NCBI GenBank assembly: GCA_023091665.1
Contig: JALJCQ010000013.1
Coordinates: 2,728,001 to 2,792,000, forward strand
DNA: 64,000 nt
Direction: 5' to 3'
From: Pythium myriotylum
Taxonomy: Eukaryota; Oomycota; Peronosporomycetes; Pythiales; Pythiaceae
Both the position numbers and the translations under genes were made by a program. The notes under the pieces are model-generated. The model saw only the letters and a program-made list of their open reading frames with translations. It was not told the DNA's origin and made no database searches. This document shows positions 1-64,000 of this stretch, in pieces (position 1 is the first letter of the stretch; the number at the start of each line of letters is the position of its first letter).

Positions 1-2
1 TC

Positions 3-2723
3 GTGGGTTCGTCGAATGCTCAGGGTGCCGGCGGCGACGTGTCGGTGGACGGAGGGTCTTCTATGGGTTCGACGGGCGGATCGGTGCTTGTGAGCAGCGG
101 CAGCGGGTCCGTGTCAAGTGGCAAGGCGGTGTTGTCTTCGCGTCCAGGCGGTTCGTCTACGAGCGGCGAGGTGCGCGTGGAGAGCGGTTCAAGCAATGGC
201 GTGAGCGGTTCCGTAGTCGTCGGCAGTGGCGCAGGTGCCGCGGGTGCTGGCTCAGTGAGTGTGGTCGGTGGCTCGTCTTCCGGTGGTGCCGGCGCGAATG
301 TGTCTGTTGTTGGCGGTGTGTCGACGGTATCGATCGGTGGCAATGTGACGGTCGCGAGTGGCGTCGGTGCGGGTGCAAGCGGCACAGTGGTGGTATCGAG
401 TGCGTCTGTGTCGGGCACGAGTGCAAGCGGCGCGGTGTCAGTCGGCAGCGGATCTAGCGCGGGCGGTGTGAGCGGCTCTGTGATCGTATCATCTGGTGAG
501 TCTCTTCAGCGGAGTGGCGGCAGCGTGCAGGTGGTCGGCGGGAAGGCATCATCGACAGGCGGCGATGTGAGTGTGTCAGGCGGCGCCGGTTCGTCGGTTG
601 GAGGCGGTTCGGTGTCTTTGTCTGGTGGTGCTGGTTCACTTGGCGGCGAGGTGCGTGTGTCGGGTGGTACGAGTGCCTCGGACACCGGAGCTGCCGTGCG
701 CGTCGTGAGTGGCGTGGGATCTGTGTCATCGTCAAGCGGCTCTGTGGAGGTGTCAAGCGCTGTTGGTTCGAGCTCTGGGAACGTGTCATTGTCTTCTGGT
801 GGTGCGAGTGGCGCGTCTGCTGGACACATCACTTTGTCTGTGGGGTCTTCTCCGCAGACGGGTGGTAGTGTGAAGGTGTCTGGTGGTTCGAGCGCTGGAT
901 CTGTCGCTGGCGATGTCACGTTGACCGGCGGGGCGTCTACATCGAGTGCGTCGGGCAGCGGTGTGTCTGCTGGCGTCGTTCGCGTGGTTGGCGGCGAGTC
1001 GACGGGTTCTGTTGACGGCGGTGCCGTGTCGTTGTCTGGAGGATCTGGCGTGAGCCGTGGCGGTTCTGTGTCGGTTGTGAGTGGCAGCGGATCTGGCGCG
1101 TCGACGAGCAGCGGTAACGTGACGGTGGGTTCATCGGTTGTGTCTGGTCAGGGCGTGAGCGGGTCATTGGCGATCGGAAGTGGCGCGTCTTCGCAGGGTG
1201 TGTCCGGATCTGTGTCGGTGGGCAGCGGTGACTCGAGCGGCGCGTCGACAGGCGATGTGAGCGTGTCTGCTGGCGTGAGCGTTGGTGCTGGTGGCGGTTC
1301 GCTGTCGTTGTCTGGCGGTTCGAGTGGCGGTGCTTCTGTGGGCGGCGCTGTGAGCGTGCGGAGCGGAGGGTCTTCAGGTGCGGCAAGCGGCGTGTTGAGG
1401 CTCTCAAGTGAAGCCGGAAGCGGTTCGTTCGGCAGTGGTAACACATCCGTGGGCACGGGCGTGACGACGTCTGGTTCGTCTGGTTCAGTCACGTTGTCGT
1501 CTGGAGCGAGTACGAGTGGCGTGAGTGGAGCCGTGTCGATCGGTAGCGGCGACGCGAGCTCATCGGACGCCGGCGATGTGTCTATCTCTGGTGGCTCGAC
1601 GAGTAGTGCGGCACACCGTGGCGGCTCCGTGTCGGTGACGACTGGTCCGGATGGAACTGTGCATATCGTGACGAGCAGTCGTACGAGCAACGTTGGTGGC
1701 GACGTGTCTGTGTCTGCTGGCGGCAGCAGCAGCTCTAGCGCAGGTGGTGCAAGCGTGCGTGTTTCGGGCGGGTCGTTGGATGCGTCGAGCGGTGTGGCGG
1801 GCGGAGTGTCTTTGTCTGGTGGCGTCGCATCGAGTGCATCTGGAACGTCCGTGGGCGGCGCTGTGTCTGTCGTGGGCGGTTCGAGTGCGTCCAGCGTCGG
1901 CGGGACTGTGTCGTTGTCGTCTGGATCGGGCGTGCAGGCGAGTGGTCGTGTGGAGTTGTTGAGCGGCGCTGGTGGGTCTGGCGTCGGTTCTAGCGGCAAC
2001 GTGTCTGTGGGCAGTGGTTCTACGACTGGGTCATCTTCGTCGTCTGGTCAGTTGACGTTGTTGTCAGGAGACTCTCCGAGTGGCAGCAGTGGCGTTGTGT
2101 CGATCGGATCTGGTGCGTCTAGCGCGACAGCAGGCGGCGTGTCTGTGGTCGGTGGCGTGAGCAGCGTTGGTTCTGGCGGTTCGTTGTCGTTGTCGAGCGG
2201 TTCTGGCAGCGTTGGAAGTGGCTCGGTGACGGTGTCTTCGTCTGCGAGCACTGGTAGTGCAGTGTCTGGCGGTGTGAAGTTGACGTCTGGATCGACTGTG
2301 AGCGCGGGGTCCGGTTCGGTGGAGGTCGGCGGCGGCTCTAGCAGCAGTTCAAGCGGCGGTGGCGTGTCTGTCGTCGGTGGCGCGAGCTCGAGTGGTCCCG
2401 GTGGCGCATTGTCGATGTCGGGTGGAGCGTCGTCGTCGGGTTCATCTGGTGGTGTGTCCGTGACTGGCGGTGATTCATCTGGAAGCGGATCTGGTGGCAA
2501 CGTGTTGTTGGCGAGCGGCGTCGCATCTGGCAGTGGTGCGGGCGGCAACGTGACGATTCGCAGTGGTGCGTCATCGAGTGGCGTGTCTGGCGCGGTGTCG
2601 TTGTCGAGTGGCTCTGGGGGTGCCGTGAGCATCGTGCAGGGCGACAGCAGCGGCGTTGGTGGTGACGTGTCGATCAGTGGTGGAGCCGTGGACAGTGCGT
2701 TGTCAGCGCAGTCGTTGAAGATC
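3..2723 (+). repeat. Array 1 unit 1 (full)
   Basis: Begins with the peptide VGSSNAQGAGG and ends before the next copy of it. Private variant: ACT instead of ACG for Thr at 1641-1643. End marker GCC (Ala) at 2685-2687. Confidence 0.95.
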
Positions 2724-5700
2724 GTGGGTTCGTCGAATGCTCAGGGTGCCGGCGGCGACGTGTCGGTGGACGGAGGGTCTTCTATGGGTTCGACGGGCGG
2801 ATCGGTGCTTGTGAGCAGCGGCAGCGGGTCCGTGTCAAGTGGCAAGGCGGTGTTGTCTTCGCGTCCAGGCGGTTCGTCTACGAGCGGCGAGGTGCGCGTG
2901 GAGAGCGGTTCAAGCAATGGCGTGAGCGGTTCCGTAGTCGTCGGCAGTGGCGCAGGTGCCGCGGGTGCTGGCTCAGTGAGTGTGGTCGGTGGCTCGTCTT
3001 CCGGTGGTGCCGGCGCGAATGTGTCTGTTGTTGGCGGTGTGTCGACGGTATCGATCGGTGGCAATGTGACGGTCGCGAGTGGCGTCGGTGCGGGTGCAAG
3101 CGGCACAGTGGTGGTATCGAGTGCGTCTGTGTCGGGCACGAGTGCAAGCGGCGCGGTGTCAGTCGGCAGCGGATCTAGCGCGGGCGGTGTGAGCGGCTCT
3201 GTGATCGTATCATCTGGTGAGTCTCTTCAGCGGAGTGGCGGCAGCGTGCAGGTGGTCGGCGGGAAGGCATCATCGACAGGCGGCGATGTGAGTGTGTCAG
3301 GCGGCGCCGGTTCGTCGGTTGGAGGCGGTTCGGTGTCTTTGTCTGGTGGTGCTGGTTCACTTGGCGGCGAGGTGCGTGTGTCGGGTGGTACGAGTGCCTC
3401 GGACACCGGAGCTGCCGTGCGCGTCGTGAGTGGCGTGGGATCTGTGTCATCGTCAAGCGGCTCTGTGGAGGTGTCAAGCGCTGTTGGTTCGAGCTCTGGG
3501 AACGTGTCATTGTCTTCTGGTGGTGCGAGTGGCGCGTCTGCTGGACACATCACTTTGTCTGTGGGGTCTTCTCCGCAGACGGGTGGTAGTGTGAAGGTGT
3601 CTGGTGGTTCGAGCGCTGGATCTGTCGCTGGCGATGTCACGTTGACCGGCGGGGCGTCTACATCGAGTGCGTCGGGCAGCGGTGTGTCTGCTGGCGTCGT
3701 TCGCGTGGTTGGCGGCGAGTCGACGGGTTCTGTTGACGGCGGTGCCGTGTCGTTGTCTGGAGGATCTGGCGTGAGCCGTGGCGGTTCTGTGTCGGTTGTG
3801 AGTGGCAGCGGATCTGGCGCGTCGACGAGCAGCGGTAACGTGACGGTGGGTTCATCGGTTGTGTCTGGTCAGGGCGTGAGCGGGTCATTGGCGATCGGAA
3901 GTGGCGCGTCTTCGCAGGGTGTGTCCGGATCTGTGTCGGTGGGCAGCGGTGACTCGAGCGGCGCGTCGACAGGCGATGTGAGCGTGTCTGCTGGCGTGAG
4001 CGTTGGTGCTGGTGGCGGTTCGCTGTCGTTGTCTGGCGGTTCGAGTGGCGGTGCTTCTGTGGGCGGCGCTGTGAGCGTGCGGAGCGGAGGGTCTTCAGGT
4101 GCGGCAAGCGGCGTGTTGAGGCTCTCAAGTGAAGCCGGAAGCGGTTCGTTCGGCAGTGGTAACACATCCGTGGGCACGGGCGTGACGACGTCTGGTTCGT
4201 CTGGTTCAGTCACGTTGTCGTCTGGAGCGAGTACGAGTGGCGTGAGTGGAGCCGTGTCGATCGGTAGCGGCGACGCGAGCTCATCGGACGCCGGCGATGT
4301 GTCTATCTCTGGTGGCTCGACGAGTAGTGCGGCACACCGTGGCGGCTCCGTGTCGGTGACGACGGGTCCGGATGGAACTGTGCATATCGTGACGAGCAGT
4401 CGTACGAGCAACGTTGGTGGCGACGTGTCTGTGTCTGCTGGCGGCAGCAGCAGCTCTAGCGCAGGTGGTGCAAGCGTGCGTGTTTCGGGCGGGTCGTTGG
4501 ATGCGTCGAGCGGTGTGGCGGGCGGAGTGTCTTTGTCTGGTGGCGTCGCATCGAGTGCATCTGGAACGTCCGTGGGCGGCGCTGTGTCTGTCGTGGGCGG
4601 TTCGAGTGCGTCCAGCGTCGGCGGGACTGTGTCGTTGTCGTCTGGATCGGGCGTGCAGGCGAGTGGTCGTGTGGAGTTGTTGAGCGGCGCTGGTGGGTCT
4701 GGCGTCGGTTCTAGCGGCAACGTGTCTGTGGGCAGTGGTTCTACGACTGGGTCATCTTCGTCGTCTGGTCAGTTGACGTTGTTGTCAGGAGACTCTCCGA
4801 GTGGCAGCAGTGGCGTTGTGTCGATCGGATCTGGTGCGTCTAGCGCGACAGCAGGCGGCGTGTCTGTGGTCGGTGGCGTGAGCAGCGTTGGTTCTGGCGG
4901 TTCGTTGTCGTTGTCGAGCGGTTCTGGCAGCGTTGGAAGTGGCTCGGTGACGGTGTCTTCGTCTGCGAGCACTGGTAGTGCAGTGTCTGGCGGTGTGAAG
5001 TTGACGTCTGGATCGACTGTGAGCGCGGGGTCCGGTTCGGTGGAGGTCGGCGGCGGCTCTAGCAGCAGTTCAAGCGGCGGTGGCGTGTCTGTCGTCGGTG
5101 GCGCGAGCTCGAGTGGTCCCGGTGGCGCATTGTCGATGTCGGGTGGAGCGTCGTCGTCGGGTTCATCTGGTGGTGTGTCCGTGACTGGCGGTGATTCATC
5201 TGGAAGCGGATCTGGTGGCAACGTGTTGTTGGCGAGCGGCGTCGCATCTGGCAGTGGTGCGGGCGGCAACGTGACGATTCGCAGTGGTGCGTCATCGAGT
5301 GGCGTGTCTGGCGCGGTGTCGTTGTCGAGTGGCTCTGGGGGTGCCGTGAGCATCGTGCAGGGCGACAGCAGCGGCGTTGGTGGTGACGTGTCGATCAGTG
5401 GTGGAGCTGTGGACAGTGCGTTGTCAGCGCAGTCGTTGAAGATCGTGGGTTCGTCGAATGCTCAGGGTGCCGGCGGCGACGTGTCGGTGGACGGAGGGTC
5501 TTCTATGGGTTCGACGGGCGGATCGGTGCTTGTGAGCAGCGGCAGCGGGTCTGCTTCAAGTGGTGTTGATGGCTCTTCAGGTTCGATCAGTTTCGGGACT
5601 GCGGTTGGCACTCGTAGCGGGTCTATTAGTGTTGCTGTTGGCGCAGGCGCTGTGGAAAGTGGAAGTGTTTCGCTTCGTGCTGGCGATGTCACGGGTTCTA

Positions 5701-8700
5701 GTTCGAACACTGATGCGGGTGAAGTTGCTGCTTTAGGTGGAAGATCCCGGGCTGGCCGTGGTGGTGGTGTTTTTCTCTCTGGCGGTGACGGTAATGCTGT
5801 CGGTGGGAGTGTCCACGTGGTCGGAGGCAGCAGTAATGTGACTGGTGGGGGACTGGCGCTGTTCTCGGGAACTGGGCGAAGGAGTGGAGGCGCCGTGATT
5901 GGTACTGCGAATGGATCATTTTCTGGTGATATCGTCGTTGAATCCGGGGTTTCTAGCGTTGGACCATCAGGAGCTGTAACTCTTCGATCAGGGTCTAGTA
6001 CCAGAAATCGAGGTGGTGTTGTCACAATAGCCGGTGGATTCACCTCAGTCCCAACAATCGCTGGATCATCGTTGATCATCCGAAGTGGTGGCCACGTGAA
6101 GGGTCAAAGTGGTGATGTTGAAGTATCCTCTCCCTCTGGATTCTCCAGCGGACAACTTCGCATGTCTACAGGTGACACATCAAGATCAGCAAGTGGAAAT
6201 GTTTCTTTGTTGACGGGATCTAGTAGCTCTAGTCTCAGCGGGACAATTCGGATCGGTACAGGAAGCGGCCCTGGTGGAGCTGGCGATGTTCTCATCGCAG
6301 CCGGGGAAAGTGCCAGCAGTTTTGGTGGCTCTGTTGATATCAGAGCTTCTGGCTCCGGCACTCTCAGTCTATCGACAAGAGACAATCAAGCCCCTACCAC
6401 TGGTAGCATTACAATCAGAGCCGGGACAACACGCTCAAGCAGTGGTGGTAATGTGACTGTATCGGGTGGTGACATCCTTGATCAAGCAGGAAAAGCTGGG
6501 ACACTCGTTCTTCGAGGAGGTGGGTCAGCCTTCAGTAACCGAGAACCATCGGACGGAGGCGACGTTCGAGTTTCAGGCGGAAACACGAGTGGGCGGGATG
6601 GCGGAAGCACTCGCATAGAATCAGGCTCAGGACCAACGTCAAGCGGGTCAGTCCAAATCAAATCAGCAGAAACACAACAACTCAACGATTTGTCAGGCGC
6701 CGTTGTCATAGGATCGGGACGCGCGACATCGAAATCAGGAACAGTCAACGCATACTCTGGGGACTCTCCGAGTGGCAGTAGTGGCGTTGTGTCGATCGGA
6801 TCTGGTGCGTCTAGCGCGACAGCAGGCGGCGTGTCTGTGGTCGGTGGCGTGAGCAGCGTTGGTTCTGGCGGTTCGTTGTCGTTGTCGAGCGGTTCTGGCA
6901 GCGTTGGAAGTGGCTCGGTGACGGTGTCTTCGTCTGCGAGCACTGGTAGTGCAGTGTCTGGCGGTGTGAAGTTGACGTCTGGATCGACTGTGAGCGCGGG
7001 GTCCGGTTCGGTGGAGGTCGGCGGCGGCTCTAGCAGCAGTTCAAGCGGCGGTGGCGTGTCTGTCGTCGGTGGCGCGAGCTCGAGTGGTCCCGGTGGCGCA
7101 TTGTCGATGTCGGGTGGAGCGTCGTCGTCGGGTTCATCTGGTGGTGTGTCCGTGACTGGCGGTGATTCATCTGGAAGCGGATCTGGTGGCAACGTGTTGT
7201 TGGCGAGCGGCGTCGCATCTGGCAGTGGTGCGGGCGGCAACGTGACGATTCGCAGTGGTGCGTCATCGAGTGGCGTGTCTGGCGCGGTGTCGTTGTCGAG
7301 TGGCTCTGGGGGTGCCGTGAGCATCGTGCAGGGCGACAGCAGCGGCGTTGGTGGTGACGTGTCGATCAGTGGTGGAGCTGTGGACAGTGCGTTGTCAGCG
7401 CAGTCGTTGAAGATCGTGGGTTCGTCGAATGCTCAGGGTGCCGGCGGCGACGTGTCGGTGGACGGAGGGTCTTCTATGGGTTCGACGGGCGGATCGGTGC
7501 TTGTGAGCAGCGGCAGCGGGTCCGTGTCAAGTGGCAAGGCGGTGTTGTCTTCGCGTCCAGGCGGTTCGTCTACGAGCGGCGAGGTGCGCGTGGAGAGCGG
7601 TTCAAGCAATGGCGTGAGCGGTTCCGTAGTCGTCGGCAGTGGCGCAGGTGCCGCGGGTGCTGGCTCAGTGAGTGTGGTCGGTGGCTCGTCTTCCGGTGGT
7701 GCCGGCGCGAATGTGTCTGTTGTTGGCGGTGTGTCGACGGTATCGATCGGTGGCAATGTGACGGTCGCGAGTGGCGTCGGTGCGGGTGCAAGCGGCACAG
7801 TGGTGGTATCGAGTGCGTCTGTGTCGGGCACGAGTGCAAGCGGCGCGGTGTCAGTCGGCAGCGGATCTAGCGCGGGCGGTGTGAGCGGCTCTGTGATCGT
7901 ATCATCTGGTGAGTCTCTTCAGCGGAGTGGCGGCAGCGTGCAGGTGGTCGGCGGGAAGGCATCATCGACAGGCGGCGATGTGAGTGTGTCAGGCGGCGCC
8001 GGTTCGTCGGTTGGAGGCGGTTCGGTGTCTTTGTCTGGTGGTGCTGGTTCACTTGGCGGCGAGGTGCGTGTGTCGGGTGGTACGAGTGCCTCGGACACCG
8101 GAGCTGCCGTGCGCGTCGTGAGTGGCGTGGGATCTGTGTCATCGTCAAGCGGCTCTGTGGAGGTGTCAAGCGCTGTTGGTTCGAGCTCTGGGAACGTGTC
8201 ATTGTCTTCTGGTGGTGCGAGTGGCGCGTCTGCTGGACACATCACTTTGTCTGTGGGGTCTTCTCCGCAGACGGGTGGTAGTGTGAAGGTGTCTGGTGGT
8301 TCGAGCGCTGGATCTGTCGCTGGCGATGTCACGTTGACCGGCGGGGCGTCTACATCGAGTGCGTCGGGCAGCGGTGTGTCTGCTGGCGTCGTTCGCGTGG
8401 TTGGCGGCGAGTCGACGGGTTCTGTTGACGGCGGTGCCGTGTCGTTGTCTGGAGGATCTGGCGTGAGCCGTGGCGGTTCTGTGTCGGTTGTGAGTGGCAG
8501 CGGATCTGGCGCGTCGACGAGCAGCGGTAACGTGACGGTGGGTTCATCGGTTGTGTCTGGTCAGGGCGTGAGCGGGTCATTGGCGATCGGAAGTGGCGCG
8601 TCTTCGCAGGGTGTGTCCGGATCTGTGTCGGTGGGCAGCGGTGACTCGAGCGGCGCGTCGACAGGCGATGTGAGCGTGTCTGCTGGCGTGAGCGTTGGTG

Positions 8701-11700
8701 CTGGTGGCGGTTCGCTGTCGTTGTCTGGCGGTTCGAGTGGCGGTGCTTCTGTGGGCGGCGCTGTGAGCGTGCGGAGCGGAGGGTCTTCAGGTGCGGCAAG
8801 CGGCGTGTTGAGGCTCTCAAGTGAAGCCGGAAGCGGTTCGTTCGGCAGTGGTAACACATCCGTGGGCACGGGCGTGACGACGTCTGGTTCGTCTGGTTCA
8901 GTCACGTTGTCGTCTGGAGCGAGTACGAGTGGCGTGAGTGGAGCCGTGTCGATCGGTAGCGGCGACGCGAGCTCATCGGACGCCGGCGATGTGTCTATCT
9001 CTGGTGGCTCGACGAGTAGTGCGGCACACCGTGGCGGCTCCGTGTCGGTGACGACGGGTCCGGATGGAACTGTGCATATCGTGACGAGCAGTCGTACGAG
9101 CAACGTTGGTGGCGACGTGTCTGTGTCTGCTGGCGGCAGCAGCAGCTCTAGCGCAGGTGGTGCAAGCGTGCGTGTTTCGGGCGGGTCGTTGGATGCGTCG
9201 AGCGGTGTGGCGGGCGGAGTGTCTTTGTCTGGTGGCGTCGCATCGAGTGCATCTGGAACGTCCGTGGGCGGCGCTGTGTCTGTCGTGGGCGGTTCGAGTG
9301 CGTCCAGCGTCGGCGGGACTGTGTCGTTGTCGTCTGGATCGGGCGTGCAGGCGAGTGGTCGTGTGGAGTTGTTGAGCGGCGCTGGTGGGTCTGGCGTCGG
9401 TTCTAGCGGCAACGTGTCTGTGGGCAGTGGTTCTACGACTGGGTCATCTTCGTCGTCTGGTCAGTTGACGTTGTTGTCAGGAGACTCTCCGAGTGGCAGC
9501 AGTGGCGTTGTGTCGATCGGATCTGGTGCGTCTAGCGCGACAGCAGGCGGCGTGTCTGTGGTCGGTGGCGTGAGCAGCGTTGGTTCTGGCGGTTCGTTGT
9601 CGTTGTCGAGCGGTTCTGGCAGCGTTGGAAGTGGCTCGGTGACGGTGTCTTCGTCTGCGAGCACTGGTAGTGCAGTGTCTGGCGGTGTGAAGTTGACGTC
9701 TGGATCGACTGTGAGCGCGGGGTCCGGTTCGGTGGAGGTCGGCGGCGGCTCTAGCAGCAGTTCAAGCGGCGGTGGCGTGTCTGTCGTCGGTGGCGCGAGC
9801 TCGAGTGGTCCCGGTGGCGCATTGTCGATGTCGGGTGGAGCGTCGTCGTCGGGTTCATCTGGTGGTGTGTCCGTGACTGGCGGTGATTCATCTGGAAGCG
9901 GATCTGGTGGCAACGTGTTGTTGGCGAGCGGCGTCGCATCTGGCAGTGGTGCGGGCGGCAACGTGACGATTCGCAGTGGTGCGTCATCGAGTGGCGTGTC
10001 TGGCGCGGTGTCGTTGTCGAGTGGCTCTGGGGGTGCCGTGAGCATCGTGCAGGGCGACAGCAGCGGCGTTGGTGGTGACGTGTCGATCAGTGGTGGAGCT
10101 GTGGACAGTGCGTTGTCAGCGCAGTCGTTGAAGATCGTGGGTTCGTCGAATGCTCAGGGTGCCGGCGGCGACGTGTCGGTGGACGGAGGGTCTTCTATGG
10201 GTTCGACGGGCGGATCGGTGCTTGTGAGCAGCGGCAGCGGGTCCGTGTCAAGTGGCAAGGCGGTGTTGTCTTCGCGTCCAGGCGGTTCGTCTACGAGCGG
10301 CGAGGTGCGCGTGGAGAGCGGTTCAAGCAATGGCGTGAGCGGTTCCGTAGTCGTCGGCAGTGGCGCAGGTGCCGCGGGTGCTGGCTCAGTGAGTGTGGTC
10401 GGTGGCTCGTCTTCCGGTGGTGCCGGCGCGAATGTGTCTGTTGTTGGCGGTGTGTCGACGGTATCGATCGGTGGCAATGTGACGGTCGCGAGTGGCGTCG
10501 GTGCGGGTGCAAGCGGCACAGTGGTGGTATCGAGTGCGTCTGTGTCGGGCACGAGTGCAAGCGGCGCGGTGTCAGTCGGCAGCGGATCTAGCGCGGGCGG
10601 TGTGAGCGGCTCTGTGATCGTATCATCTGGTGAGTCTCTTCAGCGGAGTGGCGGCAGCGTGCAGGTGGTCGGCGGGAAGGCATCATCGACAGGCGGCGAT
10701 GTGAGTGTGTCAGGCGGCGCCGGTTCGTCGGTTGGAGGCGGTTCGGTGTCTTTGTCTGGTGGTGCTGGTTCACTTGGCGGCGAGGTGCGTGTGTCGGGTG
10801 GTACGAGTGCCTCGGACACCGGAGCTGCCGTGCGCGTCGTGAGTGGCGTGGGATCTGTGTCATCGTCAAGCGGCTCTGTGGAGGTGTCAAGCGCTGTTGG
10901 TTCGAGCTCTGGGAACGTGTCATTGTCTTCTGGTGGTGCGAGTGGCGCGTCTGCTGGACACATCACTTTGTCTGTGGGGTCTTCTCCGCAGACGGGTGGT
11001 AGTGTGAAGGTGTCTGGTGGTTCGAGCGCTGGATCTGTCGCTGGCGATGTCACGTTGACCGGCGGGGCGTCTACATCGAGTGCGTCGGGCAGCGGTGTGT
11101 CTGCTGGCGTCGTTCGCGTGGTTGGCGGCGAGTCGACGGGTTCTGTTGACGGCGGTGCCGTGTCGTTGTCTGGAGGATCTGGCGTGAGCCGTGGCGGTTC
11201 TGTGTCGGTTGTGAGTGGCAGCGGATCTGGCGCGTCGACGAGCAGCGGTAACGTGACGGTGGGTTCATCGGTTGTGTCTGGTCAGGGCGTGAGCGGGTCA
11301 TTGGCGATCGGAAGTGGCGCGTCTTCGCAGGGTGTGTCCGGATCTGTGTCGGTGGGCAGCGGTGACTCGAGCGGCGCGTCGACAGGCGATGTGAGCGTGT
11401 CTGCTGGCGTGAGCGTTGGTGCTGGTGGCGGTTCGCTGTCGTTGTCTGGCGGTTCGAGTGGCGGTGCTTCTGTGGGCGGCGCTGTGAGCGTGCGGAGCGG
11501 AGGGTCTTCAGGTGCGGCAAGCGGCGTGTTGAGGCTCTCAAGTGAAGCCGGAAGCGGTTCGTTCGGCAGTGGTAACACATCCGTGGGCACGGGCGTGACG
11601 ACGTCTGGTTCGTCTGGTTCAGTCACGTTGTCGTCTGGAGCGAGTACGAGTGGCGTGAGTGGAGCCGTGTCGATCGGTAGCGGCGACGCGAGCTCATCGG

Positions 11701-14700
11701 ACGCCGGCGATGTGTCTATCTCTGGTGGCTCGACGAGTAGTGCGGCACACCGTGGCGGCTCCGTGTCGGTGACGACGGGTCCGGATGGAACTGTGCATAT
11801 CGTGACGAGCAGTCGTACGAGCAACGTTGGTGGCGACGTGTCTGTGTCTGCTGGCGGCAGCAGCAGCTCTAGCGCAGGTGGTGCAAGCGTGCGTGTTTCG
11901 GGCGGGTCGTTGGATGCGTCGAGCGGTGTGGCGGGCGGAGTGTCTTTGTCTGGTGGCGTCGCATCGAGTGCATCTGGAACGTCCGTGGGCGGCGCTGTGT
12001 CTGTCGTGGGCGGTTCGAGTGCGTCCAGCGTCGGCGGGACTGTGTCGTTGTCGTCTGGATCGGGCGTGCAGGCGAGTGGTCGTGTGGAGTTGTTGAGCGG
12101 CGCTGGTGGGTCTGGCGTCGGTTCTAGCGGCAACGTGTCTGTGGGCAGTGGTTCTACGACTGGGTCATCTTCGTCGTCTGGTCAGTTGACGTTGTTGTCA
12201 GGAGACTCTCCGAGTGGCAGCAGTGGCGTTGTGTCGATCGGATCTGGTGCGTCTAGCGCGACAGCAGGCGGCGTGTCTGTGGTCGGTGGCGTGAGCAGCG
12301 TTGGTTCTGGCGGTTCGTTGTCGTTGTCGAGCGGTTCTGGCAGCGTTGGAAGTGGCTCGGTGACGGTGTCTTCGTCTGCGAGCACTGGTAGTGCAGTGTC
12401 TGGCGGTGTGAAGTTGACGTCTGGATCGACTGTGAGCGCGGGGTCCGGTTCGGTGGAGGTCGGCGGCGGCTCTAGCAGCAGTTCAAGCGGCGGTGGCGTG
12501 TCTGTCGTCGGTGGCGCGAGCTCGAGTGGTCCCGGTGGCGCATTGTCGATGTCGGGTGGAGCGTCGTCGTCGGGTTCATCTGGTGGTGTGTCCGTGACTG
12601 GCGGTGATTCATCTGGAAGCGGATCTGGTGGCAACGTGTTGTTGGCGAGCGGCGTCGCATCTGGCAGTGGTGCGGGCGGCAACGTGACGATTCGCAGTGG
12701 TGCGTCATCGAGTGGCGTGTCTGGCGCGGTGTCGTTGTCGAGTGGCTCTGGGGGTGCCGTGAGCATCGTGCAGGGCGACAGCAGCGGCGTTGGTGGTGAC
12801 GTGTCGATCAGTGGTGGAGCCGTGGACAGTGCGTTGTCAGCGCAGTCGTTGAAGATCGTGGGTTCGTCGAATGCTCAAGGTGCCGGCGGCGACGTGTCGG
12901 TGGACGGAGGGTCTTCTATGGGTTCGACGGGCGGATCGGTGCTTGTGAGCAGCGGCAGCGGGTCCGTGTCAAGTGGCAAGGCGGTGTTGTCTTCGCGTCC
13001 AGGCGGTTCGTCTACGAGCGGCGAGGTGCGCGTGGAGAGCGGTTCAAGCAATGGCGTGAGCGGTTCCGTAGTCGTCGGCAGTGGCGCAGGTGCCGCGGGT
13101 GCTGGCTCAGTGAGTGTGGTCGGTGGCTCGTCTTCCGGTGGTGCCGGCGCGAATGTGTCTGTTGTTGGCGGTGTGTCGACGGTATCGATCGGTGGCAATG
13201 TGACGGTCGCGAGTGGCGTCGGTGCGGGTGCAAGCGGCACAGTGGTGGTATCGAGTGCGTCTGTGTCGGGCACGAGTGCAAGCGGCGCGGTGTCAGTCGG
13301 CAGCGGATCTAGCGCGGGCGGTGTGAGCGGCTCTGTGATCGTATCATCTGGTGAGTCTCTTCAGCGGAGTGGCGGCAGCGTGCAGGTGGTCGGCGGGAAG
13401 GCATCATCGACAGGCGGCGATGTGAGTGTGTCAGGCGGCGCCGGTTCGTCGGTTGGAGGCGGTTCGGTGTCTTTGTCTGGTGGTGCTGGTTCACTTGGCG
13501 GCGAGGTGCGTGTGTCGGGTGGTACGAGTGCCTCGGACACCGGAGCTGCCGTGCGCGTCGTGAGTGGCGTGGGATCTGTGTCATCGTCAAGCGGCTCTGT
13601 GGAGGTGTCAAGCGCTGTTGGTTCGAGCTCTGGGAACGTGTCATTGTCTTCTGGTGGTGCGAGTGGCGCGTCTGCTGGACACATCACTTTGTCTGTGGGG
13701 TCTTCTCCGCAGACGGGTGGTAGTGTGAAGGTGTCTGGTGGTTCGAGCGCTGGATCTGTCGCTGGCGATGTCACGTTGACCGGCGGGGCGTCTACATCGA
13801 GTGCGTCGGGCAGCGGTGTGTCTGCTGGCGTCGTTCGCGTGGTTGGCGGCGAGTCGACGGGTTCTGTTGACGGCGGTGCCGTGTCGTTGTCTGGAGGATC
13901 TGGCGTGAGCCGTGGCGGTTCTGTGTCGGTTGTGAGTGGCAGCGGATCTGGCGCGTCGACGAGCAGCGGTAACGTGACGGTGGGTTCATCGGTTGTGTCT
14001 GGTCAGGGCGTGAGCGGGTCATTGGCGATCGGAAGTGGCGCGTCTTCGCAGGGTGTGTCCGGATCTGTGTCGGTGGGCAGCGGTGACTCGAGCGGCGCGT
14101 CGACAGGCGATGTGAGCGTGTCTGCTGGCGTGAGCGTTGGTGCTGGTGGCGGTTCGCTGTCGTTGTCTGGCGGTTCGAGTGGCGGTGCTTCTGTGGGCGG
14201 CGCTGTGAGCGTGCGGAGCGGAGGGTCTTCAGGTGCGGCAAGCGGCGTGTTGAGGCTCTCAAGTGAAGCCGGAAGCGGTTCGTTCGGCAGTGGTAACACA
14301 TCCGTGGGCACGGGCGTGACGACGTCTGGTTCGTCTGGTTCAGTCACGTTGTCGTCTGGAGCGAGTACGAGTGGCGTGAGTGGAGCCGTGTCGATCGGTA
14401 GCGGCGACGCGAGCTCATCGGACGCCGGCGATGTGTCTATCTCTGGTGGCTCGACGAGTAGTGCGGCACACCGTGGCGGCTCCGTGTCGGTGACGACGGG
14501 TCCGGATGGAACTGTGCATATCGTGACGAGCAGTCGTACGAGCAACGTTGGTGGCGACGTGTCTGTGTCTGCTGGCGGCAGCAGCAGCTCTAGCGCAGGT
14601 GGTGCAAGCGTGCGTGTTTCGGGCGGGTCGTTGGATGCGTCGAGCGGTGTGGCGGGCGGAGTGTCTTTGTCTGGTGGCGTCGCATCGAGTGCATCTGGAA

Positions 14701-17700
14701 CGTCCGTGGGCGGCGCTGTGTCTGTCGTGGGCGGTTCGAGTGCGTCCAGCGTCGGCGGGACTGTGTCGTTGTCGTCTGGATCGGGCGTGCAGGCGAGTGG
14801 TCGTGTGGAGTTGTTGAGCGGCGCTGGTGGGTCTGGCGTCGGTTCTAGCGGCAACGTGTCTGTGGGCAGTGGTTCTACGACTGGGTCATCTTCGTCGTCT
14901 GGTCAGTTGACGTTGTTGTCAGGAGACTCTCCGAGTGGCAGCAGTGGCGTTGTGTCGATCGGATCTGGTGCGTCTAGCGCGACAGCAGGCGGCGTGTCTG
15001 TGGTCGGTGGCGTGAGCAGCGTTGGTTCTGGCGGTTCGTTGTCGTTGTCGAGCGGTTCTGGCAGCGTTGGAAGTGGCTCGGTGACGGTGTCTTCGTCTGC
15101 GAGCACTGGTAGTGCAGTGTCTGGCGGTGTGAAGTTGACGTCTGGATCGACTGTGAGCGCGGGGTCCGGTTCGGTGGAGGTCGGCGGCGGCTCTAGCAGC
15201 AGTTCAAGCGGCGGTGGCGTGTCTGTCGTCGGTGGCGCGAGCTCGAGTGGTCCCGGTGGCGCATTGTCGATGTCGGGTGGAGCGTCGTCGTCGGGTTCAT
15301 CTGGTGGTGTGTCCGTGACTGGCGGTGATTCATCTGGAAGCGGATCTGGTGGCAACGTGTTGTTGGCGAGCGGCGTCGCATCTGGCAGTGGTGCGGGCGG
15401 CAACGTGACGATTCGCAGTGGTGCGTCATCGAGTGGCGTGTCTGGCGCGGTGTCGTTGTCGAGTGGCTCTGGGGGTGCCGTGAGCATCGTGCAGGGCGAC
15501 AGCAGCGGCGTTGGTGGTGACGTGTCGATCAGTGGTGGAGCCGTGGACAGTGCGTTGTCAGCGCAGTCGTTGAAGATCGTGGGTTCGTCGAATGCTCAGG
15601 GTGCCGGCGGCGACGTGTCGGTGGACGGAGGGTCTTCTATGGGTTCGACGGGCGGATCGGTGCTTGTGAGCAGCGGCAGCGGGTCCGTGTCAAGTGGCAA
15701 GGCGGTGTTGTCTTCGCGTCCAGGCGGTTCGTCTACGAGCGGCGAGGTGCGCGTGGAGAGCGGTTCAAGCAATGGCGTGAGCGGTTCCGTAGTCGTCGGC
15801 AGTGGCGCAGGTGCCGCGGGTGCTGGCTCAGTGAGTGTGGTCGGTGGCTCGTCTTCCGGTGGTGCCGGCGCGAATGTGTCTGTTGTTGGCGGTGTGTCGA
15901 CGGTATCGATCGGTGGCAATGTGACGGTCGCGAGTGGCGTCGGTGCGGGTGCAAGCGGCACAGTGGTGGTATCGAGTGCGTCTGTGTCGGGCACGAGTGC
16001 AAGCGGCGCGGTGTCAGTCGGCAGCGGATCTAGCGCGGGCGGTGTGAGCGGCTCTGTGATCGTATCATCTGGTGAGTCTCTTCAGCGGAGTGGCGGCAGC
16101 GTGCAGGTGGTCGGCGGGAAGGCATCATCGACAGGCGGCGATGTGAGTGTGTCAGGCGGCGCCGGTTCGTCGGTTGGAGGCGGTTCGGTGTCTTTGTCTG
16201 GTGGTGCTGGTTCACTTGGCGGCGAGGTGCGTGTGTCGGGTGGTACGAGTGCCTCGGACACCGGAGCTGCCGTGCGCGTCGTGAGTGGCGTGGGATCTGT
16301 GTCATCGTCAAGCGGCTCTGTGGAGGTGTCAAGCGCTGTTGGTTCGAGCTCTGGGAACGTGTCATTGTCTTCTGGTGGTGCGAGTGGCGCGTCTGCTGGA
16401 CACATCACTTTGTCTGTGGGGTCTTCTCCGCAGACGGGTGGTAGTGTGAAGGTGTCTGGTGGTTCGAGCGCTGGATCTGTCGCTGGCGATGTCACGTTGA
16501 CCGGCGGGGCGTCTACATCGAGTGCGTCGGGCAGCGGTGTGTCTGCTGGCGTCGTTCGCGTGGTTGGCGGCGAGTCGACGGGTTCTGTTGACGGCGGTGC
16601 CGTGTCGTTGTCTGGAGGATCTGGCGTGAGCCGTGGCGGTTCTGTGTCGGTTGTGAGTGGCAGCGGATCTGGCGCGTCGACGAGCAGCGGTAACGTGACG
16701 GTGGGTTCATCGGTTGTGTCTGGTCAGGGCGTGAGCGGGTCATTGGCGATCGGAAGTGGCGCGTCTTCGCAGGGTGTGTCCGGATCTGTGTCGGTGGGCA
16801 GCGGTGACTCGAGCGGCGCGTCGACAGGCGATGTGAGCGTGTCTGCTGGCGTGAGCGTTGGTGCTGGTGGCGGTTCGCTGTCGTTGTCTGGCGGTTCGAG
16901 TGGCGGTGCTTCTGTGGGCGGCGCTGTGAGCGTGCGGAGCGGAGGGTCTTCAGGTGCGGCAAGCGGCGTGTTGAGGCTCTCAAGTGAAGCCGGAAGCGGT
17001 TCGTTCGGCAGTGGTAACACATCCGTGGGCACGGGCGTGACGACGTCTGGTTCGTCTGGTTCAGTCACGTTGTCGTCTGGAGCGAGTACGAGTGGCGTGA
17101 GTGGAGCCGTGTCGATCGGTAGCGGCGACGCGAGCTCATCGGACGCCGGCGATGTGTCTATCTCTGGTGGCTCGACGAGTAGTGCGGCACACCGTGGCGG
17201 CTCCGTGTCGGTGACGACGGGTCCGGATGGAACTGTGCATATCGTGACGAGCAGTCGTACGAGCAACGTTGGTGGCGACGTGTCTGTGTCTGCTGGCGGC
17301 AGCAGCAGCTCTAGCGCAGGTGGTGCAAGCGTGCGTGTTTCGGGCGGGTCGTTGGATGCGTCGAGCGGTGTGGCGGGCGGAGTGTCTTTGTCTGGTGGCG
17401 TCGCATCGAGTGCATCTGGAACGTCCGTGGGCGGCGCTGTGTCTGTCGTGGGCGGTTCGAGTGCGTCCAGCGTCGGCGGGACTGTGTCGTTGTCGTCTGG
17501 ATCGGGCGTGCAGGCGAGTGGTCGTGTGGAGTTGTTGAGCGGCGCTGGTGGGTCTGGCGTCGGTTCTAGCGGCAACGTGTCTGTGGGCAGTGGTTCTACG
17601 ACTGGGTCATCTTCGTCGTCTGGTCAGTTGACGTTGTTGTCAGGAGACTCTCCGAGTGGCAGCAGTGGCGTTGTGTCGATCGGATCTGGTGCGTCTAGCG

Positions 17701-20700
17701 CGACAGCAGGCGGCGTGTCTGTGGTCGGTGGCGTGAGCAGCGTTGGTTCTGGCGGTTCGTTGTCGTTGTCGAGCGGTTCTGGCAGCGTTGGAAGTGGCTC
17801 GGTGACGGTGTCTTCGTCTGCGAGCACTGGTAGTGCAGTGTCTGGCGGTGTGAAGTTGACGTCTGGATCGACTGTGAGCGCGGGGTCCGGTTCGGTGGAG
17901 GTCGGCGGCGGCTCTAGCAGCAGTTCAAGCGGCGGTGGCGTGTCTGTCGTCGGTGGCGCGAGCTCGAGTGGTCCCGGTGGCGCATTGTCGATGTCGGGTG
18001 GAGCGTCGTCGTCGGGTTCATCTGGTGGTGTGTCCGTGACTGGCGGTGATTCATCTGGAAGCGGATCTGGTGGCAACGTGTTGTTGGCGAGCGGCGTCGC
18101 ATCTGGCAGTGGTGCGGGCGGCAACGTGACGATTCGCAGTGGTGCGTCATCGAGTGGCGTGTCTGGCGCGGTGTCGTTGTCGAGTGGCTCTGGGGGTGCC
18201 GTGAGCATCGTGCAGGGCGACAGCAGCGGCGTTGGTGGTGACGTGTCGATCAGTGGTGGAGCTGTGGACAGTGCGTTGTCAGCGCAGTCGTTGAAGATCG
18301 TGGGTTCGTCGAATGCTCAGGGTGCCGGCGGCGACGTGTCGGTGGACGGAGGGTCTTCTATGGGTTCGACGGGCGGATCGGTGCTTGTGAGCAGCGGCAG
18401 CGGGTCCGTGTCAAGTGGCAAGGCGGTGTTGTCTTCGCGTCCAGGCGGTTCGTCTACGAGCGGCGAGGTGCGCGTGGAGAGCGGTTCAAGCAATGGCGTG
18501 AGCGGTTCCGTAGTCGTCGGCAGTGGCGCAGGTGCCGCGGGTGCTGGCTCAGTGAGTGTGGTCGGTGGCTCGTCTTCCGGTGGTGCCGGCGCGAATGTGT
18601 CTGTTGTTGGCGGTGTGTCGACGGTATCGATCGGTGGCAATGTGACGGTCGCGAGTGGCGTCGGTGCGGGTGCAAGCGGCACAGTGGTGGTATCGAGTGC
18701 GTCTGTGTCGGGCACGAGTGCAAGCGGCGCGGTGTCAGTCGGCAGCGGATCTAGCGCGGGCGGTGTGAGCGGCTCTGTGATCGTATCATCTGGTGAGTCT
18801 CTTCAGCGGAGTGGCGGCAGCGTGCAGGTGGTCGGCGGGAAGGCATCATCGACAGGCGGCGATGTGAGTGTGTCAGGCGGCGCCGGTTCGTCGGTTGGAG
18901 GCGGTTCGGTGTCTTTGTCTGGTGGTGCTGGTTCACTTGGCGGCGAGGTGCGTGTGTCGGGTGGTACGAGTGCCTCGGACACCGGAGCTGCCGTGCGCGT
19001 CGTGAGTGGCGTGGGATCTGTGTCATCGTCAAGCGGCTCTGTGGAGGTGTCAAGCGCTGTTGGTTCGAGCTCTGGGAACGTGTCATTGTCTTCTGGTGGT
19101 GCGAGTGGCGCGTCTGCTGGACACATCACTTTGTCTGTGGGGTCTTCTCCGCAGACGGGTGGTAGTGTGAAGGTGTCTGGTGGTTCGAGCGCTGGATCTG
19201 TCGCTGGCGATGTCACGTTGACCGGCGGGGCGTCTACATCGAGTGCGTCGGGCAGCGGTGTGTCTGCTGGCGTCGTTCGCGTGGTTGGCGGCGAGTCGAC
19301 GGGTTCTGTTGACGGCGGTGCCGTGTCGTTGTCTGGAGGATCTGGCGTGAGCCGTGGCGGTTCTGTGTCGGTTGTGAGTGGCAGCGGATCTGGCGCGTCG
19401 ACGAGCAGCGGTAACGTGACGGTGGGTTCATCGGTTGTGTCTGGTCAGGGCGTGAGCGGGTCATTGGCGATCGGAAGTGGCGCGTCTTCGCAGGGTGTGT
19501 CCGGATCTGTGTCGGTGGGCAGCGGTGACTCGAGCGGCGCGTCGACAGGCGATGTGAGCGTGTCTGCTGGCGTGAGCGTTGGTGCTGGTGGCGGTTCGCT
19601 GTCGTTGTCTGGCGGTTCGAGTGGCGGTGCTTCTGTGGGCGGCGCTGTGAGCGTGCGGAGCGGAGGGTCTTCAGGTGCGGCAAGCGGCGTGTTGAGGCTC
19701 TCAAGTGAAGCCGGAAGCGGTTCGTTCGGCAGTGGTAACACATCCGTGGGCACGGGCGTGACGACGTCTGGTTCGTCTGGTTCAGTCACGTTGTCGTCTG
19801 GAGCGAGTACGAGTGGCGTGAGTGGAGCCGTGTCGATCGGTAGCGGCGACGCGAGCTCATCGGACGCCGGCGATGTGTCTATCTCTGGTGGCTCGACGAG
19901 TAGTGCGGCACACCGTGGCGGCTCCGTGTCGGTGACGACGGGTCCGGATGGAACTGTGCATATCGTGACGAGCAGTCGTACGAGCAACGTTGGTGGCGAC
20001 GTGTCTGTGTCTGCTGGCGGCAGCAGCAGCTCTAGCGCAGGTGGTGCAAGCGTGCGTGTTTCGGGCGGGTCGTTGGATGCGTCGAGCGGTGTGGCGGGCG
20101 GAGTGTCTTTGTCTGGTGGCGTCGCATCGAGTGCATCTGGAACGTCCGTGGGCGGCGCTGTGTCTGTCGTGGGCGGTTCGAGTGCGTCCAGCGTCGGCGG
20201 GACTGTGTCGTTGTCGTCTGGATCGGGCGTGCAGGCGAGTGGTCGTGTGGAGTTGTTGAGCGGCGCTGGTGGGTCTGGCGTCGGTTCTAGCGGCAACGTG
20301 TCTGTGGGCAGTGGTTCTACGACTGGGTCATCTTCGTCGTCTGGTCAGTTGACGTTGTTGTCAGGAGACTCTCCGAGTGGCAGCAGTGGCGTTGTGTCGA
20401 TCGGATCTGGTGCGTCTAGCGCGACAGCAGGCGGCGTGTCTGTGGTCGGTGGCGTGAGCAGCGTTGGTTCTGGCGGTTCGTTGTCGTTGTCGAGCGGTTC
20501 TGGCAGCGTTGGAAGTGGCTCGGTGACGGTGTCTTCGTCTGCGAGCACTGGTAGTGCAGTGTCTGGCGGTGTGAAGTTGACGTCTGGATCGACTGTGAGC
20601 GCGGGGTCCGGTTCGGTGGAGGTCGGCGGCGGCTCTAGCAGCAGTTCAAGCGGCGGTGGCGTGTCTGTCGTCGGTGGCGCGAGCTCGAGTGGTCCCGGTG

Positions 20701-23700
20701 GCGCATTGTCGATGTCGGGTGGAGCGTCGTCGTCGGGTTCATCTGGTGGTGTGTCCGTGACTGGCGGTGATTCATCTGGAAGCGGATCTGGTGGCAACGT
20801 GTTGTTGGCGAGCGGCGTCGCATCTGGCAGTGGTGCGGGCGGCAACGTGACGATTCGCAGTGGTGCGTCATCGAGTGGCGTGTCTGGCGCGGTGTCGTTG
20901 TCGAGTGGCTCTGGGGGTGCCGTGAGCATCGTGCAGGGCGACAGCAGCGGCGTTGGTGGTGACGTGTCGATCAGTGGTGGAGCTGTGGACAGTGCGTTGT
21001 CAGCGCAGTCGTTGAAGATCGTGGGTTCGTCGAATGCTCAGGGTGCCGGCGGCGACGTGTCGGTGGACGGAGGGTCTTCTATGGGTTCGACGGGCGGATC
21101 GGTGCTTGTGAGCAGCGGCAGCGGGTCCGTGTCAAGTGGCGTGGTTCGTATCGCGACCAGAGACAACGTGATCGGACGGAGCGGTGACATTCGTTTGCAG
21201 CCTGGTACGAGCACTGGATCTGTCGCTGGCGATGTCACGTTGACCGGCGGGGCGTCTACATCGAGTGCGTCGGGCAGCGGTGTGTCTGCTGGCGTCGTTC
21301 GCGTGGTTGGCGGCGAGTCGACGGGTTCTGTTGACGGCGGTGCCGTGTCGTTGTCTGGAGGATCTGGCGTGAGCCGTGGCGGTTCTGTGTCGGTTGTGAG
21401 TGGCAGCGGATCTGGCGCGTCGACGAGCAGCGGTAACGTGACGGTGGGTTCATCGGTTGTGTCTGGTCAGGGCGTGAGCGGGTCATTGGCGATCGGAAGT
21501 GGCGCGTCTTCGCAGGGTGTGTCCGGATCTGTGTCGGTGGGCAGCGGTGACTCGAGCGGCGCGTCGACAGGCGATGTGAGCGTGTCTGCTGGCGTGAGCG
21601 TTGGTGCTGGTGGCGGTTCGCTGTCGTTGTCTGGCGGTTCGAGTGGCGGTGCTTCTGTGGGCGGCGCTGTGAGCGTGCGGAGCGGAGGGTCTTCAGGTGC
21701 GGCAAGCGGCGTGTTGAGGCTCTCAAGTGAAGCCGGAAGCGGTTCGTTCGGCAGTGGTAACACATCCGTGGGCACGGGCGTGACGACGTCTGGTTCGTCT
21801 GGTTCAGTCACGTTGTCGTCTGGAGCGAGTACGAGTGGCGTGAGTGGAGCCGTGTCGATCGGTAGCGGCGACGCGAGCTCATCGGACGCCGGCGATGTGT
21901 CTATCTCTGGTGGCTCGACGAGTAGTGCGGCACACCGTGGCGGCTCCGTGTCGGTGACGACGGGTCCGGATGGAACTGTGCATATCGTGACGAGCAGTCG
22001 TACGAGCAACGTTGGTGGCGACGTGTCTGTGTCTGCTGGCGGCAGCAGCAGCTCTAGCGCAGGTGGTGCAAGCGTGCGTGTTTCGGGCGGGTCGTTGGAT
22101 GCGTCGAGCGGTGTGGCGGGCGGAGTGTCTTTGTCTGGTGGCGTCGCATCGAGTGCATCTGGAACGTCCGTGGGCGGCGCTGTGTCTGTCGTGGGCGGTT
22201 CGAGTGCGTCCAGCGTTGGCGGGACTGTGTCGTTGTCGTCTGGATCGGGCGTGCAGGCGAGTGGTCGTGTGGAGTTGTTGAGCGGCGCTGGTGGGTCTGG
22301 CGTCGGTTCTAGCGGCAACGTGTCTGTGGGCAGTGGTTCTACGACTGGGTCATCTTCGTCGTCTGGTCAGTTGACGTTGTTGTCAGGAGACTCTCCGAGT
22401 GGCAGCAGTGGCGTTGTGTCGATCGGATCTGGTGCGTCTAGCGCGACAGCAGGCGGCGTGTCTGTGGTCGGTGGCGTGAGCAGCGTTGGTTCTGGCGGTT
22501 CGTTGTCGTTGTCGAGCGGTTCTGGCAGCGTTGGAAGTGGCTCGGTGACGGTGTCTTCGTCTGCGAGCACCGGTAGTGCAGTGTCTGGCGGTGTGAAGTT
22601 GACGTCTGGATCGACTGTGAGCGCGGGGTCCGGTTCGGTGGAGGTCGGCGGCGGCTCTAGCAGCAGTTCAAGCGGCGGTGGCGTGTCTGTCGTCGGTGGC
22701 GCGAGCTCGAGTGGTCCCGGTGGCGCATTGTCGATGTCGGGTGGAGCGTCGTCGTCGGGTTCATCTGGTGGTGTGTCCGTGACTGGCGGTGATTCATCTG
22801 GAAGCGGATCTGGTGGCAACGTGTTGTTGGCGAGCGGCGTCGCATCTGGCAGTGGTGCGGGCGGCAACGTGACGATTCGCAGTGGTGCGTCATCGAGTGG
22901 CGTGTCTGGCGCGGTGTCGTTGTCGAGTGGCTCTGGGGGTGCCGTGAGCATCGTGCAGGGCGACAGCAGCGGCGTTGGTGGTGACGTGTCGATCAGTGGT
23001 GGAGCCGTGGACAGTGCGTTGTCAGCGCAGTCGTTGAAGATCGTGGGTTCGTCGAATGCTCAAGGTGCCGGCGGCGACGTGTCGGTGGACGGAGGGTCTT
23101 CTATGGGTTCGACGGGCGGATCGGTGCTTGTGAGCAGCGGCAGCGGGTCCGTGTCAAGTGGCGTGGTTCGTATCGCGACCAGAGACAACGTGATCGGACG
23201 GAGCGGTGACATTCGTTTGCAGCCTGGTACGAGCACTGGATCTGTCGCTGGCGATGTCACGTTGACCGGCGGGGCGTCTACATCGAGTGCGTCGGGCAGC
23301 GGTGTGTCTGCTGGCGTCGTTCGCGTGGTTGGCGGCGAGTCGACGGGTTCTGTTGACGGCGGTGCCGTGTCGTTGTCTGGAGGATCTGGCGTGAGCCGTG
23401 GCGGTTCTGTGTCGGTTGTGAGTGGCAGCGGATCTGGCGCGTCGACGAGCAGCGGTAACGTGACGGTGGGTTCATCGGTTGTGTCTGGTCAGGGCGTGAG
23501 CGGGTCATTGGCGATCGGAAGTGGCGCGTCTTCGCAGGGTGTGTCCGGATCTGTGTCGGTGGGCAGCGGTGACTCGAGCGGCGCGTCGACAGGCGATGTG
23601 AGCGTGTCTGCTGGTGTGAGCGTTGGTGCTGGTGGCGGTTCGCTGTCGTTGTCTGGCGGTTCGAGTGGCGGTGCTTCTGTGGGCGGCGCTGTGAGCGTGC

Positions 23701-26700
23701 GGAGCGGAGGGTCTTCAGGTGCGGCAAGCGGCGTGTTGAGGCTCTCAAGTGAAGCCGGAAGCGGTTCGTTCGGCAGTGGTAACACATCCGTGGGCACGGG
23801 CGTGACGACGTCTGGTTCGTCTGGTTCAGTCACGTTGTCGTCTGGAGCGAGTACGAGTGGCGTGAGTGGAGCCGTGTCGATCGGTAGCGGCGACGCGAGC
23901 TCATCGGACGCCGGCGATGTGTCTATCTCTGGTGGCTCGACGAGTAGTGCGGCACACCGTGGCGGCTCCGTGTCGGTGACGACGGGTCCGGATGGAACTG
24001 TGCATATCGTGACGAGCAGTCGTACGAGCAACGTTGGTGGCGACGTGTCTGTGTCTGCTGGCGGCAGCAGCAGCTCTAGCGCAGGTGGTGCAAGCGTGCG
24101 TGTTTCGGGCGGGTCGTTGGATGCGTCGAGCGGTGTGGCGGGCGGAGTGTCTTTGTCTGGTGGCGTCGCATCGAGTGCATCTGGAACGTCCGTGGGCGGC
24201 GCTGTGTCTGTCGTGGGCGGTTCGAGTGCGTCCAGCGTTGGCGGGACTGTGTCGTTGTCGTCTGGATCGGGCGTGCAGGCGAGTGGTCGTGTGGAGTTGT
24301 TGAGCGGCGCTGGTGGGTCTGGCGTCGGTTCTAGCGGCAACGTGTCTGTGGGCAGTGGTTCTACGACTGGGTCATCTTCGTCGTCTGGTCAGTTGACGTT
24401 GTTGTCAGGAGACTCTCCGAGTGGCAGCAGTGGCGTTGTGTCGATCGGATCTGGTGCGTCTAGCGCGACAGCAGGCGGCGTGTCTGTGGTCGGTGGCGTG
24501 AGCAGCGTTGGTTCTGGCGGTTCGTTGTCGTTGTCGAGCGGTTCTGGCAGCGTTGGAAGTGGCTCGGTGACGGTGTCTTCGTCTGCGAGCACTGGTAGTG
24601 CAGTGTCTGGCGGTGTGAAGTTGACGTCTGGATCGACTGTGAGCGCGGGGTCCGGTTCGGTGGAGGTCGGCGGCGGCTCTAGCAGCAGTTCAAGCGGCGG
24701 TGGCGTGTCTGTCGTCGGTGGCGCGAGCTCGAGTGGTCCCGGTGGCGCATTGTCGATGTCGGGTGGAGCGTCGTCGTCGGGTTCATCTGGTGGTGTGTCC
24801 GTGACTGGCGGTGATTCATCTGGAAGCGGATCTGGTGGCAACGTGTTGTTGGCGAGCGGCGTCGCATCTGGCAGTGGTGCGGGCGGCAACGTGACGATTC
24901 GCAGTGGTGCGTCATCGAGTGGCGTGTCTGGCGCGGTGTCGTTGTCGAGTGGCTCTGGGGGTGCCGTGAGCATCGTGCAGGGCGACAGCAGCGGCGTTGG
25001 TGGTGACGTGTCGATCAGTGGTGGAGCTGTGGACAGTGCGTTGTCAGCGCAGTCGTTGAAGATCGTGGGTTCGTCGAATGCTCAGGGTGCCGGCGGCGAC
25101 GTGTCGGTGGACGGAGGGTCTTCTATGGGTTCGACGGGCGGATCGGTGCTTGTGAGCAGCGGCAGCGGGTCCGTGTCAAGTGGCAAGGCGGTGTTGTCTT
25201 CGCGTCCAGGCGGTTCGTCTACGAGCGGCGAGGTGCGCGTGGAGAGCGGTTCAAGCAATGGCGTGAGCGGTTCCGTAGTCGTCGGCAGTGGCGCAGGTGC
25301 CGCGGGTGCTGGCTCAGTGAGTGTGGTCGGTGGCTCGTCTTCCGGTGGTGCCGGCGCGAATGTGTCTGTTGTTGGCGGTGTGTCGACGGTATCGATCGGT
25401 GGCAATGTGACGGTCGCGAGTGGCGTCGGTGCGGGTGCAAGCGGCACAGTGGTGGTATCGAGTGCGTCTGTGTCGGGCACGAGTGCAAGCGGCGCGGTGT
25501 CAGTCGGCAGCGGATCTAGCGCGGGCGGTGTGAGCGGCTCTGTGATCGTATCATCTGGTGAGTCTCTTCAGCGGAGTGGCGGCAGCGTGCAGGTGGTCGG
25601 CGGGAAGGCATCATCGACAGGCGGCGATGTGAGTGTGTCAGGCGGCGCCGGTTCGTCGGTTGGAGGCGGTTCGGTGTCTTTGTCTGGTGGTGCTGGTTCA
25701 CTTGGCGGCGAGGTGCGTGTGTCGGGTGGTACGAGTGCCTCGGACACCGGAGCTGCCGTGCGCGTCGTGAGTGGCGTGGGATCTGTGTCATCGTCAAGCG
25801 GCTCTGTGGAGGTGTCAAGCGCTGTTGGTTCGAGCTCTGGGAACGTGTCATTGTCTTCTGGTGGTGCGAGTGGCGCGTCTGCTGGACACATCACTTTGTC
25901 TGTGGGGTCTTCTCCGCAGACGGGTGGTAGTGTGAAGGTGTCTGGTGGTTCGAGCGCTGGATCTGTCGCTGGCGATGTCACGTTGACCGGCGGGGCGTCT
26001 ACATCGAGTGCGTCGGGCAGCGGTGTGTCTGCTGGCGTCGTTCGCGTGGTTGGCGGCGAGTCGACGGGTTCTGTTGACGGCGGTGCCGTGTCGTTGTCTG
26101 GAGGATCTGGCGTGAGCCGTGGCGGTTCTGTGTCGGTTGTGAGTGGCAGCGGATCTGGCGCGTCGACGAGCAGCGGTAACGTGACGGTGGGTTCATCGGT
26201 TGTGTCTGGTCAGGGCGTGAGCGGGTCATTGGCGATCGGAAGTGGCGCGTCTTCGCAGGGTGTGTCCGGATCTGTGTCGGTGGGCAGCGGTGACTCGAGC
26301 GGCGCGTCGACAGGCGATGTGAGCGTGTCTGCTGGTGTGAGCGTTGGTGCTGGTGGCGGTTCGCTGTCGTTGTCTGGCGGTTCGAGTGGCGGTGCTTCTG
26401 TGGGCGGCGCTGTGAGCGTGCGGAGCGGAGGGTCTTCAGGTGCGGCAAGCGGCGTGTTGAGGCTCTCAAGTGAAGCCGGAAGCGGTTCGTTCGGCAGTGG
26501 TAACACATCCGTGGGCACGGGCGTGACGACGTCTGGTTCGTCTGGTTCAGTCACGTTGTCGTCTGGAGCGAGTACGAGTGGCGTGAGTGGAGCCGTGTCG
26601 ATCGGTAGCGGCGACGCGAGCTCATCGGACGCCGGCGATGTGTCTATCTCTGGTGGCTCGACGAGTAGTGCGGCACACCGTGGCGGCTCCGTGTCGGTGA

Positions 26701-29700
26701 CGACGGGTCCGGATGGAACTGTGCATATCGTGACGAGCAGTCGTACGAGCAACGTTGGTGGCGACGTGTCTGTGTCTGCTGGCGGCAGCAGCAGCTCTAG
26801 CGCAGGTGGTGCAAGCGTGCGTGTTTCGGGCGGGTCGTTGGATGCGTCGAGCGGTGTGGCGGGCGGAGTGTCTTTGTCTGGTGGCGTCGCATCGAGTGCA
26901 TCTGGAACGTCCGTGGGCGGCGCTGTGTCTGTCGTGGGCGGTTCGAGTGCGTCCAGCGTTGGCGGGACTGTGTCGTTGTCGTCTGGATCGGGCGTGCAGG
27001 CGAGTGGTCGTGTGGAGTTGTTGAGCGGCGCTGGTGGGTCTGGCGTCGGTTCTAGCGGCAACGTGTCTGTGGGCAGTGGTTCTACGACTGGGTCATCTTC
27101 GTCGTCTGGTCAGTTGACGTTGTTGTCAGGAGACTCTCCGAGTGGCAGCAGTGGCGTTGTGTCGATCGGATCTGGTGCGTCTAGCGCGACAGCAGGCGGC
27201 GTGTCTGTGGTCGGTGGCGTGAGCAGCGTTGGTTCTGGCGGTTCGTTGTCGTTGTCGAGCGGTTCTGGCAGCGTTGGAAGTGGCTCGGTGACGGTGTCTT
27301 CGTCTGCGAGCACCGGTAGTGCAGTGTCTGGCGGTGTGAAGTTGACGTCTGGATCGACTGTGAGCGCGGGGTCCGGTTCGGTGGAGGTCGGCGGCGGCTC
27401 TAGCAGCAGTTCAAGCGGCGGTGGCGTGTCTGTCGTCGGTGGCGCGAGCTCGAGTGGTCCCGGTGGCGCATTGTCGATGTCGGGTGGAGCGTCGTCGTCG
27501 GGTTCATCTGGTGGTGTGTCCGTGACTGGCGGTGATTCATCTGGAAGCGGATCTGGTGGCAACGTGTTGTTGGCGAGCGGCGTCGCATCTGGCAGTGGTG
27601 CGGGCGGCAACGTGACGATTCGCAGTGGTGCGTCATCGAGTGGCGTGTCTGGCGCGGTGTCGTTGTCGAGTGGCTCTGGGGGTGCCGTGAGCATCGTGCA
27701 GGGCGACAGCAGCGGCGTTGGTGGTGACGTGTCGATCAGTGGTGGAGCCGTGGACAGTGCGTTGTCAGCGCAGTCGTTGAAGATCGTGGGTTCGTCGAAT
27801 GCTCAAGGTGCCGGCGGCGACGTGTCGGTGGACGGAGGGTCTTCTATGGGTTCGACGGGCGGATCGGTGCTTGTGAGCAGCGGCAGCGGGTCCGTGTCAA
27901 GTGGCGTGGTTCGTATCGCGACCAGAGACAACGTGATCGGACGGAGCGGTGACATTCGTTTGCAGCCTGGTACGAGCACTGGATCTGTCGCTGGCGATGT
28001 CACGTTGACCGGCGGGGCGTCTACATCGAGTGCGTCGGGCAGCGGTGTGTCTGCTGGCGTCGTTCGCGTGGTTGGCGGCGAGTCGACGGGTTCTGTTGAC
28101 GGCGGTGCCGTGTCGTTGTCTGGAGGATCTGGCGTGAGCCGTGGCGGTTCTGTGTCGGTTGTGAGTGGCAGCGGATCTGGCGCGTCGACGAGCAGCGGTA
28201 ACGTGACGGTGGGTTCATCGGTTGTGTCTGGTCAGGGCGTGAGCGGGTCATTGGCGATCGGAAGTGGCGCGTCTTCGCAGGGTGTGTCCGGATCTGTGTC
28301 GGTGGGCAGCGGTGACTCGAGCGGCGCGTCGACAGGCGATGTGAGCGTGTCTGCTGGTGTGAGCGTTGGTGCTGGTGGCGGTTCGCTGTCGTTGTCTGGC
28401 GGTTCGAGTGGCGGTGCTTCTGTGGGCGGCGCTGTGAGCGTGCGGAGCGGAGGGTCTTCAGGTGCGGCAAGCGGCGTGTTGAGGCTCTCAAGTGAAGCCG
28501 GAAGCGGTTCGTTCGGCAGTGGTAACACATCCGTGGGCACGGGCGTGACGACGTCTGGTTCGTCTGGTTCAGTCACGTTGTCGTCTGGAGCGAGTACGAG
28601 TGGCGTGAGTGGAGCCGTGTCGATCGGTAGCGGCGACGCGAGCTCATCGGACGCCGGCGATGTGTCTATCTCTGGTGGCTCGACGAGTAGTGCGGCACAC
28701 CGTGGCGGCTCCGTGTCGGTGACGACGGGTCCGGATGGAACTGTGCATATCGTGACGAGCAGTCGTACGAGCAACGTTGGTGGCGACGTGTCTGTGTCTG
28801 CTGGCGGCAGCAGCAGCTCTAGCGCAGGTGGTGCAAGCGTGCGTGTTTCGGGCGGGTCGTTGGATGCGTCGAGCGGTGTGGCGGGCGGAGTGTCTTTGTC
28901 TGGTGGCGTCGCATCGAGTGCATCTGGAACGTCCGTGGGCGGCGCTGTGTCTGTCGTGGGCGGTTCGAGTGCGTCCAGCGTTGGCGGGACTGTGTCGTTG
29001 TCGTCTGGATCGGGCGTGCAGGCGAGTGGTCGTGTGGAGTTGTTGAGCGGCGCTGGTGGGTCTGGCGTCGGTTCTAGCGGCAACGTGTCTGTGGGCAGTG
29101 GTTCTACGACTGGGTCATCTTCGTCGTCTGGTCAGTTGACGTTGTTGTCAGGAGACTCTCCGAGTGGCAGCAGTGGCGTTGTGTCGATCGGATCTGGTGC
29201 GTCTAGCGCGACAGCAGGCGGCGTGTCTGTGGTCGGTGGCGTGAGCAGCGTTGGTTCTGGCGGTTCGTTGTCGTTGTCGAGCGGTTCTGGCAGCGTTGGA
29301 AGTGGCTCGGTGACGGTGTCTTCGTCTGCGAGCACTGGTAGTGCAGTGTCTGGCGGTGTGAAGTTGACGTCTGGATCGACTGTGAGCGCGGGGTCCGGTT
29401 CGGTGGAGGTCGGCGGCGGCTCTAGCAGCAGTTCAAGCGGCGGTGGCGTGTCTGTCGTCGGTGGGGCGAGCTCGAGTGGTCCCGGTGGCGCATTGTCGAT
29501 GTCGGGTGGAGCGTCGTCGTCGGGTTCATCTGGTGGTGTGTCCGTGACTGGCGGTGATTCATCTGGAAGCGGATCTGGTGGCAACGTGTTGTTGGCGAGC
29601 GGCGTCGCATCTGGCAGTGGTGCGGGCGGCAACGTGACGATTCGCAGTGGTGCGTCATCGAGTGGCGTGTCTGGCGCGGTGTCGTTGTCGAGTGGCTCTG

Positions 29701-32700
29701 GGGGTGCCGTGAGCATCGTGCAGGGCGACAGCAGCGGCGTTGGTGGTGACGTGTCGATCAGTGGTGGAGCCGTGGACAGTGCGTTGTCAGCGCAGTCGTT
29801 GAAGATCGTGGGTTCGTCGAATGCTCAGGGTGCCGGCGGCGACGTGTCGGTGGACGGAGGGTCTTCTATGGGTTCGACGGGCGGATCGGTGCTTGTGAGC
29901 AGCGGCAGCGGGTCCGTGTCAAGTGGCAAGGCGGTGTTGTCTTCGCGTCCAGGCGGTTCGTCTACGAGCGGCGAGGTGCGCGTGGAGAGCGGTTCAAGCA
30001 ATGGCGTGAGCGGTTCCGTAGTCGTCGGCAGTGGCGCAGGTGCCGCGGGTGCTGGCTCAGTGAGTGTGGTCGGTGGCTCGTCTTCCGGTGGTGCCGGCGC
30101 GAATGTGTCTGTTGTTGGCGGTGTGTCGACGGTATCGATCGGTGGCAATGTGACGGTCGCGAGTGGCGTCGGTGCGGGTGCAAGCGGCACAGTGGTGGTA
30201 TCGAGTGCGTCTGTGTCGGGCACGAGTGCAAGCGGCGCGGTGTCAGTCGGCAGCGGATCTAGCGCGGGCGGTGTGAGCGGCTCTGTGATCGTATCATCTG
30301 GTGAGTCTCTTCAGCGGAGTGGCGGCAGCGTGCAGGTGGTCGGCGGGAAGGCATCATCGACAGGCGGCGATGTGAGTGTGTCAGGCGGCGCCGGTTCGTC
30401 GGTTGGAGGCGGTTCGGTGTCTTTGTCTGGTGGTGCTGGTTCACTTGGCGGCGAGGTGCGTGTGTCGGGTGGTACGAGTGCCTCGGACACCGGAGCTGCC
30501 GTGCGCGTCGTGAGTGGCGTGGGATCTGTGTCATCGTCAAGCGGCTCTGTGGAGGTGTCAAGCGCTGTTGGTTCGAGCTCTGGGAACGTGTCATTGTCTT
30601 CTGGTGGTGCGAGTGGCGCGTCTGCTGGACACATCACTTTGTCTGTGGGGTCTTCTCCGCAGACGGGTGGTAGTGTGAAGGTGTCTGGTGGTTCGAGCGC
30701 TGGATCTGTCGCTGGCGATGTCACGTTGACCGGCGGGGCGTCTACATCGAGTGCGTCGGGCAGCGGTGTGTCTGCTGGCGTCGTTCGCGTGGTTGGCGGC
30801 GAGTCGACGGGTTCTGTTGACGGCGGTGCCGTGTCGTTGTCTGGAGGATCTGGCGTGAGCCGTGGCGGTTCTGTGTCGGTTGTGAGTGGCAGCGGATCTG
30901 GCGCGTCGACGAGCAGCGGTAACGTGACGGTGGGTTCATCGGTTGTGTCTGGTCAGGGCGTGAGCGGGTCATTGGCGATCGGAAGTGGCGCGTCTTCGCA
31001 GGGTGTGTCCGGATCTGTGTCGGTGGGCAGCGGTGACTCGAGCGGCGCGTCGACAGGCGATGTGAGCGTGTCTGCTGGTGTGAGCGTTGGTGCTGGTGGC
31101 GGTTCGCTATCGTTGTCTGGCGGTTCGAGTGGCGGTGCTTCTGTGGGCGGCGCTGTGAGCGTGCGGAGCGGAGGGTCTTCAGGTGCGGCAAGCGGCGTGT
31201 TGAGGCTCTCAAGTGAAGCCGGAAGCGGTTCGTTCGGCAGTGGTAACACATCCGTGGGCACGGGCGTGACGACGTCTGGTTCGTCTGGTTCAGTCACGTT
31301 GTCGTCTGGAGCGAGTACGAGTGGCGTGAGTGGAGCCGTGTCGATCGGTAGCGGCGACGCGAGCTCATCGGACGCCGGCGATGTGTCTATCTCTGGTGGC
31401 TCGACGAGTAGTGCGGCACACCGTGGCGGCTCCGTGTCGGTGACGACGGGTCCGGATGGAACTGTGCATATCGTGACGAGCAGTCGTACGAGCAACGTTG
31501 GTGGCGACGTGTCTGTGTCTGCTGGCGGCAGCAGCAGCTCTAGCGCAGGTGGTGCAAGCGTGCGTGTTTCGGGCGGGTCGTTGGATGCGTCGAGCGGTGT
31601 GGCGGGCGGAGTGTCTTTGTCTGGTGGCGTCGCATCGAGTGCATCTGGAACGTCCGTGGGCGGCGCTGTGTCTGTCGTGGGCGGTTCGAGTGCGTCCAGC
31701 GTCGGCGGGACTGTGTCGTTGTCGTCTGGATCGGGCGTGCAGGCGAGTGGTCGTGTGGAGTTGTTGAGCGGCGCTGGTGGGTCTGGCGTCGGTTCTAGCG
31801 GCAACGTGTCTGTGGGCAGTGGTTCTACGACTGGGTCATCTTCGTCGTCTGGTCAGTTGACGTTGTTGTCAGGAGACTCTCCGAGTGGCAGCAGTGGCGT
31901 TGTGTCGATCGGATCTGGTGCGTCTAGCGCGACAGCAGGCGGCGTGTCTGTGGTCGGTGGCGTGAGCAGCGTTGGTTCTGGCGGTTCGTTGTCGTTGTCG
32001 AGCGGTTCTGGCAGCGTTGGAAGTGGCTCGGTGACGGTGTCTTCGTCTGCGAGCACTGGTAGTGCAGTGTCTGGCGGTGTGAAGTTGACGTCTGGATCGA
32101 CTGTGAGCGCGGGGTCCGGTTCGGTGGAGGTCGGCGGCGGCTCTAGCAGCAGTTCAAGCGGCGGTGGCGTGTCTGTCGTCGGTGGCGCGAGCTCGAGTGG
32201 TCCCGGTGGCGCATTGTCGATGTCGGGTGGAGCGTCGTCGTCGGGTTCATCTGGTGGTGTGTCCGTGACTGGCGGTGATTCATCTGGAAGCGGATCTGGT
32301 GGCAACGTGTTGTTGGCGAGCGGCGTCGCATCTGGCAGTGGTGCGGGCGGCAACGTGACGATTCGCAGTGGTGCGTCATCGAGTGGCGTGTCTGGCGCGG
32401 TGTCGTTGTCGAGTGGCTCTGGGGGTGCCGTGAGCATCGTGCAGGGCGACAGCAGCGGCGTTGGTGGTGACGTGTCGATCAGTGGTGGAGCCGTGGACAG
32501 TGCGTTGTCAGCGCAGTCGTTGAAGATCGTGGGTTCGTCGAATGCTCAGGGTGCCGGCGGCGACGTGTCGGTGGACGGAGGGTCTTCTATGGGTTCGACG
32601 GGCGGATCGGTGCTTGTGAGCAGCGGCAGCGGGTCCGTGTCAAGTGGCAAGGCGGTGTTGTCTTCGCGTCCAGGCGGTTCGTCTACGAGCGGCGAGGTGC

Positions 32701-35700
32701 GCGTGGAGAGCGGTTCAAGCAATGGCGTGAGCGGTTCCGTAGTCGTCGGCAGTGGCGCAGGTGCCGCGGGTGCTGGCTCAGTGAGTGTGGTCGGTGGCTC
32801 GTCTTCCGGTGGTGCCGGCGCGAATGTGTCTGTTGTTGGCGGTGTGTCGACGGTATCGATCGGTGGCAATGTGACGGTCGCGAGTGGCGTCGGTGCGGGT
32901 GCAAGCGGCACAGTGGTGGTATCGAGTGCGTCTGTGTCGGGCACGAGTGCAAGCGGCGCGGTGTCAGTCGGCAGCGGATCTAGCGCGGGCGGTGTGAGCG
33001 GCTCTGTGATCGTATCATCTGGTGAGTCTCTTCAGCGGAGTGGCGGCAGCGTGCAGGTGGTCGGCGGGAAGGCATCATCGACAGGCGGCGATGTGAGTGT
33101 GTCAGGCGGCGCCGGTTCGTCGGTTGGAGGCGGTTCGGTGTCTTTGTCTGGTGGTGCTGGTTCACTTGGCGGCGAGGTGCGTGTGTCGGGTGGTACGAGT
33201 GCCTCGGACACCGGAGCTGCCGTGCGCGTCGTGAGTGGCGTGGGATCTGTGTCATCGTCAAGCGGCTCTGTGGAGGTGTCAAGCGCTGTTGGTTCGAGCT
33301 CTGGGAACGTGTCATTGTCTTCTGGTGGTGCGAGTGGCGCGTCTGCTGGACACATCACTTTGTCTGTGGGGTCTTCTCCGCAGACGGGTGGTAGTGTGAA
33401 GGTGTCTGGTGGTTCGAGCGCTGGATCTGTCGCTGGCGATGTCACGTTGACCGGCGGGGCGTCTACATCGAGTGCGTCGGGCAGCGGTGTGTCTGCTGGC
33501 GTCGTTCGCGTGGTTGGCGGCGAGTCGACGGGTTCTGTTGACGGCGGTGCCGTGTCGTTGTCTGGAGGATCTGGCGTGAGCCGTGGCGGTTCTGTGTCGG
33601 TTGTGAGTGGCAGCGGATCTGGCGCGTCGACGAGCAGCGGTAACGTGACGGTGGGTTCATCGGTTGTGTCTGGTCAGGGCGTGAGCGGGTCATTGGCGAT
33701 CGGAAGTGGCGCGTCTTCGCAGGGTGTGTCCGGATCTGTGTCGGTGGGCAGCGGTGACTCGAGCGGCGCGTCGACAGGCGATGTGAGCGTGTCTGCTGGC
33801 GTGAGCGTTGGTGCTGGTGGCGGTTCGCTGTCGTTGTCTGGCGGTTCGAGTGGCGGTGCTTCTGTGGGCGGCGCTGTGAGCGTGCGGAGCGGAGGGTCTT
33901 CAGGTGCGGCAAGCGGCGTGTTGAGGCTCTCAAGTGAAGCCGGAAGCGGTTCGTTCGGCAGTGGTAACACATCCGTGGGCACGGGCGTGACGACGTCTGG
34001 TTCGTCTGGTTCAGTCACGTTGTCGTCTGGAGCGAGTACGAGTGGCGTGAGTGGAGCCGTGTCGATCGGTAGCGGCGACGCGAGCTCATCGGACGCCGGC
34101 GATGTGTCTATCTCTGGTGGCTCGACGAGTAGTGCGGCACACCGTGGCGGCTCCGTGTCGGTGACGACGGGTCCGGATGGAACTGTGCATATCGTGACGA
34201 GCAGTCGTACGAGCAACGTTGGTGGCGACGTGTCTGTGTCTGCTGGCGGCAGCAGCAGCTCTAGCGCAGGTGGTGCAAGCGTGCGTGTTTCGGGCGGGTC
34301 GTTGGATGCGTCGAGCGGTGTGGCGGGCGGAGTGTCTTTGTCTGGTGGCGTCGCATCGAGTGCATCTGGAACGTCCGTGGGCGGCGCTGTGTCTGTCGTG
34401 GGCGGTTCGAGTGCGTCCAGCGTTGGCGGGACTGTGTCGTTGTCGTCTGGATCGGGCGTGCAGGCGAGTGGTCGTGTGGAGTTGTTGAGCGGCGCTGGTG
34501 GGTCTGGCGTCGGTTCTAGCGGCAACGTGTCTGTGGGCAGTGGTTCTACGACTGGGTCATCTTCGTCGTCTGGTCAGTTGACGTTGTTGTCAGGAGACTC
34601 TCCGAGTGGCAGCAGTGGCGTTGTGTCGATCGGATCTGGTGCGTCTAGCGCGACAGCAGGCGGCGTGTCTGTGGTCGGTGGCGTGAGCAGCGTTGGTTCT
34701 GGCGGTTCGTTGTCGTTGTCGAGCGGTTCTGGCAGCGTTGGAAGTGGCTCGGTGACGGTGTCTTCGTCTGCGAGCACTGGTAGTGCAGTGTCTGGCGGTG
34801 TGAAGTTGACGTCTGGATCGACTGTGAGCGCGGGGTCCGGTTCGGTGGAGGTCGGCGGCGGCTCTAGCAGCAGTTCAAGCGGCGGTGGCGTGTCTGTCGT
34901 CGGTGGGGCGAGCTCGAGTGGTCCCGGTGGCGCATTGTCGATGTCGGGTGGAGCGTCGTCGTCGGGTTCATCTGGTGGTGTGTCCGTGACTGGCGGTGAT
35001 TCATCTGGAAGCGGATCTGGTGGCAACGTGTTGTTGGCGAGCGGCGTCGCATCTGGCAGTGGTGCGGGCGGCAACGTGACGATTCGCAGTGGTGCGTCAT
35101 CGAGTGGCGTGTCGGGCGCGGTGTCGTTGTCGAGTGGCTCTGGGGGTGCCGTGAGCATCGTGCAGGGCGACAGCAGCGGCGTTGGTGGTGACGTGTCGAT
35201 CAGTGGTGGAGCCGTGGACAGTGCGTTGTCAGCGCAGTCGTTGAAGATCGTGGGTTCGTCGAATGCTCAGGGTGCCGGCGGCGACGTGTCGGTGGACGGA
35301 GGGTCTTCTATGGGTTCGACGGGCGGATCGGTGCTTGTGAGCAGCGGCAGCGGGTCCGTGTCAAGTGGCAAGGCGGTGTTGTCTTCGCGTCCAGGCGGTT
35401 CGTCTACGAGCGGCGAGGTGCGCGTGGAGAGCGGTTCAAGCAATGGCGTGAGCGGTTCCGTAGTCGTCGGCAGTGGCGCAGGTGCCGCGGGTGCTGGCTC
35501 AGTGAGTGTGGTCGGTGGCTCGTCTTCCGGTGGTGCCGGCGCGAATGTGTCTGTTGTTGGCGGTGTGTCGACGGTATCGATCGGTGGCAATGTGACGGTC
35601 GCGAGTGGCGTCGGTGCGAGTGCAAGCGGCACAGTGGTGGTATCGAGTGCGTCTGTGTCGGGCACGAGTGCAAGCGGCGCGGTGTCAGTCGGCAGCGGAT

Positions 35701-38700
35701 CTAGCGCGGGCGGTGTGAGCGGCTCTGTGATCGTATCATCTGGTGAGTCTCTTCAGCGGAGTGGCGGCAGCGTGCAGGTGGTCGGCGGGAAGGCATCATC
35801 GACAGGCGGCGATGTGAGTGTGTCAGGCGGCGCCGGTTCGTCGGTTGGAGGCGGTTCGGTGTCTTTGTCTGGTGGTGCTGGTTCACTTGGCGGCGAGGTG
35901 CGTGTGTCGGGTGGTACGAGTGCCTCGGACACCGGAGCTGCCGTGCGCGTCGTGAGTGGCGTGGGATCTGTGTCATCGTCAAGCGGCTCTGTGGAGGTGT
36001 CAAGCGCTGTTGGTTCGAGCTCTGGGAACGTGTCATTGTCTTCTGGTGGTGCGAGTGGCGCGTCTGCTGGACACATCACTTTGTCTGTGGGGTCTTCTCC
36101 GCAGACGGGTGGTAGTGTGAAGGTGTCTGGTGGTTCGAGCGCTGGATCTGTCGCTGGCGATGTCACGTTGACCGGCGGGGCGTCTACATCGAGTGCGTCG
36201 GGCAGCGGTGTGTCTGCTGGCGTCGTTCGCGTGGTTGGCGGCGAGTCGACGGGTTCTGTTGACGGCGGTGCCGTGTCGTTGTCTGGAGGATCTGGCGTGA
36301 GCCGTGGCGGTTCTGTGTCGGTTGTGAGTGGCAGCGGATCTGGCGCGTCGACGAGCAGCGGTAACGTGACGGTGGGTTCATCGGTTGTGTCTGGTCAGGG
36401 CGTGAGCGGGTCATTGGCGATCGGAAGTGGCGCGTCTTCGCAGGGTGTGTCCGGATCTGTGTCGGTGGGCAGCGGTGACTCGAGCGGCGCGTCGACAGGC
36501 GATGTGAGCGTGTCTGCTGGCGTGAGCGTTGGTGCTGGTGGCGGTTCGCTGTCGTTGTCTGGCGGTTCGAGTGGCGGTGCTTCTGTGGGCGGCGCTGTGA
36601 GCGTGCGGAGCGGAGGGTCTTCAGGTGCGGCAAGCGGCGTGTTGAGGCTCTCAAGTGAAGCCGGAAGCGGTTCGTTCGGCAGTGGTAACACATCCGTGGG
36701 CACGGGCGTGACGACGTCTGGTTCGTCTGGTTCAGTCACGTTGTCGTCTGGAGCGAGTACGAGTGGCGTGAGTGGAGCCGTGTCGATCGGTAGCGGCGAC
36801 GCGAGCTCATCGGACGCCGGCGATGTGTCTATCTCTGGTGGCTCGACGAGTAGTGCGGCACACCGTGGCGGCTCCGTGTCGGTGACGACGGGTCCGGATG
36901 GAACTGTGCATATCGTGACGAGCAGTCGTACGAGCAACGTTGGTGGCGACGTGTCTGTGTCTGCTGGCGGCAGCAGCAGCTCTAGCGCAGGTGGTGCAAG
37001 CGTGCGTGTTTCGGGCGGGTCGTTGGATGCGTCGAGCGGTGTGGCGGGCGGAGTGTCTTTGTCTGGTGGCGTCGCATCGAGTGCATCTGGAACGTCCGTG
37101 GGCGGCGCTGTGTCTGTCGTGGGCGGTTCGAGTGCGTCCAGCGTTGGCGGGACTGTGTCGTTGTCGTCTGGATCGGGCGTGCAGGCGAGTGGTCGTGTGG
37201 AGTTGTTGAGCGGCGCTGGTGGGTCTGGCGTCGGTTCTAGCGGCAACGTGTCTGTGGGCAGTGGTTCTACGACTGGGTCATCTTCGTCGTCTGGTCAGTT
37301 GACGTTGTTGTCAGGAGACTCTCCGAGTGGCAGCAGTGGCGTTGTGTCGATCGGATCTGGTGCGTCTAGCGCGACAGCAGGCGGCGTGTCTGTGGTCGGT
37401 GGCGTGAGCAGCGTTGGTTCTGGCGGTTCGTTGTCGTTGTCGAGCGGTTCTGGCAGCGTTGGAAGTGGCTCGGTGACGGTGTCTTCGTCTGCGAGCACTG
37501 GTAGTGCAGTGTCTGGCGGTGTGAAGTTGACGTCTGGATCGACTGTGAGCGCGGGGTCCGGTTCGGTGGAGGTCGGCGGCGGCTCTAGCAGCAGTTCAAG
37601 CGGCGGTGGCGTGTCTGTCGTCGGTGGCGCGAGCTCGAGTGGTCCCGGTGGCGCATTGTCGATGTCGGGTGGAGCGTCGTCGTCGGGTTCATCTGGTGGT
37701 GTGTCCGTGACTGGCGGTGATTCATCTGGAAGCGGATCTGGTGGCAACGTGTTGTTGGCGAGCGGCGTCGCATCTGGCAGTGGTGCGGGCGGCAACGTGA
37801 CGATTCGCAGTGGTGCGTCATCGAGTGGCGTGTCTGGCGCGGTGTCGTTGTCGAGTGGCTCTGGGGGTGCCGTGAGCATCGTGCAGGGCGACAGCAGCGG
37901 CGTTGGTGGTGACGTGTCGATCAGTGGTGGAGCCGTGGACAGTGCGTTGTCAGCGCAGTCGTTGAAGATCGTGGGTTCGTCGAATGCTCAGGGTGCCGGC
38001 GGCGACGTGTCGGTGGACGGAGGGTCTTCTATGGGTTCGACGGGCGGATCGGTGCTTGTGAGCAGCGGCAGCGGGTCCGTGTCAAGTGGCAAGGCGGTGT
38101 TGTCTTCGCGTCCAGGCGGTTCGTCTACGAGCGGCGAGGTGCGCGTGGAGAGCGGTTCAAGCAATGGCGTGAGCGGTTCCGTAGTCGTCGGCAGTGGCGC
38201 AGGTGCCGCGGGTGCTGGCTCAGTGAGTGTGGTCGGTGGCTCGTCTTCCGGTGGTGCCGGCGCGAATGTGTCTGTTGTTGGCGGTGTGTCGACGGCATCG
38301 ATCGGTGGCAATGTGACGGTCGCGAGTGGCGTCGGTGCGAGTGCAAGCGGCACAGTGGTGGTATCGAGTGCGTCTGTGTCGGGCACGAGTGCAAGCGGCG
38401 CGGTGTCAGTCGGCAGCGGATCTAGCGCGGGCGGTGTGAGCGGCTCTGTGATCGTATCATCTGGTGAGTCTCTTCAGCGGAGTGGCGGCAGCGTGCAGGT
38501 GGTCGGCGGGAAGGCATCATCGACAGGCGGCGATGTGAGTGTGTCAGGCGGCGCCGGTTCGTCGGTTGGAGGCGGTTCGGTGTCTTTGTCTGGTGGTGCT
38601 GGTTCACTTGGCGGCGAGGTGCGTGTGTCGGGTGGTACGAGTGCCTCGGACACCGGAGCTGCCGTGCGCGTCGTGAGTGGCGTGGGATCTGTGTCATCGT

Positions 38701-41700
38701 CAAGCGGCTCTGTGGAGGTGTCAAGCGCTGTTGGTTCGAGCTCTGGGAACGTGTCATTGTCTTCTGGTGGTGCGAGTGGCGCGTCTGCTGGACACATCAC
38801 TTTGTCTGTGGGGTCTTCTCCGCAGACGGGTGGTAGTGTGAAGGTGTCTGGTGGTTCGAGCGCTGGATCTGTCGCTGGCGATGTCACGTTGACCGGCGGG
38901 GCGTCTACATCGAGTGCGTCGGGCAGCGGTGTGTCTGCTGGCGTCGTTCGCGTGGTTGGCGGCGAGTCGACGGGTTCTGTTGACGGCGGTGCCGTGTCGT
39001 TGTCTGGAGGATCTGGCGTGAGCCGTGGCGGTTCTGTGTCGGTTGTGAGTGGCAGCGGATCTGGCGCGTCGACGAGCAGCGGTAACGTGACGGTGGGTTC
39101 ATCGGTTGTGTCTGGTCAGGGCGTGAGCGGGTCATTGGCGATCGGAAGTGGCGCGTCTTCGCAGGGTGTGTCCGGATCTGTGTCGGTGGGCAGCGGTGAC
39201 TCGAGCGGCGCGTCGACAGGCGATGTGAGCGTGTCTGCTGGCGTGAGCGTTGGTGCTGGTGGCGGTTCGCTGTCGTTGTCTGGCGGTTCGAGTGGCGGTG
39301 CTTCTGTGGGCGGCGCTGTGAGCGTGCGGAGCGGAGGGTCTTCAGGTGCGGCAAGCGGCGTGTTGAGGCTCTCAAGTGAAGCCGGAAGCGGTTCGTTCGG
39401 CAGTGGTAACACATCCGTGGGCACGGGCGTGACGACGTCTGGTTCGTCTGGTTCAGTCACGTTGTCGTCTGGAGCGAGTACGAGTGGCGTGAGTGGAGCC
39501 GTGTCGATCGGTAGCGGCGACGCGAGCTCATCGGACGCCGGCGATGTGTCTATCTCTGGTGGCTCGACGAGTAGTGCGGCACACCGTGGCGGCTCCGTGT
39601 CGGTGACGACGGGTCCGGATGGAACTGTGCATATCGTGACGAGCAGTCGTACGAGCAACGTTGGTGGCGACGTGTCTGTGTCTGCTGGCGGCAGCAGCAG
39701 CTCTAGCGCAGGTGGTGCAAGCGTGCGTGTTTCGGGCGGGTCGTTGGATGCGTCGAGCGGTGTGGCGGGCGGAGTGTCTTTGTCTGGTGGCGTCGCATCG
39801 AGTGCATCTGGAACGTCCGTGGGCGGCGCTGTGTCTGTCGTGGGCGGTTCGAGTGCGTCCAGCGTCGGCGGGACTGTGTCGTTGTCGTCTGGATCGGGCG
39901 TGCAGGCGAGTGGTCGTGTGGAGTTGTTGAGCGGCGCTGGTGGGTCTGGCGTCGGTTCTAGCGGCAACGTGTCTGTGGGCAGTGGTTCTACGACTGGGTC
40001 ATCTTCGTCGTCTGGTCAGTTGACGTTGTTGTCAGGAGACTCTCCGAGTGGCAGCAGTGGCGTTGTGTCGATCGGATCTGGTGCGTCTAGCGCGACAGCA
40101 GGCGGCGTGTCTGTGGTCGGTGGCGTGAGCAGCGTTGGTTCTGGCGGTTCGTTGTCGTTGTCGAGCGGTTCTGGCAGCGTTGGAAGTGGCTCGGTGACGG
40201 TGTCTTCGTCTGCGAGCACTGGTAGTGCAGTGTCTGGCGGTGTGAAGTTGACGTCTGGATCGACTGTGAGCGCGGGGTCCGGTTCGGTGGAGGTCGGCGG
40301 CGGCTCTAGCAGCAGTTCAAGCGGCGGTGGCGTGTCTGTCGTCGGTGGCGCGAGCTCGAGTGGTCCCGGTGGCGCATTGTCGATGTCGGGTGGAGCGTCG
40401 TCGTCGGGTTCATCTGGTGGTGTGTCCGTGACTGGCGGTGATTCATCTGGAAGCGGATCTGGTGGCAACGTGTTGTTGGCGAGCGGCGTCGCATCTGGCA
40501 GTGGTGCGGGCGGCAACGTGACGATTCGCAGTGGTGCGTCATCGAGTGGCGTGTCTGGCGCGGTGTCGTTGTCGAGTGGCTCTGGGGGTGCCGTGAGCAT
40601 CGTGCAGGGCGACAGCAGCGGCGTTGGTGGTGACGTGTCGATCAGTGGTGGAGCTGTGGACAGTGCGTTGTCAGCGCAGTCGTTGAAGATCGTGGGTTCG
40701 TCGAATGCTCAGGGTGCCGGCGGCGACGTGTCGGTGGACGGAGGGTCTTCTATGGGTTCGACGGGCGGATCGGTGCTTGTGAGCAGCGGCAGCGGGTCCG
40801 TGTCAAGTGGCAAGGCGGTGTTGTCTTCGCGTCCAGGCGGTTCGTCTACGAGCGGCGAGGTGCGCGTGGAGAGCGGTTCAAGCAATGGCGTGAGCGGTTC
40901 CGTAGTCGTCGGCAGTGGCGCAGGTGCCGCGGGTGCTGGCTCAGTGAGTGTGGTCGGTGGCTCGTCTTCCGGTGGTGCCGGCGCGAATGTGTCTGTTGTT
41001 GGCGGTGTGTCGACGGTATCGATCGGTGGCAATGTGACGGTCGCGAGTGGCGTCGGTGCGAGTGCAAGCGGCACAGTGGTGGTATCGAGTGCGTCTGTGT
41101 CGGGCACGAGTGCAAGCGGCGCGGTGTCAGTCGGCAGCGGATCTAGCGCGGGCGGTGTGAGCGGCTCTGTGATCGTATCATCTGGTGAGTCTCTTCAGCG
41201 GAGTGGCGGCAGCGTGCAGGTGGTCGGCGGGAAGGCATCATCGACAGGCGGCGATGTGAGTGTGTCAGGCGGCGCCGGTTCGTCGGTTGGAGGCGGTTCG
41301 GTGTCTTTGTCTGGTGGTGCTGGTTCACTTGGCGGCGAGGTGCGTGTGTCGGGTGGTACGAGTGCCTCGGACACCGGAGCTGCCGTGCGCGTCGTGAGTG
41401 GCGTGGGATCTGTGTCATCGTCAAGCGGCTCTGTGGAGGTGTCAAGCGCTGTTGGTTCGAGCTCTGGGAACGTGTCATTGTCTTCTGGTGGTGCGAGTGG
41501 CGCGTCTGCTGGACACATCACTTTGTCTGTGGGGTCTTCTCCGCAGACGGGTGGTAGTGTGAAGGTGTCTGGTGGTTCGAGCGCTGGATCTGTCGCTGGC
41601 GATGTCACGTTGACCGGCGGGGCGTCTACATCGAGTGCGTCGGGCAGCGGTGTGTCTGCTGGCGTCGTTCGCGTGGTTGGCGGCGAGTCGACGGGTTCTG

Positions 41701-44700
41701 TTGACGGCGGTGCCGTGTCGTTGTCTGGAGGATCTGGCGTGAGCCGTGGCGGTTCTGTGTCGGTTGTGAGTGGCAGCGGATCTGGCGCGTCGACGAGCAG
41801 CGGTAACGTGACGGTGGGTTCATCGGTTGTGTCTGGTCAGGGCGTGAGCGGGTCATTGGCGATCGGAAGTGGCGCGTCTTCGCAGGGTGTGTCCGGATCT
41901 GTGTCGGTGGGCAGCGGTGACTCGAGCGGCGCGTCGACAGGCGATGTGAGCGTGTCTGCTGGCGTGAGCGTTGGTGCTGGTGGCGGTTCGCTGTCGTTGT
42001 CTGGCGGTTCGAGTGGCGGTGCTTCTGTGGGCGGCGCTGTGAGCGTGCGGAGCGGAGGGTCTTCAGGTGCGGCAAGCGGCGTGTTGAGGCTCTCAAGTGA
42101 AGCCGGAAGCGGTTCGTTCGGCAGTGGTAACACATCCGTGGGCACGGGCGTGACGACGTCTGGTTCGTCTGGTTCAGTCACGTTGTCGTCTGGAGCGAGT
42201 ACGAGTGGCGTGAGTGGAGCCGTGTCGATCGGTAGCGGCGACGCGAGCTCATCGGACGCCGGCGATGTGTCTATCTCTGGTGGCTCGACGAGTAGTGCGG
42301 CACACCGTGGCGGCTCCGTGTCGGTGACGACGGGTCCGGATGGAACTGTGCATATCGTGACGAGCAGTCGTACGAGCAACGTTGGTGGCGACGTGTCTGT
42401 GTCTGCTGGCGGCAGCAGCAGCTCTAGCGCAGGTGGTGCAAGCGTGCGTGTTTCGGGCGGGTCGTTGGATGCGTCGAGCGGTGTGGCGGGCGGAGTGTCT
42501 TTGTCTGGTGGCGTCGCATCGAGTGCATCTGGAACGTCCGTGGGCGGCGCTGTGTCTGTCGTGGGCGGTTCGAGTGCGTCCAGCGTTGGCGGGACTGTGT
42601 CGTTGTCGTCTGGATCGGGCGTGCAGGCGAGTGGTCGTGTGGAGTTGTTGAGCGGCGCTGGTGGGTCTGGCGTCGGTTCTAGCGGCAACGTGTCTGTGGG
42701 CAGTGGTTCTACGACTGGGTCATCTTCGTCGTCTGGTCAGTTGACGTTGTTGTCAGGAGACTCTCCGAGTGGCAGCAGTGGCGTTGTGTCGATCGGATCT
42801 GGTGCGTCTAGCGCGACAGCAGGCGGCGTGTCTGTGGTCGGTGGCGTGAGCAGCGTTGGTTCTGGCGGTTCGTTGTCGTTGTCGAGCGGTTCTGGCAGCG
42901 TTGGAAGTGGCTCGGTGACGGTGTCTTCGTCTGCGAGCACTGGTAGTGCAGTGTCTGGCGGTGTGAAGTTGACGTCTGGATCGACTGTGAGCGCGGGGTC
43001 CGGTTCGGTGGAGGTCGGCGGCGGCTCTAGCAGCAGTTCAAGCGGCGGTGGCGTGTCTGTCGTCGGTGGCGCGAGCTCGAGTGGTCCCGGTGGCGCATTG
43101 TCGATGTCGGGTGGAGCGTCGTCGTCGGGTTCATCTGGTGGTGTGTCCGTGACTGGCGGTGATTCATCTGGAAGCGGATCTGGTGGCAACGTGTTGTTGG
43201 CGAGCGGCGTCGCATCTGGCAGTGGTGCGGGCGGCAACGTGACGATTCGCAGTGGTGCGTCATCGAGTGGCGTGTCTGGCGCGGTGTCGTTGTCGAGTGG
43301 CTCTGGGGGTGCCGTGAGCATCGTGCAGGGCGACAGCAGCGGCGTTGGTGGTGACGTGTCGATCAGTGGTGGAGCTGTGGACAGTGCGTTGTCAGCGCAG
43401 TCGTTGAAGATCGTGGGTTCGTCGAATGCTCAGGGTGCCGGCGGCGACGTGTCGGTGGACGGAGGGTCTTCTATGGGTTCGACGGGCGGATCGGTGCTTG
43501 TGAGCAGCGGCAGCGGGTCCGTGTCAAGTGGCAAGGCGGTGTTGTCTTCGCGTCCAGGCGGTTCGTCTACGAGCGGCGAGGTGCGCGTGGAGAGCGGTTC
43601 AAGCAATGGCGTGAGCGGTTCCGTAGTCGTCGGCAGTGGCGCAGGTGCCGCGGGTGCTGGCTCAGTGAGTGTGGTCGGTGGCTCGTCTTCCGGTGGTGCC
43701 GGCGCGAATGTGTCTGTTGTTGGCGGTGTGTCGACGGTATCGATCGGTGGCAATGTGACGGTCGCGAGTGGCGTCGGTGCGAGTGCAAGCGGCACAGTGG
43801 TGGTATCGAGTGCGTCTGTGTCGGGCACGAGTGCAAGCGGCGCGGTGTCAGTCGGCAGCGGATCTAGCGCGGGCGGTGTGAGCGGCTCTGTGATCGTATC
43901 ATCTGGTGAGTCTCTTCAGCGGAGTGGCGGCAGCGTGCAGGTGGTCGGCGGGAAGGCATCATCGACAGGCGGCGATGTGAGTGTGTCAGGCGGCGCCGGT
44001 TCGTCGGTTGGAGGCGGTTCGGTGTCTTTGTCTGGTGGTGCTGGTTCACTTGGCGGCGAGGTGCGTGTGTCGGGTGGTACGAGTGCCTCGGACACCGGAG
44101 CTGCCGTGCGCGTCGTGAGTGGCGTGGGATCTGTGTCATCGTCAAGCGGCTCTGTGGAGGTGTCAAGCGCTGTTGGTTCGAGCTCTGGGAACGTGTCATT
44201 GTCTTCTGGTGGTGCGAGTGGCGCGTCTGCTGGACACATCACTTTGTCTGTGGGGTCTTCTCCGCAGACGGGTGGTAGTGTGAAGGTGTCTGGTGGTTCG
44301 AGCGCTGGATCTGTCGCTGGCGATGTCACGTTGACCGGCGGGGCGTCTACATCGAGTGCGTCGGGCAGCGGTGTGTCTGCTGGCGTCGTTCGCGTGGTTG
44401 GCGGCGAGTCGACGGGTTCTGTTGACGGCGGTGCCGTGTCGTTGTCTGGAGGATCTGGCGTGAGCCGTGGCGGTTCTGTGTCGGTTGTGAGTGGCAGCGG
44501 ATCTGGCGCGTCGACGAGCAGCGGTAACGTGACGGTGGGTTCATCGGTTGTGTCTGGTCAGGGCGTGAGCGGGTCATTGGCGATCGGAAGTGGCGCGTCT
44601 TCGCAGGGTGTGTCCGGATCTGTGTCGGTGGGCAGCGGTGACTCGAGCGGCGCGTCGACAGGCGATGTGAGCGTGTCTGCTGGCGTGAGCGTTGGTGCTG

Positions 44701-47700
44701 GTGGCGGTTCGCTGTCGTTGTCTGGCGGTTCGAGTGGCGGTGCTTCTGTGGGCGGCGCTGTGAGCGTGCGGAGCGGAGGGTCTTCAGGTGCGGCAAGCGG
44801 CGTGTTGAGGCTCTCAAGTGAAGCCGGAAGCGGTTCGTTCGGCAGTGGTAACACATCCGTGGGCACGGGCGTGACGACGTCTGGTTCGTCTGGTTCAGTC
44901 ACGTTGTCGTCTGGAGCGAGTACGAGTGGCGTGAGTGGAGCCGTGTCGATCGGTAGCGGCGACGCGAGCTCATCGGACGCCGGCGATGTGTCTATCTCTG
45001 GTGGCTCGACGAGTAGTGCGGCACACCGTGGCGGCTCCGTGTCGGTGACGACGGGTCCGGATGGAACTGTGCATATCGTGACGAGCAGTCGTACGAGCAA
45101 CGTTGGTGGCGACGTGTCTGTGTCTGCTGGCGGCAGCAGCAGCTCTAGCGCAGGTGGTGCAAGCGTGCGTGTTTCGGGCGGGTCGTTGGATGCGTCGAGC
45201 GGTGTGGCGGGCGGAGTGTCTTTGTCTGGTGGCGTCGCATCGAGTGCATCTGGAACGTCCGTGGGCGGCGCTGTGTCTGTCGTGGGCGGTTCGAGTGCGT
45301 CCAGCGTTGGCGGGACTGTGTCGTTGTCGTCTGGATCGGGCGTGCAGGCGAGTGGTCGTGTGGAGTTGTTGAGCGGCGCTGGTGGGTCTGGCGTCGGTTC
45401 TAGCGGCAACGTGTCTGTGGGCAGTGGTTCTACGACTGGGTCATCTTCGTCGTCTGGTCAGTTGACGTTGTTGTCAGGAGACTCTCCGAGTGGCAGCAGT
45501 GGCGTTGTGTCGATCGGATCTGGTGCGTCTAGCGCGACAGCAGGCGGCGTGTCTGTGGTCGGTGGCGTGAGCAGCGTTGGTTCTGGCGGTTCGTTGTCGT
45601 TGTCGAGCGGTTCTGGCAGCGTTGGAAGTGGCTCGGTGACGGTGTCTTCGTCTGCGAGCACTGGTAGTGCAGTGTCTGGCGGTGTGAAGTTGACGTCTGG
45701 ATCGACTGTGAGCGCGGGGTCCGGTTCGGTGGAGGTCGGCGGCGGCTCTAGCAGCAGTTCAAGCGGCGGTGGCGTGTCTGTCGTCGGTGGCGCGAGCTCG
45801 AGTGGTCCCGGTGGCGCATTGTCGATGTCGGGTGGAGCGTCGTCGTCGGGTTCATCTGGTGGTGTGTCCGTGACTGGCGGTGATTCATCTGGAAGCGGAT
45901 CTGGTGGCAACGTGTTGTTGGCGAGCGGCGTCGCATCTGGCAGTGGTGCGGGCGGCAACGTGACGATTCGCAGTGGTGCGTCATCGAGTGGCGTGTCTGG
46001 CGCGGTGTCGTTGTCCGGGGTTTCTAATGTTTCGGTCTCGAGCGAGTTGGGTTCTTTGCTGTTTAATGCGACAGTGTCTAATTCAAGTGTTGGCGTCGGG
46101 TTTGGCGGAGTAGATCTGTTATCCGGCACAGGGAATGTTACGGCATCGGCGAAGACGATTATTCATCAGGCTTCTGAAGAATCATTATTTGAGAACGCAA
46201 ACTCGAATACGACTGATGGAATCGTGTTTCGGGTCCGTAAAGACCAACTCGTCAGCACTGTTCCCGCTCAAATTCCCCAAGTCATATCGCCCTCTGATCG
46301 ACGTATCAAAACTGACATTGAGGATGTCGACGAAGATGATGTTCTTCAACGATTGCAATCGCTGGAGATAAAACAGTACCGCTACACGGATGAATGGCGT
46401 CGCATTCGTGGAATGAATGATACTGTAGTTCGCGGAGTGATCGCCCAGCAAGCGAGGGAAACTTTCCCTGAATATGTTGAAGTGCAATCTGAGTTTACGC
46501 TGAAGGAGAGCGCCTTTACGCTGAAGGAGTTTCATCAAGTTGACAAGCAAAAAATTGTTTTGGATTTGGTTGCGGCCTTACACGCTCAACACCGGCGTTT
46601 CAAGGTAGGACCAAACTCTCCCGAAAAGAGTGGTGATATGACGATATCGACTGCGGCCTCGAGCGGATATAGGGGAGGTGTCTCGGATAGTGCATCAGGT
46701 TCTATCAGTATTCAGTCTGGGGCGTCACCGGGCTCAAAGTCAGGTAATGTGCGACTTTCGAGTGGTGACTCAAGTCAAGCTGGGAGTGTTTCCATCGGAG
46801 TCGGCGAGAGTACCGGTGCAGGCGGCGGTATTGCTGTGGAGGCTGGTCTTGCGAGTGGGAGTGGTGGTGTCGGCGGTTCAGTGTCTATAGCCTCAGGCGG
46901 GAGTGACCTAGGTTCTAGCGGGAGCGTCAGCGTGGGATCAGTGAATGGTGGAGCAGCTGGTGATAGCGGCGATGTTCTTGTCGGAAGCGGAGATACTACC
47001 CTGGGCTCCTCTGGATGGCTCGACGTAAGCACTGGAGATTCGACAAGTGGAACTGCTGGTAGCATCGGCATTCGCTCAGGATCAAGCACATCATCCAGTG
47101 GAGGCAACGTATCCGTCATCGCAGGATCCTCTGGCTCTCCTGCACCGGGCGGCGGTATTTCTATCCTCTCTGGTGGCAGTTCTAGTGGTTCCACTGGTTC
47201 TGTGTCGTTGGCCTCCTCTAGCGCAACTAAGGGAGTGACGAGTGGCAACGTGACCGTTGGATCTGGAGATTCAAGTTTTGCTGCTGGACCTACTGTACTT
47301 ACTTCGGGCAACTCCGGAACAAGCACTGGAGGTTCTGTCATCATTGGTGGCGGTGCAAGCGAAAAGAGCTCAGGTGGGAGTATTTCGATTGGATCAGGAG
47401 CGAGTCGATCTGGCAGTTCGGGATCACTGTCTGTGAAGTCTGCAGATTCGACGAAGGGGGCAAGTGGAAACGTCACACTCGGGTCTGGAAATTGTGCGGG
47501 GGGCGTATCTGGAAGCCTCGTTGTTGGAATTGGCCTAACTGACTCGTCTGCCGTCGGGGGTCTCGTAATTGCTGGAGGTGACTCTGCTGCTGCTTCTGGA
47601 ACCGGTGGGAGTGTGCAACTAACCGCTGGAGAGTCCAACGAAGGTGGGGCCATGTCAGTTTCTGCAGGTTCAGGCAAGGTCAAAGGTGGCTCAATGACGC

Positions 47701-50700
47701 TCAGCTCTGGTCGTGGAGCGACTGGCGTTGGTGGAAATGTTATAATCAGTACGCCTGCGACAGATTCCATGAGTTCCGCGGGAGCTATCAGTATTTCAAC
47801 TGGAAGAGGTTCGCAAGGCGTGGTCGATGTTGTATCAGGTGGTGGAAGCTCAACAGATACCTCTGGCGCAGTCAATGTGCGAAGTAACCAAGCCAAGGCT
47901 GGTTCAAGCGGTCCCGTAAGCATCAGTTCCGGGAACTCCTTGAGCTCTACATCTGGTTCCGTTTCCGTAGCTGTGGGCAATAGTTCGACATCAGCTGGAT
48001 CGCTCAGGTTGAGCAGTGGTAACGGTCTCGGTGCTAGTGGTGGTGCGTTTTCCATCCAAGCAGGATCAAGCACTAACGCTGTCGGTGGTCGCGTTCTCGT
48101 TCAATCAGGAAGTGGAAGTCGATCGGGTTCTGTCAATGTGTCATCGGCACAATCCGATTTCGGTGATAGCGGGAGTGTTGATGTCCGTTCGGGTGAAGGA
48201 CGCCAAGGAGTGTCGGGCTCTATCTCTATTGGTTCTGGACCAGCGCGCGACTCCGCAGGTGACGTGGTTCTCATCGGGGGACGTGCATCCTCTCGAACAG
48301 GAGGCTTGATTTCACTCCAATCTGGGTCGAGTGATCGATCTGCCAGTGGTGAAATATCTGTCTTGTCGGCCAGCGTCGATACGTCTTCGGGGCGAGTATC
48401 TATGGGTTCAGGTTCTGCTGGAAAGGGCTCATCAGGGGCGCTGAGCCTTTCGACTGGAGACTCCACTACATCAACCGGAAATATGACTTTCACTGTCGGA
48501 CGGAGCAGCCGGTTGGCTGGGTCAGTTGCAGTTGCTGCTGGAGACAGCGTAGCAGCAACTGGCGGGCTTATCTCATTTGTTGCTGGCGCAAGTACCTCAG
48601 TCACCGGTGGTTCGGTTGCTCTTTTATCCGGTGCTGGTCTTGCTCAAACCTCGGGGATGGTTCGCGTTGCGACCTCAGATTCGAGAACATCTGGAACCAC
48701 AGAGATTCTAACAGGCGAGGCCAATGACCGGAGTGGTGCTGTCTCACTACGGAGCGGATCGTCTACGAAGGGTCAAAGCGGCGACGTTATCGTCCGGTCG
48801 GGTTCTAGCATGGGGGATGGTGGATTTGTCCGGGTCGGTGGGGGAGCTAGCTCAAGTGTTGGAGGTGGCATCGAAATCGCTTCTGGTGTTGGGATCGGGC
48901 GAGCTCAGTCGACAGGTAGTCTCCAAATTGTAACAGCCACGGCGACAGGACCCACAGCATCTGGCAACCTCACTGTTATGACTGGTGACACAGTCGCCTC
49001 CAACGCTGGCTTTGTTAGCATTTCTTCTGGGGATTCTATTGATGGTATGGCAGGAGCAGTCTCGGTTCAAGCTGGGGCCAGTCCTAAAGGAGGAGGTGAT
49101 CTTAGTGTCATGGGTGGCGACGCGTCGAGATCGACGGCCGGCGCCGTCACAGTTAGTGCGGGCGGAGGACAAGTAGGTGGATCGGCCAGTGTCTCATCTG
49201 GGCAAGGATCGCTCTCCTCTGGCAACTCAACCATTGAAACCGGCCGTAGCAATAGCTCGAGTGGCACACTCAATCTTCGCACAGGATTTGCTGCTAAGGG
49301 AGACTCGGGCATAGTCAGTCTATCAACTGGTACCGCAAGCGGGAAAGCAGGTGATATCGTTGTAACTGCGGGGAAATCGTCCGCGCAACTTGGTGGAGAT
49401 ATTGATATCCTCGCTGGAAACGCATCTGCAAACGGTGGATCTGTCACCCTTACGAGTGGATACGCCGACGCCGGTGTAAGTGGCTCTGTGAACGTAACAA
49501 CCATCGATGGCGGACGTGCGACAGCTACTGGGTCGATTCGTATTCAGACGGGAGTTTCCGATGTTGGGACGGGTACTGTGACTGTATCCTCGGGAGACTC
49601 GACGGCACGTCAAGGTGGCAATGTATCACTCCTTGCTGGACAAAGTGCAGCTCGGATCGGATCAAACGTGACAGTTCTAGCTGGTGCAAATACGTTAACT
49701 GGCGGAAGTGTTCTGGTTTCGGCTGGGTCAAGTTCAACAACCAGTGGTGGATTTTCGATGTTCGTATCTGGTCAAGGTCTCAGCTCCAGTGGAAATGTTT
49801 CCGTTGGCTCCGCTCCCTCAAGCGAAATTGGGACATCTGGTGGCGTTACAGTATCAAGTGGTTCGGCTTCGTCTGGAACGAGTGGTTCTGTAATTATTTC
49901 CACGGGAGATTCATCGGACAGATCTGCAGGTTCGGTCACTTTGAAAGTCGGGTCTGGTGTGACAAGCGCTGGGGGGATGGTAAATATCTCGGCAGGTTCA
50001 AGCACCATGAGCACCGGAGGGGGAGTTCTTGTCTCCAGCGGAATGGGCGTGAGTTCCACAAGTGGATCTGTTTCCGTACAATCTTCAGTCTCAGGACTCC
50101 AAGGTCGCTCGGGAGATGTTGCCCTGACGTCTGGAAGTGCTACCTCAGATGCTTCGGGCGTTCTATCCATTCGATCTGGAAACTCACGGGATTCTCGGGC
50201 AGGGAATGTGGAGTTAGTGGTCGGGGTTAGCGGTGTGACTCCAGGAGGTGACCTTATTGGGATCGCTGGCAACAGCAGCGATGTTGGTGGTACGGTTGAC
50301 TTGAGAGGAGGACTCGGGACGCAGACAGGTGGTCAGGTTCGAGTTCAATCTGGAGCAAGCAAGACATCAACATCAGGATCTGTTTCGCTGTCCACACCAG
50401 ATTCTGGTCCAACTGGACAGACCGGATCAATATCTCTTGTAACAGGCTCTAGTCTGAATGGCCCCAGTGGGATCGCTACAATCAAAACCGGCGATGCAAC
50501 TATGGGCAACGGCGGTTCTATCCTTCTCATTTCTGGGAGGGGTAGTCTCGGAGAGGGAGGAAACATAACAGCCTTCGCAGGAGCAACAATTGATCCGAAA
50601 GCATCGGGTGGAAGGGTGTCGATTAAAACGGGCGAAAGCACCTATAGTTCGAGTGGTGATGTTGCCGTCTCAAGCGCAGATGCCGGATCATCAGGCGCGT

Positions 50701-53700
50701 CAGGAAAAGCAACGTTGGCGACAGGTTCGGCAAAAGCTGGAACTGCTGGTGATGTGTTAATTAACACTGGGAGCAGTACCGGAGGCACCGGAGGAGCTAT
50801 CAGCTTGATCGTAGGAGCCGGAAATAGCGGAGCAGGAGGACCAATTGTCTTACGCGCAGGGGACACTTCCGGAGCAGGAAGTACTGGAGGTGCAATCACG
50901 TTGACCGGCGGCGTGGGTGTGACGACGGGCGGTTCGATCAGCTTGGCGAGCGGTGCTGGTCGCACGACGACGAGCGGCGACATTTCGTTGTCGACGTCGA
51001 CGTCTGGGTCGAACGGTGTGAGCGGCAGTGTGTCTTTGCTGAGTGGTTCGTCTAGCAAGGGGTCAAGCGGGTCGGTGGCCGTGAGCTCTGGCGTGTCGAC
51101 CGGTGGAAGCGGTGGCGCGATCTCGTTGTCAGTGGGTACTGGCAACACCGGCGTGGGCGGCTCGATCTCGTTGAGCGCAGGCGACAGTGTGAGCAGCGGC
51201 ACGCCTGCGAGCGTGAGTGGTACCGGTGGTGCGGTCAGTGTGGTGAGTGGTCGTGGCATGTCTAGCACGAGTGGTGCGATCACGTTGGCTACTGGCGCGA
51301 GTGGTACTAGCGGTCTCTCCGGGTTGGTGAGCGTGAGCACTGGCAGCGCGACGGGCGACTCGAGCGGTGGGTTGTTGATCGGCAGTGGCAGCAGCGTTGG
51401 CGGCGCGGGTGGCTCGGTGCAAGTGACGGTGGGAACTGGCAGCGTGGGCACGGGTGGCAAGGTGTCGCTGACGGCAGGCGAGAGCTCCGATGCGTCCCCG
51501 CCGCCGTCGGTTCCGGCGGGCTCACCGCCTGCATCTCCGATCGCTGGGGGTGCGGTGGAGCTGACTGGTGGTGTTGGCAAGAGCTTGGGCGGCGCGATCA
51601 CGTTGACGAGTGGCGGTAGCGCGGCGAAGAGCGGCGACATCAGTGTGCAGTCGGCGTCTGCGCCTGCATCTCCGGTCACCACTGGCGTGAGTGGTGCGGT
51701 CAAGCTGGGCAGCGGTTCGTCGAAGAGTGGTCCGAGCGGTTCGTTGACTCTGTCGAGTGGCACGGCATCTCAGGGCAAGGGCGGAGACATCACGTTGTCG
51801 GTCGGAAGTGGCGACACTGGTACGGGCGGCGATGTGTTGGTGAGCGCTGGCGCGTCAAGCGCGACGAGTTCGACGGGCGGCAAGGTGTCTGTGTCAAGTG
51901 GCGTGGGCAGTGCTGGGAACAGCGGCGACGTGTCTGTGGTGACATCAGATGGCGGTTCGTCTGGCGTGTCGGGTATGCTGAGCTTGAGGACTGGCGCTGC
52001 GACGTCTGGCGCGGTGGGCGACGTGGTGGTGAGCACTGGTGCGAGCACGGGCGGTAACGGTGGATCGATCGGTCTGTCTGTGGGAGCTGGCAACAGCGGC
52101 GACGGCGGATCGATCGACCTGCAGTCTGGAGACCAGGTTGGCTCGAGTGGCAAGGGCGGCGCGATCACGTTGACCGGCGGCGTGGGTGTGACGACGGGCG
52201 GTTCGATCAGCTTGGCGAGCGGTGCTGGTCGCACGACGACGAGCGGCGACATTTCGTTGTCGACGTCGACGTCTGGGTCGAACGGTGTGAGCGGCAGTGT
52301 GTCTTTGCTGAGTGGTTCGTCTAGCAAGGGGTCAAGCGGGTCGGTGGCCGTGAGCTCTGGCGTGTCGACCGGTGGAAGCGGTGGCGCGATCTCGTTGTCA
52401 GTGGGTACTGGCAACACCGGCGTGGGCGGCTCGATCTCGTTGAGCGCAGGCGACAGTGTGAGCAGCGGCACGCCTGCGAGCGTGAGTGGTACCGGTGGTG
52501 CGGTCAGTGTGGTGAGTGGTCGTGGCATGTCTAGCACGAGTGGTGCGATCACGTTGGCTACTGGCGCGAGTGGTACTAGCGGTCTCTCCGGGTTGGTGAG
52601 CGTGAGCACTGGCAGCGCGACGGGCGACTCGAGCGGTGGGTTGTTGATCGGCAGTGGCAGCAGCGTTGGCGGCGCGGGTGGCTCGGTGCAAGTGACGGTG
52701 GGAACTGGCAGCGTGGGCACGGGTGGCAAGGTGTCGCTGACGGCAGGCGAGAGCTCCGATGCGTCCCCGCCGCCGTCGGTTCCGGCGGGCTCACCGCCTG
52801 CATCTCCGATCGCTGGGGGTGCGGTGGAGCTGACTGGTGGTGTTGGCAAGAGCTTGGGCGGCGCGATCACGTTGACGAGTGGCGGTAGCGCGGCGAAGAG
52901 CGGCGACATCAGTGTGCAGTCGGCGTCTGCGCCTGCATCTCCGGTCACCACTGGCGTGAGTGGTGCGGTCAAGCTGGGCAGCGGTTCGTCGAAGAGTGGT
53001 CCGAGCGGTTCGTTGACTCTGTCGAGTGGCACGGCATCTCAGGGCAAGGGCGGAGACATCACGTTGTCGGTCGGAAGTGGCGACACTGGTACGGGCGGCG
53101 ATGTGTTGGTGAGCGCTGGCGCGTCAAGCGCGACGAGTTCGACGGGCGGCAAGGTGTCTGTGTCAAGTGGCGTGGGCAGTGCTGGGAACAGCGGCGACGT
53201 GTCTGTGGTGACATCAGATGGCGGTTCGTCTGGCGTGTCGGGTATGCTGAGCTTGAGGACTGGCGCTGCGACGTCTGGCGCGGTGGGCGACGTGGTGGTG
53301 AGCACTGGTGCGAGCACGGGCGGTAACGGTGGATCGATCGGTCTGTCTGTGGGAGCTGGCAACAGCGGCGACGGCGGATCGATCGACCTGCAGTCTGGAG
53401 ACCAGGTTGGCTCGAGTGGCAAGGGCGGCGCGATCACGTTGACCGGCGGCGTGGGTGTGACGACGGGCGGTTCGATCAGCTTGGCGAGCGGTGCTGGTCG
53501 CACGACGACGAGCGGCGACATTTCGTTGTCGACGTCGACGTCTGGGTCGAACGGTGTGAGCGGCAGTGTGTCTTTGCTGAGTGGTTCGTCTAGCAAGGGG
53601 TCAAGCGGGTCGGTGGCCGTGAGCTCTGGCGTGTCGACCGGTGGAAGCGGTGGCGCGATCTCGTTGTCAGTGGGTACTGGCAACACCGGCGTGGGCGGCT

Positions 53701-56700
53701 CGATCTCGTTGAGCGCAGGCGACAGTGTGAGCAGCGGCACGCCTGCGAGCGTGAGTGGTACCGGTGGTGCGGTCAGTGTGGTGAGTGGTCGTGGCATGTC
53801 TAGCACGAGTGGTGCGATCACGTTGGCTACTGGCGCGAGTGGTACTAGCGGTCTCTCCGGGTTGGTGAGCGTGAGCACTGGCAGCGCGACGGGCGACTCG
53901 AGCGGTGGGTTGTTGATCGGCAGTGGCAGCAGCGTTGGCGGCGCGGGTGGCTCGGTGCAAGTGACGGTGGGAACTGGCAGCGTGGGCACGGGTGGCAAGG
54001 TGTCGCTGACGGCAGGCGAGAGCTCCGATGCGTCCCCGCCGCCGTCGGTTCCGGCGGGCTCACCGCCTGCATCTCCGATCGCTGGGGGTGCGGTGGAGCT
54101 GACTGGTGGTGTTGGCAAGAGCTTGGGCGGCGCGATCACGTTGACGAGTGGCGGTAGCGCGGCGAAGAGCGGCGACATCAGTGTGCAGTCGGCGTCTGCG
54201 CCTGCATCTCCGGTCACCACTGGCGTGAGTGGTGCGGTCAAGCTGGGCAGCGGTTCGTCGAAGAGTGGTCCGAGCGGTTCGTTGACTCTGTCGAGTGGCA
54301 CGGCATCTCAGGGCAAGGGCGGAGACATCACGTTGTCGGTCGGAAGTGGCGACACTGGTACGGGCGGCGATGTGTTGGTGAGCGCTGGCGCGTCAAGCGC
54401 GACGAGTTCGACGGGCGGCAAGGTGTCTGTGTCAAGTGGCGTGGGCAGTGCTGGGAACAGCGGCGACGTGTCTGTGGTGACATCAGATGGCGGTTCGTCT
54501 GGCGTGTCGGGTATGCTGAGCTTGAGGACTGGCGCTGCGACGTCTGGCGCGGTGGGCGACGTGGTGGTGAGCACTGGTGCGAGCACGGGCGGTAACGGTG
54601 GATCGATCGGTCTGTCTGTGGGAGCTGGCAACAGCGGCGACGGCGGATCGATCGACCTGCAGTCTGGAGACCAGGTTGGCTCGAGTGGCAAGGGCGGCGC
54701 GATCACGTTGACCGGCGGCGTGGGTGTGACGACGGGCGGTTCGATCAGCTTGGCGAGCGGTGCTGGTCGCACGACGACGAGCGGCGACATTTCGTTGTCG
54801 ACGTCGACGTCTGGGTCGAACGGTGTGAGCGGCAGTGTGTCTTTGCTGAGTGGTTCGTCTAGCAAGGGGTCAAGCGGGTCGGTGGCCGTGAGCTCTGGCG
54901 TGTCGACCGGTGGAAGCGGTGGCGCGATCTCGTTGTCAGTGGGTACTGGCAACACCGGCGTGGGCGGCTCGATCTCGTTGAGCGCAGGCGACAGTGTGAG
55001 CAGCGGCACGCCTGCGAGCGTGAGTGGTACCGGTGGTGCGGTCAGTGTGGTGAGTGGTCGTGGCATGTCTAGCACGAGTGGTGCGATCACGTTGGCTACT
55101 GGCGCGAGTGGTACTAGCGGTCTCTCCGGGTTGGTGAGCGTGAGCACTGGCAGCGCGACGGGCGACTCGAGCGGTGGGTTGTTGATCGGCAGTGGCAGCA
55201 GCGTTGGCGGCGCGGGTGGCTCGGTGCAAGTGACGGTGGGAACTGGCAGCGTGGGCACGGGTGGCAAGGTGTCGCTGACGGCAGGCGAGAGCTCCGATGC
55301 GTCCCCGCCGCCGTCGGTTCCGGCGGGCTCACCGCCTGCATCTCCGATCGCTGGGGGTGCGGTGGAGCTGACTGGTGGTGTTGGCAAGAGCTTGGGCGGC
55401 GCGATCACGTTGACGAGTGGCGGTAGCGCGGCGAAGAGCGGCGACATCAGTGTGCAGTCGGCGTCTGCGCCTGCATCTCCGGTCACCACTGGCGTGAGTG
55501 GTGCGGTCAAGCTGGGCAGCGGTTCGTCGAAGAGTGGTCCGAGCGGTTCGTTGACTCTGTCGAGTGGCACGGCATCTCAGGGCAAGGGCGGAGACATCAC
55601 GTTGTCGGTCGGAAGTGGCGACACTGGTACGGGCGGCGATGTGTTGGTGAGCGCTGGCGCGTCAAGCGCGACGAGTTCGACGGGCGGCAAGGTGTCTGTG
55701 TCAAGTGGCGTGGGCAGTGCTGGGAACAGCGGCGACGTGTCTGTGGTGACATCAGATGGCGGTTCGTCTGGCGTGTCGGGTATGCTGAGCTTGAGGACTG
55801 GCGCTGCGACGTCTGGCGCGGTGGGCGACGTGGTGGTGAGCACTGGTGCGAGCACGGGCGGTAACGGTGGATCGATCGGTCTGTCTGTGGGAGCTGGCAA
55901 CAGCGGCGACGGCGGATCGATCGACCTGCAGTCTGGAGACCAGGTTGGCTCGAGTGGCAAGGGCGGCGCGATCACGTTGACCGGCGGCGTGGGTGTGACG
56001 ACGGGCGGTTCGATCAGCTTGGCGAGCGGTGCTGGTCGCACGACGACGAGCGGCGACATTTCGTTGTCGACGTCGACGTCTGGGTCGAACGGTGTGAGCG
56101 GCAGTGTGTCTTTGCTGAGTGGTTCGTCTAGCAAGGGGTCAAGCGGGTCGGTGGCCGTGAGCTCTGGCGTGTCGACCGGTGGAAGCGGTGGCGCGATCTC
56201 GTTGTCAGTGGGTACTGGCAACACCGGCGTGGGCGGCTCGATCTCGTTGAGCGCAGGCGACAGTGTGAGCAGCGGCACGCCTGCGAGCGTGAGTGGTACC
56301 GGTGGTGCGGTCAGTGTGGTGAGTGGTCGTGGCATGTCTAGCACGAGTGGTGCGATCACGTTGGCTACTGGCGCGAGTGGTACTAGCGGTCTCTCCGGGT
56401 TGGTGAGCGTGAGCACTGGCAGCGCGACGGGCGACTCGAGCGGTGGGTTGTTGATCGGCAGTGGCAGCAGCGTTGGCGGCGCGGGTGGCTCGGTGCAAGT
56501 GACGGTGGGAACTGGCAGCGTGGGCACGGGTGGCAAGGTGTCGCTGACGGCAGGCGAGAGCTCCGATGCGTCCCCGCCGCCGTCGGTTCCGGCGGGCTCA
56601 CCGCCTGCATCTCCGATCGCTGGGGGTGCGGTGGAGCTGACTGGTGGTGTTGGCAAGAGCTTGGGCGGCGCGATCACGTTGACGAGTGGCGGTAGCGCGG

Positions 56701-59700
56701 CGAAGAGCGGCGACATCAGTGTGCAGTCGGCGTCTGCGCCTGCATCTCCGGTCACCACTGGCGTGAGTGGTGCGGTCAAGCTGGGCAGCGGTTCGTCGAA
56801 GAGTGGTCCGAGCGGTTCGTTGACTCTGTCGAGTGGCACGGCATCTCAGGGCAAGGGCGGAGACATCACGTTGTCGGTCGGAAGTGGCGACACTGGTACG
56901 GGCGGCGATGTGTTGGTGAGCGCTGGCGCGTCAAGCGCGACGAGTTCGACGGGCGGCAAGGTGTCTGTGTCAAGTGGCGTGGGCAGTGCTGGGAACAGCG
57001 GCGACGTGTCTGTGGTGACATCAGATGGCGGTTCGTCTGGCGTGTCGGGTATGCTGAGCTTGAGGACTGGCGCTGCGACGTCTGGCGCGGTGGGCGACGT
57101 GGTGGTGAGCACTGGTGCGAGCACGGGCGGTAACGGTGGATCGATCGGTCTGTCTGTGGGAGCTGGCAACAGCGGCGACGGCGGATCGATCGACCTGCAG
57201 TCTGGAGACCAGGTTGGCTCGAGTGGCAAGGGCGGCGCGATCACGTTGACCGGCGGCGTGGGTGTGACGACGGGCGGTTCGATCAGCTTGGCGAGCGGTG
57301 CTGGTCGCACGACGACGAGCGGCGACATTTCGTTGTCGACGTCGACGTCTGGGTCGAACGGTGTGAGCGGCAGTGTGTCTTTGCTGAGTGGTTCGTCTAG
57401 CAAGGGGTCAAGCGGGTCGGTGGCCGTGAGCTCTGGCGTGTCGACCGGTGGAAGCGGTGGCGCGATCTCGTTGTCAGTGGGTACTGGCAACACCGGCGTG
57501 GGCGGCTCGATCTCGTTGAGCGCAGGCGACAGTGTGAGCAGCGGCACGCCTGCGAGCGTGAGTGGTACCGGTGGTGCGGTCAGTGTGGTGAGTGGTCGTG
57601 GCATGTCTAGCACGAGTGGTGCGATCACGTTGGCTACTGGCGCGAGTGGTACTAGCGGTCTCTCCGGGTTGGTGAGCGTGAGCACTGGCAGCGCGACGGG
57701 CGACTCGAGCGGTGGGTTGTTGATCGGCAGTGGCAGCAGCGTTGGCGGCGCGGGTGGCTCGGTGCAAGTGACGGTGGGAACTGGCAGCGTGGGCACGGGT
57801 GGCAAGGTGTCGCTGACGGCAGGCGAGAGCTCCGATGCGTCCCCGCCGCCGTCGGTTCCGGCGGGCTCACCGCCTGCATCTCCGATCGCTGGGGGTGCGG
57901 TGGAGCTGACTGGTGGTGTTGGCAAGAGCTTGGGCGGCGCGATCACGTTGACGAGTGGCGGTAGCGCGGCGAAGAGCGGCGACATCAGTGTGCAGTCGGC
58001 GTCTGCGCCTGCATCTCCGGTCACCACTGGCGTGAGTGGTGCGGTCAAGCTGGGCAGCGGTTCGTCGAAGAGTGGTCCGAGCGGTTCGTTGACTCTGTCG
58101 AGTGGCACGGCATCTCAGGGCAAGGGCGGAGACATCACGTTGTCGGTCGGAAGTGGCGACACTGGTACGGGCGGCGATGTGTTGGTGAGCGCTGGCGCGT
58201 CAAGCGCGACGAGTTCGACGGGCGGCAAGGTGTCTGTGTCAAGTGGCGTGGGCAGTGCTGGGAACAGCGGCGACGTGTCTGTGGTGACATCAGATGGCGG
58301 TTCGTCTGGCGTGTCGGGTATGCTGAGCTTGAGGACTGGCGCTGCGACGTCTGGCGCGGTGGGCGACGTGGTGGTGAGCACTGGTGCGAGCACGGGCGGT
58401 AACGGTGGATCGATCGGTCTGTCTGTGGGAGCTGGCAACAGCGGCGACGGCGGATCGATCGACCTGCAGTCTGGAGACCAGGTTGGCTCGAGTGGCAAGG
58501 GCGGCGCGATCACGTTGACCGGCGGCGTGGGTGTGACGACGGGCGGTTCGATCAGCTTGGCGAGCGGTGCTGGTCGCACGACGACGAGCGGCGACATTTC
58601 GTTGTCGACGTCGACGTCTGGGTCGAACGGTGTGAGCGGCAGTGTGTCTTTGCTGAGTGGTTCGTCTAGCAAGGGGTCAAGCGGGTCGGTGGCCGTGAGC
58701 TCTGGCGTGTCGACCGGTGGAAGCGGTGGCGCGATCTCGTTGTCAGTGGGTACTGGCAACACCGGCGTGGGCGGCTCGATCTCGTTGAGCGCAGGCGACA
58801 GTGTGAGCAGCGGCACGCCTGCGAGCGTGAGTGGTACCGGTGGTGCGGTCAGTGTGGTGAGTGGTCGTGGCATGTCTAGCACGAGTGGTGCGATCACGTT
58901 GGCTACTGGCGCGAGTGGTACTAGCGGTCTCTCCGGGTTGGTGAGCGTGAGCACTGGCAGCGCGACGGGCGACTCGAGCGGTGGGTTGTTGATCGGCAGT
59001 GGCAGCAGCGTTGGCGGCGCGGGTGGCTCGGTGCAAGTGACGGTGGGAACTGGCAGCGTGGGCACGGGTGGCAAGGTGTCGCTGACGGCAGGCGAGAGCT
59101 CCGATGCGTCCCCGCCGCCGTCGGTTCCGGCGGGCTCACCGCCTGCATCTCCGATCGCTGGGGGTGCGGTGGAGCTGACTGGTGGTGTTGGCAAGAGCTT
59201 GGGCGGCGCGATCACGTTGACGAGTGGCGGTAGCGCGGCGAAGAGCGGCGACATCAGTGTGCAGTCGGCGTCTGCGCCTGCATCTCCGGTCACCACTGGC
59301 GTGAGTGGTGCGGTCAAGCTGGGCAGCGGTTCGTCGAAGAGTGGTCCGAGCGGTTCGTTGACTCTGTCGAGTGGCACGGCATCTCAGGGCAAGGGCGGAG
59401 ACATCACGTTGTCGGTCGGAAGTGGCGACACTGGTACGGGCGGCGATGTGTTGGTGAGCGCTGGCGCGTCAAGCGCGACGAGTTCGACGGGCGGCAAGGT
59501 GTCTGTGTCAAGTGGCGTGGGCAGTGCTGGGAACAGCGGCGACGTGTCTGTGGTGACATCAGATGGCGGTTCGTCTGGCGTGTCGGGTATGCTGAGCTTG
59601 AGGACTGGCGCTGCGACGTCTGGCGCGGTGGGCGACGTGGTGGTGAGCACTGGTGCGAGCACGGGCGGTAACGGTGGATCGATCGGTCTGTCTGTGGGAG

Positions 59701-62700
59701 CTGGCAACAGCGGCGACGGCGGATCGATCGACCTGCAGTCTGGAGACCAGGTTGGCTCGAGTGGCAAGGGCGGCGCGATCACGTTGACCGGCGGCGTGGG
59801 TGTGACGACGGGCGGTTCGATCAGCTTGGCGAGCGGTGCTGGTCGCACGACGACGAGCGGCGACATTTCGTTGTCGACGTCGACGTCTGGGTCGAACGGT
59901 GTGAGCGGCAGTGTGTCTTTGCTGAGTGGTTCGTCTAGCAAGGGGTCAAGCGGGTCGGTGGCCGTGAGCTCTGGCGTGTCGACCGGTGGAAGCGGTGGCG
60001 CGATCTCGTTGTCAGTGGGTACTGGCAACACCGGCGTGGGCGGCTCGATCTCGTTGAGCGCAGGCGACAGTGTGAGCAGCGGCACGCCTGCGAGCGTGAG
60101 TGGTACCGGTGGTGCGGTCAGTGTGGTGAGTGGTCGTGGCATGTCTAGCACGAGTGGTGCGATCACGTTGGCTACTGGCGCGAGTGGTACTAGCGGTCTC
60201 TCCGGGTTGGTGAGCGTGAGCACTGGCAGCGCGACGGGCGACTCGAGCGGTGGGTTGTTGATCGGCAGTGGCAGCAGCGTTGGCGGCGCGGGTGGCTCGG
60301 TGCAAGTGACGGTGGGAACTGGCAGCGTGGGCACGGGTGGCAAGGTGTCGCTGACGGCAGGCGAGAGCTCCGATGCGTCCCCGCCGCCGTCGGTTCCGGC
60401 GGGCTCACCGCCTGCATCTCCGATCGCTGGGGGTGCGGTGGAGCTGACTGGTGGTGTTGGCAAGAGCTTGGGCGGCGCGATCACGTTGACGAGTGGCGGT
60501 AGCGCGGCGAAGAGCGGCGACATCAGTGTGCAGTCGGCGTCTGCGCCTGCATCTCCGGTCACCACTGGCGTGAGTGGTGCGGTCAAGCTGGGCAGCGGTT
60601 CGTCGAAGAGTGGTCCGAGCGGTTCGTTGACTCTGTCGAGTGGCACGGCATCTCAGGGCAAGGGCGGAGACATCACGTTGTCGGTCGGAAGTGGCGACAC
60701 TGGTACGGGCGGCGATGTGTTGGTGAGCGCTGGCGCGTCAAGCGCGACGAGTTCGACGGGCGGCAAGGTGTCTGTGTCAAGTGGCGTGGGCAGTGCTGGG
60801 AACAGCGGCGACGTGTCTGTGGTGACATCAGATGGCGGTTCGTCTGGCGTGTCGGGTATGCTGAGCTTGAGGACTGGCGCTGCGACGTCTGGCGCGGTGG
60901 GCGACGTGGTGGTGAGCACTGGTGCGAGCACGGGCGGTAACGGTGGATCGATCGGTCTGTCTGTGGGAGCTGGCAACAGCGGCGACGGCGGATCGATCGA
61001 CCTGCAGTCTGGAGACCAGGTTGGCTCGAGTGGCAAGGGCGGCGCGATCACGTTGACCGGCGGCGTGGGTGTGACGACGGGCGGTTCGATCAGCTTGGCG
61101 AGCGGTGCTGGTCGCACGACGACGAGCGGCGACATTTCGTTGTCGACGTCGACGTCTGGGTCGAACGGTGTGAGCGGCAGTGTGTCTTTGCTGAGTGGTT
61201 CGTCTAGCAAGGGGTCAAGCGGGTCGGTGGCCGTGAGCTCTGGCGTGTCGACCGGTGGAAGCGGTGGCGCGATCTCGTTGTCAGTGGGTACTGGCAACAC
61301 CGGCGTGGGCGGCTCGATCTCGTTGAGCGCAGGCGACAGTGTGAGCAGCGGCACGCCTGCGAGCGTGAGTGGTACCGGTGGTGCGGTCAGTGTGGTGAGT
61401 GGTCGTGGCATGTCTAGCACGAGTGGTGCGATCACGTTGGCTACTGGCGCGAGTGGTACTAGCGGTCTCTCCGGGTTGGTGAGCGTGAGCACTGGCAGCG
61501 CGACGGGCGACTCGAGCGGTGGGTTGTTGATCGGCAGTGGCAGCAGCGTTGGCGGCGCGGGTGGCTCGGTGCAAGTGACGGTGGGAACTGGCAGCGTGGG
61601 CACGGGTGGCAAGGTGTCGCTGACGGCAGGCGAGAGCTCCGATGCGTCCCCGCCGCCGTCGGTTCCGGCGGGCTCACCGCCTGCATCTCCGATCGCTGGG
61701 GGTGCGGTGGAGCTGACTGGTGGTGTTGGCAAGAGCTTGGGCGGCGCGATCACGTTGACGAGTGGCGGTAGCGCGGCGAAGAGCGGCGACATCAGTGTGC
61801 AGTCGGCGTCTGCGCCTGCATCTCCGGTCACCACTGGCGTGAGTGGTGCGGTCAAGCTGGGCAGCGGTTCGTCGAAGAGTGGTCCGAGCGGTTCGTTGAC
61901 TCTGTCGAGTGGCACGGCATCTCAGGGCAAGGGCGGAGACATCACGTTGTCGGTCGGAAGTGGCGACACTGGTACGGGCGGCGATGTGTTGGTGAGCGCT
62001 GGCGCGTCAAGCGCGACGAGTTCGACGGGCGGCAAGGTGTCTGTGTCAAGTGGCGTGGGCAGTGCTGGGAACAGCGGCGACGTGTCTGTGGTGACATCAG
62101 ATGGCGGTTCGTCTGGCGTGTCGGGTATGCTGAGCTTGAGGACTGGCGCTGCGACGTCTGGCGCGGTGGGCGACGTGGTGGTGAGCACTGGTGCGAGCAC
62201 GGGCGGTAACGGTGGATCGATCGGTCTGTCTGTGGGAGCTGGCAACAGCGGCGACGGCGGATCGATCGACCTGCAGTCTGGAGACCAGGTTGGCTCGAGT
62301 GGCAAGGGCGGCGCGATCACGTTGACCGGCGGCGTGGGTGTGACGACGGGCGGTTCGATCAGCTTGGCGAGCGGTGCTGGTCGCACGACGACGAGCGGCG
62401 ACATTTCGTTGTCGACGTCGACGTCTGGGTCGAACGGTGTGAGCGGCAGTGTGTCTTTGCTGAGTGGTTCGTCTAGCAAGGGGTCAAGCGGGTCGGTGGC
62501 CGTGAGCTCTGGCGTGTCGACCGGTGGAAGCGGTGGCGCGATCTCGTTGTCAGTGGGTACTGGCAACACCGGCGTGGGCGGCTCGATCTCGTTGAGCGCA
62601 GGCGACAGTGTGAGCAGCGGCACGCCTGCGAGCGTGAGTGGTACCGGTGGTGCGGTCAGTGTGGTGAGTGGTCGTGGCATGTCTAGCACGAGTGGTGCGA

Positions 62701-63998: not shown

Positions 63999-64000
63999 AG
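63585..64000 (+). repeat. Array 2 unit 11 (cut by window end)
   Basis: First 416 bp of the unit, same as the earlier copies as far as it goes. The array and the open frame continue past the window. Confidence 0.93.

What the first reader, a model, noticed from the sequence alone, without database searches (positions are those of the whole stretch)
3..63998. One uninterrupted reading frame of at least 21,332 codons
No stop in one + frame over the whole window, open at both ends, with no defensible intron. This puts the protein among the largest known. With no start or stop inside the window, ordinary gene callers would miss it or fill the region with antisense ORFs.
Basis: seen in the sequence. 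Interest (0 to 1): 0.9.

Follow-up and report, generated by a model that had tools for sequence, protein, structure and literature searches.

The report
Giant S74-processed fibre protein in oomycete
The window lies wholly inside one apparent gene of an oomycete (a fungus-like water mould relative) that encodes a repetitive, fibre-like protein of roughly 43,000 amino acids, among the largest proteins known, with built-in chaperone domains of the self-cutting kind that finish the tail fibres of bacterial viruses.

Summary
Frame +3 is open across the whole window (0 stops in 21,332 codons; the other five frames hold 100-871). In the genome (58.7 Mb, 55 contigs) the frame runs 41,729 codons to a TAG stop 29.8 kb past the window; its upstream end, 31.4 kb before the window, is next to a short intron. 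A three-exon model gives 43,752 aa (43,035 from the last in-frame ATG of exon 1) and a 125-kb last exon. The genome is an oomycete's (135 elicitin matches).

The protein is a Ser/Gly/Val-rich repeat of about 15 residues in two tandem arrays (27 units of mostly 907 aa, 32 of 423 or 419 aa), with two internal Peptidase_S74 domains, closest in the PDB to MYRF. Its codons show purifying selection. A Lagenidium giganteum protein holds a relative of its C-terminus fused to the same downstream gene, transportin-3. A smaller paralogue exists.

Best reading: a secreted, S74-assembled micrometre-scale fibre, probably cut into three. Copy number, transcription, cleavage and cellular role are unproven.

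The parts
3..63998 (+). Part (21,332 of 41,729 codons) of the open frame of one giant gene; exon 3 is C13:2696780-2821794, and exons 1 and 2 lie about 31-38 kb upstream of the window
   Evidence: 0 stops in frame; whole frame and stop; exon model
3..46044 (+). Array 1: near-identical tandem units of 907 aa (2,721 bp), with shorter 657- and 674-aa variants; the array starts upstream of the window; end approximate
   Evidence: 18 in-register copies of a 300-base reference in the window; 27 unit anchors in the gene, spacings 22 x 907, 1 x 657, 3 x 674; array end
46257..46715 (+). Second internal S74 domain (Pfam core 46293-46478) with its C-terminal helix; putative nucleophile Ser codon 46293-46295 and Lys codon 46308-46310 (SDRRIK)
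   Evidence: PF13884 E 1.6e-13, 56.9 bits; 58% identical to the first S74 at C13:2701786-2702250; Foldseek to MYRF 7dc3 E 3.2e-7
46716..50858 (+). Non-array stretch of about 15-residue coils between S74 and array 2
   Evidence: sequence printed; coil statistics for the whole protein
50859..63998 (+). Array 2: near-identical tandem units of 423 aa (1,269 bp); the array continues past the window, where 419-aa variants occur
   Evidence: 32 unit anchors, spacings 25 x 423 and 6 x 419
51773..64000 (-). Recurrent antisense open stretches of 422 codons in array 2, read as a by-product of codon use, not genes
   Evidence: reading by inference

Best explanation
One real oomycete gene encodes a secreted or membrane-anchored fibrous protein of about 43,000-43,750 residues. 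The chain is a very long solenoid- or spiral-like fibre of about 2,800 short Gly/Ser/Val coils. Two internal S74 domains act as folding chaperones that bring three chains into register; because both keep the Ser-Lys pair that cuts S74 proteins, each probably cuts the chain just before itself once folded, giving three fibre segments (about 3,760, 24,160 and 15,830 residues). Tandem duplication of 907- and 423-residue units set the great length. Shown: the frame, the arrays, the S74 domains and their Ser/Lys residues, selection on the protein, the conserved C-terminus and neighbour gene. Inferred: splicing to exon 1, secretion, trimer, cutting, fibre shape. The likely role is a structural filament outside the cell (flagellar hair, spore or cyst surface, or adhesive thread); which one is not decided.
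For: Open frame of 41,729 codons and stop; all unit spacings are whole codons; S74-1 versus S74-2 pS 0.80 against pN 0.289, array-2 unit types dN/dS 0.34, 12 synonymous to 6 non-synonymous distinct variants among 22 full array-1 units against 30% synonymous expected, p 0.0016; both S74 pass the Pfam cut-off and match MYRF 7dc3 in sequence (E 5.6e-8 with the first copy; profile of six S74 E 4.4e-13) and, for the second copy, fold; SDRRIK in both copies; relatives P0001 and P0002 have S74 inside the same kind of repeat; L. giganteum P0003 has a relative of our C-terminus (about 40% identical over 151 and 61 positions) followed by transportin-3, the gene that follows ours; regular coil G-x-[VIL]-x-[VIL]-x-[STG]-G-x-[SA]-x-x-[GS]-x-[GS]; sub-threshold PSI match (17.7 bits, cut-off 23.1) and several hydrophobic stretches in exon 1.
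Against: No RNA or peptide evidence. Array copy number rests on an assembly of near-identical repeats (6 distinct sequences among 25 full 423-aa units). AlphaFold2 gave a low-confidence monomer with almost no strands for the repeat (mean pLDDT 54.3) and a poor model for the S74 construct (37.8 overall, block means 50-63 over most of the S74 domain), so the fibre fold is not shown; the fold match to 7dc3 has TM 0.55 by target length and 5.5 A rmsd. Splice sites and exon 1 are by eye; exon 1 is single-copy in its genome and no relative of it was sought elsewhere. In P0001 only 1 of 3 S74 copies has Ser at the cutting position (Ser, Ala, Asp), so cutting may not be general.
Confidence: 0.75

Rival explanations
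1. The gene is real but the giant length is misjudged by the assembly: the arrays are shorter (or longer) in the cell.
For: Units are almost identical: in array 2, 14 of the 25 full 423-aa units are letter-identical to the consensus, 13 of them among the first 17, a hard case for assembly.
Against: Array 1 has 16 distinct sequences among 22 full units and length variants at defined places, so many units can be told apart; the non-array parts plus one copy of each unit would still give a protein of several thousand residues with two S74 domains.
Confidence: 0.3
2. The tract is not translated as one protein: a decayed or non-coding repeat that happens to lack stops.
For: No expression data; strong compositional bias.
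Against: Zero stops in about 6,700 distinct codons, stops frequent in other frames; purifying selection; relative of the C-terminus with the same neighbour in L. giganteum.
Confidence: 0.04
3. The S74 domains assemble trimers but do not cut; the product stays one continuous chain anchored in the membrane by exon 1.
For: The S74 domains are internal, unlike the C-terminal ones of phage fibres (recalled); P0001 lacks Ser in 2 of 3 copies.
Against: Both copies here keep Ser and Lys at the dyad positions while their synonymous sites are saturated.
Confidence: 0.3
4. The repeat forms a trimeric triple beta-spiral like the adenovirus fibre shaft (also 15 residues a repeat, about 1.3 nm each, recalled) rather than a single-chain solenoid; the fibre would then be about 3.7 um, not 1.4 um.
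For: 15-residue period; S74 domain of a kind that forms trimers (recalled); AlphaFold2 finds no confident monomer.
Against: Strongly hydrophobic positions are only two per coil (3 and 5), fewer than in the recalled spiral motif; small residues at 10, 13 and 15 suit a tight flat solenoid.
Confidence: 0.25

Closest known systems
Peptidase_S74 intramolecular chaperones (PF13884): phage endosialidase and neck appendage; eukaryotic MYRF ICA domain
   Same: Domain over cut-off twice, fold match to MYRF 7dc3 and phage 3gw6/3gud, Ser and Lys at the self-cutting positions
   Different: Two copies, both internal, separating three very long fibre segments of one eukaryotic chain; in phage fibres it sits at the C-terminus (recalled)
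P0001, P0002, P0005 and Lagenidium giganteum N0F65_003511 (P0003)
   Same: Same Ser/Gly coil; P0001 and P0002 with internal S74; P0003 with a similar C-terminus and the same neighbour gene
   Different: All are short (963-2,254 aa), some probably fragments or automatic models; none carries a name that says giant protein. P0005 has EGF domains at its start and S74 near its end
Titin, PKZILLA-1, giant proteins of Omnitrophota bacteria
   Same: Size class (titin about 35,000, PKZILLA-1 about 45,000, both recalled; bacterial up to 85,800, stated in PMC12057145, passage seen)
   Different: Different composition and domains; here one 125-kb exon of two simple arrays with S74. In the six pieces given to Pfam (8,463 residues) S74 was the only family above its cut-off
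Stramenopile mastigoneme proteins (flagellar hairs)
   Same: Relatives P0004-P0006 join an EGF-rich N-terminus to this repeat; EGF-rich frames lie about 8 kb from the giant gene; length scale fits (see novel case)
   Different: The known ones of Phytophthora parasitica have three to four EGF domains and no membrane segment, one being 64 kDa (PMC12223298, passages); no EGF match was found in the pieces of the giant scanned

Membership tests
Peptidase_S74 (PF13884) | Profile match above curated cut-off | tested here: met
   56.9 and 50.8 bits against 22
Peptidase_S74 (PF13884) | S74 fold | tested here: met
   second copy only: Foldseek 7dc3_B E 3.2e-7, prob 1.00; 3gud_B prob 1.00, E 1.2e-3; from a model of moderate local confidence
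Peptidase_S74 (PF13884) | Ser and Lys five residues apart at the cutting site (recalled for MYRF) | tested here: met
   SDRRIK in both copies; P0001 has Ser, Ala, Asp in its three, P0002 Ser
Peptidase_S74 (PF13884) | Trimer formation and self-cutting | not testable with these tools
   needs protein
Peptidase_S74 tail fibres | Chaperone at the C-terminal end of the fibre (recalled) | tested here: not met
   S74 at residues 3765 and 27920 of 43752 in the model
[quoted passage not shown]
   no EGF match in the six pieces scanned, which include exon 1; several hydrophobic stretches in exon 1
Oomycete origin of the genome | Elicitin family present (oomycete-specific, recalled) | tested here: met
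   135 matches, 0 of 14 control genomes; the only organism named among the seven relatives is the oomycete L. giganteum

The most novel reading that the evidence does not exclude
A eukaryotic giant fibre polyprotein: one 43,000-residue chain is assembled as a trimer and cut by its own internal S74 domains into three fibres, and its array copy number sets the length of an external filament. The estimated total contour (about 1.37 um at 15 residues and 0.48 nm a coil) is close to the 1.5 um given for tubular flagellar hairs of Phytophthora parasitica (PMC9068220, passage), so it could be a length ruler or core of the mastigoneme shaft.
Probability: 0.15. Interest if true: 0.93.

Novelty: new variant of a known kind. 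Interest (0 to 1): 0.82.

Why it matters
A protein of this size would rank with the very largest in eukaryotes (by recalled figures) and a 125-kb exon would be extraordinary; it asks how a cell transcribes, translates, exports and folds a 3.8-MDa chain. The internal S74 arrangement suggests a self-processing fibre polyprotein, a design I recall from no other cell (the one literature search on S74 in oomycetes found nothing). It also shows how annotation can hide such genes: a relative of its end appears in a public L. giganteum entry only as what looks like a fusion with transportin-3.

Tried and rejected
Polyketide synthase or titin-like giant: rejected; in six pieces (8,463 residues, not the whole protein) S74 was the only Pfam family above its cut-off; PSI and DUF2917 were below theirs. 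Viral insertion: thought unlikely for this gene, since it has apparent introns, a host gene next to it and a relative in the same place in another oomycete; several other S74 genes of the genome do look like those of Polinton-type elements (judged by eye). A homologue search with the second S74, which by the length rule reached proteins of about 3,760-11,960 aa, found none among 758 scored candidates; with the first S74 2 of 1,109; with exon 2 7 of 7,986. PHROGs on four pieces gave only weak matches, best E 0.00067 to a tail fibre family. PDB search with the repeat gave one weak hit, E 0.029, taken as chance. Monomer AlphaFold2 of the repeat failed. Literature: 'peptidase S74' with 'oomycete' 0 papers; 'giant protein' with Phytophthora 5 papers, none on this by title and start of abstract; other searches. 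Of papers I saw passages only: PMC11573180, PMC12223298, PMC9068220, PMC3471859, PMC12300183, PMC12057145.

Full report
OBSERVATION. Frame +3 of the window has no stop in 21,332 codons; the other frames have 100 to 871. The genome search places the window at contig 13, 2728001-2792000, of a 58.7-Mb genome in 55 contigs and reports the surrounding frame as 41,729 codons. I read 200 kb around it and confirmed the frame from 2696605 to 2821791 and a TAG stop. Stops are plentiful in the other two + frames of the same DNA, and 20 of 20 Markov simulations gave at most 453 codons. Because the tract is repetitive (19,926 distinct 15-mers of 125,173; 6,750 distinct 20-residue words of 41,710), the effective evidence is about 6,700 codons, still decisive.

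GENE MODEL. The upstream end of the open frame is not a start: the same kind of repeat continues upstream in another frame, joined by a 61-nt GT-AG intron, and a 71-nt intron joins that to an exon with several hydrophobic stretches and a Cys-rich, sub-threshold PSI-like region. Exon 1 has 13 in-frame ATGs; the first gives 43,752 aa (3.81 MDa) and the last 43,035 aa. Exon 3 is C13:2696780-2821794, 125,015 bp. Splice sites are judged by eye; exon 1 is the least certain part.

ORGANISM. The genome holds 135 elicitin matches, a family found in none of 14 control genomes and, by recall, oomycete-specific. Flanking GC is 57-58%. The species is not known.

ARCHITECTURE. Composition of the open frame is Ser 27.6%, Gly 25.6%, Val 13.1%. 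The basic unit is a 15-residue coil; of 800 coils with exactly that spacing 135 are distinct, and in these positions 3 and 5 are 94% V/I/L/M/F (positions 1, 3, 5, 7 and 8 were part of the search pattern) while positions 10, 13 and 15, which were not, are mostly Ser, Ala or Gly. Array 1 has 27 unit anchors (spacings 22 x 907, 1 x 657, 3 x 674), array 2 has 32 (25 x 423, 6 x 419). Every spacing is a whole number of codons. Among 22 full array-1 units 16 are distinct; among 25 full 423-aa units 6 are distinct, among six 419-aa units 2.

SELECTION. The two S74 domains differ at pS 0.80 (saturated) but pN 0.289; the two array-2 unit types give dN/dS 0.34; distinct array-1 variants are 12 synonymous and 6 non-synonymous where 30% synonymous is expected, p 0.0016. 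Shared copies and gene conversion make the last test approximate. No unit has a stop, and none shifts the frame.

S74. Of 32 S74 matches in the genome two lie in this frame. The best solved relative is the MYRF ICA domain by sequence and, for the second copy, by fold, followed by phage intramolecular chaperones. Both copies read SDRRIK; Ser and Lys at these places are, by recall, the self-cutting pair of MYRF. P0001 has three internal S74 domains with Ser, Ala and Asp there, and P0002 one with Ser. So the internal placing is shared by relatives, and cutting has perhaps been lost in some copies.

RELATIVES. A search with exon 2 found seven proteins among 7,986 scored. P0003 of Lagenidium giganteum carries a relative of our C-terminus (about 40% identical over 151 and 61 positions) followed without a break by a transportin-3-like protein, whose Pfam matches are below cut-off; in our genome the C-terminus is followed, on the same strand, by a gene 46% identical to that part over 912 positions. 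This is conserved gene order and suggests that the public entry is a fused gene model. The same genome has a paralogue on contig 3 with an 11,741-codon frame and a similar C-terminal domain, with no S74 match among the 32, and a further locus at contig 13, 757-769 kb, with frames of 5,417 and 5,054 codons matching the EGF-plus-repeat protein P0005.

MECHANISM. Shown: frame, arrays, domains, Ser/Lys residues, selection, conserved end. Inferred: secretion, three-chain assembly by S74, cutting into three segments of about 3,760, 24,160 and 15,830 residues, and fibre shape. Taking 15 residues and 0.48 nm a coil (a generic solenoid value, recalled) the whole is about 1.37 um long. Tubular flagellar hairs of Phytophthora parasitica are given as 1.5 um (PMC9068220, passage). 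Together with the EGF-plus-repeat relatives this makes a flagellar-hair role worth testing, but no EGF domain was found in the giant, if S74 cuts the chain no single piece is that long, and the match of lengths could be chance. AlphaFold2 did not give a confident fold of the repeat.

STANDING. In size it is with the largest: bacterial proteins up to 85,800 aa are cited in PMC12057145 (passage); titin and PKZILLA-1 figures are recalled. Main doubts: exact array length and expression. I file the S74 domains as members of PF13884 and the whole as a new variant of fibre protein.

Noticed in passing
G000:C3 about 597.5-634 kb, minus strand (L042, L043): Paralogous giant frame of 11,741 codons with the same repeat and a similar C-terminal domain; only its two ends and a few match loci were read.
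   Followed up: partly
G000:C13:757924-769251, minus strand: Two frames of 5,417 and 5,054 codons matching an EGF-plus-repeat protein: perhaps a third giant fibre gene.
   Followed up: no
L002, L004, L006, L007, L008: Other S74 genes of the genome look, by eye, like fibre genes of Polinton-type viral elements; three of the five (L002, L007, L008) lie beside a shared gene of up to 337 aa.
   Followed up: no
G000:C13:2829651-2833507, minus strand: EGF-rich, secreted-looking frames about 8 kb downstream of the giant gene; the genome has several more in frames of about 600 aa.
   Followed up: partly
P0003 (Lagenidium giganteum N0F65_003511): Public protein entry appears to be a fusion of the end of the giant gene's relative with transportin-3.
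   Followed up: yes
P0001: Three internal S74 domains with Ser, Ala and Asp at the cutting position: a natural series for the question of self-cutting.
   Followed up: partly
G000:C1:2480441-2556984: Dense cluster of elicitin matches, several with identical scores on both strands.
   Followed up: no
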